From NCBI RefSeq assembly GCF_900105595.1, contig NZ_LT629784.1, positions 3,224,001 to 3,288,000 of the forward strand: a stretch of DNA of 64,000 nt. The letters are read 5' to 3'. The stretch is from Stappia sp. ES.058 (GTDB lineage: Bacteria; Pseudomonadota; Alphaproteobacteria; Rhizobiales; Stappiaceae). The notes beneath the pieces were generated by a model. That model was not told the DNA's origin. It did no database searches and was given only the letters and a program-made list of their open reading frames with translations. The translations under genes and the position numbers were made by a program. This document shows positions 1 to 64,000 of the stretch, piece after piece; within the stretch, counting starts at the first letter, position 1; each line of letters begins with the position of its first letter.

Positions 1-416
1 CGGTCGGCCAATAGCCCGATGCTGGCATAAAGCAAGCCCCATTGCGCCATGTCGACCAGGAAATCGAGCGTTCCGCCAAGCTTCGAGGTGCGCCCCGTGC
101 AACGCGCAAGTCCCCCGTCGACACAATCGAGGATCTGAAACACAATCGCGACACATCCCACCCCGAGCGCGGCCTGATCCACCGGGAGCGCAAGCGCGAG
201 CACGGGCATGGAAAGAGCTAACAGCAGGGACGAGACCGTGACCGCGGTCGGTGAAACCGGCAAGCGCGCGAGAAGCCAGATGAGAGGAAAACTCCAGACG
301 CGATAAAACACCATCACGGCCCAGTCTCCCCGCAACTCCGCCCTGCGCTTGTCCCTGCCATAGTCCTGAACGACCCTGGCAAAGCTCGGGACACCGTTCG
401 ATCCGTTGTTGCTCAC
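1..416 (-). CDS. CDP-alcohol phosphatidyltransferase (partial, C-terminus beyond left edge)
   Basis: The reverse strand reads through to the window edge without a stop. It starts at a GTG (416-414) preceded by a purine-rich GAGGG. About 138 residues are visible. They contain the full CDP-alcohol phosphotransferase signature D-x2-D-G-x2-A-R-x8-G-x3-D-x3-D, read as DCVDGGLAR followed by GGTLDFLVD, between hydrophobic helices. Enzymes of this family move a phospho-alcohol from a CDP-activated donor to an alcohol (inositol phosphate, glycerol phosphate, serine or diacylglycerol) in the inner membrane. Next to myo-inositol-phosphate synthase, nucleotidyltransferases and aminoethylphosphonate genes, it is a candidate head-group transferase. 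The substrate cannot be read from this fragment. It is divergent from the nucleotidyltransferase at 486. Confidence 0.85.
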   Translation of the reverse strand, partial: MSNNGSNGVPSFARVVQDYGRDKRRAELRGDWAVMVFYRVWSFPLIWLLARLPVSPTAVTVSSLLLALSMPVLALALPVDQAALGVGCVAIVFQILDCVDGGLARCTGRTSKLGGTLDFLVDMAQWGLLYASIGLLAD

Positions 417-485
417 CTGCCCTCTCTTGCCCCGCTGCCGGGCCTCGCCTATGACTGGATCGACTTATCATATTCTGGCGGTTCC

Positions 486-1256
486 ATGGTTGACATCACT
501 GCAATTTTTCTCGCGGCGGGGCGCGGCGTGCGCATGGGTGAACGTGGACGCATGACGCCCAAGGGGCTGCTGTCGATCGGCCCGGCAAGCTTTGTCGAGG
601 ATGCGGTTGCCACCTTGCGGGCGCACGGCCTTTCGTCGATACGCATTGTCACCGGGCATCTGGCGGACCACTACAAGACACTTGCGCGCGAGCGGCTGCC
701 CGACGCGGAACTGCGCCACAACCCCGATTTTGCCGACAAGGGATCCCTTCACAGTCTTCTTGTCGGCTTGAAGGGGGAAGCCGGGCCCTGCCTGTTGCTG
801 GAATCCGACCTCGTCTTCGAGCCACGTGCGGTGGAAGCCGTGATCGCCGATCCGGCGCGCGCCTCCCTGCTGGTCTCGGGCCCGACCGGCGCCGGCGACG
901 AGGTCTACGTCTGGGCGGACGATCGTGCGGGCAAGGCCTGCCTGAAGGACATGTCGAAAGACGCGGCGCGCTGGCCGACCCCTCATCACGGCGAGTTGGT
1001 CGGCCTGACCTATCTGACGGCCGACGCGGTGACGCGTCTCAACACGATCGGACCCGGCATGGTCGCGCAGGATCCGATGTCGGACTATGAAAGCGGGATC
1101 GTTGCGCTTGCCGGCACCGAACCCGTGATCTGCCCGAAGATCGACGATCTCGCCTGGGCCGAAGTCGACAACGAGACCATGCTGGCGCGCGCGGCGGAGC
1201 TCGTCTATCCACGCATCGCCGCGGCACGCAAAACCCACCCGCTAATGGGGACGTGA
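486..1256 (+). CDS. NTP transferase (MobA/LicC-like cytidylyltransferase), probable head-group activator
   Basis: A 256-residue nucleotidyltransferase-fold protein. The N-terminal nucleotide loop reads LAAGRGVRMG then TPKGLL (about residues 9-28). A later acidic motif LLLESDLVF and a C-terminal DDLAWAEVDNE match the metal-binding positions of sugar-phosphate, phosphocholine and phosphonate cytidylyltransferases. It would transfer NMP from an NTP (probably CTP) to a phosphorylated or phosphono alcohol or amine. Because the PEP mutase at 12230-13873 has its own fused nucleotidyltransferase, this stand-alone copy may serve inositol phosphate instead of AEP, but either is possible. It ends convergently with the LptG-like gene, the two reading frames overlapping by 15 bp (1242-1256). 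Confidence 0.8.
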   Translation: MVDITAIFLAAGRGVRMGERGRMTPKGLLSIGPASFVEDAVATLRAHGLSSIRIVTGHLADHYKTLARERLPDAELRHNPDFADKGSLHSLLVGLKGEAGPCLLLESDLVFEPRAVEAVIADPARASLLVSGPTGAGDEVYVWADDRAGKACLKDMSKDAARWPTPHHGELVGLTYLTADAVTRLNTIGPGMVAQDPMSDYESGIVALAGTEPVICPKIDDLAWAEVDNETMLARAAELVYPRIAAARKTHPLMGT

Positions 1257-2468
1257 CAGCGCCACCTGTGCGGCAAAAGTTCCAACCAGTGCGAAAACAA
1301 GGGCGATCCAGCTGCTGGTGAAGCCTGACAGGGCGCCAATTTCGCCCATCGCCCAGGACACCTTCGTAACCACGAGCGCGAAGTAGCCGCAAAGTGCCAG
1401 CCCCACGATCCGCGCCGGCGAAACGATCCGGCCGGATCCGGCAATCGGAGCCAGGCTGGCACCGAGCAGCGCATAGGCCCCCGGCAGGAAAAACGCCACG
1501 ACACGCCGCCACAGGGCCGCGTCGACATCCGGCCCTTTCAGCGGATTGTCGTCTGCTGCTAGCCGCTCGAGGGGGGCTTGCGGAAGGTAGAACGCCGGGA
1601 TCCCGAAATAGGTCAGCGTTTCCGGGAGCACGTCAAGGCGCACATCGAGCGTTGCGTAGCGTGAAATCAGATAAAGCGGATGCTCTGCATAGGCGTCCGG
1701 ATCGGCTTCGCGATCCGGCTCTCCCCTCTCCCCGCCGGGTAGATTTGCCCACAGATCCACATCATGGAACCGCCAGAAGCCCGGCTGGCCGGACGGCTCG
1801 GCCTTGCGCGCAACAAGAACATCGCGCAGATCGCCGGACACAACGCCACGATAAAGCTCCACGTCGCGCAACTCCGGTTCGTCGGTACGCACGACCCTGG
1901 CCCTCAACACATTGCCATTGACCACCAGCCAGCGCTTGTCCGAAAGCGCCCCTTTGGAAAACCGCGCGCCATAAGCGCCAAGCTGAAGTTCGGCCTGGGC
2001 GAACACGGCGGACGGGCGCCACCAGCGCTCCAGCCCCCCCTGAAGCGCACCGCTCAGACAGGCGAAGGCGGCAACCACCAAAAGCGTCTGGCGGGGCGAC
2101 CATCCCGCAGCCGCCATGATCGTCGTTTCCCGGTTGAACAGGCGGTAGAGTTCCGCGGCAAACAGCCCGATGAAGCAGGCCACGGGAAACAATCGGGTGA
2201 CAATATCCACCGCCCGATACCCGAGATAAGCAGCGAGCAATGCGCTCCCGGAACGACCGAGATCATCGGCACGTGCAAGGACACCCTCAAGGGTCTGGGC
2301 GAGATCGATCGCCCAGGCGATGATCAGGAACATCAGCATGACAAGGCCGGTCACCTTCAGGTAAAGCGCAAGCGCGCGGCGCCCGGCAATGCCGAAAATC
2401 GCGGCACGCGACCTGACGATTTCCGGCCGCCCCTCCCCGCCTTGCGCTTGCGCTGCCTGCATGGTCAT
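1242..2468 (-). CDS. LptG/YjgQ-like permease (lipid-export paralogue)
   Basis: A 408-residue membrane protein of the LptF/LptG (YjgP/YjgQ) family. It has three transmembrane helices in the first ~150 residues, a soluble beta-rich (jellyroll-type) region of about 150 residues, and three closing helices. The chosen ATG (2468) overlaps the stop of the upstream LptF-like gene as ATGA, indicating translational coupling. In the Lpt machine, LptF and LptG are the inner-membrane halves that pull LPS out for LptB. Housekeeping copies usually sit near lptD, pdxA or pepA, whereas this pair sits among PgpA-like, CDP-DAG-synthase-like and nucleotidyltransferase genes. I infer a paralogue that exports a lipid made by this locus; that is not shown directly. 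Confidence 0.75.
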   Translation of the reverse strand: MTMQAAQAQGGEGRPEIVRSRAAIFGIAGRRALALYLKVTGLVMLMFLIIAWAIDLAQTLEGVLARADDLGRSGSALLAAYLGYRAVDIVTRLFPVACFIGLFAAELYRLFNRETTIMAAAGWSPRQTLLVVAAFACLSGALQGGLERWWRPSAVFAQAELQLGAYGARFSKGALSDKRWLVVNGNVLRARVVRTDEPELRDVELYRGVVSGDLRDVLVARKAEPSGQPGFWRFHDVDLWANLPGGERGEPDREADPDAYAEHPLYLISRYATLDVRLDVLPETLTYFGIPAFYLPQAPLERLAADDNPLKGPDVDAALWRRVVAFFLPGAYALLGASLAPIAGSGRIVSPARIVGLALCGYFALVVTKVSWAMGEIGALSGFTSSWIALVFALVGTFAAQVALSRPH

Positions 2469-3688
2469 GCCCGTTCGTTCACCGGACGCAGCAGCGAGGC
2501 CGATCTCACGCCGATGACCGACGTCAGCACGAGCGCCAGACCGAGACCGATAGCCGCACCGAACGCGGCCATCGCGACAGGGCGGATCACGGCAATCTCG
2601 CCAAGCAGGGAACGCAGCCCGACATCGAGCACCAGCAGACCCGCACACGCGAGCGGCATGGCAAAATACCCGACAAGGCGGGCTGAGGCGAAGGAGCAGG
2701 CAAGCAGGGCAAGGAGCGGCGCGATAAATGCGGCGATGGCTCGTGCAAAGCGTTCGCCGGCAATCCGTCGCGCGGTCTGGCCAGTCTGGGTTTTTGCCGA
2801 GGCCGGATCAAGCGCCTCGAAAAAAGTCCATTCCTGTGCCACCGCGCCGCGCACCGCATGATGCAGGATGTTTGTCAGGCTGACGGGAATGGAAACATTT
2901 TCCACCTTCACCCGCGGGAGCACGGGCACGTCGTCCAGGTCCGTTCCACTGAGCGAGGACAGATTGGCGCCCCGTCCCCCGCGCAAAACGCTACCGGTCC
3001 GCGGCTTCGACCCGACGCGCACGAAGTCATAGGCAATCACGCGGCCCAGACCCAGGCTGTAGTTCCCTTCTGCATCGGGGCCGTCGAGCTGCCAGTTGCC
3101 CGCCTGGGTCACACGCCAGCTTCCCTCCTCGCCCGGCTGATGGACGAACAGGCTTTCATGTGGCGGAGCAACGGACGCATCGCTCAAGGCCGCAAAGGTC
3201 TTGCCGCGGATCGTCTCGATCAGCGTGCCCTCGCTCGGCTCGGTAATGCGGCGGAAGAGAAGATCGCTCTTCAAGGTGAAAATCACGGAGCGGGTGAGGT
3301 TCCTTGCAAGCGGATCGACAAAGCCGGACACTCCAAGGCTCGCCCCGAAAGCGCAAACGCCAAGCACCAGCGCGACCTTGAGCGGCAATGCAGGAGACAC
3401 CCCCGCAGCCGAAAGAGCGACCATCTCGCGCTCCTCGCGCGCTGCGACAAACGCGAAATACCCTCCGATGACGCAAGCAAGGGCAAGGGCAAAGTCGAAG
3501 ATTTCTGGAGTGGAAAGCAACAGGATCGACACGGCCGAAATGACGTCGCCGCCATTTCCTAGCACCTGCTCAAGAATGCCGGTGAGTTCTTCCGCCAGAA
3601 ACACAACCTCGATGGTGGCCAGGACGATGGCGACCTTCGCGACCACCCGCATCATCAGCGATCGATTGGAGATCGACCAGCCGATCAT
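2465..3688 (-). CDS. LptF/YjgP-like permease (lipid-export paralogue)
   Basis: About 407 residues from the ATG at 3688; the frame is open to 3826, and the ATG coding for MMRV twelve codons further in is an alternative start. The layout is LptF-like: an N-terminal helix (RVVAKVAIVLATIEVVFLA), two further helices around FDFALALACVIGGYFAFVAAREEREMVALSAAG, a periplasmic domain, then a C-terminal three-helix block. The motif REEREMVALSAAGVSP resembles the cytoplasmic coupling loop of LptF/LptG that meets the LptB ATPase. It is first in a two-gene operon with the LptG-like gene. No LptB-like ATPase is encoded nearby, so it would borrow one. Upstream lies a 22-bp palindrome shared with the divergent pgpA-like gene. 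Confidence 0.75.
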   Translation of the reverse strand: MIGWSISNRSLMMRVVAKVAIVLATIEVVFLAEELTGILEQVLGNGGDVISAVSILLLSTPEIFDFALALACVIGGYFAFVAAREEREMVALSAAGVSPALPLKVALVLGVCAFGASLGVSGFVDPLARNLTRSVIFTLKSDLLFRRITEPSEGTLIETIRGKTFAALSDASVAPPHESLFVHQPGEEGSWRVTQAGNWQLDGPDAEGNYSLGLGRVIAYDFVRVGSKPRTGSVLRGGRGANLSSLSGTDLDDVPVLPRVKVENVSIPVSLTNILHHAVRGAVAQEWTFFEALDPASAKTQTGQTARRIAGERFARAIAAFIAPLLALLACSFASARLVGYFAMPLACAGLLVLDVGLRSLLGEIAVIRPVAMAAFGAAIGLGLALVLTSVIGVRSASLLRPVNERA

Positions 3689-3791
3689 CACACGCCACCA
3701 GACGGCGACCGCACCGCGGGGCCGCCGCCGCGTCGGCGTTGTTCGTGAATGCGTCGCGGCATCGCGCCAGTTTCCGTTTCGTGCTAGATCA

Positions 3792-3813
3792 CCGGGCGAA
3801 CCGGTTCGCCCGG
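3792..3813. promoter_or_regulatory. 22-bp perfect palindrome, candidate operator in a divergent promoter region
   Basis: A perfect inverted repeat with arms CCGGGCGAACC and GGTTCGCCCGG and no spacer. It lies between the start of the LptF-like gene (3688, minus) and the PgpA-like gene (3888, plus). Position and symmetry fit a dimeric regulator controlling both sides. The GC-rich arms could also form a cruciform or hairpin. The regulator is unknown. Confidence 0.5.
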
Positions 3814-3887
3814 ACAATATTTCCACCCGCGTCGGCTGCCAAGTCCGTCACGCCGTGATTCCCTCACGTCATCATAGGCCGCAGCCC

Positions 3888-4346
3888 ATGCGACGTCTTG
3901 CCCATATCCTTGCGCTTTCCTTCGGCGCCGGTCTGTCCCCGGTCTGGCCGGGAACCGTCGGCGCGGCTGTCGGGATCCTCTTCGCGGCGGCTCTCCTGCC
4001 GCTTGCGCCGGTGCTGCAGGCCGTGGTTCTGGCCGCCCTGCTCGCGCTCGGCATCTGGGCGTCGGCCATCGTCGCCGCCGACACCGGCGAGGAAGACCCC
4101 CAGATCGTTGTCATTGACGAGAGCTTCGGCGCAGCCGCAGTGGTGCTCGCGCTTCCCGCCGAACCGCTGTGGTGGATCGCGGGCTTCATCGCCTTTCGCG
4201 CCTTCGACATCCTCAAGCCCTGGCCGGTCAACTGGGTGCAGGACAGCGTGCCGGGGGGCGCCGGCATTATGCTGGACGACGCCGCCGCCTCGGTTTTCAC
4301 GCTGATCGTTCTTTTGCCGATTGTTTACTTCATTCCCTCCCCGTGA
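3888..4346 (+). CDS. pgpA: Phosphatidylglycerophosphatase A-like lipid phosphatase
   Basis: A 152-residue inner-membrane protein with the PgpA signature blocks in order: SPVWPGTVGAA, an acidic EEDPQIVVIDE, the strongly conserved FRAFDILKPWPV, and GGAGIMLDDAAA near the C-terminus. PgpA removes the phosphate from phosphatidylglycerophosphate. PgpA homologues in Bacteroidetes inositol-lipid clusters are thought to dephosphorylate phosphatidylinositol phosphate. Its position beside myo-inositol-phosphate synthase, a CDP-DAG-synthase-like gene and a CDP-alcohol transferase makes the second role plausible here. It ends convergently, two bases from the end of the CDP-DAG-synthase-like gene. The start at 3888 gives a normal PgpA N-terminus, although the frame is open much further upstream. 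Confidence 0.85.
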   Translation: MRRLAHILALSFGAGLSPVWPGTVGAAVGILFAAALLPLAPVLQAVVLAALLALGIWASAIVAADTGEEDPQIVVIDESFGAAAVVLALPAEPLWWIAGFIAFRAFDILKPWPVNWVQDSVPGGAGIMLDDAAASVFTLIVLLPIVYFIPSP

Positions 4347-4348
4347 GG

Positions 4349-5299
4349 TCAGCCGGAAAGGCTCGCGACCACGATGAGGGCGGGACCGGCAATCAGCCAG
4401 GCATCAACAATATCGAGTGCACCGCCCTGGCGCGGCAGAACCGCCGGATAGTCTTTGACGCCCGACGCCCGCTTCAACCGCGACCCGGCAAGGTCGCCGA
4501 CCACGGCGGCCGCTGCGATGATCGCCGCAACCAGCAATGACGCGGCAAGGTTCCAGTCGAAGATCAAAGGCCCGACGAGACCGGCCGTCAGCGCGAGCAT
4601 CGCCCCACCGGCGGCGAGCCCCTCGATCGTCTTGCGCGGGCTGAGCACCGGGAAAGCCGGCCGCCGGCCAAACAGCTTTCCGCCGAGCAGCGCATAGCTG
4701 TCGTAGGTCTCCACCAGCAAAAACGCGAGCAGCAACAGTCCGGAGTTTGCGCCATCACGTGCCGCCGCCACGAAAAAAACGAGCGGCACAGCGGGAAAGA
4801 CCAGCACCTCCAGAGCGATTGCGAGAGGCTGATCCGGGTCTGACAAGCCGCGCCGGACCAAACTGGCGCCGGCCATCAGCACCGCCCCAACCCCGGCAAG
4901 GACCAGAAACGGTGCCTGCGCCGCCACGGTCCCGGCCAGCGCCAGCGCCACACCCGCAGCCAGAGGAAGCAGCCGGATCCGCAAGACGCTTCCTTGCCTT
5001 TCCCGAGCCGGAGCACGGCGCCGGAACGCCACTTGCGTCGCCTCGAAACCGACCCTGATCGCAAGGACGGCGAGCGCAAGGTCGAGGATCAGGCCGCCCC
5101 CGACAAAGGGCAGCACCGCAACGGCAACGATAACGACTTCCGTTGCAAAAACCGGCCAGATCTGCCGTGACTTTTCAGCGGTCGCGGGGATCACACTGGC
5201 AAGAGCCAAGGCAAGTCCGCCCAGCGCCAGCCCGGCGGCCACTGTCATTGCAACCGGCATCATCGGGACGGGGGTCAGAAAAAACGTTGATACGGTCAT
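4349..5299 (-). CDS. Divergent phosphatidate cytidylyltransferase (CDP-DAG synthase family)
   Basis: A 316-residue polytopic membrane protein (about eight hydrophobic helices) of the CTP_transf_1/CdsA family. SPRKTIEG corresponds to the CdsA SPKKTxEG motif. The C-terminal signature is recognisable as GSRLKRASGVKDYPAVLP followed by RQGG and LDIVD. The usual His before GG is Gln and the Arg in D-R-x-D is Ile, so it differs from standard CdsA at two signature positions. It should make CDP-diacylglycerol, or another CDP-lipid, from CTP. It is the last gene of the SPT operon; its ATG abuts the stop of the ketosphinganine-reductase-like gene with no gap. Confidence 0.75.
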   Translation of the reverse strand: MTVSTFFLTPVPMMPVAMTVAAGLALGGLALALASVIPATAEKSRQIWPVFATEVVIVAVAVLPFVGGGLILDLALAVLAIRVGFEATQVAFRRRAPARERQGSVLRIRLLPLAAGVALALAGTVAAQAPFLVLAGVGAVLMAGASLVRRGLSDPDQPLAIALEVLVFPAVPLVFFVAAARDGANSGLLLLAFLLVETYDSYALLGGKLFGRRPAFPVLSPRKTIEGLAAGGAMLALTAGLVGPLIFDWNLAASLLVAAIIAAAAVVGDLAGSRLKRASGVKDYPAVLPRQGGALDIVDAWLIAGPALIVVASLSG

Positions 5300-6127
5300 T
5301 CAGCGGTCGTGCTTTCTCGCGATCCGCGTCTGATAGTATCGCAGCAGCGGCGAGAGGAGACTGTGACCATGCGCGAGCAGGCGCATCTGCGCGCCCGGTG
5401 CGACCAGAAAACGTCGGCGGCTTGCGCCTGTGACGATCTGCGCGGCAACCCTGTCCGCCGACCACAGCCCCCCCCCGGCTGTGATTTCCTTGGTCGCGGC
5501 CGGCTTGCTGCGGCTTTCCTCGACAAGCTGGGGCGTATCGGTGTCCGGCGGATAGGCAAGAGTTACGTGAATGCCAAGCGGCGCAAGCTCGACCCGCAGT
5601 ACCTCGGCCAGCCCGCGCATCGCGAATTTCGACGGCGCATAGGCGCCGTATCCGTAGATTCCGAAAAAGGCGGCTCCCGACGAGACAAAGACCAGATGGC
5701 CATGTCCGGTTGCGGCCATCACGGGCGCGATCGCATGCGCGACATGCAGCGCACCGAAATAATTGGTGCGCATCTGGTCCAGGTGATCGCCAAGAGGCTG
5801 CTCGACAAACCGGCCGGGGCGCGCGATACCCGCATTGAGCACGACCCACAATGGCGGCCCCATCTCCGCCACAAGCGCATCCAGGGAATGGGAAACAGAC
5901 CCTGCATCCCCGACATCAGTGGGATAGCAGTTCACCTGCGCGTCCCGAGCCTGCTCAAGAACGAGCCGGCGTGTCTCCTCCAGATTGTCGATCCCGCGCG
6001 CCAGAAGCGCAAGGTCGAAGCCGTCGCGCGCAAGCCGTATCGCGAGAGCCCGCCCGATCCCGCTGCTGCCCCCGGTGATCAGCGCCACGGGCCGGCGCGG
6101 TTGCTGCGTCCTGCCCGCGGCACCCAT
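5300..6127 (-). CDS. 3-ketodihydrosphingosine reductase-like SDR
   Basis: A 275-residue short-chain dehydrogenase. It has the NAD(P) motif TGGSSGIG (residues 18-25), LNAG (98-101) and the catalytic set Ser150, Tyr163 and Lys167. After the active site, APSKFAMRGLAEVLRVEL and then AYPPDTDTP (191-199) followed by EES-SKP-AT closely match the block characteristic of eukaryotic KDSR/TSC10 enzymes that reduce 3-ketosphinganine to sphinganine. The start at 6127 is preceded by GGAGG inside the end of the upstream gene, 4 bp away. It follows an SPT-like enzyme in the same operon, which supports a sphingoid-base role. Bacterial sphingolipid producers such as Caulobacter are reported to use a different reductase, so a KDSR-type enzyme would be unusual. 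Confidence 0.75.
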   Translation of the reverse strand: MGAAGRTQQPRRPVALITGGSSGIGRALAIRLARDGFDLALLARGIDNLEETRRLVLEQARDAQVNCYPTDVGDAGSVSHSLDALVAEMGPPLWVVLNAGIARPGRFVEQPLGDHLDQMRTNYFGALHVAHAIAPVMAATGHGHLVFVSSGAAFFGIYGYGAYAPSKFAMRGLAEVLRVELAPLGIHVTLAYPPDTDTPQLVEESRSKPAATKEITAGGGLWSADRVAAQIVTGASRRRFLVAPGAQMRLLAHGHSLLSPLLRYYQTRIARKHDR

Positions 6128-6131
6128 GGCC

Positions 6132-7244
6132 TCAAGCCTCCGTTTCGCCCGCGAAAGCCAGAAGACGGGCATAGCCTTCCGCGTCCTCGAACTGCACCGG
6201 CGGATGCTTGAACACGAAAGCGCTTGCATCCTCCACCGGACCGGAAAGCCCCTTGTCCCGCGCGATTGCCGCGCAACGGATGGCGATCAGCGCCATGGCC
6301 GCGGCATTCGGTGAATCCTCGACCTCCAGACGCATTTCCACATGCGTGCGCACGCCGCCGAACAACCGTCCCTCCAACCGGACATAGGCGACCTTGCGGT
6401 CCTCCAGCCAGGGCACGTAATCCGACGGGCCGATGCGGATCTCGTTTTCCGACAGCCGCGAATTCATCGCCGTCTGCACCGCCTCGGTCTTCGATTCCCG
6501 CTTCATGGTGAGGCGGTCCATGTCCATCATGTTGAGGAAGTCGGTGTTGCCGCCGACATTCAACTGATAGGTCTTGTCGACCTTCACGCCGCGCATGTCG
6601 GCGAGACGCGCCAGCGCGCGATGCGTGATCGTGGCGCCGAACTGTGCCTTGAAGTCGTCGCCGACGATCGGAAGGCCGGCATTGCGAAAGCGCGCCGCCC
6701 ATGCAGGGTCGGAGGCAATGAAGACCGGGATGCCGTTGACAAAGGCACAGCCGGCTTCAAGCGCGCATTCGGCATAAAACTCTGTCGCCTCGATGGAACC
6801 GACCGGCAGGAAATTGATCATCACCTCGGCGCGCGCCGCGCGCAGAGCCTGGACCACGCCGCCCTTGTCGAGGGCCGGCTCCGGCGAGACCACGAAACTG
6901 CGATCCGGGGCCTGATTGCGCATGAAGGATGAAACGCCGTCCAGATCGGGACCGCGCATCACCGGCGCGGTCATGCCATCCAAGTCCTTGTGAAAGATCT
7001 CCGTACAATTGGGCAGGGCAATCGCCGCCTCGCCGACGGTGCGACCGACCTTGCGCGCATCGACGTCAAACGCCGCGACAATCTCCACATCTTCCGGGCG
7101 ATAACCGCCAAGGGTCGGAAACGCGACGCCAATCGCCTCATCGCCCAAAGCCCGGCAATAGGCGACACCTTGAACCAGCGAACTGGCACAATTGCCAGCT
7201 CCAACGATCGCGGTGCGGATCGGCTTGGCGGAAAAACCTGTCAT
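6132..7244 (-). CDS. ino1: myo-Inositol-3-phosphate synthase (short bacterial/actinobacterial type)
   Basis: A 370-residue protein of the Ino1 type found in actinobacteria and Bacteroidetes. It has an N-terminal Rossmann motif IVGAGNCASSLVQGV, then DVEIVAAFDVDARKVG, MINFLPVGS, CAFVNGIPVFIASD and GDDFKAQFGATITHR, followed by LNVGGNTDFLNM and the C-terminal SPNAAAMALIAIRCA. The enzyme converts glucose 6-phosphate to inositol 3-phosphate using tightly bound NAD+, the first step to phosphatidylinositol or inositol-phosphate lipids. Inositol synthesis is uncommon in alphaproteobacteria. The gene lies in an operon with SPT-like and KDSR-like genes, so I infer that it supplies an inositol-phosphate head group. 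Confidence 0.88.
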   Translation of the reverse strand: MTGFSAKPIRTAIVGAGNCASSLVQGVAYCRALGDEAIGVAFPTLGGYRPEDVEIVAAFDVDARKVGRTVGEAAIALPNCTEIFHKDLDGMTAPVMRGPDLDGVSSFMRNQAPDRSFVVSPEPALDKGGVVQALRAARAEVMINFLPVGSIEATEFYAECALEAGCAFVNGIPVFIASDPAWAARFRNAGLPIVGDDFKAQFGATITHRALARLADMRGVKVDKTYQLNVGGNTDFLNMMDMDRLTMKRESKTEAVQTAMNSRLSENEIRIGPSDYVPWLEDRKVAYVRLEGRLFGGVRTHVEMRLEVEDSPNAAAMALIAIRCAAIARDKGLSGPVEDASAFVFKHPPVQFEDAEGYARLLAFAGETEA

Positions 7245-7392
7245 GATCTGTGTCTTAACCCCTGCGCATCGTCCGATGCGGCAGACTGCGCCGGCACCGG
7301 CAGTTCTTGTGTTGTCACGCCGTTCCCTTGCGCGACGAGCCGAAGTGCATTGATCCGAACCGATCCGGCCGGATCGTACGGCACGTGCAGCG

Positions 7393-8043
7393 TTACTCTA
7401 TCTGAATGCGTTCCACCAGCGCCTTACCGGTGGCGCTTTCGCGGCCCATCACGAGCACCTCGCGCACGCGCGGCACAAGCCCGTCCTCATTGACATCGAC
7501 ATAGCCGTAAAGCGGCTGGAACACGCGGCCGCCGGCAGTCGCGGTGACTTCCGCGCGCCCCGGTTCCACCAGCTTGAGCGTCGCCTTTCGGTCGGCGTAG
7601 GAAACCACGTAGAGCTTGAAGACATTCGGGTCGTCGGTCGCCTGGGCACGAATGCCGAAGGCGAAATTGTCCTCGATCATCTTCAACGGCTTGCGCTCGC
7701 CCGTCGTATTGAACCGTCGCCAGTAGGCGACCACGGGTTCGTCCGGGTCGAGCGTGCCGTCGTCCAGGAAATTCGCGGCATAGACGATGGTATTGGAATT
7801 GGTCGAGCGCTGAAGGTAGAACAGCATTCCCGGCTCGTCGGGCTCGGGAAAATCGGGCCGCACGACCGGAATGTCGTCATGGATCTCGACACTGGATCCC
7901 CGCACGCTTTGCTCGCTGCCCGGACGAAGGCGCGTGCCCTCCTGGGCCGCAGGACCCGGCCCCGCTGCAAAATGGCTACCTGCAACGAAAAAGGCGCCAA
8001 GCACTGCGATCACGCACCACCGTGTGCCGCCGCGCTGTGCCAT
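7393..8043 (-). CDS. DUF4833 exported protein
   Basis: 216 residues from the ATG at 8043, which has a GGAG ribosome site 8 bases upstream. An N-terminal signal-like stretch (RWCVIAVLGAFFVAG) is followed by a globular domain with GMLFYLQRSTNSNTIVYAANF, PVVAYWRRFNTTGERKPL and EDNFAFGIRAQATDDPNVFKLYVVSYADRKATL, the pattern of the DUF4833 family. The function is not known. The signal peptide puts it in the periplasm or membrane-anchored. It lies between SPT-like and inositol-phosphate-synthase genes in one operon, so a role in handling or localising the lipid product is a reasonable but unproven inference. 148 bp separate it from the inositol synthase start. Confidence 0.7.
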   Translation of the reverse strand: MAQRGGTRWCVIAVLGAFFVAGSHFAAGPGPAAQEGTRLRPGSEQSVRGSSVEIHDDIPVVRPDFPEPDEPGMLFYLQRSTNSNTIVYAANFLDDGTLDPDEPVVAYWRRFNTTGERKPLKMIEDNFAFGIRAQATDDPNVFKLYVVSYADRKATLKLVEPGRAEVTATAGGRVFQPLYGYVDVNEDGLVPRVREVLVMGRESATGKALVERIQIE

Positions 8044-8109
8044 CGGCGTCGCTCCCTTTCGCTTTTCGACACATGCAGACATGGACTCTTGCACCGCTGA
8101 ACGGGGCGC

Positions 8110-9348
8110 TCAGGTGCCCGCAATCGCCGGGCGCGGCTCCGTATCGGCTTCCTCGAAGCCCGCCACGATTTCGGCGATGAGCCCGATGGCCCTTTCCATC
8201 TCGGCCTTCGTGTGTTCGGCGGAAATGAAGAAACGAATACGAGGAAGATCCTTGGGAACGCCAACCTGAACGATCGGAGGCGCATAGATCCCGGCATCAA
8301 GGAGGGTCTGCGATACGATCATCGTCTGCTCGGGGGTCGCAAAGAGAATGGGCACCACCCCACAACCGATCGCATCACCCGTGTTCAGTCCGCAGGCAAG
8401 CGCATGATCCCGAAAGAACTCGGAGTTGGCATGCAGCCGCTCAACCCGTTGCGGATTTGCCTTTAGATGGGTCAGCGCACCCTGTGCGGCTCCGAGTGTG
8501 GCCGGCGAGAGCCCGACGCTGTAAACGAAACCGGGCAGACAGAACCGAAGCCAGTCGATGACGGATTTTTCAGCACAGACGAACCCCCCGGAGGAAACAA
8601 AGGATTTCGACAAGGTGCCCACCCCCAGCTCGATACGTCTGGGGTCGATCCCGAAATGCTCGCACAACCCACGGCCAGTCTTGCCGAGCACACCATAGGA
8701 ATGCGCCTCGTCAACGAGGAGCCAGGCGTCATGCTTTTCCTTCATGTCGACAAGCCGGGGCAGGTCGGGGATGTCCCCGTCCATCGAGTAGAGGCCCTCG
8801 ACCACGACCAGCACATTCCGGTAGTCACCGCGACCGTCTTCAAGCTGGCGCTCCAGATCGTCCAGATTGTTGTGTTCGAACGTCCGGTACTCGTAGCGAC
8901 CGTTCTTGGCACCCACGAAAATAGAGTTGTGGGCAAGCTCGTCGATCAGCACCAGATCGCGCGGCCCCATCAGAAAGTTGATGAGAGAGACATTGACCAG
9001 ATAACCGCTGACGAGCGTCATGGCATCGCCAACGCCAAGGAACTCCGCCATCTCGGATTCGAACGCGCGATGGCCACTGCGCTCGCCGCCAACCAGCCGG
9101 GAAGCGCCCACGCCACTTCCAAGACGGTGCAGTTCCGCGCTCGAGGTTTCGATGACATCCGGGTGTTGACTGATACCGAGGTAGTCGTAATGCGCGAAAC
9201 TGACAAAGGGGATGCCATTGCTTTCGCAGATTTCCTTCTGCCGGTCGACGGGCAGAAAATATGGATTGTGACGTTCGATGATCGCCTTTCCGGCCAAGCG
9301 AAAGCGACGCTCGGCAACCACGGAAAAACTTGGCCGATCAGGCTTCAT
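8110..9348 (-). CDS. spt: Serine palmitoyltransferase-like alpha-oxoamine synthase
   Basis: A 412-residue PLP enzyme of fold type I. It has GSGVGASRLVGGERSGHRAFE (split motif near residues 78-97), VVEGLYSMDGDIPDLP (183-197), VDEAHSYGVLGKTGRGLCEHFG with Asp213 and His216, and the Schiff-base lysine in GTLSKSF (Lys248). Serine palmitoyltransferase joins serine to a fatty acyl-CoA or acyl-ACP to give 3-ketosphinganine. Relatives are 2-amino-3-ketobutyrate ligase, 8-amino-7-oxononanoate synthase and 5-aminolevulinate synthase. The DEAHS-x-G form and the HFG-DP spacing resemble SPT, including eukaryotic SPTLC2. It is first in the operon, with the KDSR-like reductase downstream, and that pairing favours SPT. 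A strong GGGGG site precedes the ATG at 9348. Confidence 0.75.
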   Translation of the reverse strand: MKPDRPSFSVVAERRFRLAGKAIIERHNPYFLPVDRQKEICESNGIPFVSFAHYDYLGISQHPDVIETSSAELHRLGSGVGASRLVGGERSGHRAFESEMAEFLGVGDAMTLVSGYLVNVSLINFLMGPRDLVLIDELAHNSIFVGAKNGRYEYRTFEHNNLDDLERQLEDGRGDYRNVLVVVEGLYSMDGDIPDLPRLVDMKEKHDAWLLVDEAHSYGVLGKTGRGLCEHFGIDPRRIELGVGTLSKSFVSSGGFVCAEKSVIDWLRFCLPGFVYSVGLSPATLGAAQGALTHLKANPQRVERLHANSEFFRDHALACGLNTGDAIGCGVVPILFATPEQTMIVSQTLLDAGIYAPPIVQVGVPKDLPRIRFFISAEHTKAEMERAIGLIAEIVAGFEEADTEPRPAIAGT

Positions 9349-9916
9349 TTCATTTCCCCCGACACCCGATCAACTGTCGATAGCCAGCCGGGCCCTGTCA
9401 AATTGCTGTCTCGCAAACCACCGCCGCACGATCCGCAAATTCACCAACCACAACAACGACCCCGGCTCGACATCCCTTCTGCGAGACGCTTGCGCCATAC
9501 CGGTCATTTGCCGAAGTCCAAATCTCAGGCGACCCCGCCAAGGCTTCTTATCATTGTCGATAAGACGGATTTCGCTAAATAACCGAAAGCACCCGGTGTG
9601 TCGAGTAAGCCGGCCAAGCGACGTCGGGACGCACCTCGCTCACGCGACGCCTTGTCACCCCCGAAGAGTTGTTCGTCTCCGGTATGTGCGGGTGCTGGTA
9701 CCCGTCGATTGCTGCGATCAGTCGCCGGAATGCCAGCCGTGTCGTGCACCTCTACATATAAGGAATTATCACAAGGATTTCCCTTGCCCGCGCCGGCATT
9801 GGCACAGGCCGGGTGCGGGTGCCAATCACCTCGAAGACCGAGGTCAGAATGCCCGGCGCCGCTTGGCATGTGCAGTGCCCATGCTCCACGTCGGCATATC
9901 ATCGCGGGGAAACCGG
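9349..9916. other. Intergenic gap upstream of the SPT operon; no supported gene
   Basis: This 568-bp stretch separates the AEP transaminase end from the SPT start. Both flanking genes are on the minus strand, so it should contain the SPT-operon promoter. Open frames here lack a convincing start or any family match. A perfect 6-bp inverted repeat CTTATC-N6-GATAAG lies at 9547-9564, and its TGTCGATA core recurs near 9370. It may be an operator. I see no acyl-carrier protein or RNA gene. Confidence 0.5.
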
Positions 9917-11077
9917 TCAGGAGATCACTTTCTGTTTCATTTCTGACACAACCGCCTCCGCAACCCGCAGAAATGCCTCGATGGTGAGGAAATCGACTGC
10001 CCCGATGACACCCACCCGAAAGCTGCCGATGCCGGTCATCTTGCCGGCATAGATCGCATACCCGCCAAGGCGCAGTGCCTCGTAGAAGGACTTGAAGCAA
10101 AACCAGGCGTCGTCAGGTTCGACGAACGAGGCAATCACCGGCGCCTGCCGCGAAGAATCGAGGACAGGCTGGAACCCCAGACGGCCCATGCCGGCGAGCA
10201 GCGTGGCAAGGTTTTGCGAGTAGCGCGCGAGGCGCGCGGCCGGGCCACCTTCTTCCTCCAGTTCGGCAAGCGCCTCATCGAGCGCCGCAATCACATGCGT
10301 GGGCGGCGTGAAGCGCCACTGTCCGCCGTTCGCGAGCGCGTCCGCCTGTGCCTGAAGATCGAGGACCACGGATGGCGAGGCTCCACGCGCAGCCTCAAGC
10401 ATGTCCTTGCGGCACACGACGAACCCGAGACCGGGCACGCCCTGCAGGCACTTGTTGGATGAAGCCGCCATGGCGGCCAGTTCCAGCGCATGCATGTCGA
10501 GGGGAAGGGCACCAAACCCGCTCATGCTGTCGACCAACAACTGACGCCCTTCGGCACGCACGCACCGCGCGATCTCCGACAACGGATTGAGAAGTCCGGA
10601 CGTCGTCTCGCAATGAACCATGGCGACGAACCCGATCTGCGGATCAAGGCGAAGCCGGCGTGCAACCTCGAGGGGATCGTGCGTATCGGTTTCCGGCACC
10701 TCGTAGATTTCATGGGCGCGACCGCTCTTGCCGCAGATAGCGGCCATGCGATGGCCGTAGGCGCCATTCACCAACAAAAGAACGCGGTCACCGGCACCAA
10801 CGAATGTCGTCAGCATGGCCTCGACCGCGAACGTGCCGCTGCCTTGCAAGGGCACGCAGACATGATCCTCCGCCGTGCCCCCGGCAAGCGCGCGAATGCG
10901 CTCGAACACACTTTGCGACAGTTCGACGAACGCGGGGTCCCGCGATCCCCAGTCCCGCATCATCGCGGCTTTCACGCGGGCACTGGTGGTGAGTGGCCCG
11001 GGCGTCAACAGCACCGGCATGTCGCGGATCTCCGGTTGTCCGACGGTTGCCCGAGCCGCTGGCAGCTCGCCGGTCAT
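9917..11077 (-). CDS. phnW: 2-Aminoethylphosphonate--pyruvate transaminase
   Basis: A 386-residue class V aminotransferase of the PhnW/AEPT type. It has LLTPGPLTTSARVK near the N-terminus, LQGSGTFAVEA, LLVDSMSGFGALPLD (Asp183) and the PLP lysine in SSNKCLQGVPG (Lys209). It interconverts phosphonoacetaldehyde plus an amino donor with 2-aminoethylphosphonate. In this operon, downstream of PEP mutase and phosphonopyruvate decarboxylase, it runs in the biosynthetic direction. Its ATG overlaps the decarboxylase stop as ATGA. No phosphonatase (phnX) is present, which argues against a catabolic role. Confidence 0.9.
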   Translation of the reverse strand: MTGELPAARATVGQPEIRDMPVLLTPGPLTTSARVKAAMMRDWGSRDPAFVELSQSVFERIRALAGGTAEDHVCVPLQGSGTFAVEAMLTTFVGAGDRVLLLVNGAYGHRMAAICGKSGRAHEIYEVPETDTHDPLEVARRLRLDPQIGFVAMVHCETTSGLLNPLSEIARCVRAEGRQLLVDSMSGFGALPLDMHALELAAMAASSNKCLQGVPGLGFVVCRKDMLEAARGASPSVVLDLQAQADALANGGQWRFTPPTHVIAALDEALAELEEEGGPAARLARYSQNLATLLAGMGRLGFQPVLDSSRQAPVIASFVEPDDAWFCFKSFYEALRLGGYAIYAGKMTGIGSFRVGVIGAVDFLTIEAFLRVAEAVVSEMKQKVIS

Positions 11078-12222
11078 GCCGAGGGGCCCGCAAGATAGGC
11101 GCGAAAGCGGCGCGCAACGTCACGCGGAGCGACCGTCGGGCGGCCAAGCCCTTCCACGGAATCTGTCGACACCTTCACATGCAGGAGACGTGGTCCCGGC
11201 GTCGCGAGTGCCGCCTCGACGGCCTCTTTCATCGCATCAATGCCGCACACACGGGCCGCAAAGCGGTACCCACATGCGGCCGCAACCCCGGCGAAATCGA
11301 CGTTCGGCGACACGGTCGCCTGGCCGCCCGTCGACAGGTGACACCCATTGTCCAGAATGACATGTGTGAGATTGCCGGGGCCCTGCGCGCCGATGGTGGC
11401 CATGTTGCCAAGTTTCATCAGCGCTGCGCCATCGCCATCAAGAACCACGATCTCGCGCTCGCAGTTCAAGGCAGCGCCAAGACCGATCGCACTGGCACCG
11501 CCCATCGAGCCGACGCAGTAGAGGTTGCGCGGGTCATCGCCAAGCGTGAAAAGCTCGCGACCGGTATGCCCCGTCGTTGCGATGATGGCCGCACCCTCCG
11601 GCAATCGTGAGGCAAGGGTTTCGACCGTGTCGATGCGCCGGGCCGATGGCACATCGACCCCGAAGTCAAGAATCTCGGCGCGCGGCCCGGCCTTCACCGG
11701 CAGGTCCTGCAAGGGGCCGGATGATGCGACAGCCCCCTTGGGCTGAACCAGCGCGACGGGCTGGCCGGTCTCACCCATCAAACGGGTGGCTTCGGCGAGA
11801 CAGGGCTCAACCTCGTCCGCCTGTCCAGGAAAGTCGAGACGCCGCGCGCCGACGAGATCAAGCAGCGACTGGGTGATCTGCCCCATCATTTCGTGTTGCG
11901 GCTCGTCCTTGAGGCCCGGCTCCCCGCGCCAGGTCACCACCATCAGGGACGGGATCTCGAACGGATGATTGAGCGAGGTGATCGGATTGACCGCGTTGCC
12001 CAATCCGGAATTCTGGAACATCACCGCCGTCTCCCGCCCTGCCAGCCAGGCGCCGGCGGCTATTGCCACAGCCTCGCCCTCACTGGTCGCGCCGACATAG
12101 CAGGTGCGCGCGTCGGATATCGCCGCATTCATCAGCGGGGTCAGGAAGCTGCAGGGCACTCCGGTGAAGAAGTCGATCCCCTGGCGCCTGGCGGCATCGA
12201 GAAACTGTGTGGCTTCGATCAT
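11074..12222 (-). CDS. ppd: Phosphonopyruvate decarboxylase
   Basis: A thiamine-diphosphate enzyme of about 382 residues. The start is set at the ATG at 12222 (MIEATQFLDAARRQGIDFFTGVPCSFL); an ATG at 12240 would add six residues and overlap the upstream gene by 11 bp. The N-terminal PYR half carries GATSEGEAVAIAAGAWLAG. The C-terminal PP half carries the ThDP/Mg motif VVLDGDGAALMKLGNMATIG. It decarboxylates phosphonopyruvate to phosphonoacetaldehyde, the irreversible step that pulls the unfavourable PEP mutase reaction forward. It is flanked by pepM and phnW in one overlapping operon. Confidence 0.9.
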   Translation of the reverse strand: MIEATQFLDAARRQGIDFFTGVPCSFLTPLMNAAISDARTCYVGATSEGEAVAIAAGAWLAGRETAVMFQNSGLGNAVNPITSLNHPFEIPSLMVVTWRGEPGLKDEPQHEMMGQITQSLLDLVGARRLDFPGQADEVEPCLAEATRLMGETGQPVALVQPKGAVASSGPLQDLPVKAGPRAEILDFGVDVPSARRIDTVETLASRLPEGAAIIATTGHTGRELFTLGDDPRNLYCVGSMGGASAIGLGAALNCEREIVVLDGDGAALMKLGNMATIGAQGPGNLTHVILDNGCHLSTGGQATVSPNVDFAGVAAACGYRFAARVCGIDAMKEAVEAALATPGPRLLHVKVSTDSVEGLGRPTVAPRDVARRFRAYLAGPSA

Positions 12223-12229
12223 CTTGCGC

Positions 12230-13873
12230 TCACACCGCATCCCGCGCCTGAGCGAGATCCATCACGTCGTTTACGTTGCCCCAGTAACCGCGCACATAGA
12301 CGACCCCGATCGATTCGCCCTCGTCGGCCAGCCGCGTCAACACTGCGCCGAGATCGGCGGTATCGAGCACACCGTCGCGCTCCAACGCGGCAAGCGTCTC
12401 GCGGATCTTGCGCACGCCCTCGGCATTGGCGCGCATGAGGCCGATGAAGGTGCCGTTGCAATCGTCCGCGTTCTCGACGAAACGCGTCAGAAAGACAGCC
12501 TCCCCCGTCACGTCGAGATCATCGCCAAACGGTTGCGAACAGGCGACCGCATCCCGTGTCGCGCCATCGTGCGCCGCGAGGTCCGGCTCCGGATCGACAA
12601 GCAGCACGATATCCGCCGCCGCGTCTTCCAGAAGTGTCAAAAAGAACGGACGATAGAGGATATCACCATAGGAAATGATCGTGTCGCCCTCGCTCTGCGT
12701 CAGCGCGAGTGCGAGCGAGCAGGCCTCGCCGGTGCTTTCGAAAGTCGGGTTCAGCACCTTGCGAATGCCCGGGGTTGTCACCGCGTCCTCACGATAGCCA
12801 ACGACCACGGCGACGTCGGACACGCCATGCCGGCCAAGCGCCTCCACCTGACGCCCCAGAAGCGACTGGCCGCGCACGGAGACCATGCACTTCGGGCGTT
12901 CCGCCGTCAGATCGCCCAGTCCCTTGCCTCTTGTCGCAGCCAGAATCACGGCCCTCGCCGGATCGGTTGCCGAGAGATAGCGCTTCTCCGCCTGTTCCAG
13001 TTCCTGCGCCCCAGCAAGCGCGAACACATCGCCCAGCGGCGCGACGGCGTCCTCGACCTCCAGCAGCGATTCCTGCGACCGCAATTTGCCGCAAGTCTCG
13101 CGCATCGCCTGGATCGAGCTTCTGAGATTGTGGTTTGCCCAGATCACCATCGCCACATCGGCATCGCGGAAACGCTCGGTCGGCGTGCGATAGTATTTTG
13201 TCGGGATAACGACAACCGGGACCCGGTTTTCCCATTGCCGGCAGAAGTCGAGGATCTCATCCGCCGTGCTTTTCTTTGAATGAATGACGATCGCATCGGC
13301 ACCCGCATCGACATAGGCATGGGCACGGGCAAGCGCCTCATTGACGCCCCGACCCGCGATCAGCGCCTCGACACGGGCAACGATGGAAAAATCCGGATCG
13401 GTCTGCGTGTCCTTGCCGGCCTTGATCTTGCCGCAGAACTCGTCGACGTCCGCCAGCGGCTGGTTTTCGCCCAGGAAGGAGTTGGTCTTGGGAAAGATCT
13501 TGTCCTCGATGCACACACCCGCGATACCGCGCTCGCACAGCTTGCGCACGAAGCGGCGGAAATTGTTGAAATTTCCGTAGCCCGTATCGCCGTCGACCAG
13601 GATCGGCAACGTCGAGGCGTCGGACATGTATTCCAGCATGTCGAGAACCTGGGTCCAGGACAGCTCATTGTTGTCGCGCACGCCAAGCGTCGCGGACATC
13701 GACAGGCCGGACGCCCAGATCCCCTCAAACCCCGCCTCTTCGACGATGCGTGCCGACAGCCCGTTGTGCGCCTCCATCAAAAAGGCGAGGTCGGGACGGG
13801 TCAGCAGGTGTCGAAGACGGGTGAATTTCGACGCCTGTGTGGGCAACCGGTCGGGGGAGCCATCGAAATGCAA
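12230..13873 (-). CDS. pepM: PEP mutase fused to a nucleotidyltransferase (PepM-NTase)
   Basis: A 547-residue two-domain protein. Residues ~15-300 are PEP mutase, with [39 protein letters not shown], and the diagnostic EDK-x5-NS motif ([11 protein letters not shown], Glu123 to Ser132) that separates PEP mutase from isocitrate-lyase relatives. Residues ~308-547 form a nucleotidyltransferase domain, with [16 protein letters not shown] and [18 protein letters not shown] and a C-terminal [10 protein letters not shown]. PepM makes phosphonopyruvate from PEP. The fused domain probably makes CMP-AEP, the activated head group. I place the start at a TTG (13873) with AGAGGA six bases upstream; the frame is open to 14059 but the conserved region begins just after the TTG. 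The Gly of the LAAG loop is Thr (LAAT). Confidence 0.9.
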
Positions 13874-14089
13874 GGTCGGTCCTCTCGTATGCTCGAAGCA
13901 GTGCCGCAATCGGCATCGCGCCATTGGTAGCCAACACGGCGGCGAAAGGAAAGGCGGCTCACCACACAACAGCGCGCGCGACGGATGCATCGGCTGCGGA
14001 TCGTGGACATCCAGACGTCGCGGGTCGCAAGGTGATCCAGATCCCTTGGGCCGGCGCATTCGCGCGATATTCGGCCGAGGGCTGCGACC

Positions 14090-14896
14090 TCAAACGCGGA
14101 ACGTATAGTCGCCGGATGAATCCCTTTCCACATCGGGCGGGTAGGCCGCGTGCTTGTCGGCATAATAGGCGGCAAGATGATCGCCTTCGGACGCACGATT
14201 GTAGGTCGCGAAATACAGCCTGCGCTGCTCCCGCGAGCGATTGACGCTTGAACGGTGCGGACAGAAACTGTCGATCAGGACGACATCGCCGGGTTCGGTT
14301 TCCACCGGCACGAACGTCATCGTCTTCATGTCCTCGTCGCTCAGCGGTTCCCACTCGCGGAACATGCCGTCGCGATGATGGCCGGCAGCGAATTCGACGC
14401 ATCCGTTTTCCTGCGTCGCGGCGTCGATCGACACCATGATCGATACGAACCGGCTGGCATAATTCCACCAGCCCGCCTGCTGGTCCTGATGCGGCGTGAA
14501 ACCGGCTCCGCCCGGACGCTTGAAGTTCAGTTTTTCCTTGAAAAGCACGGCAGGCTCCCCGAGCGCTGCGGCAGCATACTCCGTCAACGCCCGGCCAAGC
14601 GCGGAAAACACCGGGGAATGGCGCTCGAGAAACTCCATCCGGCTGATGATACGCCGTTCTTCGGGATCCGTGAGCGTTTCGCCGTAGACCCAGTGCTGGC
14701 CGGGCCGTTCAGGAAGCGCTTCCAGCCGCTGGATTTCCCGCCCGACCGCAGCCAGGTCGGTCGGCGCAAACGCCTGTTTGACGAGCACGAAACCGTCCCT
14801 TGCATAGCTTCGGGTTTCGTCTTCCGTGATGGCGCGGGTGGTGAACGTCGATGCCGGCGCAAGGGATGAGACGGTGTGACGGCCCTCATCTGTCAT
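14090..14896 (-). CDS. Phytanoyl-CoA dioxygenase-family 2OG-Fe(II) oxygenase, candidate AEP hydroxylase
   Basis: 268 residues from the ATG at 14896 (AGGAGA seven bases upstream). It has the PhyH-fold iron ligands HQD (His136, Asp138 in FTPHQDQQAGWWNY) and the distal His214 in DSFCPHRSSVNRS, followed by arginines that would bind 2-oxoglutarate. It is first in the AEP biosynthesis operon. Family members in phosphonate pathways (PhnY, PhnY*) hydroxylate the C1 carbon of AEP. Here the setting is biosynthetic and no PhnZ-type oxygenase is present, so I infer formation of 1-hydroxy-2-aminoethylphosphonate or hydroxylation of the finished lipid. The exact substrate is open. Confidence 0.75.
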   Translation of the reverse strand: MTDEGRHTVSSLAPASTFTTRAITEDETRSYARDGFVLVKQAFAPTDLAAVGREIQRLEALPERPGQHWVYGETLTDPEERRIISRMEFLERHSPVFSALGRALTEYAAAALGEPAVLFKEKLNFKRPGGAGFTPHQDQQAGWWNYASRFVSIMVSIDAATQENGCVEFAAGHHRDGMFREWEPLSDEDMKTMTFVPVETEPGDVVLIDSFCPHRSSVNRSREQRRLYFATYNRASEGDHLAAYYADKHAAYPPDVERDSSGDYTFRV

Positions 14897-14956
14897 CTTG
14901 CTGTCTCCTCTCGCCTTCTGCCCGACCGCGACGGATCTGGTCGGAATCAGGCTGGG

Positions 14957-14994
14957 GCGGCACCACATGCCGCAGTCCGGGCGGCAAATGCCGC
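14957..14994. promoter_or_regulatory. Two tandem inverted repeats upstream of the AEP operon, candidate operators
   Basis: GCGGCA-N5-TGCCGC (14957-14973) and GCGGCA-N2-TGCCGC (14981-14994) lie 61-98 bases upstream of the dioxygenase start, with centres about 22 bp apart (two helical turns). Four copies of one half-site on one face of the helix suggest cooperative binding of a dimeric regulator, controlling the dioxygenase-pepM-ppd-phnW operon. The two spacers differ, which weakens the case. Confidence 0.4.
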
Positions 14995-15139
14995 AACGTC
15001 ATTTCTACCGAACTCTCAAAGGAAAGGAAAGAATGCGCGGCCATTGTCTCCGCGCACCTTGTCGCTCGCAAACAGGACCACGCAAACGGAAACGCCGCCC
15101 GGCGTCGTGAACGCGAACCGGACGGCGCCCTCGAGAGCA

Positions 15140-15169
15140 ACAAAGACGAAGGGCCGCACGCGACGGCCC
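15140..15169 (-). terminator. Rho-independent terminator of acuI
   Basis: Read on the minus strand, a perfect 6-bp stem GGGCCG/CGGCCC (15151-15169) with a 7-base loop is followed by a T-rich tract (TTCGTCTTTGTT, 15139-15150). It lies just after the acuI stop. Confidence 0.65.
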
Positions 15170-15176
15170 GGGTGCG

Positions 15177-16169
15177 TCAGGCGTTGACGTCGACCACGAC
15201 GCGACCGCGCACTTCGCCCTTGAGAATCGCCCGCCCCAGATCCGGCAACTCGCCAAGCGTTGCCGGCTGGACCATCTCGGCGAGCTTGTCCATCGGCAGA
15301 TCCTTTGCAATGCGCGACCAGGCCCGCACCCGGTCCTCATAGGGCCGCATGACGGAATCGATGCCGAGCAGATTGACGCCGCGCAGCAGGAACGGAATGA
15401 CCGTCGCGGGAAGGCCGGCCCCGCCGGCAAGACCGACCGCGGAAACGCTCGCGCCGTATTTCATCTGACCGAGAACGCGCGCCAGCATGGCCCCGCCGAC
15501 CGCATCGACGCAGCCCGCCCAGGTTTCCGCCTCGAGCGGGCGCTTTACCGTCTCGTTGATATCCGCGCGCGCGACGATGCTGCTGGCGCCCAGCCCCTTG
15601 AGATAGTCTTCCGTTTCCGGACGCCCGGTAACGGCCGCAACCTCGTGTCCGAGCTTGGCCAGAATGGCGGTCGCCACCGAGCCGACGCCGCCGGCAGCAC
15701 CCGTGACGAGCACCGGACCGTTGCCGGGCGTCAGTCCGTGATCCTCAAGCGCCATCACCGCAAGCATTGCCGTGAAGCCGGCCGTGCCGACGGCCATCGC
15801 ATCGCGGGTGGACAGGCCCTCGGGCAGCGGCACGAGCCAGTCGGCTTTCACGCGGGCTTTCTGCGCATAACCGCCCCACCAGGCCTCGCCGACGCGCCAG
15901 CCGGTGAGCACGACCTTGTCGCCCGGCTTGTAGCGCGCGTCGTCGGAGGCTTCCACGGTGCCTGCGAAATCGATCCCCGGCACATGCGGATAGTTGCGCA
16001 CCAGTCCGCCGCCGGAGCCGAGGCACAGACCGTCCTTGTAGTTCACGGTGGAATACTCCACCGCGACGGTGACATCGCCCTCAGGCAACCGGCTCTCATC
16101 GATGGACTGGATGCCGGCGGAGGTCGATCCGTCCTCGGCCTTTTCGACGATCAAAGCGTTGAAGCCCAT
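15177..16169 (-). CDS. acuI: Acrylyl-CoA reductase-type MDR oxidoreductase
   Basis: A 330-residue zinc-free medium-chain dehydrogenase/reductase of the AcuI/YhdH type. It has EYSTVNYKDGLCLGSGGGLVRNYPHVPGIDFAGTV, WRVGEAWWGGYAQKARV, the nucleotide-binding VLVTGAAGGVGSVA, and a C-terminal GRVVVDVN. AcuI reduces acryloyl-CoA to propionyl-CoA with NADPH, in DMSP and 3-hydroxypropionate metabolism. The ATG at 16169 has a GGAGAAA ribosome site; the frame is open to 16391 but that part has no family match. It is monocistronic, with its own terminator, and divergent from the MmeI-like gene. Confidence 0.85.
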   Translation of the reverse strand: MGFNALIVEKAEDGSTSAGIQSIDESRLPEGDVTVAVEYSTVNYKDGLCLGSGGGLVRNYPHVPGIDFAGTVEASDDARYKPGDKVVLTGWRVGEAWWGGYAQKARVKADWLVPLPEGLSTRDAMAVGTAGFTAMLAVMALEDHGLTPGNGPVLVTGAAGGVGSVATAILAKLGHEVAAVTGRPETEDYLKGLGASSIVARADINETVKRPLEAETWAGCVDAVGGAMLARVLGQMKYGASVSAVGLAGGAGLPATVIPFLLRGVNLLGIDSVMRPYEDRVRAWSRIAKDLPMDKLAEMVQPATLGELPDLGRAILKGEVRGRVVVDVNA

Positions 16170-16359
16170 GCCGTTTCTCCTTTGATGTCCCGTTTGCGGA
16201 CCGCATCCGGGCGACCGCATTGCGCTGCTTGGCTCATTCAGTGGTAAAGCCGCGCGGACAGGATGAAAAGCCGTCGACGGCATCTTGGCGGAAAATGCGG
16301 CCTTGCGCGGGCCGCGCAGGATCGTACAACCAACTGACGGGAGAGGAGACCGCGCCGGG

Positions 16360-16626
16360 ATGCAGGACAGGGTCGAGGCGTTCATCGCCAAATGGCAAGG
16401 CCAGGAGGGCGGCCAGGAGCGGGCAAACTACGCCATGTTCCTCACCGAACTGTGCGATGTCATCGGCGTCCCCCACCCGGACAACGCCGGCGCGACCCAT
16501 TCCGCAAACGACTATGTGTTCGAGCGCACGGTTCAGGAAACGGCCCGCGACGGCAGGGTCTCAAGCAGGCGCATCGATCTCTACAAGCGCGACAATTTCG
16601 TGCTGGAGGCCAAGCAAAGCCGCTAG
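16360..16626 (+). pseudogene. N-terminal endonuclease part of an MmeI-like type IIL enzyme, cut off by an amber codon
   Basis: 88 residues ending at an in-frame TAG (16624-16626). The fragment matches the start of MmeI-family proteins (FIAKWQGQEGGQERANYAMFLTELCDVIGVPHP) and contains the PD-(D/E)xK cleavage site: Asp73, nine residues, then Glu83-Ala-Lys85 (RIDLY to VLEAKQS). The D-x9-E-x-K spacing is that of MmeI itself. The next frame-matched codons continue the family pattern (SGDKQMGEAPPLPG), so one base change probably split a gene of about 1,138 codons. A start at 16360 has GAGAGGAG upstream, though 11 bases away. Read-through, RNA editing or a sequencing error would all restore the full protein. 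Confidence 0.8.
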
Positions 16627-16641
16627 TCCGGCGACAAGCAG

Positions 16642-19600
16642 ATGGGCGAGGCGCCGCCCTTGCCGGGCGTCGACGCTCCGCTTCGCGGCCGGCGCTCGGG
16701 CGCCAACCGGTCCTGGGACGCGCTGATGATCAACGCCTACAAGCAGGCGGAAAATTACGTTCGCCTGCTGCCGGCCGGCCATGAGCCGCCGCCCTTCGTG
16801 CTGGTGTGCGACGTCGGTCACTGCATCGAGGTCTATGCGAACTTCCGCCGCGACGGAAAGGCCTACGACCAGTTTCCGGACCGGCGCGCCTTTCGCATTT
16901 ACCTGGAGGATCTGCGCGACGCGGACATCCGCGCCCGGCTTCTCGCCATCTGGACGGACCCGATGGCGCTCGACCCCGCGCGCCATGCCGCCAAGGTCAC
17001 GCGCGAGATCGCAATGCGCATCGCCAAGGTCAGCCAGGCGCTGGAACGCGACGGACACCCGGCGGAGGAGGTCGCGATGTTCCTGATGCGCGTGCTCTTC
17101 ACCATGTTTGCGGAAGATGTCGACCTTCTGCCCAAGAGCAGCTTTCAGGATCTGCTGAAGGACTGTCTCGACACTCCCGAGATCTTCCCCGCGATGATGG
17201 AAGAGCTGTGGACGGCGATGGACAAGGGGACGTTTGCCGCCGGCATCAAGCACAAGGTGAAGCGGTTCAACGGTCACTTCTTCGAAAACCGCCGCGCGCT
17301 GAAACTCGCGCGCGAGGAAATCGGCGAACTCGTCGCCGCCGCCGCCCACGACTGGAAGGACGTGGAGCCGGCGATCTTCGGCACCTTCCTGGAGCAGGCG
17401 CTCGATCCGGGCGAGCGGCGCAAGCTCGGCGCGCATTACACCCCACGCGCCTATGTCGAACGGCTGGTGATCGCCACCGTGATCGATCCCTTGCAGGACG
17501 AATGGAACGAAAGCCTCGCCACCATCGAGCGGCTGCGCGCGGAAAACCGCGACACGGACGCCATCGCGATCGCGCAAGGTTTCCACGACAAGCTGTGCGA
17601 GACGCTGGTGCTCGACCCGGCCTGCGGCACGGGCAATTTTCTCTACGTCGCGCTCGAACTGATGAAGAAGCTGGAAGGCAAGGTGCTGGAAACCATCGCC
17701 GATCTCGGCGGGCAGGAAGCGCTGGCGCTCGACCGGCACACGGTCGACCCGCACCAGTTCCTGGGGCTGGAGGTGAACCCGCGCGCAGCCGCCATCGCCG
17801 AGCTGGTGCTGTGGATCGGCCATCTGCAATGGCATTTCAGAAATCGCGGCGTCGCCCCGACCGAGCCGATCCTGCGCAAGTTCGACAATATCAGGCATAT
17901 GGACGCGGTGCTCGCGTGGGACGGCCAGCCGCTGCCCAAGATCGTCGACGGCAAGGAGGTGCTGCCCAACCCGCGCCGGCCCGACTGGCCCAGGGCCGAT
18001 TATATCGTCGGCAACCCGCCCTTCGTCGGCGGCAAGGACATTCGCGCGCGCATGGGCACCCCTTATGCGCAAGCGCTCTGGGCGGCGCACAAGCACATGA
18101 ACGAAAGCGCGGATTTCGTCATGTACTGGTGGGACCGGGCCGGCGAAATCCTGTTGAAACCCAAGACAAGGCTGAAGCGCTTCGGCTTCGTCACCACCAA
18201 TTCGATCTCCCAGGTGTTCCAGCGCCGGGCGATGCTGCGCCATCTCAGTGCCAAAAAGCCGCTGTCGCTTGTCATGGCGATCCCCGACCACCCCTGGACC
18301 AAGGCAACAAGGGACAGCGCCGCCGTGCGCATCGCCATGACGGTGGCGCAGGCCGGCAGCCACGAGGGGCGCCTGCGCGAGGTCGTGCATGAGGCGGGTC
18401 TCGACACCGACAGCCCGGCGATCCTGTTTCGCGACAGCCGCGGGATCATCCATTCCGACCTGACCGTGGGCGTGGATGTGTCCTCGGTAATCCATCTCAA
18501 GGCGAATGAGGGCCTGTCGTCACGCGGCATGGCACTGCACGGTTCGGGTTTCATCGTCACGCCGCAGGAGGCGGCGCATCTCGGCCTCGGCCGCCGGTCG
18601 GGGCTCGACACCCATATCCGCGCCTATCGCAACGGCCGCGATCTCACCAGCCGGCCACGCGGCGCAATGGTGATCGACCTGTTCGGCTTGAGCGCGGACG
18701 ATGTGCGCACGCGGTTTCCCGAGGTCTACCAGCATTTGCAAACCACGGTGAAAGTTGCCCGCGACAAGCACGTGGCAGATGCAACGAACCCGACCAAGGA
18801 CGCACTATCCTATGCCCGGAATTGGTGGGTGTTTGGCAAACCGCGCAGCGAACTGCGCCCCGCCCTCGCCAGTCTGCCCCGCTATATCGCCACCGTCGAG
18901 ACCGCGAAACACCGGGTGTTCCAGTTTCTCGATGCGGAAATCCTGCCGGATAATCGATTAGTGTGTTTTGGCTTGGAACAAGGGTACTCGCTTGGGGTCC
19001 TATCTTCGAAGACACATGTGGCTTGGGTTCTCGCGACCGGCGGAACGCTCGAAGACCGCCCGATCTATACAAAGTCAAACTGCTTCGATCCCTTCCCCTT
19101 CCCGGACGCGACGCTGGAGCAGCGCGCGGAGGTCGGCGCAATCGCCGAGGAGCTGGACGCGCATCGCAAGAAAGTGCTCGACGCGCATCCCCATCTGACG
19201 CTCACCGGGCTCTACAACGTGCTGGAGCGGCTGAATGCGGGCGCATCGCCTGACGACCTCACCGACAAGGAACGGACGATCCACGACGACGGGCTGGTGC
19301 AGATCCTCAAGGAACTGCACGACCGGCTCGACGTGGCCGTCGCGAGCGCCTACGGCTGGCCGGCGGACCTGGGCGAAGAGGAGATCCTCGCCCGCCTCGT
19401 CGCGCTCAACAAGGAGCGGTCCAAGGAAGAAGCGCGCGGTCATGTGCGCTGGCTGCGCCCGGACTACCAGATCCCGCGTTTCGGTTCGGACAAGGAAAAG
19501 GCGGAGCAACTGGAGGCCGATTTCGGCGAGGCGGTGGTGCCGCTCGCGAAGGGGCCGAAGCCCGGCTTCCCGCGCGCCGAGCGCGACCAGACGCCCGCTG

Positions 19601-19776
19601 TGCTCAACCGTCTGATCGAGGCCGACGGCCCGCTCGACGCCGCCGCCATCGCCGCCTCCTTCAAGCAGGGGCGCAGGTGCCTGCCCGCCGTGACCGCCGT
19701 GCTCGCCGCGCTTCATCGCCTCGGCCTCGTCTCCAGCGACGACGGCAAGCGCTTCAGCTTCCGTCAGGCGGCGTGA
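16642..19776 (+). CDS. MmeI-like type IIL methyltransferase/specificity part (downstream of the amber stop)
   Basis: 1,044 residues in the same frame as the upstream fragment. In order there is a helical spacer domain, an N6-adenine methyltransferase domain with motif I LDPACGTGNFLY (from Asp325) and motif IV NPPF (458-461), a target-recognition region around residues 600-800, and a C-terminal helical domain. Type IIL enzymes such as MmeI combine cutting, modification and recognition in one chain. Without the endonuclease part this would act at most as a solitary methylase, provided translation restarts at the ATG at 16642, which has only a weak ribosome site. A class-III CoA-transferase gene follows; no partner R or S gene is nearby. 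Confidence 0.85.
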   Translation: MGEAPPLPGVDAPLRGRRSGANRSWDALMINAYKQAENYVRLLPAGHEPPPFVLVCDVGHCIEVYANFRRDGKAYDQFPDRRAFRIYLEDLRDADIRARLLAIWTDPMALDPARHAAKVTREIAMRIAKVSQALERDGHPAEEVAMFLMRVLFTMFAEDVDLLPKSSFQDLLKDCLDTPEIFPAMMEELWTAMDKGTFAAGIKHKVKRFNGHFFENRRALKLAREEIGELVAAAAHDWKDVEPAIFGTFLEQALDPGERRKLGAHYTPRAYVERLVIATVIDPLQDEWNESLATIERLRAENRDTDAIAIAQGFHDKLCETLVLDPACGTGNFLYVALELMKKLEGKVLETIADLGGQEALALDRHTVDPHQFLGLEVNPRAAAIAELVLWIGHLQWHFRNRGVAPTEPILRKFDNIRHMDAVLAWDGQPLPKIVDGKEVLPNPRRPDWPRADYIVGNPPFVGGKDIRARMGTPYAQALWAAHKHMNESADFVMYWWDRAGEILLKPKTRLKRFGFVTTNSISQVFQRRAMLRHLSAKKPLSLVMAIPDHPWTKATRDSAAVRIAMTVAQAGSHEGRLREVVHEAGLDTDSPAILFRDSRGIIHSDLTVGVDVSSVIHLKANEGLSSRGMALHGSGFIVTPQEAAHLGLGRRSGLDTHIRAYRNGRDLTSRPRGAMVIDLFGLSADDVRTRFPEVYQHLQTTVKVARDKHVADATNPTKDALSYARNWWVFGKPRSELRPALASLPRYIATVETAKHRVFQFLDAEILPDNRLVCFGLEQGYSLGVLSSKTHVAWVLATGGTLEDRPIYTKSNCFDPFPFPDATLEQRAEVGAIAEELDAHRKKVLDAHPHLTLTGLYNVLERLNAGASPDDLTDKERTIHDDGLVQILKELHDRLDVAVASAYGWPADLGEEEILARLVALNKERSKEEARGHVRWLRPDYQIPRFGSDKEKAEQLEADFGEAVVPLAKGPKPGFPRAERDQTPAVLNRLIEADGPLDAAAIAASFKQGRRCLPAVTAVLAALHRLGLVSSDDGKRFSFRQAA

Positions 19777-19895
19777 CCGGCCGCCCTCGGCAGGAGCCGC
19801 AGGAATGACCTTGCCACCGCAAGTCATTGGACGGCGGCGCGGCTGAGGTCTAAGACCACGGACACGCTCGTTCATTCCAAACGGTGAGAGACTTC

Positions 19896-21125
19896 ATGAC
19901 CGCCCCCCTGTCGCATCTGCGCGTCCTCGATCTGTCCCGCGTTCTCGCCGGCCCCTGGTCGACCCAGACGCTCGCCGACATGGGCGCGGAGGTGATCAAG
20001 ATCGAGCGGCCCGGCACCGGCGACGACACCCGTGGCTGGGGCCCTCCCTTCGTCGATGACGGCCCCGCCGCCGGCGAAAGCGCCTATTTCATGGCCGCCA
20101 ACCGGGGCAAGAAGTCGGTCGCGGTCGATATTTCGACCGAAGCCGGACGGGCGCTCGTCGTCGAACTGGCGAGAAAGTCCGACATTCTCGTGGAAAACTA
20201 CAAGGTCGGGGGCTTGAAGAAATACGGCCTCGACTATGCAAGCCTTGCCGAGATCAACCCTTCGCTCATCTACTGCTCGATCACCGGCTTCGGCCAGACC
20301 GGTCCCTACGCCCAGCGCGCCGGTTACGACTTCATGATCCAGGGCATGGGCGGGCTGATGTCGGTCACCGGCGAGCGCGACGACCTGCCGGGCGGCGGGC
20401 CGCAGAAGGCCGGCGTGGCGCTCTCCGATATCCTCACCGGGCTGAACGCCACCATCGCCATTCTCGGCGCGCTCGCCCACCGCGAGCGCAGCGGCGAGGG
20501 CCAGCATCTCGACATCGCGCTGTTCGACGTGCAGGTCGCCTCGCTCGCCAACCAGGCGCTCAGCTACCTCGTGTCCGGCACGGCGCCCGTACGCATGGGC
20601 AACGCCCACACGGCCATCGTGCCCTATCAGGCCTTCGAAACGGCGGACGGTCACATCATCCTCGCGGTGGGCAACGACGGCCAGTTCGTGCGTTTCTGCG
20701 AGGTGGCGGGCCGGCCGGAGCTTCCCGCCGACCCACGGTTCACGCTCAACCGCGACCGGGTGAAGAACCGGGAGACCCTTGTCCCGGTCATCGCCGACAT
20801 CATCAGGGCGCGCACCACCCGCGCGTGGATCGAGGTTCTGGAGGCGGCCGCCGTGCCCTGCGGCCCGATCAACACCATCGCGGAGGTCTTCGAGGAGCCG
20901 CAGGCCAAGGCGCGCGGACTGCTGAACCCCGCCCTGCAACACGCCAGCGGCGGCACGGTGCCGGGCGTCGCGAGCCCGTTGCGGTTTTCCAAGACCCCGG
21001 TCGACGACACCGTCGCGCCGCCCGTGCTCGGACAGCACACCCGCGAGATTCTGGCCGGCGTTCTGGGTCTCGACGAGGACGCGATCGGCACCCTCCTGGC
21101 GGACGGCACCGTGGAGTCCACGTGA
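19896..21125 (+). CDS. CaiB/BaiF family (class III) CoA-transferase
   Basis: About 409 residues from the ATG at 19896; a GTG at 19884 is the alternative start. The class III pattern is clear: LSHLRVLDLSRVLAGPWSTQTLADMGAEVIKIERP, then VDISTEAGRALVVELARKSDILVENYKVGGLKKYGLDYASL, YCSITGFGQTGPYAQRAGYDFMIQGMGGLMSVTG, and a late VPCGPINTIAEVFEEPQAKARGL. The catalytic Asp is expected in the ...GYDFMIQG block. These enzymes pass CoA between acyl-CoA and a free acid; the substrate pair cannot be told from sequence. It stands alone between the MmeI-like gene and the urt operon. Confidence 0.85.
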   Translation: MTAPLSHLRVLDLSRVLAGPWSTQTLADMGAEVIKIERPGTGDDTRGWGPPFVDDGPAAGESAYFMAANRGKKSVAVDISTEAGRALVVELARKSDILVENYKVGGLKKYGLDYASLAEINPSLIYCSITGFGQTGPYAQRAGYDFMIQGMGGLMSVTGERDDLPGGGPQKAGVALSDILTGLNATIAILGALAHRERSGEGQHLDIALFDVQVASLANQALSYLVSGTAPVRMGNAHTAIVPYQAFETADGHIILAVGNDGQFVRFCEVAGRPELPADPRFTLNRDRVKNRETLVPVIADIIRARTTRAWIEVLEAAAVPCGPINTIAEVFEEPQAKARGLLNPALQHASGGTVPGVASPLRFSKTPVDDTVAPPVLGQHTREILAGVLGLDEDAIGTLLADGTVEST

Positions 21126-21143
21126 CGCCCGGCTTTGCCGAAA

Positions 21144-21160
21144 TGCAAAATATTTGTGCA
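21144..21160. promoter_or_regulatory. NtrC-like dyad (TGCA-N9-TGCA)
   Basis: A 17-bp site with outer TGCA half-sites at NtrC spacing and a GTGCA right arm, about 120 bp upstream of the sigma-54-like promoter of urtA. The inner bases depart from the NtrC consensus. Confidence 0.4.
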
Positions 21161-21281
21161 GCTCTATTGAGTGCCGCTTAAATTTGCAACGCGAACAACC
21201 GCGCGATCCGTAGCGTCAGATTCGCAAAGAACCTTCATGAAAACAAATCCCTGACTGTCAAAGCCCGGCGCAAACCGCGCA

Positions 21282-21297
21282 TGGCACGGTTCTTGAT
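21282..21297 (+). promoter_or_regulatory. Sigma-54-like promoter of the urt operon
   Basis: TGGCACG-N4-TTGAT matches the sigma-54 consensus TGGCACG-N4-TTGCW except for one base in the -12 element. It ends 52 bases before the urtA ATG. Urea transporters are commonly under nitrogen (NtrC/RpoN) control, which fits the NtrC-like dyad upstream. Confidence 0.5.
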
Positions 21298-21349
21298 TTC
21301 TCCTCAATCGTCTCTTCCTCCCAGGGAGACGCGACAGAGGGGAAAAACA

Positions 21350-22648
21350 ATGACAGTCAAACACACGAAATCCTTGGCCGGCTACGCGCTCGCCGCGATG
21401 CTCGCATCCACCGCCTTCACCGGCGCACAGGCGCAGGAAGAGACCATCAAGGTCGGCATCCTGCATTCGCTGTCCGGCACCATGGCGATCTCCGAGACGA
21501 CGCTCAAGGACGCCATGCTGATGCTCATCGAGGAGCAGAACAAGAAGGGCGGCCTGCTCGGCAAAAAGCTCGAGGCAGTCGTTGTCGACCCTGCGTCCGA
21601 CTGGCCGCTGTTCGCCGAAAAGGCGCGCGAGCTGATCGAGGTCAACGGCGTCTCCGCCGTCTTCGGCTGCTGGACGTCCGTGTCGCGCAAGTCCGTGCTT
21701 CCGGTCTTCGAGGAACTGAACAGCCTGCTGTTCTACCCCGTGCAGTATGAAGGCGAGGAAAGCCAGCGCAACGTCTTCTATACGGGCGCGGCCCCCAACC
21801 AGCAGGCCATTCCCGCCGTCGACTATCTGATGAACGAGGAAGGCGTGGAGCGCTGGGTGCTCGCCGGCACCGACTATGTCTACCCGCGCACGACCAACAA
21901 GATCCTCGAGGCCTACCTGAAGTCCAAGGGTGTCGCGGCCGAGGACATCATGATCAATTACACGCCGTTCGGGCACTCCGACTGGCAGACGATCGTGTCC
22001 GACATCAAGACCTTCGGATCGGCCGGAAAGAAGACCGCCGTCGTCTCGACGATCAACGGCGACGCCAACGTGCCCTTCTACAAGGAACTGGGCAACGCCG
22101 GCATCAGGGCGGAAGACATTCCCGTCGTCGCCTTCTCGGTCGGCGAGGAGGAACTTGCCGGTCTCGACACCGGCCCGCTGGTCGGTCACCTCGCCGCCTG
22201 GAATTACTTCCAGTCCGTCGACACCGAGGTAAACTTCGACTTCATCGATACCTGGCGCGCCTACACCGGCGATGACACCCGCGTGAGCAACGATCCGATG
22301 GAAGCGCATTTCATCGGCTTCAACATGTGGGTCGAGGCGGTCGAGAAGGCCGGCACCACCGATCCCGACGCGGTGATCGATTCCATCGTCGGCGTGACGG
22401 TGCCCAATCTCACCGGCGGATATTCCGCGATGATGCCGAACCACCACATCACCAAGCCCGTGCTGATCGGCGAGATCCAGGACGACGGCCAGTTCGAGAC
22501 CGTCTGGGAAACCTCCGGCCTCGTCGTCGGCGATGCCTGGTCGGATTATCTGGAAGGGTCCAAGGACCTGATCGCGGACTGGCGCGCACCGATGTCTTGC
22601 GGAAACTTCAACACCGCCACCGGAAAATGCGGCGGCTCGGGCAGCTAG
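21350..22648 (+). CDS. urtA: Urea ABC transporter substrate-binding protein
   Basis: A 432-residue type I periplasmic binding protein. The signal peptide is MTVKHTKSLAGYALAAMLASTAFTGAQAQ, then IKVGILHSLSGTMAISETTLKDAMLMLIEEQNKKGGLLGKKLE, FGCWTSVSRKSVLPVFEELNSLLFYPVQYEGEE and NHHITKPVLIGEIQDDGQF, all typical of UrtA. It captures urea (or short amides) in the periplasm and delivers it to UrtBC. The ATG at 21350 has an AGGGG site. It is first of five genes; a stem-loop after the gene may raise its level over the membrane components. Confidence 0.95.
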   Translation: MTVKHTKSLAGYALAAMLASTAFTGAQAQEETIKVGILHSLSGTMAISETTLKDAMLMLIEEQNKKGGLLGKKLEAVVVDPASDWPLFAEKARELIEVNGVSAVFGCWTSVSRKSVLPVFEELNSLLFYPVQYEGEESQRNVFYTGAAPNQQAIPAVDYLMNEEGVERWVLAGTDYVYPRTTNKILEAYLKSKGVAAEDIMINYTPFGHSDWQTIVSDIKTFGSAGKKTAVVSTINGDANVPFYKELGNAGIRAEDIPVVAFSVGEEELAGLDTGPLVGHLAAWNYFQSVDTEVNFDFIDTWRAYTGDDTRVSNDPMEAHFIGFNMWVEAVEKAGTTDPDAVIDSIVGVTVPNLTGGYSAMMPNHHITKPVLIGEIQDDGQFETVWETSGLVVGDAWSDYLEGSKDLIADWRAPMSCGNFNTATGKCGGSGS

Positions 22649-22673
22649 GCCCGGCCCTCGCATCCAGAGGGGA

Positions 22674-22700
22674 GGGAGGCGGGCAATGTATCCGCCTCCC
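22674..22700 (+). terminator. Intra-operon stem-loop after urtA
   Basis: A perfect 9-bp stem GGGAGGCGG/CCGCCTCCC with a 9-base loop and no T-run, between urtA and urtB. This is the usual place for an mRNA-stabilising or partial-termination hairpin that lets the binding protein be made in excess. Confidence 0.5.
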
Positions 22701-22774
22701 CCATCTCTTCGCCGCGTCGGCGGGCGCGCCCAGCCCGCACACCCTTCGACTTTCCGATCGGGACCTTGTCCACC

Positions 22775-24427
22775 ATGCCCATCCGCCCGCGACGCGATTT
22801 TGCCGCCCTGAGGGCTCTCGCCATCTGTCTGGCGCTTGCGTTTCTGACGGCCCTCTCGGCCGGCACCGCTCGGGCCCAGACCGCCGATGAATTGCTGAGC
22901 GCGCAGTTGAACGCGCTCGCGTCCGGCGGGTTCGACGAGACCCAGCAACAAGTCAATGCGCTCGCGACGACCGGCGATCCGCGGGCCGCTCCGGCACTCG
23001 AGGCGCTGGCCGAGGGCGATCTCTACTTTCGCCGCGCCGATAACGTCGTCTTCATCGTACGCAAGGAAGGTCGGGACTACGCGCTGACCGATCCGATCAC
23101 GCTGGAAGAGGCCGGCACGGCCGGGCGTCGCGAGGTGAAGAAGATCCGCGTCAACAACCGGTTGCGCCGCGTGATCCGCACCGCGCTCGGCACGTTGACG
23201 CTCAGAGCGCCCGATCCGGCCGCCCGGCTCGAAGCCGCGGACGCGATCTTCAAGGCGCAGGACGTCGACAGCATCGAACCGCTGGACGCCGCCCTTGAAG
23301 CCGAAACCGACGAAACCGTCGCCCGCCACATGCGCCAGGCCCGCGCCGCGGCTGTGCTTGCCTCCGACCGTCCGACACCGGACAAGCTGGACGCGATCGC
23401 CACCGTTGCCGCGCGCGGCGACCGCGACGCCCGTTCGCTTCTCACCTCGATCTCCGACGGACCCGACACCGCGCTGCATGAGGCGGCCAATGCGGCGATC
23501 GCCAAGGTGGAACGCGTTCAGGGTCTTTGGGACATGGCCCGCAACATCTGGTTCGGCCTGTCGCTCGGCTCCGTGCTGCTGCTTGCCGCCATCGGCCTGG
23601 CGATCACCTTCGGCGTGATGGGCGTGATCAACATGGCGCATGGCGAAATGGTCATGCTCGGCGCCTACACCACCTTCGTGGTCCAGAGCCTGTTTCGCAC
23701 CGCCGCGCCCGAGTATTTCGACTATTCGCTGATCGTCGCGCTGCCGGCGGCCTTCCTCGTCGCGGGGCTCGTCGGCATCGCCATCGAGCGCGGCATCATC
23801 CGCTTCCTGCACGACCGGCCGCTGGAAACCCTGCTTGCGACCTGGGGCGTTTCGCTGATCCTGCAACAGACCGTGCGCACCATCTTCGGCCCGACCAACC
23901 AGGAGGTCGGCAATCCGGCCTTCATGTCCGGCGCGATGGAGATCGGCCAGTTGACCATCACCTACAACCGGCTGTGGATCGTCGTCTTCGCGCTTGTTGT
24001 CTTTACCGCGCTGCTGGTGGCGATGAAGGCGACCCGCTTCGGGCTCTATGTGCGCGCCGTGACGCAGAACCGGCGCATGTCCGCCTCCATGGGCATCCGC
24101 ACGCCGCTGGTCGATGCCCTCACCTTCGGCCTCGGTTCGGGGATCGCCGGCATTGCCGGGGTCGCGCTGTCCCAGATCGACAACGTCTCGCCGAACCTCG
24201 GCCAGTCCTACATCATTGACAGCTTCATGGTGGTGGTGTTCGGCGGGGTCGGCAATCTCTGGGGCACGCTGCTCGGCGCCTTCACGCTCGGCATCGCCAA
24301 CAAGTTCCTGGAACCCTTTGCCGGCGCGGTGCTCGCCAAGATCCTGGTGCTCGTCTTCATCATTCTCTTCATCCAGAAGCGCCCGCGCGGCCTCTTCGCG
24401 CTCAAGGGCCGGGCGGTGGACGCATGA
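22775..24427 (+). CDS. urtB: Urea ABC transporter permease UrtB
   Basis: A 550-residue branched-chain-amino-acid-type permease. A signal-like N-terminus and a periplasmic domain of about 220 residues with repeated ALA/GDRDAR stretches (usual for UrtB) come before the LivH-like membrane part: GLSLGSVLLLAAIGLAITFGVMGVINMAHGEMVMLGAYTTF, RPLETLLATWGVSLILQQTVRTIFGPTNQ, and DSFMVVVFGGVGNLWGTLLGAF. It forms the channel with UrtC. The ATG at 22775 was chosen; a TTG at 22766 is possible. The long reverse-strand open frame over this gene is a shadow. Confidence 0.93.
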   Translation: MPIRPRRDFAALRALAICLALAFLTALSAGTARAQTADELLSAQLNALASGGFDETQQQVNALATTGDPRAAPALEALAEGDLYFRRADNVVFIVRKEGRDYALTDPITLEEAGTAGRREVKKIRVNNRLRRVIRTALGTLTLRAPDPAARLEAADAIFKAQDVDSIEPLDAALEAETDETVARHMRQARAAAVLASDRPTPDKLDAIATVAARGDRDARSLLTSISDGPDTALHEAANAAIAKVERVQGLWDMARNIWFGLSLGSVLLLAAIGLAITFGVMGVINMAHGEMVMLGAYTTFVVQSLFRTAAPEYFDYSLIVALPAAFLVAGLVGIAIERGIIRFLHDRPLETLLATWGVSLILQQTVRTIFGPTNQEVGNPAFMSGAMEIGQLTITYNRLWIVVFALVVFTALLVAMKATRFGLYVRAVTQNRRMSASMGIRTPLVDALTFGLGSGIAGIAGVALSQIDNVSPNLGQSYIIDSFMVVVFGGVGNLWGTLLGAFTLGIANKFLEPFAGAVLAKILVLVFIILFIQKRPRGLFALKGRAVDA

Positions 24428-24455
24428 CCCAGACACAGACCCGGAGTTCCCCGCA

Positions 24456-25622
24456 ATGACGCTCCGTTTTCTCTCCGGCGGCCTGACCGGCGGACGCCTC
24501 GTCATGCTGGCGCTCCTGATTGCGGCCGCGATCCTCATCCCGGTGCTGAACCTGGCACTGCCCGAAAGCCACCCGCTGCATGTGCCGACCTATGCCGTCA
24601 CGCTCATGGGCAAGTATCTCACCTACGCGCTGCTCGCGCTGGCACTCGATCTGGTCTGGGGCTATTGCGGCATTCTCTCGCTCGGCCATGCCGCCTTCTT
24701 CGCGCTCGGCGGATATGCCATGGGCATGTACCTGATGCGCCAGATCGGCTCGCGCGGCGTCTATGGCGATCCCGTCCTGCCGGATTTCATGGTGTTCCTG
24801 AACTGGGACGAACTGCCCTGGTACTGGTACGGCTTCGACATGTTCCCTTTCGCCATGCTGGTCGCTCTGGTGGCGCCGGCAATCCTTGCCTTCGTCTTCG
24901 GCTGGTTCGCCTTCCGCTCGCGGGTGACCGGCGTCTATCTCTCCATCATCACCCAGGCGATGACCTATGCGCTGCTTCTCGCGTTCTTCCGCAACGACAT
25001 GGGCTTTGGCGGCAACAACGGACTGACGGACTTCAAGGACATTCTCGGCTTCGACATCCAGTCGGACGCCACGCGCGCCGGGCTCTTCGCGGCGTCCGCG
25101 CTGGCGCTCGCGGCCGGCCTCGTTCTCGCGGTCGCCATCACCGCCTCCAAGCTCGGCAAGGTGCTGATCGCCGTGCGCGACGCGGAAAGCCGCATCCGCT
25201 TTCTCGGCTACCGGGTCGAGCACTACAAGCTCTTCGTCTGGACGATTTCGGCGATGATGGCCGGACTTGCCGGTGCGCTTTACGTGCCGCAGGTCGGCAT
25301 CATCAATCCGGGCGAATTCGCGCCCGCCAATTCGATTGAAGCCGTGATCTGGGTCGCGGTCGGCGGACGCGGCACGCTGGTCGGGCCGATCATCGGCGCG
25401 GTGCTGGTGAATTTCGCGAAGAGCTGGTTCACCGCCGCCCTTCCCGAATTCTGGCTGTTCGCGCTCGGAGGGCTCTTCGTCTTCGTCACGCTGTTTCTGC
25501 CAACCGGCATCGTCGGTCTGACGCGCTCGGCCGCGCGGAGACTGCGCAGCGCCCGCAAACCGAAAGCGGCCTCCTCCGGCGCGACGGAATTGCCCGAGCC
25601 GCGCGGCCAGGCGGCGGAGTAG
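24456..25622 (+). CDS. urtC: Urea ABC transporter permease UrtC
   Basis: A 388-residue LivM-like permease with YLTYALLALALDLVWGYCGILSLGHAAFFALGGYAMGMYLMRQIG, GVTGVYLSIITQAMTYALLLAFFRNDMGFGGNNGLTDFKD, and GGRGTLVGPIIGAVLVNFAKSWFT. The insert WYWYGFDMFPFAM is typical of UrtC. The frame is open well upstream inside urtB, but the ATG at 24456 gives the normal N-terminus and lies 28 bp after the urtB stop. It pairs with UrtB to form the urea path. Confidence 0.95.
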   Translation: MTLRFLSGGLTGGRLVMLALLIAAAILIPVLNLALPESHPLHVPTYAVTLMGKYLTYALLALALDLVWGYCGILSLGHAAFFALGGYAMGMYLMRQIGSRGVYGDPVLPDFMVFLNWDELPWYWYGFDMFPFAMLVALVAPAILAFVFGWFAFRSRVTGVYLSIITQAMTYALLLAFFRNDMGFGGNNGLTDFKDILGFDIQSDATRAGLFAASALALAAGLVLAVAITASKLGKVLIAVRDAESRIRFLGYRVEHYKLFVWTISAMMAGLAGALYVPQVGIINPGEFAPANSIEAVIWVAVGGRGTLVGPIIGAVLVNFAKSWFTAALPEFWLFALGGLFVFVTLFLPTGIVGLTRSAARRLRSARKPKAASSGATELPEPRGQAAE

Positions 25623-25627
25623 AGCCC

Positions 25628-26374
25628 ATGAGCAAGACCGAAAACCTTCTCTACCTCGACGGCGTCAGCGTCTCCTTCGACGGTTTCAAGGCGCTCAACA
25701 ACCTGTCGTTCCTGATCGGGCGCAACGAGATGCGCGCGATCATCGGCCCGAACGGCGCCGGCAAAACGACGATGATGGACGTGATCACCGGCAAGACCCG
25801 ACCCGACGAGGGCGAACTTCGCTTCGATGGCAAGATCGACCTCACGGCCCACGACGAGGCGGAGATCGCCGGCTTCGGCATTGGCCGCAAGTTCCAGAAA
25901 CCGACCGTGTTTGAAAACCAGAGCGTGCGCGACAACCTGATGCTGGCGCTCAAGGCCCCGCGCGGGCCTTTCGCAACGCTGTTTCACCGCGACGACGCCG
26001 CCGGGCGCACGCGGATCGACGAACTGCTCGCAACCGTCCGTCTTGGCGCGCGCCAGGACGACCTCGCCGGCGATCTCAGCCACGGCCAGAAGCAGTGGCT
26101 GGAAATCGGCATGCTGCTGGCGCAGGACCCGGACCTGCTTCTGATCGACGAACCGGCTGCCGGCATGACCGATGCGGAAACGGCGGCGACCGCCGATCTC
26201 CTGCGCGAGATCGCCAGGACCCATTCGGTCGTGGTGGTGGAGCACGACATGGCCTTCGTGCGCGCGCTCGGCGTGAAAGTCACCGTGCTGCACGAAGGCT
26301 CGGTCTTGGCCGAAGGCTCGCTCGATCATGTTTCCAACGACCAGAAGGTGATCGATGTCTATCTCGGACGCTGA
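25628..26374 (+). CDS. urtD: Urea ABC transporter ATP-binding protein UrtD
   Basis: A 248-residue LivG-type ATPase. Walker A is GPNGAGKTT, the signature is LSHGQKQWLEIGMLLAQDPDLLLIDEPAAGMTDAE (Walker B plus D-loop), and the switch His lies in VVVEHDM. The signature reads LSHGQ, the form seen in UrtD. It lies 5 bp after urtC. Confidence 0.95.
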   Translation: MSKTENLLYLDGVSVSFDGFKALNNLSFLIGRNEMRAIIGPNGAGKTTMMDVITGKTRPDEGELRFDGKIDLTAHDEAEIAGFGIGRKFQKPTVFENQSVRDNLMLALKAPRGPFATLFHRDDAAGRTRIDELLATVRLGARQDDLAGDLSHGQKQWLEIGMLLAQDPDLLLIDEPAAGMTDAETAATADLLREIARTHSVVVVEHDMAFVRALGVKVTVLHEGSVLAEGSLDHVSNDQKVIDVYLGR

Positions 26375-26398
26375 CGTTTTGCTCAAAGGTCCCGCCCC

Positions 26399-27094
26399 AT
26401 GCTGACTGTCGACACCATCGATCTCCACTACGGCGCGGCCCAGGCGTTGAAAGGCGTGAGCCTCAGCGCAAAGACGGGGGAGATCACCTGCGTGATGGGC
26501 CGAAACGGCGTCGGCAAGACCTCGACGCTGCGCGCGATCGCCGGCCAGCATCCCGTCACGCGCGGCACGATCCATTGGGAAGGCACGGATATCACCCGCC
26601 TGTCGGCATTCCGGCGCGCGCGTCGCGGCATATCCATCGTGCCGCAGGGGCGCGACATCTTTCCGCTGTTGAGTGTGAAGGAAAATCTGGAGACGGGTTT
26701 CGCGCCGCTTCCCCGTAAGGAGCGTTTCGTGCCCGACACCGTGTTCGAATTGTTTCCGGTCCTGAAGGACATGCTGTCGCGGCGCGGCGGCGATCTGTCG
26801 GGCGGCCAGCAGCAGCAGCTTGCGATTGCCCGCGCCATCGTCATGCGCCCGCGCCTGCTTATTCTCGACGAGCCGACGGAAGGCATCCAGCCCTCGATCA
26901 TCAAGGATATTGGCCGGGCCATCGCCTTCCTGCGCGAAACCGGCGACATGGCGATCGTGCTCGTGGAACAGTACTTCGAGTTCGCCCGCGATCTCGCCGA
27001 CCGCTTCGCGGTGATGGATCGCGGCGAGGTCGTGCTTGCCGGCGCACGCGACGAACTGGACGAGCGCGAAGTGCGCTCCCACCTCACCGTTTGA
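26399..27094 (+). CDS. urtE: Urea ABC transporter ATP-binding protein UrtE
   Basis: A 231-residue LivF-type ATPase. Walker A is GRNGVGKTS, the signature DLSGGQQQQLAIARAIVMRPRLLILDEPTEGIQPSIIKDIG and the switch VLVEQYFEFARDLADRF. It completes urtABCDE. No urease genes follow in the window; the next gene is convergent, so the operon ends here. Confidence 0.95.
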   Translation: MLTVDTIDLHYGAAQALKGVSLSAKTGEITCVMGRNGVGKTSTLRAIAGQHPVTRGTIHWEGTDITRLSAFRRARRGISIVPQGRDIFPLLSVKENLETGFAPLPRKERFVPDTVFELFPVLKDMLSRRGGDLSGGQQQQLAIARAIVMRPRLLILDEPTEGIQPSIIKDIGRAIAFLRETGDMAIVLVEQYFEFARDLADRFAVMDRGEVVLAGARDELDEREVRSHLTV

Positions 27095-27141
27095 GGCGAA
27101 CCTGGCCCGGTCGCGCCCGATATAGGGCCCAAGCGCGCGCG

Positions 27142-27900
27142 TCAGCCGCGGCCGATGTAAGGCATGTTCGTCGCCATCACGGTCATGAACTGGACGTTCG
27201 CATCGAGCGGCAGCCCTGCCATATGGAGCACGGAGCTTGCGACATGGGCCGCGTCCATCACCGGTTCGGCGCGCACGGATCCATCGGGTTGCGGCACGCC
27301 TTCCGGCATTTTCGCGGTCATGTCGGAAGCGGCGTTGCCTATGTCGATCTGGCCGCAGGCGATGTTGCAGGCCCGCCCGTCGAGCGAGATCGAGCGTGTC
27401 AGCCCGGTGATCGCATGCTTGGAGGCGGTATAGGCAACAGACCCCGGCCGGGGAACATGGGCGGAAATCGACCCGTTGTTGATGATCCGGCCACCCTGGG
27501 GGTCCTGCGCGCGCATCTGGATGAAGGCGGACCGCGCGACCAGAAACGCGCCGTCGACGTTCACCGACATCACCTTGCGCCAGTCGGCGAAGGACAAATC
27601 CCCGATCGGCGTGCCGAGCACCGAGGTGCCGGCGTTGTTAAAGACGACATCGAGACGCCCGAATCGGTCCCTGATGGCTTCGAACAGCGCGTCGACCGCC
27701 ATCGGATCGCTGACGTCGCAGGGCACGCAAAGCGCGTCGTTCCGGTCGATGCCAGCCTCCGTGACCGCGCTGTCGAGAAGCTCCGAGCGCCGGCCGGCGA
27801 GCACCGTACGGTATCCGGCCTTCATGAAGGCGAGCGCGCAGGCACGTCCCACCCCCGCGGTTGCCCCTGTCACAAGCGCCACGTCGCCCTGCCCCGTCAT
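27142..27900 (-). CDS. SDR family oxidoreductase
   Basis: A 252-residue classical short-chain dehydrogenase with [14 protein letters not shown], and the catalytic Ser ([13 protein letters not shown]) with YTASK. GGGAGGT lies before the ATG. The substrate cannot be inferred; the C-terminal [17 protein letters not shown] is common to a large unassigned group. It is convergent to urtE and upstream of no obvious partner. Confidence 0.8.
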
Positions 27901-28006
27901 CGATGACCTCCCAATGCAGATTTGTCTTGGGCGTCACAATGCGCGAGAGCAATCCGCGAAGGCAAGCCCGCGCGAACGGACTTATCGACGCCGGCGGGTC
28001 GAAAGG

Positions 28007-28405
28007 TCAGACGAAATTTCGAGCGATCATGTACCCTGCCAAGGCGGAGACACCGGTGACGAAGGTGCCCCAACTCACATCGACGAGGGTCACGACCACA
28101 GGCCAGTCGCGCAGCGTCGCCAGATTGGTGAAGTCGTAGGTCGCATAGGCGAAGAAGCCGAAGAGACAACCATAAAGAAGCGCATCCTGCCAACTGGACG
28201 ACTTGAGCGCCGGGCTGACCGCAAAAATCACGATGCCGATCACATAAACGATGTAAAAAGCGCCAGCGACCGCGAAATTCACCTCATCGGCCATCAAGGC
28301 GCCGAGGCGGTCGCGATAAAACGAGCTGGCCACTTGGGTCAGCCACACGTAGTCGATGGCGAAGAACACGACGGCAGTCGCGAGATAGGCAATCGCATAG
28401 GACAT
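28007..28405 (-). CDS. DUF2177 integral membrane protein
   Basis: A 132-residue protein with four hydrophobic helices. It matches the DUF2177 pattern: FFAIDYVWL near the N-terminus, GCLFGFFAYATYDFTNLATL in the middle and WGTFVTGVSALAGY near the end. The function is unknown. It is a single gene, divergent from bacterioferritin. Confidence 0.85.
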   Translation of the reverse strand: MSYAIAYLATAVVFFAIDYVWLTQVASSFYRDRLGALMADEVNFAVAGAFYIVYVIGIVIFAVSPALKSSSWQDALLYGCLFGFFAYATYDFTNLATLRDWPVVVTLVDVSWGTFVTGVSALAGYMIARNFV

Positions 28406-28566
28406 TCTTCAAACCCTTGTCGCTGTCATACACGGTTAAACGCAGCGGGAAAGCAATCGGTTCACCGCGCAACACAGACAGGGACAACGCGGGGCGGCCA
28501 AACGCCACACGCACGGCATTTTCACAGGAAAGCGGGACAAACCGCCCTCGCCCCCCTTCACATGAG

Positions 28567-28585
28567 TTTGGAATGATTCTAATTT
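28567..28585. promoter_or_regulatory. Irr-type iron control element (ICE) upstream of bfr
   Basis: TTTGGAATGATTCTAATTT contains the near-perfect inverted repeat TTGGAA-TGA-TTCTAA, which fits the Irr-box consensus of Rhizobiales (TTTAGAA-N3-TTCTAAA). It lies 62 bases upstream of the bacterioferritin start. Irr represses iron-storage genes when iron is low, so this would switch bfr on in iron-replete cells. Confidence 0.65.
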
Positions 28586-28647
28586 GAGGAAGGTGTTCGC
28601 GTATCGCCGATGATGCCGACGAACCGTTTAACGCAGGAGATTCGTTT

Positions 28648-29133
28648 ATGAAGGGCAGTGAGAAGGTTATTGAGCGACTGAACGAGGCGCTCTTGCTCGA
28701 GCTAGGAGCCGTCAACCAGTACTGGCTTCACTACCGTATGCTCGACGATTGGGGGCTTGGAAAGCTTGCCAAGAAGGAGCGTGAGGAATCCATCGAGGAA
28801 ATGCATCACGCCGACAAGATCATCGAGCGGATCATTTTCCTGGAGGGCCACCCGAACCTTCAAAAAGTCGGCGCCTTGCGGATCGGCCAGGACATCAAGG
28901 AGGTTCTGGAATCGGATCTTGCCGGCGAGCACGATGCGCGCGCCTCCTATTCCAAGTCCCGCGACATTTGCCACGACGAAGGCGATTACGTCACAATGAA
29001 GCTGTTCGAGGAGCTTCTGAAGGACGAGGAAGGCCATATCGATTTCCTCGAAACCCAGCTCGATCTTCTCGAGAAGCTTGGCGTGGAGCGCTATTCTCTC
29101 CTCAACGCGACCTCTGCCGACGACGAAGGCTAA
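28648..29133 (+). CDS. bfr: Bacterioferritin
   Basis: 161 residues, the family's normal length. All ferroxidase ligands are present at canonical numbers: Glu18, Glu51, His54, Glu94, Glu127 and His130. The haem-ligating methionine is Met52. The 24-mer stores iron as ferric mineral and detoxifies Fe(II). A GCAGGAG-like site precedes the ATG. An Irr-type box lies upstream and a strong hairpin follows the gene. No bacterioferritin-associated ferredoxin is visible. Confidence 0.97.
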
Positions 29134-29476
29134 ATCCCTCCACACCGCCGCGCCTTTGCCAGGCGCGGCGGTGTCGCCAGCACAACGGTCCGCTGCAAGT
29201 CCGCACCGAAGCGTGTCTGCGTGCGACGATCCGCCCGTATCACCATGTTGAGACGTCCGGGCCCGCGACGCCGTCGTTGGCGCCCCGTCTGCTTGCCATT
29301 AAGCTCTCGTTTAAATCGCAGACATAAAATTCGACAACCGTTTTTCGATTATTGCTTTATGATCGATGGGCATTCACCCGTCAGGCCGGTCCCGATCCGG
29401 CACGCCGCCAGGCCGGGGAGGCATTGCCAGGCGACATCGCCGGGCTATGCGGCGGATCCAGGAAAGGAAGGGGCAT
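29134..29476. other. Intergenic region after bfr
   Basis: It holds the bfr hairpin (29142-29174) and then an AT-richer promoter-like stretch (29290-29370). TTAA-N7-TTTAA at 29299-29314 is one base off a CtrA box (TTAA-N7-TTAA). No gene is supported. Confidence 0.4.
29142..29174 (+). terminator. Strong hairpin after bfr
   Basis: A perfect 13-bp stem ACACCGCCGCGCC/GGCGCGGCGGTGT with a 7-base loop, starting nine bases after the bfr stop. There is no T-run, so it may work as a Rho-assisted or 3'-end-stabilising structure. Confidence 0.6.
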
Positions 29477-30637
29477 ATGCCGCTCCAGCCCGGCTTCGAT
29501 TTTACCGAGGCGACTGCGATGATTGCCCTCTCGCAGGCAATCTATGGCGTTCCCGCCATTCCGGTACCCACGCCGAGCCCGAAGTCATTGGGCTGGTCGA
29601 AGGTCGATGCCTTGTCTCCTGCCGGTCCAACTCTGCTCGACAACTTCTGGCAGGTCTGGCGCAACGACGCCCGGCCCAACCAGTATGCCATCGTCGTTCG
29701 GGGGACGATCGACAGCAAGGCGAGCATCCTTGCAGACCTGCTGTTTCCGCTTGTCGACGCAAGGCTTGATCTCTCCATCGAGACCGGCGGCTTCAAACTC
29801 GACTTCCCGTTCCACCTGGCCCGCGACGAACGCGGGAGCGCGGTGGTCGCGGGAACCCATTTGGGGTTCAGCCTGAGTCTCTTCCTGATGCTCCTGACAA
29901 CGAACCGGCCGCTTCTTGCCACACTCTCCGCCCTGGCGCTCGATCCGGACGCGGAAATTCTCGTCACCGGCCACAGCCAGGGCGCATCGATCGCAACGCT
30001 TCTGACGTCCTTTGTCCGCCATGCCTCCGGGATTTTCTCCCCGATTTCCAACCCCTCCTACAAGACCTATGTCTTTGCACCGGCCAAACCGGGAAACGAT
30101 CACTATGGCTACGATTTCTCAGCCATCGCCGGCGCCAAGGGAATGGGCTGGACCATCGTGAGCACACAAGGGTGGGTGCCACAGGTACCCTTCACCCTTC
30201 AGATCCCGGGCGACATCAACACCCCCAATCCCTTGCGCGACTATGCCGGCATCCGCAACATCAACATCGATCCCCGCGTTGCAGCCCTATGCGCGACGGT
30301 CGAGCCCTCGATCGAGGACGCACGCCGGCAGATAATCACACATGCGTATCGAACCGCCGATAGCCTCAAGGAAAAGCTTCGGACCGAAAGGCTCGCCTTC
30401 CGCGACACGCTTCCGGGAGTCCCGGAGGCGAGCGAACTGAACGGATCGTGCCTTGCGGGAACGATCGACAACATCCTCTCGCATATCCAGCTGTCGCTGA
30501 ATTTCGCGACGGCCGGAGCGCTGGTCCCTCTCTTCGCCGTGCCGGGCGACAACCCGGATGATCCGACGGATTTCTTCTGGCAGCATCATCTCGGCAATTA
30601 CTGGACATATCTGCAAGCGCAATACGACCTCTCCTGA
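29477..30637 (+). CDS. Class 3-type lipase / alpha-beta hydrolase
   Basis: 386 residues from the ATG at 29477 (GGAAGGGG upstream). The nucleophile elbow VTGHSQGAS (Ser167) and the preceding NQYAIVVRGT block match the lipase class 3 family, where the early VVRGT strand and GHSxG are diagnostic. After the elbow, KTYVFAPAKPGNDHYGYDF resembles the loop that carries the catalytic Asp; the His could be in the C-terminal FFWQHHLGNYW. There is no signal peptide, so it may be cytosolic or use another export route. The substrate is unknown. It is a single gene. Confidence 0.75.
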   Translation: MPLQPGFDFTEATAMIALSQAIYGVPAIPVPTPSPKSLGWSKVDALSPAGPTLLDNFWQVWRNDARPNQYAIVVRGTIDSKASILADLLFPLVDARLDLSIETGGFKLDFPFHLARDERGSAVVAGTHLGFSLSLFLMLLTTNRPLLATLSALALDPDAEILVTGHSQGASIATLLTSFVRHASGIFSPISNPSYKTYVFAPAKPGNDHYGYDFSAIAGAKGMGWTIVSTQGWVPQVPFTLQIPGDINTPNPLRDYAGIRNINIDPRVAALCATVEPSIEDARRQIITHAYRTADSLKEKLRTERLAFRDTLPGVPEASELNGSCLAGTIDNILSHIQLSLNFATAGALVPLFAVPGDNPDDPTDFFWQHHLGNYWTYLQAQYDLS

Positions 30638-30754
30638 TCCAAGCTCCGTCAAGACGGGCAAAGCACAACGGCGCAGACCCCTCTTGTCATTGGCTGCCCC
30701 TCGCGGCACTCTCCGGCGAAGGGTGCCGGTCGCGCCCGAACGGGGGACACGCGC

Positions 30755-31621
30755 ATGCGAATGATCGGTCTTGCTCTGGCGGTTGGCGCCGCTCTTCTTC
30801 ACGTTACGGCGGCACAGGCTGCCTGCCCCGATACGGCAACGGTAGACACCTTTGTTGCCGATCGAGCAGCAGCCCGCCCCGCAGCACCCCCGATAGCCGC
30901 CGGCGCGTCGCTTGAAGACGGGTTTTGCGCCCAGGCAATGGTCGTTGAACGGCTCACGAAGGACCTCGGCCCCATCGTCGGTTACAAGGCGGGCCTCACC
31001 TCGCCTCCCGCGCAAAAGGCGTTCGGTGTCACAGAACCCGTATTCGGCACACTCCTGCGCGACATGATCCTCAAGCCGGGAGCAAGCGTTCGCGCGGCCG
31101 ATGCCGTGCGCGCCCTGTTCGAGGCCGATCTGATCGTCGAGATCGGCGACACCGCCGTGAACGATGCGACGACACCCGCCGAGGTGCTCGCCTCTGTTCG
31201 GGGCGTGCGTCCGTTTCTGGAGCTTCCGGCCCTGGTCGCGCCAGCCGAGACCCGGTTCGACGGCCCGGTGATCACTGCCATCAATGTCGGCGCCTGGCGG
31301 GGCGTCATGGGCGATCTCATCGAGATCCCGAAAGGAGACGCCGGTGTCTCCATGCTGGCCGACTTCACCGCCCGGCTTTCCGACGAGGCAACCGGCGAAA
31401 CCATCTCGGCAGCACCTGGAAGGGCCGTTCTCGGCCATCCGCTGAACGCCGTGATCTGGATCGCCGGCGTGCTTAAGGCTCAAGGCAAGGCGCTGAAACC
31501 CGGCGATCTCGTCTCCGTGGGTTCCATTGGCCCGCTCAACCCGATGAAACCGGGCCTGAGCGTGCGCCTCACCTACGATGGTCTTCCCGGCACGCCGAGC
31601 GTGACCGCATCCTTCCGGTAG
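30755..31621 (+). CDS. Exported fumarylacetoacetase/hydratase-fold protein
   Basis: A 288-residue protein with a clear signal peptide (MRMIGLALAVGAALLHVTAAQA, then Cys). The body is related to 2-keto-4-pentenoate hydratases (MhpD-like): VGYKAGLTSPPAQKAFGVTEPVFGTLL, FEADLIVEIGD and VSVGSIGPLNPMKPGLSVRLTYDG. Normal family members are cytosolic enzymes of aromatic catabolism and have no signal peptide. Export therefore suggests a different job in the periplasm; a cysteine directly after the signal could allow lipidation, although the lipobox is poor. No catabolic genes adjoin it. Confidence 0.75.
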   Translation: MRMIGLALAVGAALLHVTAAQAACPDTATVDTFVADRAAARPAAPPIAAGASLEDGFCAQAMVVERLTKDLGPIVGYKAGLTSPPAQKAFGVTEPVFGTLLRDMILKPGASVRAADAVRALFEADLIVEIGDTAVNDATTPAEVLASVRGVRPFLELPALVAPAETRFDGPVITAINVGAWRGVMGDLIEIPKGDAGVSMLADFTARLSDEATGETISAAPGRAVLGHPLNAVIWIAGVLKAQGKALKPGDLVSVGSIGPLNPMKPGLSVRLTYDGLPGTPSVTASFR

Positions 31622-31635
31622 AAAACGGGACCGGC

Positions 31636-34086
31636 TCAGCGCTTCTTCTTGTTGAAAGCCGCTGCAAGCGCCGCCGCCATGGCGCCATCGCCCGAGTCAC
31701 TGTCCGACCCGCGCCCCTGTGAACCGCCGCCACCCTTCGGCCGCGGCTTGTCCGGTGCGCCGCCCTTCGGGCCACGCCCGCGCGGGTCGCGTCCGCCGGG
31801 ATTGGAGCCGCGTGCGTCCTGCTGGTCGCCGGTCCCGGTCTCCTTGCGCATCGTGAGCGCGATGCGCTTGCGCGGCATGTCGACCTCAAGCACCCGCACC
31901 CGGACGATCTCGCCGGCCTTCACGACCTCGGCCGGGTCCCGCACGAAGCGGTCGGCAATCTGGGAGACATGGACCAGCCCGTCCTGATGGACGCCGATAT
32001 CGACAAAAGCGCCGAAGTTGGTGACATTGGTGACCGTGCCCTCAAGCGCCATGCCGGGCTTGAGATCGGACATGGTCTCCACACCGTCCTGAAGCCTTGC
32101 GGTGCGAAACTCCGGGCGCGGATCACGGCCGGGCTTTTCCAGCTCCAGCAGGATATCGCGCACGGTGGGTAGGCCGAAGGTTTCGTCGACGAAATCTTCC
32201 GGGTCGAGTGCCTTCAGCCGCTGGGCATTGCCCATGACCTCGGACAAGGGCCGCCCGCACGCCTTCACGATGCGCTTTGCCACCGGATAGGCCTCGGGGT
32301 GCACGGACGAGGCGTCGAGCGGATTATCGCCCCCTGGAATACGGAGGAAGCCGGCGCATTGTTCGAACGCCTTCGGCCCGAGACGGGCGACGGCGAGCAG
32401 ATCCTTGCGCGCCCGGAACGCGCCGTTTTCGTCGCGATGCGCCACGACCGCATCCGCCAGCCCGGCTGAGAGACCCGACACGCGGGTGAAAAGCGGCGCG
32501 GACGCCGTGTTGAGATCGACGCCAACGGCATTCACCGCATCCTCGACAACGGCGTCGAGCGAACGCGCGAGCTTGGTCTGGTTCACGTCGTGCTGATACT
32601 GCCCGACGCCAATCGACTTCGGCTCGATCTTGACCAGTTCCGCCAGCGGATCCTGCAGGCGGCGCGCAATCGAGGCGGCGCCGCGCAGCGAGACGTCGAC
32701 ACCGGGCAATTCTCGCGCGGCAAGAGCGCTTGCCGAATAAATGGAAGCGCCCGCTTCATTGACGATCACCTTCACGGGCCGCGCCGCAACCGGAATGTCG
32801 CCCATCAAATCGCCGACCAGCCGGTCGGTCTCGCGGCTCGCGGTTCCGTTACCGATGGCGACCAGTGCAATTTTATGCTTCGCGATCAACGCCAGAAGTG
32901 TAGCCCGCGCCCCTGAAACATCATTGCGCGGCTGAAACGGATAGACCGTTGCCGTTTCCACCAGCTTGCCGGTTGCATCGACCACCGCGACCTTGACACC
33001 CGTGCGGATGCCGGGATCGAGACCGAGCACGGTCGAGTGACCCGCCGGCGCGGCCAGCAACAGATCCTTTAGATTGCGGGCGAAGACATTGATTGCCTCA
33101 TCCTCGGAGCGTTCGCGCAATTGCGTCATCAGGTCGAGTTCCAGATGCAGCGCGAGCTTCACCCGCCAGGCCCAGCGCGCCGTCTCGCAAAGCCAGCGGT
33201 CCGCCGGACGCTCTTCGTCCGAGATCCCCGCCGCCGCCATCACCATGCGCTCGACCGGCTTGACCGGCGCGGTGTCTTCCGCATCGACATTGAGATCGAG
33301 CGCCAGAATGCCTTCATTGCGCCCGCGCAAAAGCGCCAGCGCGCGGTGGCTTGGAATGTCCGCCCATTTTTCCCGGTAGTCGAAATAGTCGGAAAACTTT
33401 GCGCCCGCTTCTTGCTGCCCTTCGACAACACGCGACTGCACGACACCGCCTCGCATCAAATGCTGACGCAACCGACCGACGAGGGCTGCATCTTCCGAAA
33501 AGCGCTCCATCAGGATCTGGCGCGCGCCATCAAGTGCGGCCTTTTCGTCGGCAACGCCCTTTTCTGCGTCGATGTAAGGGGCGGCCTCTGCCTGCGGGTC
33601 GCGCCTCGGGTCGCCAATGAGCGCGTCGGCCAAGGGCTCAAGGCCCGCCTCACGCGCGATCTGCGCCTTGGTGCGGCGCTTCTTCTTGTAGGGAAGATAG
33701 AGATCCTCAAGCTGCGCCTTGGTTTCCGCCGCCACGATCTTTCCCGCGAGATCGGCGTCGAGCTTGCCCTGCTCCTCGATCGACTTGACGATGGCCGCGC
33801 GCCGGTCTTCCATCTCGCGCAGATAGACGAGCCGCTCCTCCAGCGTGCGCAATTGCGTATCGTCCAGTCCGCCGGTCGCTTCCTTGCGATAGCGCGCGAC
33901 GAAGGGAACCGTCGCCCCGCCATCGAGCATTTCCACCGTGGCGACAACCTGCTCGGACCGGCAGCCGAGTTCCGCCGCGATGCGGGCGCTGATCCGGGCG
34001 AGAAGATCCTTCGCGCGGGCCGGGTCGTCTTTCGGGCCGGCGGAAGCGGGAGCGGAAGCGGGAGCGGGAGCTTGGGTTTCGATCAT
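31636..34086 (-). CDS. tex: Tex family RNA-binding transcription accessory protein
   Basis: 816 residues, close to the usual Tex length. In order there is an N-terminal helical Tex domain ([55 protein letters not shown]), a YqgF/RNase H-like domain ([18 protein letters not shown]), helix-hairpin-helix repeats ([22 protein letters not shown]), and an S1 RNA-binding domain ([35 protein letters not shown]). The C-terminal tail is Gly/Arg/Lys-rich and low complexity, as often seen. It binds nucleic acid and affects transcription and translation. Confidence 0.95.
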
Positions 34087-34147
34087 TGGAGATATCTGTC
34101 CTGAAAAAATGTCGGTTCGACGGCACAGGAGGGTGGATTTCGACGCC

Positions 34148-35260
34148 TCAGCGCACCACGGTGATGCGGTGGGCGGCGCGGGTCACGGCGGTGTAGAGCC
34201 AGCGGTCGCGGTATTCTCGAAAGGCGTAGCTTTCATCAAAAAGCACGATGTCGTCCCATTGCGAGCCCTGCGCCTTGTGAACCGTCAGCGCGTAACCGTA
34301 GTCGAATTCGTCGGAGCGCCGACGGATGGCATAGGGGAGTTGTTCGGCCCCGTCCTCGAAGAGGCCCGGCAGCACCTTGACGGAAATCTTCGCCTTGCCG
34401 CCGGCCTCGTCCTCCGGTTTCACATCGAAACGCAGCGTGTTGCCGCGCGAGGGCCTGAGCCGCGCCACGGTCCACAGACCGCCGTTCAAAAGCCCCTTGG
34501 CCTTGTCATTCCTGAGGCAGACGAGCTTGTCTCCGACCGCCGGCATCTGGGTGGTGAAGCCCTTGAGTTCGCGGATCCGGCCGTTGTAGAGCCGCCGTGT
34601 GCGATTGGTCCCGACAAGCACCTGATCGGCGGCAAGGATCGCCTCGGCATCGATCTCCCGGCGCGAGATGATGCGGCTGTCGCCATAGGTGCCGGGATCG
34701 AGCGTTCCGCCCTCGCGGATCAGCATCGACATGTGCACGATCGGATTGTCGCGTGCCTGTCGGTGGACCTCCGTCAGCATGATGTCCGGCTCGGCCTCGG
34801 TGAAGAAGCCGCCGCCCTTGACCGGCGGCAACTGCGCCGGGTCGCCCAGCACCAGCACCGGCGTGCCGAACGACAGCAGATCGCGTCCGAGATCCTCATC
34901 GACCATCGAGCATTCGTCGATGACGATCAGCTTGGCCTTGGCAGCGACGCTGTCGCGATTGATCGAGAAGCTCGGTCCGCCCTCTTCGTCGTCGGTCTCT
35001 TCCTTGTGACCGCGTGGGCGATAGATCATCGCATGAATGGTCGTTGCCCCGTCGCAGCCCTTCTGGCGCAGCACATGCGCCGCCTTGCCGGTGAAGGCGC
35101 CGAAGGCGACGTCCCCGTCGATACCCGCCGCCAGATGCCGGGCGAGCGTCGTCTTGCCCGTTCCGGCAAAGCCGAACAGCCTGAATACCTGCTTGTCGCG
35201 CGATTTCAGCCAGCGCGCCGTTTCTGCGAGCGCGGCTTCCTGCTGCGGTGACCAATCCAT
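34148..35260 (-). CDS. RecD-like ATP-dependent DNA helicase
   Basis: 370 residues from the ATG at 35260 ([17 protein letters not shown]); 35317 is a longer option. Superfamily 1 motifs: Walker [10 protein letters not shown] (30-38), [15 protein letters not shown] (DExx box), [12 protein letters not shown] (motif III), and the UvrD_C_2 motif [21 protein letters not shown] with YTAVTRA at the end. It is short compared with RecD and RecD2, matching a group of single-subunit RecD-like helicases common in alphaproteobacteria. The exact role in repair or replication is unknown. Confidence 0.88.
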
Positions 35261-35332
35261 GAAGCGATTCCCGTTGCCAACCGCCCCTGTGTACCTGCTT
35301 TGTGCCCCATTGGGCACCCCGCAAGTCCGGCG

Positions 35333-36367
35333 TTATTGCGGGGCGGGATAGACCTTCACCCCCGTGCCGGTCACGGAAAAACCGGCCATATAGGGATCGC
35401 GCGGGTCGAGCGTGATCTGCGAGGTTCCGGTGCGGACCGCCCAGCCCTCGATGGTGGGAACGATGGCCGGCAGATCGCCCACCCGTGTTTCTTCCTTCAC
35501 GCCACCGGTAAAAAGCGAGCCGATCACGCTTTCATGCACGAAACTGTCGCCGGTCTTGAGCCGCCCGCGCGCGTGCAATTGCGCCAGCCGCGCCGAAGTT
35601 CCGGTACCACAGGGGCTGCGGTCGATCGCCCTGTCGCCGTAAAAGACCGCGTTGCGCGCATCCGCGCCCGGCTGGGTCGCGGGCCCCGTCCACTGCACAT
35701 GGGTGATGCCGCGAATGCGCGGATCGAGCGGATGTGCCATCTCGAAGGTCTGGTTGAGACGCTCGCGCAGAACCGGACTGATCGACACCAGACGGTCGAC
35801 CTCGACGGATCCGACGCCGGGGAAGTTTTCCTGCGGCTCGATGATCGCATAGAAGTTTCCGCCATAGGCGACATCGAACGTAATTCGTCCAAGCTCCGGG
35901 CAGTCGATCTCCAGATCGCGGGCCGCCAGAAACGCCGGCACGTTGGTCAGCCGGACGGAGGCAACATGCTCGCCGTCCATCGTGTATTCGGCGGTGACCA
36001 GCCCGGCAGGCGTATCGAGGCGCACGATGCCGGGTGTCGCAGGATGGATCAGCCCCTCCTCAAGCCCCATCGTCACGGTGCCGATGGTGCCATGGCCGCA
36101 CATAGGAAGGCAGCCGGAGGTCTCGATGTAAAGGACACCGATATCGCAGTCGTCCCGCGTCGGCGGATAGAGGATCGTGCCGGACATCATGTCGTGCCCA
36201 CGCGGCTCGAACATCAGCCCTGTGCGGATCCAGTCGAAACGTTCGAGAAAATCCGCTCGGCGCGCCAGCATCGTGTCTCCGCCAAGCACCGGTCCACCAC
36301 CGGCGACAAGCCGCACCGGATTGCCGCAAGTGTGTCCGTCGATGCAAAAGAACGTGTGCCGCGCCAT
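35333..36367 (-). CDS. 4-Hydroxyproline 2-epimerase (proline racemase family)
   Basis: 344 residues. Both catalytic cysteines of the proline racemase fold are present: Cys90 in SGCLPMCGHGTIG and Cys253 in DRSPCGTGTSA. A Cys/Cys pair indicates an epimerase; dehydratases have Thr or Ser in place of one. The N-terminus IDGHTCGNPVRLV is typical of hydroxyproline epimerase, which converts trans-4-hydroxy-L-proline to cis-4-hydroxy-D-proline. The FAD dehydrogenase upstream in the same operon would take the next step. The deaminase and alpha-ketoglutarate semialdehyde dehydrogenase of the pathway are not in this window. Confidence 0.88.
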   Translation of the reverse strand: MARHTFFCIDGHTCGNPVRLVAGGGPVLGGDTMLARRADFLERFDWIRTGLMFEPRGHDMMSGTILYPPTRDDCDIGVLYIETSGCLPMCGHGTIGTVTMGLEEGLIHPATPGIVRLDTPAGLVTAEYTMDGEHVASVRLTNVPAFLAARDLEIDCPELGRITFDVAYGGNFYAIIEPQENFPGVGSVEVDRLVSISPVLRERLNQTFEMAHPLDPRIRGITHVQWTGPATQPGADARNAVFYGDRAIDRSPCGTGTSARLAQLHARGRLKTGDSFVHESVIGSLFTGGVKEETRVGDLPAIVPTIEGWAVRTGTSQITLDPRDPYMAGFSVTGTGVKVYPAPQ

Positions 36368-36379
36368 CGGCGCCTCTCC

Positions 36380-37624
36380 TCAAAAACGGTCGATCGCATA
36401 GGGCGCGAGATTGATCGCCGGCGTGCGTCCGGCAATCATGTCGGCGACGAGTTCCCCCGTCGTTGCGGCCTGGGTCAAACCATGATGCGCGTGCCCGAAG
36501 GCATAACAGACATGCGCGGCGCGACGGCTTTGCGAGATGACCGGCAGACTGTCGGGAAGCGACGGACGAAATCCCATCCAGCGCTCTCCGCCCTCGACCG
36601 AAAGCGCCGGCACCATGCGTTTCGCCCGCGACACAAGCGCATCGACCCGCGCCCAGTTCGGTGGTGACGTCAACCCGGCAAACTCCACCATTCCCCCGAT
36701 CCGCAGTCCCTGCGCGATCGGCGACATCACGAAACCGTAGCCCGCGAGCATGATGAAACGCCGGAAGGACACGCCCGGCTCCGGCACCGTGATGTTGTAC
36801 CCGCGCTCCGTGTCGAGCGGCACGTCCTCGCCAAGCGACTCGGCCAACCGTTTCGACCACGCGCCGCAGGCGATGACCACCTTGTCGGCATGGAGAACAG
36901 GCCCGTCCCGCATTCGCAAACGGGCGCCCCTCTCGGTGTCGATCACGCTCACGACATTTCCCCGCAGGAACGTACCACCGCGCTCGATCACGACCCGTTC
37001 CAGATCCAGACACATGGCATGGGGATCGTCGAGATGCGACCAGCCGGGAAGGAACGCCCCGCCGGCAACCGTTGGCCCGAGGTCCGGCTCCATGTCCCGG
37101 ATTTCATCCGCAGAAAGCTCACGTACCTCGATGCCGTGCTCGCGCTGAAGTTGCCACCCGGCCCGTGCCCTGGCGACCTCACCCGGCTTGTCGAAAACAT
37201 CGAGACATCCCTCCGCGCGCAGCCGACCGCCGGTGCCGGTTTCCGCCCAAAGCCGCTCCCAAGCCGGCAGCGCCTCGGCATTCAGCGCGGCAATCGCGGA
37301 CACGGAGCGTTTGAACGCGGCCGGACGCGACGCAGAGAGGAACCGAAGCATCCAGGGGAGAATTGCTGGTGCATAAGACGGACGGACCGACAAGGGCCCG
37401 AGCGGATCGAGCAGCCACCCCGGAGCCTTGCGCCAGACGCCCGGCGAGGCCAGCGGCGCGACATCCGTCCAGGCGATGCCGGACGCATTGCCCCGCGACG
37501 CGCCTGACCCCGGATCGTTCCGGTCGATGAGCGTCACGGCGTGCCCCCGCGCCAATAGCGTGGCCGCCGTTGCAAGGCCAATGATCCCGGCACCGATGAT
37601 GTGAACGGAGAAACTGTCTGTCAT
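36380..37624 (-). CDS. FAD-dependent D-amino acid (D-hydroxyproline) dehydrogenase
   Basis: A 414-residue DadA/DAO-family flavoprotein. The N-terminal Rossmann motif is HIIGAGIIGLATAATLLARGHAVTLIDR, then SGASRGNASGIAWTDVAPLASPG (a typical DadA loop) and the C-terminal FGHAHHGLTQAATTGELVADMIAG. It lies 12 bp upstream of the epimerase, so it is expected to oxidise cis-4-hydroxy-D-proline to pyrroline-4-hydroxy-2-carboxylate, passing electrons to the respiratory chain. It resembles the Sinorhizobium HypO enzyme by context. The upstream region has a TGATATATCA palindrome that may be the operator. Confidence 0.85.
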   Translation of the reverse strand: MTDSFSVHIIGAGIIGLATAATLLARGHAVTLIDRNDPGSGASRGNASGIAWTDVAPLASPGVWRKAPGWLLDPLGPLSVRPSYAPAILPWMLRFLSASRPAAFKRSVSAIAALNAEALPAWERLWAETGTGGRLRAEGCLDVFDKPGEVARARAGWQLQREHGIEVRELSADEIRDMEPDLGPTVAGGAFLPGWSHLDDPHAMCLDLERVVIERGGTFLRGNVVSVIDTERGARLRMRDGPVLHADKVVIACGAWSKRLAESLGEDVPLDTERGYNITVPEPGVSFRRFIMLAGYGFVMSPIAQGLRIGGMVEFAGLTSPPNWARVDALVSRAKRMVPALSVEGGERWMGFRPSLPDSLPVISQSRRAAHVCYAFGHAHHGLTQAATTGELVADMIAGRTPAINLAPYAIDRF

Positions 37625-37733
37625 GTCCTGGAATCAGATCTCCGCATATCCGGCGCGACAATGATCAGCACGGCATTGAAACACCTGGCCAGAAAGGTGT
37701 CCAGACCAGCCAGGCCAAGCGATAGCGCGCTCA

Positions 37734-37743
37734 TGATATATCA
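37734..37743. promoter_or_regulatory. TGATATATCA palindrome upstream of the hydroxyproline genes
   Basis: A perfect 10-bp inverted repeat in an AT-rich patch 110-119 bases before the dehydrogenase start, followed by AAGAATATAC. It could be a GntR-type operator or lie over a -10 region. No regulator gene adjoins it. Confidence 0.3.
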
Positions 37744-37761
37744 AGAATATACGCGCGCTTT

Positions 37762-38985
37762 TCACTCCGCAACCGGCAAATTGACCCGTGCATTGCGTCG
37801 GCAGTGCACCAGGATCATGCAGAGCGCCGCGCAGGACAGGCAACTGGCGACGAAGGCCAGGGTCAATGCGGCCCAGGCTCCGGCGAAATCGAAAGCCACG
37901 CCGAGCGCGAAAGGGGCAAGGGCGCCGACGATCAGCACCGGTCGTGCGATCCGGCCGAGCAGCACCGCGTAGCCGTCCGCCCCGAACAGATAGAGCGGCA
38001 AGGTGCCGCGCACGATGGTGGACAGACCGTTCGACCCGCCATAAAGCGCTGCGAAAACCGCAGCACTCGGCGTACCGACCCCAAAGAGGGACAGGACGGC
38101 AAACGCAAGCAGAATGACGCCCCCAGATGTCAGCCCAACGGCAAGAGGCGACACATTGCGGGCGAAGAAAAGCTCAAGAACACGCGCGCCGACCTGGGAC
38201 GGGCCGATCAGGGTGCCGACCATGACGGCGGCGGTAGCCGGCATGCCCATATCCCGGAGAAGAGCCAGAAGATGCGCGGACAGTCCGACGAACTGGAAGG
38301 CCGCGCAGCTGAAGGCGACCGCAAGCAGCATGAAGATGCGCTTGCGCGCAAGCCCGTCGGCAACGACGCCCGCGTCCTCCGTCACCGGGCCGGGCACGGC
38401 GGCGGGGCTAGTGCGAAATGCCGGCTGTACGGGGCGCGGCAGCAAGAGATGCAGGGGCAGCGCCACGCATGCGGTCACGGCGGCAAAGACCAGATACGTC
38501 TCCCGCCAGCCGTAGGTTTCGAGCAGGAACAGCGTTGTCGGCCATCCGACCGTGGACGCAAATCCGGCTATCAGCGTGAGCGACGTGATCAACCGGCGCG
38601 CGCGATGCGCGAACAGGGATCCGAGCGTGGCAAACGCGGGATCGTAAAGCGTCCCCGCCATGCCAAGGCCGAGTACAGTCCAGACCAGAAGATAGGAGAC
38701 GGGCCCCTCGATAAGAGACATGGCGGCAAGGCCGAGAGCCGCTGTCGCCGAGCCGGTCGCCATGACGCTTCGTCCGCCGAAACGTTCGATCAACCGCCCC
38801 GCGCGCGGCGATGCGAGGCCCGCGACGATGAGCGCCAGTGAGAACCCGCTGAGCCCGAAGGCCCGCGACCAGCCGAAGCTGTCGGAGATCTGCGGCACGG
38901 CAAGAACAACCGCATAGATCAGCGTGCCGTATCCGATAATTTGGGTGATGCCGAGCAGGAGCACGGCCCGGGTGGCAGGGCTCAC
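37762..38985 (-). CDS. MFS transporter in the arsenic operon
   Basis: A 407-residue major-facilitator protein with twelve predicted helices. It has LGITQIIGYGTLIYAVVLAVPQISDSFGW in helix 1 and SPRAGRLIERFGGRSVMATGS in the loop 2-3 (motif A-like). It follows acr3 by 34 bp in the arsR-acr3 operon, so an arsenic-related export role is likely. In Agrobacterium an MFS pump (ArsK) next to arsR exports arsenite and trivalent organoarsenicals. I cannot confirm that this is the same family. Cysteines near the C-terminus (FVASCLSCAALCMILVHC) are notable for a metalloid-linked protein. Confidence 0.75.
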   Translation of the reverse strand: MSPATRAVLLLGITQIIGYGTLIYAVVLAVPQISDSFGWSRAFGLSGFSLALIVAGLASPRAGRLIERFGGRSVMATGSATAALGLAAMSLIEGPVSYLLVWTVLGLGMAGTLYDPAFATLGSLFAHRARRLITSLTLIAGFASTVGWPTTLFLLETYGWRETYLVFAAVTACVALPLHLLLPRPVQPAFRTSPAAVPGPVTEDAGVVADGLARKRIFMLLAVAFSCAAFQFVGLSAHLLALLRDMGMPATAAVMVGTLIGPSQVGARVLELFFARNVSPLAVGLTSGGVILLAFAVLSLFGVGTPSAAVFAALYGGSNGLSTIVRGTLPLYLFGADGYAVLLGRIARPVLIVGALAPFALGVAFDFAGAWAALTLAFVASCLSCAALCMILVHCRRNARVNLPVAE

Positions 38986-39019
38986 CCGGTCAGCTCCGCG
39001 CCCGGCAAAGCGCCCCGCA

Positions 39020-40039
39020 TCATCCAGGGAACCGCGTGCGGGTCCGGTTGGCGAAAGCCACGAGGCTCAACATCACCGGCACTTCCACCAGAACGCCGAC
39101 GACCGTGACGAGGGCCGCGCCCGAGTTCAGACCGAACAGCCCGATGGCGACGGCCACCGCCAGTTCGAAGAAATTCGATGTGCCGATCAGCGCGCAAGGC
39201 GCGGCGACCCGGTGCGGAAGCCTCCACAGATAGGCCCAGCCGTAACCAAGCGCAAAGATCCCGTAGGACTGGATCAGGATCGGCACGGCGAGCAGCGCAA
39301 TCAGCGCAGGGCGCTCCAGGATGACCGGACCCTGGAAACCGAAAAGGAGCACCACGGTCAGCAACAGGCCGAGGATCGAGGCCGGCTTCACTTGCGCGGT
39401 GAATTTCGTCACCGCCGGCTCCCCGCCCCGCCCCGTCAGTACAAAGCGGGTCAGCGCGCCGGCGACCAGCGGAATGACCACGTAAAGACCGACCGACAAG
39501 AGCAGCGTGTCCCACGGCACGGAGATGTCGGTGACACCCAGGAGCAGCGCAACAATCGGCGCGAACGCGAACACCATTATCACGTCGTTGAGCGAAACCT
39601 GCACCAGCGTGTAGTTGGCATCACCCTTGGTGAGCTGCGACCAGATAAACACCATTGCCGTGCAAGGAGCAGCGCCCAGAAGGATCAGCCCGGCGATGTA
39701 CTGGCTGACATCTTCTTGCGGGATCAGCCCGGAAAACACATGCTTGAAGAACAGGATGCCAAGAGCCGCCATGGTGAAGGGCTTGATCAGCCAATTGACG
39801 ACAATCGTGATCACCAGCCCCTTGGGCCGTTTGCCCACATCCTTCAGGCTGGTGAAATCGACCGCCACCATCATCGGATAGACCATTGTCCAGATCAGCA
39901 CGGCGACCAGCAGGTTGACCGACGCGTATTCGAAGTCTGCAAGCCGCGCGAAAACGCCGGGGACGAGGTTGCCAAGAATAACGCCGGAGACGATGCCAAG
40001 CCCGACCCAGAGGGAGAGATAGCGTTCAAAGATGCTCAT
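39020..40039 (-). CDS. acr3: Arsenite efflux transporter ACR3
   Basis: 339 residues and ten hydrophobic helices. The essential ACR3 cysteine lies in [17 protein letters not shown] (Cys126). [39 protein letters not shown] and [22 protein letters not shown] are conserved ACR3 blocks. It exports arsenite using the proton gradient. Its ATG overlaps the end of arsR (40036-40039), so the two are translationally coupled. No arsC reductase or arsH is present in the operon. Confidence 0.95.
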
Positions 40040-40383
40040 CGTTCAGCTTTCGTGATTTCAGGGGATCGGGAAGGTGCAAAAGGACCGCAGAGCTCGGGCC
40101 GCCCCTTGCAGCAGTCGTGCAGCAGGAAATCGAACAGCGCTCGGATACCATCGTGGTCCGCTCGGTAACGGATCGCGCGGCCCGCGCGCTCGGCGCTGAT
40201 CAGCCCGGCCCGCGCCAGAGCGGCGAGATGCGTGGAGAGCGTGTTGGCCCTGACGTCGAGCTCTTGCGCGAGATCGCCCGCGCCCACGCCCTCCGGTCCC
40301 GCTGTCACGAGATGGCGGAAGACATCCAGGCGGGTCTCCTGACCGAGTGCCGACAACGCGGCAATGGCGGCTTTTTTATCCAT
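40036..40383 (-). CDS. arsR: ArsR-family arsenic-responsive repressor
   Basis: A 115-residue winged-helix protein with [64 protein letters not shown]. The N-terminal metal box of E. coli ArsR is absent. Instead the C-terminus has a cysteine cluster [10 protein letters not shown], the arrangement of the C-terminal-site ArsR proteins of alphaproteobacteria. It should bind the inverted repeat just upstream of its own start and release it on binding As(III). Confidence 0.92.
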
Positions 40384-40403
40384 AATTCGAGATGTATCGA
40401 ATT
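40384..40403. promoter_or_regulatory. ars operator
   Basis: A perfect inverted repeat AATTCGA-N6-TCGAATT that begins one base before the arsR start codon. It is the obvious ArsR binding site and overlaps the likely ribosome-binding region of the operon. Confidence 0.7.
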
Positions 40404-40508
40404 AAATAGCCGCGTCAAGCAAAGGTTTGATGACATGCCGCGAAGCGACGCGGCGCGTCTCTCACAAGTCCATACGCACGGTGTGATAATTAGCGCACCG
40501 CAAATGCC

Positions 40509-41339
40509 TCAGGCTGCGGATTTCGCCGCCAGACGCTTCTTGATGCTGGCGACGTCGGCGCGCGGCGTGGCCGCGAACAGCGTCTTGGTGTAGTCGTGCT
40601 GCGGATCGGAAAACACCTGATCGCGCGTGCCGTGTTCGACCGCCTCGCCGAAATACATCACCATCACCTCGTCGGCGATGTAGCGCACCACCGACAGGTC
40701 GTGGCTGATGAAGACGTAGGTCAGGTCGAACTCGTCCTGCAGGTCGCGCAGAAGATTGAGGATCTGCGCCTGAACGGAGAGGTCCAGCGCGGACACCGGC
40801 TCGTCGAGCACCAGCAGCTTCGGGCGCAGCATGATCGCGCGGGCAATCGCCACACGCTGGCGCTGACCGCCCGAGAACATGTGCGGATACCGGCCGTAGT
40901 GTTCCGGCGGAAGGCCCACCTTTTCCAGCATGGCAAGTGCTGCATCGCGCCGCTCGGCAGCACCCATCGAGGTGTTGAGCAGCAAGGGCTCCTCGAGCAC
41001 CGCCCCGATCTTCTGGCGTGGATTGAGCGAGCCGTAAGGGTTCTGGAACACGATCTGCACGGCCTGGCGCATCTCTCGGGTGATGCCGTGGCTGGCGATA
41101 TCGATGGCCTCGCCGTCGATCTCGATGATGCCGGCGGTCGGCGGATCGATCATCGTGAGCATGCGCGCAAGCGTCGACTTCCCGCAGCCGGATTCCCCGA
41201 CCACCGCCAGCGTCGAGCCGCGCGCAACGTCGAAGCTCACGCCCTTGACCGCGTGCAGCAGCTTGCTCTTGCCGAACATGCCCCCGCTGATGACGTAGTC
41301 GCGCTTCAGGTCGCGGACTTTCAGGATCGGGTCGCTCAT
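40509..41339 (-). CDS. dppF: Dipeptide ABC transporter ATP-binding protein DppF
   Basis: A 276-residue ATPase. Walker A is GESGCGKST, the signature FSGGQRQRVAIARAIMLRPKLLVLDEPVSALDLSVQAQILNLL, and the switch ISHDLSVVRYIADEVMVMYFG, all typical of OppF/DppF. The N-terminal RDLKRDYVISGG is the DppF type. Its ATG overlaps dppD by 4 bp. It is last in dppABCDF. Confidence 0.93.
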   Translation of the reverse strand: MSDPILKVRDLKRDYVISGGMFGKSKLLHAVKGVSFDVARGSTLAVVGESGCGKSTLARMLTMIDPPTAGIIEIDGEAIDIASHGITREMRQAVQIVFQNPYGSLNPRQKIGAVLEEPLLLNTSMGAAERRDAALAMLEKVGLPPEHYGRYPHMFSGGQRQRVAIARAIMLRPKLLVLDEPVSALDLSVQAQILNLLRDLQDEFDLTYVFISHDLSVVRYIADEVMVMYFGEAVEHGTRDQVFSDPQHDYTKTLFAATPRADVASIKKRLAAKSAA

Positions 41340-42193
41340 GGCTGCACCTCGCGCACATCGGCCTGCATCATCGCCTCATAGTCGGCAACCGTCGGCAGCC
41401 GGTCGCCGGTGGCGTTTTCCGGCAGGGCCGACAGCAGTGCCTTGGTATAGGGATGCGAGGGATTCTCGAACAGCGTGAGAACATCCGCCGTCTCCATCTG
41501 CTTCCCCTTGTATTGCACGACCACCCGGTCGGCAGTCTCCGCGACCACGCCCATGTCGTGGGTGATCATGATCAGACCCATGCCGGTGTTGCGCTGCATG
41601 GTCGTCAGGAGATCGAGGATCTGCTTCTGGATCGTGACGTCGAGCGCCGTTGTCGGCTCGTCCGCGATCAGCAGCTTTGGCTGACAGGCCGTTGCAATCG
41701 CGATCATCACGCGCTGACACTGGCCGCCCGACATCTGGTGCGGAAACGCTCCGACCCGGCGCAGCGGATCGGGAATGCCGACAGCCTCCAGCAGTTCGAT
41801 CGTCTTGTCCTTGCGCTGCTTGCGCGACAGCGACGTATGCGTCTTGAGCACCTCGTCGAGCTGGAAACCGACGGTGAAACACGGGTTGAGACTTGCGATC
41901 GGCTCCTGGAAGATCATCGCGATGTCCTTGCCGATCACCTTGCGCCGCTCCGCCGCCGGCATGTCCCGGAGGTCGATGCCCTCGAAGGCCATCAGATCGG
42001 CGGTGACCGTCGCGCTGTCCGGCAGGAGCCCCATCACGGCGAGCATGGCGACCGACTTGCCCGAGCCCGATTCCCCGACGATGGCGAGCACCTCGCCGCC
42101 CTCGACCGTATAGTCGACGCCGTCGAGCGCGCGGAACGGCCCGGCGGCGGTATCGAATTCCACGCGCAGATTGCGGATTTCAAGAAGGGCCAT
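41336..42193 (-). CDS. dppD: Dipeptide ABC transporter ATP-binding protein DppD
   Basis: A 285-residue ATPase. Walker A is GESGSGKSV, the signature [43 protein letters not shown], and the switch [22 protein letters not shown]. An iron-sulphur or peptide-binding C-terminal tail of DppD ([13 protein letters not shown]) is shortened. It lies 3 bp after dppC and overlaps dppF. Confidence 0.93.
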
Positions 42194-42196
42194 GCG

Positions 42197-43111
42197 TCAG
42201 CTCCGCTTCAGCTTGGGATCGAGGGCGTCGCGCAAGCCGTCGCCGACGAGATTGATCGCCAAAACGGTGACCAGGATCGCAAGGCCCGGGAAGGTGACCA
42301 CCCACCAGGCGCGCAGGATGAACTCGCGCGCTTCGGCAAGCATCGTGCCCCATTCCGGCGTTGGCGGCTGCGCGCCCATGCCGAGGAAGCCGAGCGCTGC
42401 GGCATCCAGGATTGCGTTGGAAAACGACAGCGTGCCCTGCACGATCAGTGGCGCCAGGCAATTCGGCAGGATCGTCTTGAACATCAGCCGGGTGTTGCCG
42501 GCGCCTGCAAGCCGTGCCGCGACGACGTAATCGCGGGTGCGCTCGGTCAGGACGGCCGCACGGGTCAAGCGCACGAAATGCGGCTGCAGCACAATGGCGA
42601 TGGCAATCATCGCGTTCATCAGCCCCGGCCCGAGCACGGCAACCAGCACCAGCGCCAGCAACAGCGAGGGAAACGCGAGGATCACGTCCATCACCCGCAT
42701 GATCACCGTGTCCACCCAGCCGCGGAAATAGCCCGCGATCACGCCGATGACGATGCCGCCGGTCAGCGCGATGCCGACGACGACGAGCCCGATGAACAAC
42801 GAGAACCGTGCGCCGAAAATCAGGCGCGAGAGCATGTCCCGCCCGACCGCGTCGGTGCCCAGCAGGAACATCGAGGTTCCCCCCTCCTGCCAGACCGGCG
42901 GAGTGAGGAAGTAGTCGCGATATTGCACATCCGGGTCGTGCGGCGCGACAATGGGCGCGGCCAGCGCCACGATCACCAGGGCGACGAAGACGACGAGACC
43001 CGCCACCGCGCCCCTGTTGTGCGAGAAGTAAAACCAGAACTCCGTCAGCATCTTGCGGGTGGCGTTGCGGCTTTCCGCGACGACGACGGCACTCTTGTCG
43101 ATGGTGCTCAT
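42197..43111 (-). CDS. dppC: Dipeptide ABC transporter permease DppC
   Basis: A 304-residue permease with the N-terminal OppC region (FWFYFSHNRGAVAGLVVFVALVIVALAAPIVAPHDP), FLLGTDAVGRDMLSRLIFGARFSLFIGLVVVGIAL, and the EAA loop RDYVVAARLAGAGNTRLMFKTILPNCLAPLIV. It forms the channel with DppB. Confidence 0.93.
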   Translation of the reverse strand: MSTIDKSAVVVAESRNATRKMLTEFWFYFSHNRGAVAGLVVFVALVIVALAAPIVAPHDPDVQYRDYFLTPPVWQEGGTSMFLLGTDAVGRDMLSRLIFGARFSLFIGLVVVGIALTGGIVIGVIAGYFRGWVDTVIMRVMDVILAFPSLLLALVLVAVLGPGLMNAMIAIAIVLQPHFVRLTRAAVLTERTRDYVVAARLAGAGNTRLMFKTILPNCLAPLIVQGTLSFSNAILDAAALGFLGMGAQPPTPEWGTMLAEAREFILRAWWVVTFPGLAILVTVLAINLVGDGLRDALDPKLKRS

Positions 43112-43127
43112 ATGTGTGCCTCGACGT

Positions 43128-44144
43128 TCAATTGTGACGGATGCGCGGATTGATCAGCCCGTAAAGCAGATCAACCGTCAGGTTCACCACCATGACGATG
43201 GCGGCGATCATCAACAGCCCGCCCTGCACGACCGGATAGTCACGCCGCGCGATGCTGTCGACCATCCACTTGCCGATGCCGGGCCAGGAAAAGATCGTCT
43301 CTGTCAGGATTGCGCCGGCGAGCAGGACGCCGACCTGCAGGCCGATCGTGGTGATTACCGGAATGAGTGCGTTGCGCAGCGCATGAAAACCGACAACCCT
43401 GAAAGGCGTCAGCCCCTTCGCACGGGCGGTGCGAACATAGTCCTCGCCAAGCACCTCCAGCATCGCCGAGCGCGTCTGGCGCGCGATCACGGCAAGCGGG
43501 ATGGTGGCCAGCACGATAGTGGGCAGGATCAGATGCCGCGCGGCGGAGGCGAAGGCCCCCCTTTGCCCCGACAAAAGGCTGTCGATCAGCATGAAGCCGG
43601 TGGGCTTGGGGAAGTAGAACATCAGCGAAATGCGGCCCGACACCGGCGTCCACTGCAGAATGCCGGAAAACAGAATGATCAGCAGCAGGCCCCACCAGAA
43701 GATCGGCATCGAGTAGCCGATGAGCGCGGTGCCCATGATCGTCTGATCGAAGAAGGACCCGCGCTTGACCGCGGCGAAGATCCCGGCCGGAATGCCGACC
43801 GCAACGGCGAGGATGATGGCGCAAAGCGCGAGTTCCGCGGTCGCGGGAAACAGGGTGAAGAACTCGGTCACCACCGGTTTCTTGGTCACGATCGAAATGC
43901 CGAGGTCGCCCTGAAGCAATCCGACAAGATAATCGAAATACTGCTCCCAGATCGGCCGGGAAAAGCCGAACTGCTCCATGAGCTCGTTGTAGCGTTCTTC
44001 GGTGATGCCACGTTCCCCGGCCAGCAGAAGCACGGGATCGCCGGGCAAAAGGCGAATGAATCCGAAGGCGACGATGGTGACACCGAGAAAAGTCGGCACC
44101 AGCAGCGCCAGTCGGCTTATGAGAAAGCGGAACATGGGGTTCAT
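43128..44144 (-). CDS. dppB: Dipeptide ABC transporter permease DppB
   Basis: A 338-residue permease with FRFLISRLALLVPTFLGVTIVAFGFIRLLPGDP, the EAA loop DYVRTARAKGLTPFRVVGFHALRNALIPVITTIGLQ, and GAILTETIFSWPGIGKWMVDSIARRDYPVVQGG. It lies between dppA and dppC. The hairpin upstream at 44153-44180 separates it from dppA. Confidence 0.93.
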   Translation of the reverse strand: MNPMFRFLISRLALLVPTFLGVTIVAFGFIRLLPGDPVLLLAGERGITEERYNELMEQFGFSRPIWEQYFDYLVGLLQGDLGISIVTKKPVVTEFFTLFPATAELALCAIILAVAVGIPAGIFAAVKRGSFFDQTIMGTALIGYSMPIFWWGLLLIILFSGILQWTPVSGRISLMFYFPKPTGFMLIDSLLSGQRGAFASAARHLILPTIVLATIPLAVIARQTRSAMLEVLGEDYVRTARAKGLTPFRVVGFHALRNALIPVITTIGLQVGVLLAGAILTETIFSWPGIGKWMVDSIARRDYPVVQGGLLMIAAIVMVVNLTVDLLYGLINPRIRHN

Positions 44145-44152
44145 CCAGACGT

Positions 44153-44180
44153 GCGCGCCGGCCGCGACCGGCCGGCGCGC
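44153..44180 (-). terminator. Strong stem-loop between dppA and dppB
   Basis: A perfect 11-bp stem GCGCGCCGGCC/GGCCGGCGCGC with a 6-base loop and no T-run. It probably stabilises the dppA mRNA or lowers read-through, giving more binding protein than membrane parts. Confidence 0.6.
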
Positions 44181-44230
44181 TTTGCCGCGAGGCGGTGCCG
44201 GACCGAAAAGTCACGGCACCGTTCGACTGT

Positions 44231-45835
44231 CTATTCGGCGATGTCGACGCCGTCGAACCAGTGGCCGCCCAGCGGATCCATGACGTAGCCCGACACCTTG
44301 GTCGACATCGGCATGAACACCACCGAATGGGCGATGGTCGCCCACGGCGCCTGCTCCTTGAAGACCACCTGGGCTTCCTCGTAGAGCTTCGTGCGCTCGC
44401 CCTTGTCGGAAAGCGTCTTGGCCTTCTGGATCAGGTCCTCGAACGGCTGGTGGCACCACTGCGCGCGGTTGGAACCGCCAACGCCGTCACACCCCAGCAG
44501 GACGGCCAGGAAGTTGTCCGGATCGCCGTTGTCCCCCGTCCAGCCGAGAAGCACCGCACCGTCACGGTCGGTTTCCTTGGAGCGCTTGAGGTATTCGCCC
44601 CACTCGTAGGACACGATCTCGACCTCGACGCCGACCTTGGCGAAATCCGCCTGGATCACTTCGGCCATGCGCCGGGCGTTGGGGTTGTAGGGACGCTGCA
44701 CCGGCATTGCCCAGATCTTCATCTTGAGATCCGTGACGCCGGCTTCCTCAAGCATCTTCTTCGCGGCTTCCGGATCGAACGGATCGTCCTCGACAGCCTT
44801 GTTGTAGGACCACATCGTCGGCGGGATCGGGTTCTTGGCCGCCTGGCCGGCGCCCTGGAACACGGCGTCCAGAATGGCCTGCTTGTTGATGGCCATGTTG
44901 AGCGCCTTGCGCACCTTCGGATTGTCGAACGGCGCCATCTGGGTGTTGTAGGCCAGATAACCGACGTTCAGCCCTTCCTGCTCCAGCAGGTTCAGCGCTT
45001 CATCGGCCTTGATGTCGGCGACATCGGCTGGCGCCGGATAGGGAGCCACGTGGCATTCGCCGGCTTTCAGCTTCTGCAGGCGAACCGATGCGTCGGTGGT
45101 GATGGCGAAGATCAGATTGTCGATCGGCTGCTTGCCGGCCCAATAGTCGGCAAAGGCCTGATAGCGGATGACCGCGTCTTTCTGATACCCGACGAACTGG
45201 AACGGGCCGGTGCCGACCGGAACCTGGTTCATCAGTTCCATCTTGCCGTCAGCTTCGAGCGTGTCGGCATATTCGGCGGACAGGATCGAGGCGAAATCCA
45301 TCGCCAGATTGGCGAGCATCGGCGCTTCGGGACGATTCAGCACGAACTTGATCGTGTAGTCGTCGACCTTGACGACATCCTTCAGGAGATCCGGCATCGA
45401 CATGCCGTTGAAATACTCCCAGGAGGCGCCCGGCGTATAGGAATGCCAGGCATGATCCGGGTCGAGCTGACGCGCGAACGAATAGATCACGTCATCGGCA
45501 TTGAAGTCGCGGGTCGGGGTGAAGCCGTCGACCGAATGGAACTTCACACCCTTGCGCAGATTGAACGTGTACTCGAGCCCGTCGTCGGAAACGCTCCAGC
45601 TTTCGGCGAGCCCGGGAATGACCTCGGTTGTTCCACGCTTGAATTCCACAAGTCGGTTGTAAACCGGCTTGGAGGAAGCATCGAAGGTCGTACCGGCCGT
45701 GTAAAGCGCAGTATCGAAGCCCTCCGGCGAACCTTCCGAGCAATAGACGAGGGTCTTTGCCGATGCGGCGGACGCCGCGAACATGGCAAGACTGACGCCC
45801 ATGAGTGCAATTTTCATGGTGCGGCGAATGATCAT
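44231..45835 (-). CDS. dppA: Dipeptide ABC transporter substrate-binding protein DppA
   Basis: 534 residues with a signal peptide ending SAASA. The mature start KTLVYCSEGSPEGFDTALYTAGTTFDASSKPVYNRLVEFKRGTTEVIPGLAESW is almost that of E. coli DppA; WTGDNGDPDNFLAVLLGCDGVGGSNRAQWC also matches. It binds dipeptides (in E. coli also haem and 5-aminolevulinate). The ATG at 45835 has a GGGAGA site seven bases upstream. It is first in dppABCDF. Confidence 0.95.
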   Translation of the reverse strand: MIIRRTMKIALMGVSLAMFAASAASAKTLVYCSEGSPEGFDTALYTAGTTFDASSKPVYNRLVEFKRGTTEVIPGLAESWSVSDDGLEYTFNLRKGVKFHSVDGFTPTRDFNADDVIYSFARQLDPDHAWHSYTPGASWEYFNGMSMPDLLKDVVKVDDYTIKFVLNRPEAPMLANLAMDFASILSAEYADTLEADGKMELMNQVPVGTGPFQFVGYQKDAVIRYQAFADYWAGKQPIDNLIFAITTDASVRLQKLKAGECHVAPYPAPADVADIKADEALNLLEQEGLNVGYLAYNTQMAPFDNPKVRKALNMAINKQAILDAVFQGAGQAAKNPIPPTMWSYNKAVEDDPFDPEAAKKMLEEAGVTDLKMKIWAMPVQRPYNPNARRMAEVIQADFAKVGVEVEIVSYEWGEYLKRSKETDRDGAVLLGWTGDNGDPDNFLAVLLGCDGVGGSNRAQWCHQPFEDLIQKAKTLSDKGERTKLYEEAQVVFKEQAPWATIAHSVVFMPMSTKVSGYVMDPLGGHWFDGVDIAE

Positions 45836-46445
45836 ATTTAAATCTCCCGTTTATTTTTTGGCCGACGCAAACGAACGTTGCGCTCATGCTCGAGCTTGTC
45901 CTGTTCCAAGGGCGCGGCCTAATGCGCACAATAGTGCCGCAATCCGGCCCAGACAACAGAATTACAATTTCAAATAAAGGTAATTTTTGGAAAATTGACC
46001 CTTTGACACGCCACCTTCCGGAGAGTTCACGCGCAGTGTAGCCAAGCTGCCGCATTTCGCCATTGCGCGCTTGCCGGACGGCTGACCGACAGGTTCGGCG
46101 CAAGCCGGGCAATGCGGTGCAGGCCGGCGGCAGCCGAAAGGTCCGGCGCGCGCCTGCTACCGTTTCCGGGCGCGCCAGGGTGTAGATCCACAAATGGGAT
46201 TGCCATGGTTTGAGGTGGATTGCGTCTCGTCAAGAAACGGCAAGCGCCGAGGAATGCGAACATTTTCAATGCCTATCGCGACGAAGAGGAGGCGCAATCC
46301 GGCCAAATCCGGCGGACATGGAAATGGCCTCGCACCGCGTCGTCAGTACGCTCGCCCGGGCACACGTCCCGCGCTGCACGCCCTTCCTCGCGATATTTCG
46401 CCAGCTTCCATGCCATGTCAGCCTCATTCATGGGCCACACCCTAG
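45836..46445. other. Intergenic region upstream of dppA
   Basis: About 600 bp up to the MITE-like element. The part nearest dppA (45950-46020) is AT-rich and promoter-like. It holds an imperfect 22-bp inverted repeat (45979-46000, arms GGTAATTTTT and GAAAATTGACC, 8 of 10 pairs), a candidate operator about 145 bases before the start. Open frames in the remainder (46020-46440) have no family match or ribosome site. Confidence 0.45.
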
Positions 46446-46707
46446 GGTCAGGACCTGTTGCCATGACTGAAATGGCGGTCGAGATGACGAGAGATGCAAG
46501 GAAAAGCCCAGAGAGCGCGGCCGTTCCCCCGGTCGAGGGCTTTGACGCCGCAGGTCGACGTCAGCTCGGCCGTCCTTCGGATCAGGGTGGATCCGCACGG
46601 GATACCATGTCGCAATCCCTTGAAAGGCTCCAGCCTTCCTGCGGGCTTGCCCTCGTATCCGCACAAATCCGCTCCGGCCATCGCAGTCATATCAACAGGT
46701 CCTGAGC
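46446..46707. mobile_element. 262-bp MITE-like element with CTAG target duplication
   Basis: Terminal inverted repeats GGTCAGGACCTGTTG (left) and GCTCAGGACCTGTTG (right, reverse complement), differing at one base, continue imperfectly for about 36 bases (ATGACTG-xx-ATGG on both sides). Both ends are flanked by CTAG (46442-46445 and 46708-46711), a 4-bp target duplication. The interior has no transposase frame, so it would need a transposase in trans. The right CTAG contains the TAG stop of the adjacent mscS-type gene, so the insertion touched the stop without shortening the protein. Confidence 0.7.
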
Positions 46708-49143
46708 CTAGAGCTCGTCATCGCCTTCGGGCATGTCTGACCGCGAAACCGGCGTGTTGCGGCCGGGCTTTTGCGGCTTGCGCTCGGCGCGCACGCTCCC
46801 GTCCTCGGGTTTGGGGAGCTCCTTCTCGTCGCCACCCTCAAGCGCCACCTGAGAGCCCGCGGCATGATAGGTAACCTGCGGGAACGGGATCTCGATGCCG
46901 CGCTCGTCAAACACCGTCTTGACGTGTTCGTTGTAGGCGCGGCCGATGGCCCATTGCGTGCCCGGCGTCGTCTTGATGCGCGCACGCACAGTGATCGCGC
47001 TGTCACCGAACATTGTGACGCCATGCATCTCCAGCGGCTCCAGGATGTCAGCGCCCAGGTCGCCGTCCTTCAGGCGATCGAAGGCGACATGCATGGCCAT
47101 CTTCACATCCGAGATGTCGCTGTCGTAGGCAACGCCGATCGCGGCGACATGATAGGCATAGTCGCGCATGAAGTTCGCCACCTGGTCGACCGTGGAGAAC
47201 GGGATCACATGCGCCGTGCCGTCGAGATCGCGCAAACACACGGAGCGGATGGTGAGCTTCTCGACCACGCCCGTGACACCGCCAAGGGTTACCACATCGC
47301 CTTCGTTCATCGCGTTTTCCAACTGGATGAACGCACCGGTGATGATGTCCTGCACCAGCTTTTGCGAACCGAAGGAGATCGCCAGGCCGAAAACACCGGC
47401 ACCGGCGATCAGCGGGCCGATGTTGACGCCGATCTCCGACAGCCCCAGCAGGGTCGCCATCACCACGAGAATGATTGAGAAGGCGTTGCGGAACAGGCCG
47501 AAAAGGGTCTTTTCACGCGAGGTCGGAAGCCGGCCGCGCGGATTGAGCCTGAGATCCACCCAGGACATCACCGAAAGCCAGATCAGGAAGGCGATCAACA
47601 CCACGATGCCGGCAGAAAGAGCCCGGCCGATCCAGTCCTGTCCGTCCGTGGAGGAAAACCAGTTCAGGACATCGATTGCGCCCCAGGCCTGAAAGACGGC
47701 AAGCACCACACCCAGGAACACGCCGAACCGAAGGATGGCGAGCATTCTTGGAATAAAGGAATTGAGACGCCTTTCCAGCAACGGCAGCCGCGCGTGCACG
47801 CTCGCCGGCAGCCGGACCCCGCCTGTAATCGTCCGCGTCAAGGCCAGCGACACGAGCGTGCCGATCATCACAGCGAGCACCGAAAACACCGACGCCCGGA
47901 TCATGACGGTGGTGGCGTCGAACGGACGCGCCAGCCACACCGTGAGCAGGAGAAGCACATAGAAGATCGCCAGCACATGCCAGCTGCGCGCCACGAGCTC
48001 GATCGCACCGGATGCGACCGCATTCGACCGATCCGAGGCGTACTCGAGGATCCGGTCGCGCGTGGCCTTGCGGTTTCGCAAAACAGCCACGATCGCCATG
48101 AGCACGCTGGTCAGCACGATGATCATTCTGAGCGAATTCGCAAGCAGGAACGAGATGTTGTTCGACACCAGCGGCACGACGACCATCGTCCCGTAGCCCA
48201 GCACGTTGAAGATCCAGAACAACCGGCGCCGCCAATAGAGCGCCTGGGCGTCATCGAGCGGAACCAGCCGCAATGCGCTGAAACGGGGGCTGAGTGCGAA
48301 GCGGGTGCTGACCTTCGCGACCTGGACGAAGAAAAAGGCATTCAGGAAGAGCGATTCAACCAGTTCCACCCTATGCTCTTCCGCACCGGTGAAAACCGCG
48401 GCGATATAGCCGACGCCCAGCGCGATCGCCACCACGACCGCTTCGCTGATCGCACGCGCCAGAAGCAGGCTGACCCGCTTGAAGATTGTCGCTTTCTCCG
48501 CGCCAACCACCAGACGCGCGAACGCCCGGTCGGCAAGTCTGCGCAAGCCGAAAGCGGTGAAGAACAGGAGAGCACCGAGCAACACAAGTTGAACCGCAAT
48601 ACCCTGAACGGCCTTCCAATCGGCCCCGAGACTGTAGGACAACGCCGTCGGCAAAGCCGTGAACGCCCTTTGGATTTTCTGCAGGAAACCGATGCCTTCA
48701 TTGATGAGGTTCTCGGTGAAGGTCGCCACCTGCACCGCGATATGCGGTGCTGCGGCCTTTTCCTCAGCGGCCTCCTGCCCAGCACCGGGCTGCGCTGTTC
48801 CATCGCCGTCAGCCTGCCCGCCCGCGTCCGGGGCGACTTCGGCACCCTGTTGCGCCCCGTCGGCCGTCTGATCGCCATTGCCGGATGCACCCGCTCCAGC
48901 GACTCCGTCGGTGGCTCTGCCGAACTGCCCGCCAAGATAGTCGATCAGCGCCTGGCGCGCGCCGGGATCCTGGAGCAGCCGGATCAACGCATCGGCGCTC
49001 TCGGCCGTAGTGGCCGATGTCTCCGCCGACCCCGCGCTCCCGCCGTCCTGCGCCGGGTCTTGAGATTGCCCGAAAGCCGGCGTGAAGCCGGTGAGTGAAA
49101 CGAGCAGGGCAACCAGCACGGCGGCGAAGCGAAAACGCTGCAT
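46708..49143 (-). CDS. Large MscS-family mechanosensitive channel
   Basis: 811 residues from the ATG at 49143 (GGAG five bases before). It has a signal peptide (FRFAAVLVALLVSLTGFTPAFG), a low-complexity Gly/Ala/Gln/Asp-rich spacer of about 100 residues, roughly ten membrane helices, then the MscS core: NIGPLIAGAGVFGLAISFGSQKLVQDIITGAFIQLENAMNEGDVVTLGGVTGVVEKLTIRSVCLRDLDGTAHVIPFSTVDQVANF. The C-terminal tail is charged. The size and extended N-terminus are like YbiO or MscK-type channels rather than small MscS. It protects against osmotic downshock. The stop codon lies in the CTAG duplicated by the adjacent MITE-like element. Confidence 0.88.
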   Translation of the reverse strand: MQRFRFAAVLVALLVSLTGFTPAFGQSQDPAQDGGSAGSAETSATTAESADALIRLLQDPGARQALIDYLGGQFGRATDGVAGAGASGNGDQTADGAQQGAEVAPDAGGQADGDGTAQPGAGQEAAEEKAAAPHIAVQVATFTENLINEGIGFLQKIQRAFTALPTALSYSLGADWKAVQGIAVQLVLLGALLFFTAFGLRRLADRAFARLVVGAEKATIFKRVSLLLARAISEAVVVAIALGVGYIAAVFTGAEEHRVELVESLFLNAFFFVQVAKVSTRFALSPRFSALRLVPLDDAQALYWRRRLFWIFNVLGYGTMVVVPLVSNNISFLLANSLRMIIVLTSVLMAIVAVLRNRKATRDRILEYASDRSNAVASGAIELVARSWHVLAIFYVLLLLTVWLARPFDATTVMIRASVFSVLAVMIGTLVSLALTRTITGGVRLPASVHARLPLLERRLNSFIPRMLAILRFGVFLGVVLAVFQAWGAIDVLNWFSSTDGQDWIGRALSAGIVVLIAFLIWLSVMSWVDLRLNPRGRLPTSREKTLFGLFRNAFSIILVVMATLLGLSEIGVNIGPLIAGAGVFGLAISFGSQKLVQDIITGAFIQLENAMNEGDVVTLGGVTGVVEKLTIRSVCLRDLDGTAHVIPFSTVDQVANFMRDYAYHVAAIGVAYDSDISDVKMAMHVAFDRLKDGDLGADILEPLEMHGVTMFGDSAITVRARIKTTPGTQWAIGRAYNEHVKTVFDERGIEIPFPQVTYHAAGSQVALEGGDEKELPKPEDGSVRAERKPQKPGRNTPVSRSDMPEGDDEL

Positions 49144-49513
49144 GACAACTCCAAAAAGAGAAGCCGGTCGCATCGGGCAGCCGACCGGCATGAGTTCTTG
49201 GCAGGCCAGGTTCATGCGAGGACACATGCTGGCGCAAAGACCGTACCCGAGACCGCGAATCAGCAGTCAAGAGACGGCCGGCAAGGATGCGGAGCAGATC
49301 GACAATGCGGCGCTAGCCGCATCGCCCTCTACCTATCGAACTTGTCCTTCACGTCAACCGATCAAGGTTGGGGTTCAATCGTTTTAAGCAGTCAAAAGTG
49401 GCCGTTTTTGAGACGTCCAGTCCAGCCGCACTGATCACCGGCTGCACCGCGCAAGCCTTCAACCGATTGGTAACATGCTGCATGCAATATTGATTTGGAC
49501 AAAGGAAGGTTTG
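49144..49513. other. Divergent intergenic region between mscS-type and DUF2336 genes
   Basis: About 370 bp holding both promoters. A 7-bp inverted repeat ATGCGGC-GCTA-GCCGCAT at 49305-49322 is the only clear structure. No gene is supported. Confidence 0.4.
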
Positions 49514-50572
49514 ATGCTCCGCGACCTGCTCGAGCTCGCACGCAATCCGTCGACGAAGGCGCGTGGCCAATTGCTGCAGCGCGTCGCGGACCTGTTTCTC
49601 GATCGCGTCGGATATCACAGCGCAGAAGAGCTTGAGCTGTTTTGCGAAATCATCCTGAAACTTCTCGACGGCAGCGAAATCGAGGAGCGGGCGCGCCTGT
49701 CGAAGCGGATGGCGCCGTGGAACGACACTCCCGGCAAGATCGCCTATCGGCTTGCCAGCGACGAGATCCTCGTTGCCGCACCGATGCTGGAACTGAGTCC
49801 GAGCCTCAGCGAGCACGACCTCTTGAAACTCGCCAGGCGCATGCCCCAGTCGCATCTCGTTGCACTGGCGAAACGTGCCGACATGCCGTGCCGTCTGTCC
49901 GATGCGCTGGTCGAACGCGGCACCCCCAAGGTGTGGCGGGAGATGGCGGGGAACAGAAGCAGCACCTTTTCGGAATGGGCCTTGCGGGCCCTCGCGAAAC
50001 GGTCGTTCTCCGATGCGCTTCTGCGCGAGAAAATGGGAGCCCGGATAGACCTGACGCCCCTGATCTGCGAATGGCTGATTCCGCATGTCAACGCATCGAC
50101 CCGGGTTCGGCTGGAAGCGATCATGAGCGGCACGGACCCGCGGGAGCTGACCACGCCGGACACCGTGCGGCAGGACATGCGCCGCCGCTTGAACATTTTC
50201 CTCGAGACCACGGATATCAAGGACCTGGAAAAGCTTGTGCGCGAAGGCGAATACCGCCTTGGCACCATTGTCCTCGTGCTGCTGGCGGAGGGCCGGACCC
50301 ATGACGCCTTCGAGTTGCTCGCCCGCGAAACCCGACACCCCGTGAAGGCTGTTCAGCGGGCGGTGTTTCAAGCCGGCATCGATGAACTCATCAACCTCTG
50401 CCACACCGCGAGCCTGTCGGTTCAGGTGTTCCTGGCACTTGCCCATCTGCGCTGCAAGCACCTGCGCATTCCCGAAAGCCAGGCCGTTCGCTGGCTGGAC
50501 GCCTTCCGCCGCACCGCGCCGGCCCCGCCGCCGCAGGCGGAACCACGGGGGCCGCGCAAGGACGGACCTTGA
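49514..50572 (+). CDS. DUF2336 domain protein
   Basis: 352 residues from the ATG at 49514 (GGAAGG five bases before). It is an all-helical, HEAT-like repeat protein characteristic of the alphaproteobacterial DUF2336 family: RVADLFLDRVGYHSAEELELFCEIILKLL, ASDEILVAAPMLELSPSLSEHDLLKLARRMPQSHLVALAKRADMP, STFSEWALRALAKRS. The function is unknown. A relative was noted as a candidate in cell-cycle or stress settings, but nothing here proves a role. It is close to but not in the flagellar/ctrA region. Confidence 0.8.
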   Translation: MLRDLLELARNPSTKARGQLLQRVADLFLDRVGYHSAEELELFCEIILKLLDGSEIEERARLSKRMAPWNDTPGKIAYRLASDEILVAAPMLELSPSLSEHDLLKLARRMPQSHLVALAKRADMPCRLSDALVERGTPKVWREMAGNRSSTFSEWALRALAKRSFSDALLREKMGARIDLTPLICEWLIPHVNASTRVRLEAIMSGTDPRELTTPDTVRQDMRRRLNIFLETTDIKDLEKLVREGEYRLGTIVLVLLAEGRTHDAFELLARETRHPVKAVQRAVFQAGIDELINLCHTASLSVQVFLALAHLRCKHLRIPESQAVRWLDAFRRTAPAPPPQAEPRGPRKDGP

Positions 50573-50597
50573 CACGACCAGCCCCTGCAAAGCCGGC

Positions 50598-51038
50598 TCA
50601 GGGCTTGATGTAGGCGTAGCCCTTCTCCTGAAGCTCCATCAGATACACGACCCCGGACGGGACGATCGACGCCTCGCTGACAAGGGCGACGTCCGTGCCT
50701 TCCTTCTTGCTCATGTTGCGATGCGTGTTGCCACAGGCGGAAAACGACAGGTTCGGCATTTCCAGGCTCATCGCTGAAATCCGGCTCTTCACCGGGCTTT
50801 TGTCCTGCCTCAGCATCATCAGCCCGGGGCCATAGGTGACGAGCCGGATCTCGACCGTCTCCCCTTTCGCCTTGTAATAGGCATCGAGGTTCTGGGCGTT
50901 GTTCAAGGCCAGATTCATGACCTTGGGGTCGTTATCATTGACATGGATGGCGACATGGTGATCCGCCTCCCCGGCCGCGGCCAGTCCGGGGCCGACAAGA
51001 ATCAATGCAAAGAAGATATATGAAAAAAGACGCTGCAT
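50598..51038 (-). CDS. Exported DsrE/F-like protein
   Basis: 146 residues with a signal peptide (RLFSYIFFALILVGPGLAAAG) and a DsrE-fold body: HHVAIHVNDNDPKVMNLALNNAQNLDAYYKAKGETVEIRLVTYGPGLMML, then LSFSACGNT with the single conserved Cys. Periplasmic DsrE-like proteins are often found with sulphur-oxidation or thiol-transfer genes, but none adjoins it here. The role is unknown. Confidence 0.75.
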   Translation of the reverse strand: MQRLFSYIFFALILVGPGLAAAGEADHHVAIHVNDNDPKVMNLALNNAQNLDAYYKAKGETVEIRLVTYGPGLMMLRQDKSPVKSRISAMSLEMPNLSFSACGNTHRNMSKKEGTDVALVSEASIVPSGVVYLMELQEKGYAYIKP

Positions 51039-51201
51039 GAGTGCACTCCTCCCGGAATCCCGGATATCACCTCCGGGTCGGGAGCGATGTTAGACGTCCG
51101 TCGCTTTCAAATACCAGAAAATAGACTGATGCAGCGCAGCATTCCGCGGGCATTTGCCCCGGCCAGATCGCGGGCTCGATCATCCCGACCCGTCGAGAGC
51201 G

Positions 51202-51645
51202 TCAACGTGCCGGCCGTTCCGCCAGCCAGGCTCCGAAGGCCGTGAGAAGCGTCGCGGCGCCGTAAAACCACATTCCGGGCAGGCTTGCCGCCTGTGCCAT
51301 CCCGGTGGTCTTGGCGGCAAAGACCACCAGTGCGACCAGCATCACATCCATCATCGACCAGCGTCCGAGCGCATGGAGCAGCGAAGACCCCGCGCCGGCG
51401 CGGCCCATCACCGCCGCGACATGCAATGCAACGAGTTTGATCGCGGGAAACACGATGGAGAATGCGGCAATCAGACCGGCGAGCCACCGCTCGTCCTCTG
51501 ACCAAAGCCCGGAAACGACCTGCAAGAGCGTCGGGCGGTCGACGAAGAAATATAGCCGTTCCAGTTCAAGCAGCGGGAACGTCAGCCCCAGCACGAAACA
51601 GGCACTTGCCAACGGCAGGACCAGGGAAAGAATTGCACGTTGCAC
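51202..51645 (-). CDS. Paraquat-inducible protein A domain protein
   Basis: A 147-residue membrane protein equal to one PqiA domain: four helices with LLPLASACFVLGLTFPLLELERLYFF, FSIVFPAIKLVALHVA, LHALGRWSMMDVMLVALVVFAAK (the conserved GRWSMxDV loop). Full PqiA has two such domains plus zinc-binding cysteines; here only the core is present. PqiA/YebS proteins work with MCE proteins in lipid trafficking, but no MCE gene is nearby. The role is unassigned. Confidence 0.8.
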   Translation of the reverse strand: MQRAILSLVLPLASACFVLGLTFPLLELERLYFFVDRPTLLQVVSGLWSEDERWLAGLIAAFSIVFPAIKLVALHVAAVMGRAGAGSSLLHALGRWSMMDVMLVALVVFAAKTTGMAQAASLPGMWFYGAATLLTAFGAWLAERPAR

Positions 51646-51926
51646 CGCTCATCCTTTTCGCTTCGCCGTCGAAGCTGCGCCTCCCGTTAAAAGGAAGCGA
51701 CCTGCCGGCAGACAGGATGCTTCACCGACCGACAGCCTTTTGCATAGGGCGTCGGCGCGGCGTTGCCAATGGCGCAGCGAAATCGAAAGGCACCAGAGAG
51801 GATGTGCAGATTGCAGGCACCGGGATAGCGAGCCGCATCTCGGCGGTGGACGGGACGCGCGGAAGCCGGGCGATCCCGCAACGGCCAGGTCACGGATTCA
51901 TGACCGCGTCCGCGGTCCGGGCCGTT

Positions 51927-52343
51927 TCAGCCCTGTTGCCGGGAATGACGCCGGGCGGCAATCTCGTCGAGCTCTTCCTGCTCGCTCGCATCGCGCTCGG
52001 CCCGGTCGCGAATCTGGTCGCGCTCCTCGAGCAGCTCGAATTTCTTCAGCTCTTCGAGGGCTTCACGCAGATCTTCGCGCGCCGCCTCGAGCTGACCACC
52101 GAGTTCGTCGGCGGAATTCAGCAGGTTGTCGCGGCGCTGTGCCGCCGCCTTCGCGAAGGTCGGATAGGCAAAGTGCCCCTCGTCGGTGATTCCGACACGC
52201 TCCTGCTCGGCAGTGATCTGGTCGTCGAGCTCCTGCGCCATTCGCTTGAACTCGTCCACCATCGCCTCGATCTGCGCCAGTTGCCGGCGGCGCTCGTCCA
52301 CCTGAAACTGTTTCAGGCGAATTAGACTCTCACGCGACTTCAT
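51927..52343 (-). CDS. fliJ: Flagellar FliJ-like chaperone
   Basis: A 138-residue coiled-coil protein (heptads from RLKQFQVDERRRQLAQIEAMVDEFKRMAQELDDQITAEQ to the end) immediately downstream of fliI. The size, helical content and position match FliJ, the stalk protein that links the FliI ATPase ring to FlhA. Sequence identity in this family is low, so the call rests mainly on context. Confidence 0.75.
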   Translation of the reverse strand: MKSRESLIRLKQFQVDERRRQLAQIEAMVDEFKRMAQELDDQITAEQERVGITDEGHFAYPTFAKAAAQRRDNLLNSADELGGQLEAAREDLREALEELKKFELLEERDQIRDRAERDASEQEELDEIAARRHSRQQG

Positions 52344-52371
52344 TACTCAAAACTCCCTTTTCACCGCCACA

Positions 52372-53697
52372 TTACGCGAGAGTCATTTCCAAAAGGTTGG
52401 CGAGTTCGAGATAACCGGCATCGAGCGATGTGGCCTCCCCCTTGTTCTGGGACAGAAACCTCTCCAGGGGTTCGTGACGCAGAATCGCCTCGTCGACCAC
52501 CGGGTCGGAACCCCGTCGATAGGCCCCGAGCCGGATGAGTTCCTCCATATCGGAGTAGGTCGACATCAGCTGCCGCGCCTTTCGCAACACCGGTTCCGCC
52601 GCATCCGGCACGCACCGTGGCATGGTGCGCGAGATCGACTTCAGCACATTGATCGCCGGATAGCGACCACGTTCGGCAATCGCCCGTTCCATGACGATGT
52701 GCCCGTCGAGAATGCCGCGCACCGCATCCGCCACCGGCTCGTTGTGGTTGTCCCCCTCCACCAGCACGGTGAACAATCCGGTGATCGTGCCGGTTCCGGT
52801 TCGACCGGGTCCGGCGCGTTCCAGCAGGCGCGGCAGCTCCGTGAACACCGTCGGCGTATAACCCTTTGAGGCCGGCGGCTCGCCGATCGACAACCCGATC
52901 TCGCGCTGCGCCATGGCAAAACGCGTGACGGAATCCATCATGCACATGACATTCTTGCCGGTGTCACGAAAATGTTCGGCGACCGTGAGCGTCATATAGG
53001 CCGCCTGTCGGCGCATCAGCACACTTTCATCGGAGGTTGCGACCACGACGACGCTGCGGGCAAGCCCTTCCGGACCGAGGTCGTCATCGATGAACTCCTG
53101 CACCTCGCGTCCCCGCTCGCCGATCAGGCCAATCACCGCGACATCGGCCATCATGTTGCGCGCGATCATCGACATCAGTACCGACTTGCCGACGCCGGAG
53201 CCCGCAAAAATGCCCATGCGCTGACCCTGGCAACAGGTGACGAATGTGTTGAGCGCCCGGATGCCGAGATCAAGCGGCGGGCCGACACGTCCGCGCTCGT
53301 TGGCCGGCGGCGGAGTGGAGCGCAACCGCCGGCCGGCGCCGCCCCCTGCAAGCGGGCCCTTTCCGTCGATGGGTTCCCCCATGGCATTCACGACCCGCCC
53401 GAGCCACCCGTCGCCCGGATAGGCGAGACACTCGCGCGCGGCCAGAACGGCCCGACAGCCCATGCGCACCCCTTCAAGGCCGGCGAACGGCATGCACAGG
53501 GCCCGCCCGTCGCGAAACCCGACGACCTCGGCAGGCACCGGGGTTCCGCCCTCCCCGCTTTCCACCGCCAACAGCGCGCCGACACTCATCTCGTGGATCG
53601 GACCCGCGACCTCCAGCAGGAGACCCTGAACGGAGACGACCCGGCCGAACACCTCGGCCGACATCAGCGCCTCGATTTCCGCAAACAGTGGTTCCAT
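52372..53697 (-). CDS. fliI: Flagellar export ATPase FliI
   Basis: A 441-residue F1-like ATPase. Walker A is AGSGVGKS (165-172), then [82 protein letters not shown]. These are FliI/T3SS ATPase motifs. The start at 53697 gives the normal N-terminus; the frame is open to 53832. It powers export of flagellar subunits. It is followed by fliJ and is divergent from ctrA. Confidence 0.95.
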
Positions 53698-54207
53698 CGC
53701 CTCTGACCGGCCTCCTTGCCGATATGGATGTCTGCGGCGCAACCAGGTGCGCCGGAACGTTGCGCGAGGGCGGCGGCATATCCGCAGCCGGTTTCCCGAT
53801 GATTCCGGCGCTTGCGCACCCCGGAACGCCATTCGTTAACACGCCAAATCCCAACAATATGCATTAAGGTAACGTATCGTTTACGAGTTTGGTTAATCTT
53901 AACGGTGAGGGCGTTTTGGATGGTGAGCCATTCTGAGGCCCGTGCCGGCGTAGAGGTTGAGTCGCATGAGTCGGTTAATTCGGCTTGTTAATGTGAAACT
54001 TGAAGATTTAGCGGAAAGAATTTCCACCGAATTTTCAAGGAATTGGGAAAGTTTTCCAATCTTGCCTCATCGGTGCTTGCAGGTGTGAATCAGAATTTGT
54101 TAACCATTGTCTCACAGAGTGAGTCGAAGGTTAATCCACAGTCCTTCGCACCGGGAGCGTATCCGCCGGCGCGGCTTGCCCAGGATAGGCAAACATAGGG
54201 GATTGGC
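53698..54207. promoter_or_regulatory. ctrA-fliI divergent control region with GANTC cluster and CtrA-like half-sites
   Basis: A 510-bp AT-rich stretch with four GANTC sites at 53959, 53968, 54087 and 54121 and several TTAA motifs. These include GGTTAATCTTAACGG (53891-53905), TTAA-N9-TTAA starting at 53974, and TTAACCAT at 54100-54107, which is the CtrA half-site form. In Caulobacter the ctrA promoter is gated by CcrM methylation of a GANTC site and by CtrA itself. The density of both motifs here points to the same kind of cell-cycle control. No gene is supported in the stretch. Confidence 0.6.
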
Positions 54208-54897
54208 ATGCGTGTCCTGTTGATCGAGGATGACAGCGCCACGGCGCAGAGCATCGAGCTGATGCTCAAGTCAGAGAACTTTAACGTTTACACGACGGAT
54301 CTTGGCGAGGAAGGTATCGACCTCGGCAAACTCTACGACTACGACATCATTATGCTGGATCTCAATCTTCCCGACATGTCGGGCTACGAGGTTCTTCGGA
54401 CGTTGCGCGTGGCGAAGGTTAAGACCCCGATCCTCATTCTTTCCGGCCTGGCCGGGATAGAGGACAAGGTTCGCGGTCTGGGATTCGGCGCTGACGACTA
54501 CATGACCAAGCCGTTTCACAAGGACGAGCTGGTCGCGCGCATTCATGCGATTGTGCGCCGCTCCAAGGGCCATGCGCAGTCGGTCATCACGACCGGTGAT
54601 CTCGTGGTCAATCTGGACACCAAGACGGTGGAGGTATCCGGTCAACGGGTGCATCTGACCGGCAAGGAGTACCAGATGCTCGAACTGCTTTCCCTGCGCA
54701 AGGGAACCACGCTCACCAAGGAGATGTTCCTAAATCATCTCTACGGCGGCATGGACGAGCCGGAGCTCAAGATCATCGACGTCTTCATCTGCAAGCTTCG
54801 CAAGAAGCTCGCCGCGGCGACGTCGGGAAAGAACTACATCGAGACAGTCTGGGGCCGTGGCTACGTGCTGCGCGAACCCGAGGAGAAAGCCGCCTGA
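54208..54897 (+). CDS. ctrA: Cell-cycle response regulator CtrA
   Basis: A 229-residue OmpR-type regulator. The receiver has the phosphoacceptor Asp51 in [18 protein letters not shown] and the Lys in MTKPF. The winged-helix DNA-binding half ends [25 protein letters not shown]. The N-terminus [64 protein letters not shown] is the CtrA standard. It controls cell cycle, motility and other stage-specific genes. A promoter region with GANTC and TTAA sites lies upstream. Its transcriptional terminator has been split by an IS element (see 54939-54954). Confidence 0.98.
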
Positions 54898-54938
54898 GGG
54901 CAGCATTCCTCGCGGCCACTCCCCGCACAAGACAGAAC

Positions 54939-54954
54939 AAAAGGCGCCGCGCTT
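54939..54954 (+). terminator. Left half of the ctrA terminator, split by IS insertion
   Basis: AAAAGGCGCCGCG (54939-54951) plus loop CTT, whose partner arm CGCGGGGCCTTTTTT is at 57677-57691 on the far side of the IS. Joined, they make a 13-bp stem with one mismatch, a 3-base loop CTT and a T6 run: a rho-independent terminator. CTT is also the IS target duplication. Confidence 0.75.
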
Positions 54955-54967
54955 CTGAACTGACCCC

Positions 54968-55180
54968 TTAAAGTTGGACAGTTTGAAGCGTGGACTGATC
55001 TAGGGGCTGGGTCCTGTATTGTACAGGGCTCAGCCCTTTGAGTTTCAGTTTGATGCGGTCGTTGTTGTAATACCGGATGTATTCGCCGATGCCTGCCTCC
55101 AGAGTGTCGATGTCGTCAAAGCGGTCGGGATGGAAGAACTCTGATTTGAGGATGGCAAAGAAGCTTTCCATGGCGGCATT
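54968..55180 (-). pseudogene. IS150-like orfB, C-terminal fragment
   Basis: The fragment reads NAAMESFFAILKSEFFHPDR, which carries the third catalytic residue (Glu) of the DDE triad, then RYYNNDRIKLKLKGLSPVQYR. It is the continuation of the orfB fragment at 56454-57065 after removing the inner IS; the two meet at the ATT target duplication. Confidence 0.9.
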
Positions 55181-55260
55181 TGAGCTACCCCCCGAAATTC
55201 GGACACTGACATAAGCTACGATTTGCAGTCTGCTGATCTTCGACGAGCAGGAGATCAGAG

Positions 55261-55554
55261 ATGTCGAAACGGAAGCAGCACGCGCCTGAGTTCAAGGCGA
55301 AGGTCGCGCTGGAAGCCCTGAAAGGCGAGGAGACGGTAGCCGAGCTGGCAAGCCGGTTCGGGGTGCATCCGACGATGATCCATCAATGGAAGCGCGCCCT
55401 GCTCGAAGGCGCGTCAGGTGTGTTCGAGCGCGGGAGCCGCAAGAGGCCCGAGATTGACGAGGAGCAGGTGAAGGAGCTCCACGCCAAGATCGGGGAGCTG
55501 GCGGTGGCCAACTCTTTTTTGGAACGAAAGCTGAAGCCCTGGGGCGGGAAGTGA
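55261..55554 (+). CDS. IS3-family transposase OrfA (inner element)
   Basis: A 97-residue helix-turn-helix protein: [45 protein letters not shown] followed by a leucine-zipper-like tail ([25 protein letters not shown]). It overlaps orfB, whose GTG start shares bases with its TGA stop. Confidence 0.92.
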
Positions 55555-56414
55555 GGCGCGGCATGATCGAGCCGGACCACCCGGACCTGTCGATCGGCCG
55601 GCAGTGCAAGCTGCTGTCGATCGCGCGCTCGTCTTTCTACTACACCCCGAAGGGCGAGACCGAACGGAACCTCGGCCTGATGCGGCGGATCGACGAGCAG
55701 TTCCTGGAGACCCCGTTCTTCGGCGCTCGGCAGATGACTTGGCACCTGCGCAACGACGGCCACCTGGTGAACGAGAAGCGCATCCGGCGACTGATGCGCC
55801 TCATGGGATTGATGCCGATTTACCAGAAGCCCAACACCAGCAGGCCGGCGAAGGGGCACAAGACCTATCCCTACCTGCTCAGAGGTCTGCGGGTGGAACG
55901 CCCGAACCAGGTCTGGTGTTCGGACATCACCTATCTGCCCATGCGGCGCGGGTTCCTCTACCTGGTGGCGATCATGGACTGGCACACCCGCAAGGTTCTG
56001 TCCTGGCGGATCTCGAACACCTTGGAGGCTGACTTCTGTGTCGAAGCGCTGACCGAGGCCATCCACAAGTTCGGGCCGCCCGAGATCATGAATACCGATC
56101 AAGGATCCCAGTTCACGTCCTTCGCCTGGACGGATCGGCTCCGCCGGTCTGGGGTGCGGATCTCGATGGATGGGAAAGGCCGGTTCCTCGACAACATCTT
56201 CATCGAGAGGCTGTGGCGCACCCTGAAATACGAGTGCGTCTACCTGCATGCCTGGGAGACCGGTTCAGAGACAAGGGCGGCCATCCAGAAATGGATGACG
56301 TTCTACAACCACCAGCGCCCTCACTCAGCCCTCGGCGGCAGGCCACCGGCGCTGGTCTATTGGCAGAGAAATGATATCAACCAACCCGATCAGCAGGTGC
56401 GACGAGTAGCTTAA
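55551..56414 (+). CDS. IS3-family transposase OrfB (inner element)
   Basis: A 287-residue rve-type integrase. The DDE triad is complete: Asp125 (VWCSDITYL), Asp183 ([11 protein letters not shown]), and Glu219 ([14 protein letters not shown]). It starts at a GTG overlapping the orfA stop and is probably made by coupling or -1 frameshifting from orfA. It looks functional. Confidence 0.92.
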
Positions 56415-56453
56415 ATTACGCCAGATCCTGTCCAAGGATCGGGGAGTAGCTCA

Positions 56454-57065
56454 ATTATCGAGACAGTTTCCCTTTCGCGACATGGATTGGGCGATGTTGC
56501 GGCTTTCAAGCATGCGGCTCCATTTCGGCATCTGATACTGCCACCCCTGATCGGAATGCAGGATTGGCTTGTCGTCTTCGCCGATCCGGTCGAGCGCCTT
56601 GGCCAGCATGTTGCGAACCAGCTTGAAGACGGGCCGCCTTGCTGTCTCAAAGGCGATGATTTCGCCGTTATAAAGGTCCATGACTGGCGACAGATAAAGC
56701 TTCTCGCCGGATACGGAGAACTCCGTGACGTCCGTGGTCCATTTCTGGTTCATCTGATCGGCGCTGATCTGCCGCTTTATAAGGTCCGGGGCCACGCGCC
56801 CGACCAGGCCCTTGTAGGAGCGGTATTTCTTCGGACGGACCAGGGATTTCAGTCCCATCTCACCCATCAGCCGCTGGACGGTCTTGTGATTGACCTTCTT
56901 TCCAAGTCCACGCAGCGCCGCCGTGACCCGGCGATAACCGTAACGTCCCTTGTGTTGATCAAAGACCGACTTGATGGTCTCTTTCAGCACGCCATGCCTG
57001 TCGGGCCGGGACAAGGCTTTATGCCTGTAATAGAACGTGCTGCGGGCAAGACCCGAAAGTCTCAA
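56454..57065 (-). pseudogene. IS150-like orfB, N-terminal fragment
   Basis: 204 residues with SGLARSTFYYRHKALSRPDR, KGRYGYRRVTAALR, and the first two catalytic Asp (QKWTTDVTEF and ILHSDQGWQYQ). It stops at ...SRKGNCLDN where the inner IS begins. In the intact form the next residues are AAMESFF, found at 55177. Confidence 0.9.
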
Positions 57066-57091
57066 CAGCCCTTCAAACGGATAGAACGGCC

Positions 57092-57628
57092 TTAACGCCT
57101 GGACGATTTGCGTCCTGTCGGCAATTGACGCGCCTGCGTTAAGGCCTCCAATTTTTTTAGGCAGGCGCTCTCCATGCGCAGTTCGCTCAACTCCGCCAGC
57201 AGCTCTTCACGGCTTTTGCTCTCATTGTCATGAGGCACATCCGTCTTTGCGGGTATCAGAGGTGGCTCTGGCATCGATCGCCGTTTTCCTTTGCGGCGTG
57301 CTGCAAGCGCATCGATTCCGCCGCGTTCATAACATCTCTGCCATTCCGAAACGCTACTGGCGTTGCGTATGTTGAAAAGCGCGGCCGTCTGCCGAAAGGA
57401 CAAACTATCGTTCCACATTCGCTGCAACACCGATAGCTTGAATGCAGCATCGTAACGGCTGAATTTTTTCGTCAGACCCGCCAAGCCATGCTCGGCATGA
57501 ACGGAAACCCATTTGCGAACCGTCCCATGGTCAATCCCGAACCGCGAACCGACATCACGAAAACTCAGATCCCCATTCAAATAACAGGAAACAACAGAAT
57601 GCTTAAATGACGTGCTGTGCCTGGTCAT
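57092..57628 (-). CDS. IS150-like transposase OrfA (outer element)
   Basis: 178 residues with two helix-turn-helix blocks (SFRDVGSRFGIDHGTVRKWVSVHAEHGLAGL and SFRQTAALFNIRNASSVSEWQRCYERGGIDAL). Near its end a run of seven A (T7 on the plus strand, 57152-57158) lies in CTA-AAA-AAA-TTG. It is the -1 slippery site by which the IS150 group makes the OrfAB fusion. Confidence 0.88.
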   Translation of the reverse strand: MTRHSTSFKHSVVSCYLNGDLSFRDVGSRFGIDHGTVRKWVSVHAEHGLAGLTKKFSRYDAAFKLSVLQRMWNDSLSFRQTAALFNIRNASSVSEWQRCYERGGIDALAARRKGKRRSMPEPPLIPAKTDVPHDNESKSREELLAELSELRMESACLKKLEALTQARQLPTGRKSSRR

Positions 57629-57676
57629 GCAAAACCCCCGAAGTTGGTGTCCAACTTTCGGGGGTCAGTTCAGCTT

Positions 57677-57691
57677 CGCGGGGCCTTTTTT
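57677..57691 (+). terminator. Right half of the split ctrA terminator
   Basis: CGCGGGGCCTTTTTT, the complement of the arm at 54939-54951 with one mismatch, ending in T6. It is separated from it by 2.7 kb of IS DNA. Confidence 0.7.
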
Positions 57692-57809
57692 ATGCAAGAG
57701 ACCCTGCGGCGCGCCGGCGCATTCCGTCCAGCCCGGGGCACCGTGCACGCGCTGCGCGATACCGCGCGTATCGGGCCGGGACCAAAAACGGCGAAAAAGG
57801 AGACCCGGG

Positions 57810-58163
57810 ATGTCGGATAAAATCAATCTTGCAGACAAGCCTGCGACCTTTGACGACAGATGGTCGCCGCGTACGGTGGCTTCCTTCAAAGGGCATGACG
57901 TCATGGTCGTCAAGGCTGAAGGTGAATTCACCTGGCACTCCCATCCCGATACCGACGACTTGTTTCTCGTCCTCAAGGGAGAAATCGATATCCAGCTGCG
58001 CGACCGGGTGGTGACACTCAAGGCCGGCGAGATGTTCGTCGTGCCGAAGAACGTCGAGCATTGCCCGTCCGCCCGCGAGGAGGCCCACCTCCTCCTGATC
58101 GAGCCCGCTGGAACGCCCAATACAGGCGATCCCGAGACCGCGGCGAGCCGCAAGGAAGCGTAG
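57810..58163 (+). CDS. Small cupin-domain protein
   Basis: A 117-residue single cupin. It has GEFTWHSHPDTDDLFLVLKGEIDI (metal-ligand His pair) and LKAGEMFVVPKNVEHCPSAREEAHLLLIEP (third His). A GGAGA site precedes the ATG at 57810. Possible ligands are metal and a small acid; the reaction is unknown. Before the IS insertions it was the next gene after ctrA's terminator. It is convergent to cheR. Confidence 0.85.
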   Translation: MSDKINLADKPATFDDRWSPRTVASFKGHDVMVVKAEGEFTWHSHPDTDDLFLVLKGEIDIQLRDRVVTLKAGEMFVVPKNVEHCPSAREEAHLLLIEPAGTPNTGDPETAASRKEA

Positions 58164-58198
58164 CCGCTCCAGGCAGGGAGCACCGAACGTCACGGATC

Positions 58199-58232
58199 AA
58201 AAAAGCGGCGGGTCCGTGGGACGCCGCCGCTT
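58199..58232 (-). terminator. Rho-independent terminator of the che operon
   Basis: On the minus strand, AAGCGGCGG/CCGCCGCTT (9-bp stem, 12-base loop) is followed by T6 (A6 at 58199-58204). It lies just downstream of cheR. Confidence 0.75.
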
Positions 58233-58272
58233 CTGCTGTTCGGTGATTTGCCGGCTCCGGCCGGCCTTCAGC

Positions 58273-59133
58273 CTATCCGGCGACGCGCGCGCGAAACGCG
58301 CTCTGGCCGGCGGTTTGTCCGGCCACGGTCGTTTGATAGAGACCGCGATGATCGGGCACCGGACGGAAGGCATCGGTCAGTCCGACGACCGTTTCCGCCG
58401 CGCCGAGCACGAGATAGCCGTCGTTCGGCAGTTGGCGGGCCATACGCTGCAACACGTCGATCTTGGTGGTCTGGTCAAAGTAGATCAAGACGTTGCGGCA
58501 AAACAGAATGTCGAACGTGCCGAGGGTGGAGAAATTCTCCAGAAGATTGAGCCGGCGCCACTGCACCATCGAGCGGATCTCGGGTTTGATCTGCCAAAGA
58601 TCACCCTTCTGGGTAAAATACTTGAGCAGCATCTGGATCGGCAGGCCGCGCTGGACCTCGAACTGGCTGTAGATGCCGTTTTTCGCCTTGTCGAGCACCT
58701 CGCCGGACAGATCCGTACCCAGAATCTCGACGCGGAACCCGCCGACCTTCTGGGCTTCTTCCTTGAGGCAAATGGCCAGCGAATATGGCTCCTGCCCGGT
58801 GGACGCAGCCGCGCACCAGATGCGGATCGTGCGCCGGTCGGCCCGCGCCTTCAGCATTGCCGGCAGCATGGTCTCCCGGAAATGCTTGAACGGCGTGGTG
58901 TCGCGGAAGAAGAAGGATTCGTTGGTGGTCATGGCCTCGACGACGTCGGAGGCGACCTGCGTCGCACCGGGCCTTTGCATGGCCTGTACCAGCTCCGCCA
59001 GACCCGCAAGACCGTGGCGACGCGCGACCGGCAACAACCGGCTTTCCACGAGATATTGCTTTTCGTTGCTCAGTACGAGCCCGGATTGGGATTTCAGGTA
59101 CTGCTTGAGATACTCGAACTGGGACGCAATCAC
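58273..59133 (-). CDS. cheR: Chemotaxis protein methyltransferase CheR
   Basis: A 286-residue SAM methyltransferase. It has the N-terminal CheR helical domain (YLVESRLLPVARRHGLAGLAELVQAM), TNESFFFRDTTPFKHF, IWCAAASTGQEPYSLAI (SAM motif I), LGTDLSGEVLDKAKNGIYSQFEVQRGLP, and FDILFCRNVLIYFDQ. It methylates receptor glutamates. Its ATG overlaps the cheB stop as ATGA. It is last in the operon. Confidence 0.95.
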   Translation of the reverse strand: MIASQFEYLKQYLKSQSGLVLSNEKQYLVESRLLPVARRHGLAGLAELVQAMQRPGATQVASDVVEAMTTNESFFFRDTTPFKHFRETMLPAMLKARADRRTIRIWCAAASTGQEPYSLAICLKEEAQKVGGFRVEILGTDLSGEVLDKAKNGIYSQFEVQRGLPIQMLLKYFTQKGDLWQIKPEIRSMVQWRRLNLLENFSTLGTFDILFCRNVLIYFDQTTKIDVLQRMARQLPNDGYLVLGAAETVVGLTDAFRPVPDHRGLYQTTVAGQTAGQSAFRARVAG

Positions 59134-60347
59134 CTGAGACCTCCACTCAACAAACCGACAACCTTCGCTCCGATCCGGGAGATCGGCAGAATGTCGCTAC
59201 ACAAACCCGTATGGGCCGCCGCGCCAGGCATCCCCCAGACAACACTGCTGGCTTCGTCCTGCGCGATGATGCTTCCGCCGCCGGCGGAAATCGTCCGCAC
59301 GCCGTTGGCGCCGTCATGCCCCATTCCGGTCAGTACGATGGCAAGCGTCGCCGAGCCGTAGACCTTGGCCACGCTGTCGAACAGCGGATCGACGGCGGGC
59401 TTGCAGAAATTGACAGGCGGCCCGTCTTCCAGACAAGCGACCGGCTGGCCGCCATCCTTTTTCAAGATCATGTGCTTTCCGCCAGGCGCGACGTAGATGT
59501 GTCCGGGCTTGAGCACTTCTCCGTCTTCCGCTTCCTTTGCGGGCCGCATCGCCGCCTTGGCGAGATGTTCGGCCAGGATCGCGGTAAAGGTCGGCGGCAT
59601 GTGCTGCGTCACCACGACGGGAACGTCGCGGATTGCCGTGCCGATTTCGGCGAGAACCTGCTGAAGCGCCTGCGGACCGCCGGTCGACGACCCGATCGCG
59701 ACGATGCGCGGCTTCACGTTCGAATACGGCCGCGTCTTCAAGGCCGGCTTGGCGACCGCCAGAGCCGGCGCCGCGGCCATGCGGCTGTAGCCTTGTGCTG
59801 CGCTCGCTGCCCGCGAAACGGGCATTTGCGATACAGTCTGGCCGGCGCTCGTCTGCGCGCGCATCTGCCGGCCGCCGAAGGTGGGAGAGGCCCGCTTGCG
59901 TTCGCCGAGCGCCTTGATCTTCTCGATCAGCTCGCGGCGAAAATCGACCGATGTGGTCACCTCGCTGGTCGATTCCGGCTTCGGAACATAGTCCTGGGCC
60001 CCCAGCGAAAGCGCGCGCAGACTGATTTCCGCATTGCGCCGGGTAAGTGTCGACGCCATGACGACGATGAGGTCGCGCTTTTTCTTCAGCATCAGCGGAA
60101 GGGCGGTCAGACCGTCCATTTCCGGCATCTCGATATCGAGAACCACGACGTCGGGACTGCTGCGTTCGACATCGTCAACGGCCAGCTTGCCGTTGCGGTG
60201 CGAGGCGACAAGATGCAATCCCGGATCCGCCTCCACCCAACGGCTCAGGAGCCCCCGGATGACCACGGAATCATCCACGACCATGACACGGATACGATCC
60301 GGGTTTGCGCCGCCTTGGGTAAGGGGCGCGGTTGAAGAAGCGATCAT
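59130..60347 (-). CDS. cheB: Chemotaxis methylesterase CheB
   Basis: A 405-residue protein with an N-terminal receiver (Asp71 in VVVLDIEMPEMDGL), a linker of about 90 residues and a C-terminal methylesterase. Catalytic residues are Ser in IGSSTGGPQAL, His in VTQHMPPTF and Asp in GMGHDGANG. It removes receptor methyl groups on phosphorylation by CheA. The linker is longer and more Ala/Gln-rich than in E. coli. Confidence 0.95.
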   Translation of the reverse strand: MIASSTAPLTQGGANPDRIRVMVVDDSVVIRGLLSRWVEADPGLHLVASHRNGKLAVDDVERSSPDVVVLDIEMPEMDGLTALPLMLKKKRDLIVVMASTLTRRNAEISLRALSLGAQDYVPKPESTSEVTTSVDFRRELIEKIKALGERKRASPTFGGRQMRAQTSAGQTVSQMPVSRAASAAQGYSRMAAAPALAVAKPALKTRPYSNVKPRIVAIGSSTGGPQALQQVLAEIGTAIRDVPVVVTQHMPPTFTAILAEHLAKAAMRPAKEAEDGEVLKPGHIYVAPGGKHMILKKDGGQPVACLEDGPPVNFCKPAVDPLFDSVAKVYGSATLAIVLTGMGHDGANGVRTISAGGGSIIAQDEASSVVWGMPGAAAHTGLCSDILPISRIGAKVVGLLSGGLR

Positions 60348-60369
60348 GTAATGGACCCCGCAAGGGTGA

Positions 60370-60735
60370 CTAGATAAGTCCGGTTTCCTGGAACTTCGCT
60401 TCCACGATGTCCTTGTCGAACGGCTTCATGATGTATTCGTTTGCCCCGGCCCGCATCGCGCGGGTGATATGGGCAACGTCGTTCTCCGTGGTGCAGAAGA
60501 CGACGATCGGCTGATCCCCCCCTTCCTCGCGACGAAGGGAAAGCAGAAACTCAAGGCCATCCATTTCCGGCATGTTCCAGTCAAGCAGGATCGCGTCCGG
60601 CATCTGCTGGCGGCAGATCTCAAGCGCCTTGAGACCGTCCTCGGCTTCCGAAATGGAGAATTCGAGATCCTCCAGAATGCGTCGCGCCACCTTGCGGATA
60701 ACGCTGGAATCGTCGACGACGAGACAATGCTTCAT
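60370..60735 (-). CDS. cheY: CheY-like response regulator
   Basis: A 121-residue lone receiver. It has the acid pocket VVDDSSVIRK, the phosphoacceptor Asp52 in AILLDWNMPEMDGL, the switch Thr in FCTTEND, and Lys in MKPFDKDI. The ATG at 60735 is chosen from context; the frame is open to 60843. Inside the che operon it is most likely a motor-binding or phosphate-sink CheY. Confidence 0.92.
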   Translation of the reverse strand: MKHCLVVDDSSVIRKVARRILEDLEFSISEAEDGLKALEICRQQMPDAILLDWNMPEMDGLEFLLSLRREEGGDQPIVVFCTTENDVAHITRAMRAGANEYIMKPFDKDIVEAKFQETGLI

Positions 60736-60790
60736 GTCAGTTTCTCCCGAGTGCCGATATCGGCAGGTCGTTCCCAGGGACAGGGACCGG

Positions 60791-61273
60791 TCAAGCGGCG
60801 ACCTTGGGCTGTTCCACCATTGCCGAGAACAGCCGTGCCACATCGAGGATGATCATCAATTTTCCGTCCAGGCGATGAACGCCGCCGGAAATCTCCGCCC
60901 AGCGCTTGTCGAGGTTGGACGGGTTCGGCTCCTGCGACGACGAGGAAAGCCGCAGCACCTCGCCGACCGTGTCGATCACCAGCCCGTAGCTCTCGCCCTT
61001 TTGCTCGATGCCGACGGCCATCACCTGCGCTCCCTCGTCCCTGTCGGGAAGATGCAGGAGCTTGCGCATGTCGATCGCAGTCACGATACGACCGCGCAGG
61101 TTCAGCACGCCGGCGACCTGCGGTGCGGCCAGAGGCACGCGGGTGACCCGTTCGGGTACGAACACGTCATGCACCTGGCTGATTGGCAGGCCGAACAGCT
61201 GGCCGCCGATCACGACGGTCACAAACTGAATGACATCGTCGGCATTGGATGCGTGATTGTCGTTGTTTCTCAT
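60791..61273 (-). CDS. cheW: Chemotaxis coupling protein CheW
   Basis: A 160-residue CheW. It has FVTVVIGGQLFGLPISQVHDVFVPERVTRVPLAAPQVAGVLNLRGRIVTAIDMRKLL (the NLRG block is diagnostic) and GLVIDTVGEVLRL. It bridges receptors and CheA. Its start overlaps the cheA stop (ATGA at 61270-61273). Confidence 0.95.
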   Translation of the reverse strand: MRNNDNHASNADDVIQFVTVVIGGQLFGLPISQVHDVFVPERVTRVPLAAPQVAGVLNLRGRIVTAIDMRKLLHLPDRDEGAQVMAVGIEQKGESYGLVIDTVGEVLRLSSSSQEPNPSNLDKRWAEISGGVHRLDGKLMIILDVARLFSAMVEQPKVAA

Positions 61274-64000
61274 GCCGCAATCCCCACTTCACCCGAGAAC
61301 AGGTCCTTCAAGGAGGCGATCAGCCCCGGCCTGTCGAATTTCGCCACATAGTCGTCGAAACCGGCCTGACGTCCGCGTTCGATCGATGCCGGAGAGACAA
61401 CGGCCGAAAGGGCCAGGATCGGCATCTTGCGGAACCGTGGATCGCGGCGCAGCGCCTCGCAGAACTCGAAGCCGTTGATTTCCGGCATTTCGATGTCGCT
61501 GACGATCGCCTGGAACACGTCGCCGTTTTCCAGCAGCTCGAACGCATGCTGAGCGCCCTGGCAGGCCGTCACATCGTAGCCGGCGGCCTTGAGAACGGGC
61601 GTCAGCATATTGCGGAAAAAGGCGCTGTCGTCGACCAGAAGAACCTTCTTGGTCAGCGCGGCAATATCCATTTCCTTGCGCATGAACCAGTCCTCGAAGG
61701 CCTGGGGCAGGAAGTAGCCGAGATCGATGATCTCGGTCGCCTTGTCCTTGATGACGGCCGACCCCAGGACACCGGCCCGGTCGGAACCGACCTCGATGTT
61801 CATGCGGTCCTCGACGATGTCGACGATCTCGTCGACGACGAGACCCATCGACCGACCCGCGTCGGAGAAGACCAGCATCGGCTGGGTGCCTTCCGAGCGG
61901 CGCGTCTGCGCCGGATCGATGTAGACCAGCGGCATCAGCGAGCCGCGATACTGCACGAGGTCGCGTCCGTTGGAATGCTCGATCTTGGTGACGTCGAACT
62001 CTTCCAGACGCGTGACCAGCGAGAGCGGAACCGCCTTGGGTTCGGCCGATCCGGCCCTGAACAGAAGCATCGACACGGTCGACTGGCCGTCGAGCGCGGA
62101 GGTGACCGCCTCTTCGTGCTGCTTGCGCTCTTCCTCGGCCACCACGCTGGAGGCATGGCTCGCCATGGCGGAAGATACCCCGTTCGGATCGATGATCATG
62201 ATTACCGCGCCGTCACCGAGAATGGTGTTGCCGGAGAACATGGTCAGGTTTCGCAGCATCGTCGACATCGGCTTGACGACGATTTCCTCCGTGTGGAAGA
62301 CCCCGTCGACGACGACGCCGAAGGTTTCGCTGCCCACCTGCATCACGACGATGAAACCCGTGTCGGAATTCGTCTCCGCATCGACGGCGGCGGGGTTGGC
62401 CCCAAGCAGATAGGACATCTGCACCAGCGGCAGCAGCTTGTTGCGCAGCCGCAGGACGGGCGTGTCCTTGATCCGTTCGATGCGCGGTTCTGAATTGTCC
62501 TGGACCCGAACCAGTTCGACGACCGACAGTTGCGGAATGGCATAGCGGTCGCCGCCAGCCTCGACGATCAGCGCCGAAACGATGGCCAGCGTCAGCGGGA
62601 TCTTGATGATGAAGGCCGATCCCTTGCCCTGGACAGAGCGCAGGTCGATCGAGCCGCCGATCAGTTCGACATTGTTGCGCACCACATCCATGCCGACGCC
62701 GCGGCCGGACACGCTGGTGACATTCGCCGCCGTCGAGAACCCTGCGGCGAAGATGAACTTGTGGATCTGCTGATCCGTCATCTTTTCCAGCTCGGCCTCG
62801 GTGGAGATCCCGCGTTCCAGCACCTTGGCCTTGACCCGGTCGACGTCAATGCCACGACCGTCGTCCCGCACCTCGATGATGATATGGCCGCCTTCATGGT
62901 AGGCGGACAGCGTGATCGTGCCCTTCTCGGACTTTCCGAGAGTGCGTCGGTCAGCCGGCATCTCCAGGCCGTGGTCGGCGGAGTTGCGGATCATGTGGGT
63001 GAGCGGATCCTTGATCAGCTCCAGCACCTGACGGTCAAGCTCGGTTTCCGCGCCGAGCATTTCCAGCTCGATCGGCTTCTCGAGTTCCTGACTGAGATCG
63101 CGAACGATACGGGGAAGCTTCTGCCAGGCATTTCCGATCGGCTGCATGCGCGTCTTCATGACGCCTTCCTGCAGCTCCGCGGTCACGTTGGACAGCCGCT
63201 GCAACGGCACCTTGAATTCGGAATCCTCGTGACGGCGCACGATTTCCAGAAGCTGGTTCCTCGTCAGCACCAGTTCGGAGACCATGGTCATCAGGTCTTC
63301 CAGCGTGTCGACCGCAACACGGATCGACTGGCTGGAGACAGATGCCTTCTTTTCGACGGGCTCCTTGGGGGCGGGCTCTTCCTTGGCCTTGGCCTTGGCC
63401 ACTTCGACCAGGGGTGCGGCAGCAACCGGAGCCGCTTCCACCTCGACCTCGTGATCGAGCTCTTCCTCTGTCGCGCTGACGGGAAGGTCGACCTCGCACT
63501 CCGCCTCGCGGAAGGCCCGCTCCAGATCGTCAAGCGATACCTCGCCCGGACGCAACGGACGCTCAAGGCTCTGCTCGGCGGCATCCGCCTCGTCCGGCTG
63601 TTCGGCCGCCGCCTCCGGCTCACCCTTGGTGTCGGCAGACAGGGACAACCGCTCAAGCTCGGAAATCAGATCGACGTCGCTGCCTTCCGGCTCCGCGCCG
63701 TTGGCCGCCTCGAGATCCGCAAGGATCTCCTTGATGCGATCGATCGACGTCAGGATCAGCGACACCGCCTCCTGGGTGACAGGCGCTCCATCACGGAACT
63801 TGCCCATCAGCGTCTCAGCCGCATGAGCCAACGCTTCCAGCCGGGGCAACCCGAGGAACCCGCAAGTCCCCTTGATGGTATGAACCAATCGGAAAACGTT
63901 ATCTAGAATCTTCGCGTTGTTCGGTTCTTGCTCGAACTTCACGAGTTCGACGTCGACGACGTCAAGGCTCTCGTTCGTTTCGGTTAGGAACTCGCTAAGC
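61270..64000 (-). CDS. cheA: CheA hybrid histidine kinase (N-terminus beyond right edge)
   Basis: About 910 residues are visible; the frame runs on at the right edge. In order there is an Hpt domain (FRLVHTIKGTCGFLG, phospho-His), an acidic linker (Glu/Ala-rich, P2-like), the dimerisation domain (VSELVLTRNQLLEIVRR), an HATPase_c domain (LTHMIRNSADHGLEMP; VRDDGRGIDVDRV; GRGVGMDVV), one CheW-like domain (GGDRYAIPQLSVVELVRV), a second CheW-like stretch (LLFRAGSAEPKAVPLSLVTRLEEF) and a C-terminal receiver (VLLVDDSAFFRNML; IVSDIEMPEINGFEFCEALR). It is longer than standard CheA because of the added CheW-like and receiver domains. Confidence 0.93.
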   Translation of the reverse strand, partial: LSEFLTETNESLDVVDVELVKFEQEPNNAKILDNVFRLVHTIKGTCGFLGLPRLEALAHAAETLMGKFRDGAPVTQEAVSLILTSIDRIKEILADLEAANGAEPEGSDVDLISELERLSLSADTKGEPEAAAEQPDEADAAEQSLERPLRPGEVSLDDLERAFREAECEVDLPVSATEEELDHEVEVEAAPVAAAPLVEVAKAKAKEEPAPKEPVEKKASVSSQSIRVAVDTLEDLMTMVSELVLTRNQLLEIVRRHEDSEFKVPLQRLSNVTAELQEGVMKTRMQPIGNAWQKLPRIVRDLSQELEKPIELEMLGAETELDRQVLELIKDPLTHMIRNSADHGLEMPADRRTLGKSEKGTITLSAYHEGGHIIIEVRDDGRGIDVDRVKAKVLERGISTEAELEKMTDQQIHKFIFAAGFSTAANVTSVSGRGVGMDVVRNNVELIGGSIDLRSVQGKGSAFIIKIPLTLAIVSALIVEAGGDRYAIPQLSVVELVRVQDNSEPRIERIKDTPVLRLRNKLLPLVQMSYLLGANPAAVDAETNSDTGFIVVMQVGSETFGVVVDGVFHTEEIVVKPMSTMLRNLTMFSGNTILGDGAVIMIIDPNGVSSAMASHASSVVAEEERKQHEEAVTSALDGQSTVSMLLFRAGSAEPKAVPLSLVTRLEEFDVTKIEHSNGRDLVQYRGSLMPLVYIDPAQTRRSEGTQPMLVFSDAGRSMGLVVDEIVDIVEDRMNIEVGSDRAGVLGSAVIKDKATEIIDLGYFLPQAFEDWFMRKEMDIAALTKKVLLVDDSAFFRNMLTPVLKAAGYDVTACQGAQHAFELLENGDVFQAIVSDIEMPEINGFEFCEALRRDPRFRKMPILALSAVVSPASIERGRQAGFDDYVAKFDRPGLIASLKDLFSGEVGIAA

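Follow-up and report, generated by a model that had tools for sequence, protein, structure and literature searches.

A 64,000-nucleotide stretch of the Stappia sp. ES.058 chromosome (here called the window) begins with genes that suggest sphingoid-base, inositol-phosphate and 2-aminoethylphosphonate (AEP) metabolism, together with a pair of LptF/LptG-like permease genes. Do these genes serve one lipid, and if so, which one? An initial annotation had read them as a candidate locus for sphingolipids with inositol-phosphate and/or AEP head groups, an interpretation that our analysis partly supported. We lean, with a little less than even confidence, towards a block that makes, decorates and exports one outer-membrane lipid, likely a glycosyl-inositol-phospho-sphingolipid carrying AEP.

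Extent and conservation of the block

All genes named in the initial annotation are present as intact frames in this Stappia-group genome, at the positions given for them (Table 1). The block consists of ~18 neighbouring genes and extends ~4.9 kb to the left of the window, where we found a PIP-synthase-like transferase, an FGGY kinase, a Stealth protein and a PimA-like glycosyltransferase. These four genes and the DUF4833 gene are additions to the earlier list. Rfam and tandem-repeat scans of positions 1-17000 each gave 0 matches, and positions 9300-9960 held 0 promoter-like elements and 1 terminator-like element, compared to 0.7 in shuffles.

Table 1. Genes of the block, in window coordinates (negative numbers lie left of the window)
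Feature	Position	Strand	Remarks
CDP-alcohol phosphotransferase (second), N-terminal part	1..416	-	whole gene L009:11691-12416 = window -309 to 416
PntC-like stand-alone NTP-transferase	486..1256	+	predicted CTP:AEP (or phosphoethanolamine) cytidylyltransferase
LptG-type permease paralogue	1242..2420	-	PF03739 85 bits
LptF-type permease paralogue	2465..3700	-	PF03739 60 bits
PgpA-family phosphatase, predicted inositol-phosphate-lipid phosphatase	3783..4346	+	PF04608 125 bits
CdsA-like cytidylyltransferase, divergent; predicted CDP-lipid maker	4349..5299	-	PF01148 113 bits
SDR, predicted 3-ketosphinganine reductase	5300..6172	-	PF00106 131 bits
myo-Inositol-phosphate synthase (MIPS)	6132..7244	-	PF01658
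DUF4833 protein, predicted periplasmic partner	7393..8094	-	PF16117 95 bits
alpha-Oxoamine synthase, predicted sphingoid (3-keto-2-amino) base maker	8110..9348	-	PF00155
PhnW-type AEP aminotransferase	9917..11077	-	TIGR03301 406 bits, cut-off 361
Phosphonopyruvate decarboxylase (Ppd)	11074..12219	-	TIGR03297 406 bits, cut-off 312.5
PEP mutase (PepM) with fused second NTP-transferase domain	12230..13918	-	TIGR02320 392 bits, cut-off 320
PhyH-family oxygenase, predicted AEP 1-hydroxylase	14090..14968	-	PF05721 99 bits
PimA-like GT4	-1441 to -251		same chromosome, left of window (L009)
Stealth protein	-2497 to -1442	+	same chromosome, left of window (L009)
FGGY kinase	-4164 to -2605		same chromosome, left of window (L009)
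PIP-synthase-like CDP-alcohol phosphotransferase	-4880 to -4230		same chromosome, left of window (L009)

Seven genes form a core that is kept in Stappia and several other alphaproteobacteria: the oxoamine synthase, DUF4833, MIPS, the ketosphinganine-reductase-like SDR, the CdsA-like gene, LptF and LptG. They occur together in 20 of 21 loci, namely the window and 19 of the 20 others examined; of the 14 Stappiaceae carriers besides the window genome, 10 are represented. The initial annotation had proposed a search of genomes for co-occurrence. Among 25 Stappiaceae genomes, which are relatives and not independent draws, the oxoamine synthase (at least 75% identity) and MIPS (at least 79%) occurred in the same 15, and neither occurred in the other 10. 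A more distant MIPS (48-53%) was found without the oxoamine synthase in five genomes from other families. DUF4833 was present in 3 of 398 sampled genomes of the phylum, and all three carry the cluster. Gene order is kept across genera and divergence of the genes co-varies, with correlations of 0.58 to 0.90, values that species phylogeny alone could also give.

The block is thus more than a chance neighbourhood. An ordinary neighbourhood of unrelated lipid, solute (e.g. di-inositol-phosphate) and phosphonate genes would fit an AEP module that comes and goes, and the block is known from its genes alone; but the conserved order, the co-varying divergence (with the phylogenetic caveat just given) and the genome-wide co-occurrence (DUF4833 only in carriers, oxoamine synthase with MIPS) speak against such an assortment, which we regard as very improbable. 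The inositol part belongs to the core, and AEP synthesis is an add-on.

The sphingoid-base genes and the ceramide question

The oxoamine synthase had been likened to serine palmitoyltransferase (SPT). As an identity this went too far: the protein reached the cut-off of none of the three curated SPT equivalog models (271/500, 264/640 and 201/670 bits). Among solved structures, SPTs match it best (3a2b, E 1.4e-58), with glycine C-acetyltransferase 1fc4 scoring nearly as well (1.6e-55). The PLP lysine, stacking His, Asp/His and carboxylate-binding Arg align with S. multivorum SPT, and the protein holds a DEAH..GTLSK stretch; we take these residues to have the roles so named and to be common to the whole oxoamine synthase family. 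In two trees the enzyme formed its own clade outside the known proteobacterial SPT clade, with polyketide- and capsule-linked enzymes as sister. The second tree placed it and its polyketide-linked sisters with the SPT rows (98/93) and away from the rows for ALAS and glycine C-acetyltransferase; the first did not resolve its joining with known SPT. The SPT rows were NF047603 matches (1 of 13 above cut-off), L101 (above the BetaP cut-off) and the annotated E. coli spt; verified BioF rows are absent from both trees. The best solved match of the SDR is the 3-ketodihydrosphingosine reductase TSC10 (8jat, E 2.1e-25), in keeping with the KDSR-type reductase that the initial annotation had predicted.

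The sister clade would also fit an oxoamine synthase and SDR that are a pair of the RkpG/RkpH type and supply a surface polysaccharide with its lipid anchor, which the inositol, sugar and AEP genes would decorate. With the adjacent S. meliloti polyketide-linked pair, the window SDR shares 38% identity and the window oxoamine synthase 42%, the Acidisoma relative sits in a capsule locus, and the block carries a gene of the Stealth family, which is tied to surface polysaccharides. On the other side, neither a polyketide synthase nor a Capsule_synth gene was present among the Pfam-scanned genes of the window block, the same genome has a separate polyketide-linked oxoamine synthase copy beside a Capsule_synth gene, and the linked transporter is of the LptF/LptG type rather than a capsule ABC exporter. 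We consider an anchor of this kind improbable.

A sphingolipid would call for N-acylation, and the initial annotation had suggested that a ceramide synthase may lie left of the window. We listed the frames as far as genome position 3200001 and scanned seven of them with Pfam; no ceramide synthase was recognised among the scanned frames, and the region holds the PIP-synthase-like, FGGY, Stealth and PimA-like genes instead. PMC9386255 (in excerpt) describes yghO as an E. coli homologue of CC_1154, the gene of the ceramide N-acyltransferase. A search for YghO/CC_1154-type proteins gave no match in the window genome at E 0.001. Such matches occurred in 6 of 35 genomes and, among 22 carriers of the cluster or an orthologue, only in G374. 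In G374 and Acidisoma, two basal relatives, the oxoamine synthase and SDR adjoin YghO-type proteins that are 57% identical to each other (the G374 protein is 31% identical to E. coli YghO), which favours a sphingolipid role. Among the Pfam-scanned block genes (frames of at least 80 residues), none was recognised as an ACP, an acyl-ACP synthetase or a DAGK-type kinase. We considered O-phosphoserine as the amino donor, which would make a lipid kinase unneeded. An oxoamine synthase using phosphonoalanine, giving a capnine-like phosphonolipid, was dropped because 5 core carriers are without PepM.

Inositol, phosphonate and export genes

Solved matches and conserved residues support inositol-lipid chemistry as the probable function of MIPS, the PIP-synthase-like transferase and the PimA-like GT4. 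The best solved match of MIPS is M. tuberculosis Ino1 (1gr0, E 8.4e-106), and it scored 396/638 bits against NCBIfam mycothiol_INO1. The PIP-synthase-like protein has the DxxDGxxARx8GxxxDxxxD motif and keeps the inositol-phosphate residues S132, K135, R155 and R195 of PIP synthase (taken from PMC4634129) in 11 of 11 rows; against NCBIfam NF040950 it stayed below cut-off (120/180 bits). It lies further left than the CDP-alcohol transferase at the window edge, which we rejected as the inositol enzyme and which probably has another substrate. The GT4 matched PimA over its whole length (residues 3-371; 5.2e-41 and 1.5e-40), and its next best match reached 3e-14 in the C-terminal half.

The PgpA gene is the single PgpA match of the genome, so that the idea of a second copy was rejected. 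It was missing from 9 of the 10 non-Stappiaceae loci and, counting only those that have the core, from 8 of 9. A housekeeping role is possible because it is the only PgpA of the genome and is missing from most non-Stappiaceae loci. BT_1525 provides a precedent for a PgpA-like phosphatase acting on an inositol-phosphate lipid (excerpts of PMC9246714). The CdsA-like protein resembles T. maritima CdsA (4q2g, E 2.8e-14), with QGG replacing HGG in 23 of 23 rows.

These enzymes might instead belong to separate branches, in which MIPS, the PIP synthase, PgpA and the GT4 would yield a glycerol-based, PIM-like glycosyl-phosphatidylinositol, with the oxoamine synthase and SDR feeding another lipid. For MIPS, PIP synthase and PimA, the solved relatives are members of diacylglycerol-based pathways, and our scans recognised neither a ceramide synthase nor a lipid kinase. 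Against this, all 20 core loci carry a divergent CdsA-like gene of their own, although the Stappia genome has two other CTP_transf_1 genes, and the oxoamine synthase and the close MIPS were never apart in the 25 Stappiaceae sampled. We judge two branches to be unlikely, at roughly one chance in a handful, and return to the single-lipid reading.

The AEP pathway, called full in the initial annotation, is complete: PepM, Ppd and PhnW all exceed their NCBIfam curated cut-offs, and PepM carries the EDKX5NS motif. The nucleotidyltransferase listed with it is PntC-like: among solved structures it matches PntC of T. denticola best (6pd1, E 2.8e-35), a result that made us abandon a CDP-inositol route through this enzyme, as the inositol-phosphate cytidylyltransferase 2xme gave 0.065. 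All 20 rows, which come from 18 cluster genomes, keep both glutamates predicted to contact the AEP amine (equivalents of Glu104 and Glu196). A distant homologue in G374 has one of the two, and the NTP-transferase of a sphingolipid locus in G028 (24% identity over 127 residues) has NGD at the position of the PntC ESD. The second CDP-alcohol phosphotransferase is predicted to transfer AEP or phosphoethanolamine; it matches PF01066 (34.7 bits), has the DxxDGxxARx8GxxxDxxxD motif in 19 of 19 rows (the window and 18 loci), and has weak solved matches to AF2299 (7e-5) and CEPT1 (0.01). The best NCBIfam match of the PhyH oxygenase is methylphosphonate hydroxylase (132/500 bits), and an HxD and a later PH motif were seen.

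Of the 22 genomes tested, 16 have a PepM that exceeds the cut-off, and 5 carriers are without PepM. Four of these 5 retain the PntC-like gene, and its substrate there would therefore not be home-made AEP. The Salinihabitans locus has PepM and is without the PntC-like gene, the second transferase and the GT4. In line with the four PepM-less carriers, the cytidylyltransferase and the second CDP-alcohol phosphotransferase could use phosphoethanolamine, with the AEP genes leading to another phosphonate through the fused PepM domain. This domain may activate something else because both PntC glutamates are missing, in 15 of 15 rows. However, 14 of 20 loci, spread over Stappiaceae, Maritimibacter, Salinihabitans and a Mesorhizobium MAG, have PepM, Ppd and PhnW matches beside the oxoamine synthase, and we give this division of labour only a slim chance of being correct.

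The two permeases, reported earlier as LptF/LptG-like, are intact, match PF03739 and form the second such pair of the genome. In our tree the block LptG fell with G-type rows and LptF with F-type rows (100/100 each); their position versus the housekeeping copies was not resolved, and BLASTP detected no similarity to the E. coli spt-linked pair. Of the 8 alphaproteobacterial spt loci examined, 6 have LptF/LptG-like genes close to spt, and so does E. coli BL21. The AlphaFold2 model of the DUF4833 protein (mean pLDDT 84) is a mostly beta body with strands from residue 47 and a low-confidence N-terminus (residues 1-42 below 50); none of its 47 homologues bears a function name.

A proposed pathway and its relatives

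Gene content, conservation and family relations are what the analysis establishes, and from them we infer every reaction of the following scheme. The oxoamine synthase would condense an amino acid, probably serine, with an acyl thioester, and the SDR would then reduce the ketone to give a sphingoid base, which a further enzyme may N-acylate to ceramide. A kinase would phosphorylate the lipid and the divergent CdsA-like enzyme convert it to a CDP-lipid. Inositol phosphate made by MIPS would be moved onto this CDP-lipid by the PIP-synthase-like transferase, PgpA would take off the extra phosphate to leave an inositol-phospho-lipid, and the PimA-like GT4 would put a sugar on the inositol. PepM, Ppd and PhnW would supply AEP for the PntC-like enzyme to convert to CMP-AEP, and the second CDP-alcohol phosphotransferase may attach AEP to the glycolipid; carriers without PepM could use phosphoethanolamine or scavenged AEP instead. 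Transport of the lipid to the outer membrane would fall to the private LptF/LptG pair, perhaps together with DUF4833 and a shared LptB.

Glycosyl-inositol-phosphoceramide (GIPC)-like glycolipids of plants, fungi and trypanosomes are best known from eukaryotes. A bacterial GIPC counterpart in Stappia and roseobacters, combining a CDP-activated sphingolipid, inositol phosphate, PimA-type glycosylation, an AEP cap and its own LptF/LptG, is a speculative proposal that we think will more probably fail than hold in all its parts. If true, scattered Stappia, roseobacters and related species would have their own inositol glycosphingolipids, made by combining a mycobacterial-type inositol route with sphingoid synthesis and a phosphonate cap, and a phosphatase-resistant surface lipid would gain a genetic basis. 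The block would also provide a further test case for Lpt-type sphingolipid export, and it would put the CDP-activated ceramide suggested by the Caulobacter authors (excerpts of PMC11324152) directly to the test. Among the matches listed in one open-access library there was no report of an inositol or phosphono-sphingolipid from Stappia or roseobacters.

In mycobacteria, phosphatidylinositol mannosides arise in the order inositol phosphate, PIP lipid, dephosphorylation and glycosylation, with Ino1, PIP synthase and PimA. The order of steps proposed here is the same, and the three corresponding enzymes of the block have solved relatives from mycobacteria or other actinobacteria; the block differs in that sphingoid-forming genes and a phosphonate module are linked to them.

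The B. thetaiotaomicron cluster BT_1522-1526, as described in excerpts of PMC9246714, shares MIPS, a PIP-synthase-type transferase and a PgpA-like phosphatase with the Stappia block, and inositol ends on a sphingolipid there. Its SPT (BT_0870) lies outside the cluster and the AUR1-like BT_1522 is needed for inositol dihydroceramide; no AUR1-like PI-ceramide synthase was found among the Pfam-scanned block genes of Stappia. The CdsA-like gene, oxoamine synthase, SDR, PimA-like GT4, LptF/LptG and AEP genes are in the Stappia block only.

The Rhodobacterial ceramide locus, like our block, has LptF/LptG paralogues, a CDP-alcohol phosphotransferase and an NTP-transferase near the oxoamine synthase. 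In Caulobacter (CC_1152-1168; excerpts of PMC11324152), LptF2/LptG2, the CdsA-domain protein CC_1161, the CDP-alcohol-type CC_1159 and an NTP-transferase surround spt, and the Caulobacter/Rhodobacterial head group is phosphoglycerate. Compared with that locus, the Stappia block gains inositol and AEP genes and is without AcpR, AasR, an epimerase-type CerR, a YghO-type CerS or any recognised ceramide kinase.

A phosphonate head group on a sphingolipid is common to the phosphonosphingolipid of Bacteriovorax (Bdellovibrio) stolpii and the AEP-ceramide of Trypanosoma cruzi, for which the excerpted sources describe no inositol/Lpt gene block (PMC6148460, PMC5648825). With the phosphonyl tailoring (Pnt) pathway of T. 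denticola PntC (excerpts of PMC6697681), the Stappia block shares the PepM-NTP_transf_3 fusion, Ppd, PhnW and a PntC-like protein with the AEP glutamates; what sets it apart is the presence of two cytidylyltransferase domains and their tie to an inositol/sphingoid lipid block.

Extent and conservation of the gene block

Every gene listed in the initial annotation is present with an intact frame, and the block observed there was confirmed and extended leftward past the window edge. The host genome is a single contig of 4.63 Mb, in which the window occupies 3224001-3288000.

Features at the left end of the block (negative positions lie left of the window edge)
Feature	Position	Strand	Locus
Second CDP-alcohol phosphotransferase, remainder in flank	-309 to 416		L009
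GT4	-1441 to -251		L009 flank
Stealth protein	-2497 to -1442	opposite	L009 flank
FGGY kinase	-4164 to -2605		L009 flank
Further CDP-alcohol phosphotransferase (leftmost)	-4880 to -4230		L009 flank

We compared the block with 20 other loci. Ten are from Stappiaceae, representing 10 of the 14 other carriers (genomes G004, G006, G009 and G011 were left out); the rest come from Maritimibacter (2), a Mesorhizobium MAG, a Rhodobacter MAG, Pseudoruegeria, Salinihabitans, Thiosulfatihalobacter, Shimia, genome G062 and an uncultured Rhodobacteraceae. Seven core genes (oxoamine synthase, DUF4833, myo-inositol-phosphate synthase (MIPS), SDR, CdsA-like, LptF and LptG) were kept together in 19 of the 20, the lone exception being the uncultured Rhodobacteraceae contig, with oxoamine synthase and PhnW alone. 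On that contig (L046, from uncultured Rhodobacteraceae 4-145) the oxoamine synthase is 69% identical, and a distant PepM (36%) lies on a different contig. Oxoamine synthase and a close MIPS were both found in 15 of 25 Stappiaceae genomes and neither in the remaining 10; a distant MIPS (48-53%) occurs in five genomes from other families. The block is rare: with hits accepted up to E 1e-110, the oxoamine synthase was detected in only 3 of 385 genomes of an even sample of the class. Of 398 genomes sampled from the phylum, three encode DUF4833, and each of them carries the cluster. For nine genes, pairwise distances tracked the oxoamine synthase distances (r 0.58-0.90); this pattern fits joint descent, but species phylogeny would produce it too.

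A gap of 568 bases (window 9349-9916) between oxoamine synthase and PhnW exceeds that in Maritimibacter (L047); neither an Rfam family nor a sigma-70-like promoter was found in it. The Maritimibacter locus has an extra opposite-strand frame between LptG and the PntC-like gene (L047:17292-18347), resembling phosphatase/sulfatase relatives by eye. To the right of the block lies an MmeI-type DNA methyltransferase/restriction protein (window 16642-19776), for which, among the fetched flanks, G008 holds an 85% match, whereas inspection by eye showed no more than a short N-terminal remnant in G002 (L064:7062-7313).

Predicted inositol and sphingoid branches

In our interpretation, synthesis of an inositol lipid by the block is the most secure element and appears very probable; the strengths given here to lipid claims are judgements, not computed values. 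The MIPS matches M. tuberculosis Ino1 and scores 396 bits against the 638 cut-off of the mycothiol model. The leftmost transferase is PIP-synthase-like, with all four inositol-phosphate residues named in PMC4634129 present in 11/11 rows, and the similarity of the GT4 to PimA spans the whole protein (5e-41; next best 3e-14). PgpA is the sole match in its genome; outside Stappiaceae, where the loci only were searched, it occurs in the Mesorhizobium MAG locus and in none of the other nine. The B. thetaiotaomicron PgpA-like protein is most probably the PIP phosphatase, according to PMC9246714. In the CdsA-like enzyme the catalytic pattern is conserved except that QGG replaces HGG in 23/23 rows; the Caulobacter authors proposed that their CdsA-domain protein might make NDP-activated ceramide (PMC11324152).

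Synthesis of a sphingoid base is likely. The top solved-structure match of the SDR is TSC10, and those of the oxoamine synthase are SPT (1.4e-58), with glycine C-acetyltransferase 1fc4 a close second (1.6e-55); the enzyme fell under the cut-off of every SPT model. It forms a separate clade (support 100/98 and 100/100 in the first and second trees), whose sister comprises enzymes adjoining polyketide synthases and capsule genes, including a paralogue in the same genome at 1233996 and an S. meliloti pSymB gene. In the second tree the two clades join the SPT rows (98/93), away from ALAS and glycine C-acetyltransferase rows, and in the first the fork linking them to SPT lacks resolution; neither tree included a verified BioF row, L060 was a long branch, rooting was at the midpoint, and a curated cut-off was exceeded by only some of the SPT rows.

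The paralogue (G000:C1:1233996-1235138; L062:8933-10168) is a 43% identical second oxoamine synthase, adjoining a 2527-aa polyketide-synthase-looking frame and lying near a Capsule_synth gene, in an S. meliloti-like arrangement. The genome also has two 5-aminolevulinate synthase genes, L002 (C1:4121309) and L003 (C1:791748), at 651 and 602 bits, well over the curated cut-off.

The aminoethylphosphonate branch

PepM, Ppd and PhnW all exceed curated cut-offs. Of the two NTP-transferases, it is the stand-alone enzyme that resembles PntC (6pd1 match at 2.8e-35), and the two PntC glutamates that contact the amine of 2-aminoethylphosphonate (AEP) (PMC6697681) are both present in 20/20 rows from 18 cluster genomes. 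They are both absent in 15/15 rows of the PepM-fused NTP-transferase domain (C-terminal, window 12230-13918), which therefore may activate a phosphonate other than AEP; a distant homologue in genome G374 has one of the two.

PepM passed its cut-off in 16 of 22 genomes tested, namely 10/10 Stappiaceae carriers, both Maritimibacter, the Mesorhizobium MAG, Salinihabitans, the uncultured Rhodobacteraceae (separate contig) and G374. It was not found over cut-off in G001 (a cluster-free member of the Stappia group), G062, Pseudoruegeria, Thiosulfatihalobacter, Shimia CNT1-13L.2 or the Rhodobacter MAG. The last four retain the PntC-like gene, so AEP is the probable head group where PepM is present, with phosphoethanolamine or scavenged AEP probably serving elsewhere. 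In a Rhodobacteraceae MAG with a 93% identical oxoamine synthase (L043, ~5440-7100), pepM aligns full length, but the frame from the match start ends after 7 codons. PhyH occurs in the window, G005, G008, G010 and G013, is absent from the other cluster loci read, and adjoins PepM in G374.

Probable export and comparison with ceramide-type loci

The initial annotation had proposed sphingolipids with inositol-phosphate and/or AEP head groups. This proposal is partly supported: the inositol and AEP genes and the TSC10-matching SDR favor it; the sub-threshold oxoamine synthase and the distribution of YghO-type proteins weigh against it. These proteins occur in 6 of 35 genomes (G374, G079, G106, G028, G052 and, weakly, G018) and, among the 22 cluster or orthologue carriers searched, in G374 only, which leaves the N-acylation step and a lipid kinase unaccounted for. 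We slightly favor inositol and sphingoid base on one molecule, and regard AEP on that same molecule as an even call.

Lpt-type export is fairly likely. Two of the genome's four LptF/LptG genes lie in the block, one F-type and one G-type. Similar genes lie near spt in six of eight alphaproteobacterial loci (L124, L125, L126, L128, L129 and L141; none in L127 or L130), and annotated lptG and lptF adjoin spt in E. coli BL21; BLASTP detected no similarity between that pair and the window's. The DUF4833 model is mostly beta (pLDDT 84).

An Acidisoma plasmid (L152, 12867-24109) carries a YghO-type protein, SDR, oxoamine synthase and sterol-desaturase-family gene within a capsule and LTA-synthase-family locus, possibly for a ceramide-anchored surface polymer.

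At the base of the window clade, oxoamine synthase and SDR adjoin a YghO-family protein in both G374 (51% synthase identity) and Acidisoma (49.6%). The two YghO-family proteins are 57% identical, and that of G374 is 31% identical to E. coli YghO, whose gene PMC9386255 lists as homologous to CC_1154, the N-acyltransferase gene of Caulobacter. The family is also present in four of the eight alphaproteobacterial spt loci (L124, L125, L127 and L141) and, as a partial match, beside spt in a fifth genome (L091). The oxoamine synthase clade thus has ceramide-type neighbors, and this comparison with G374 and Acidisoma is the most telling one for the putative sphingoid branch.
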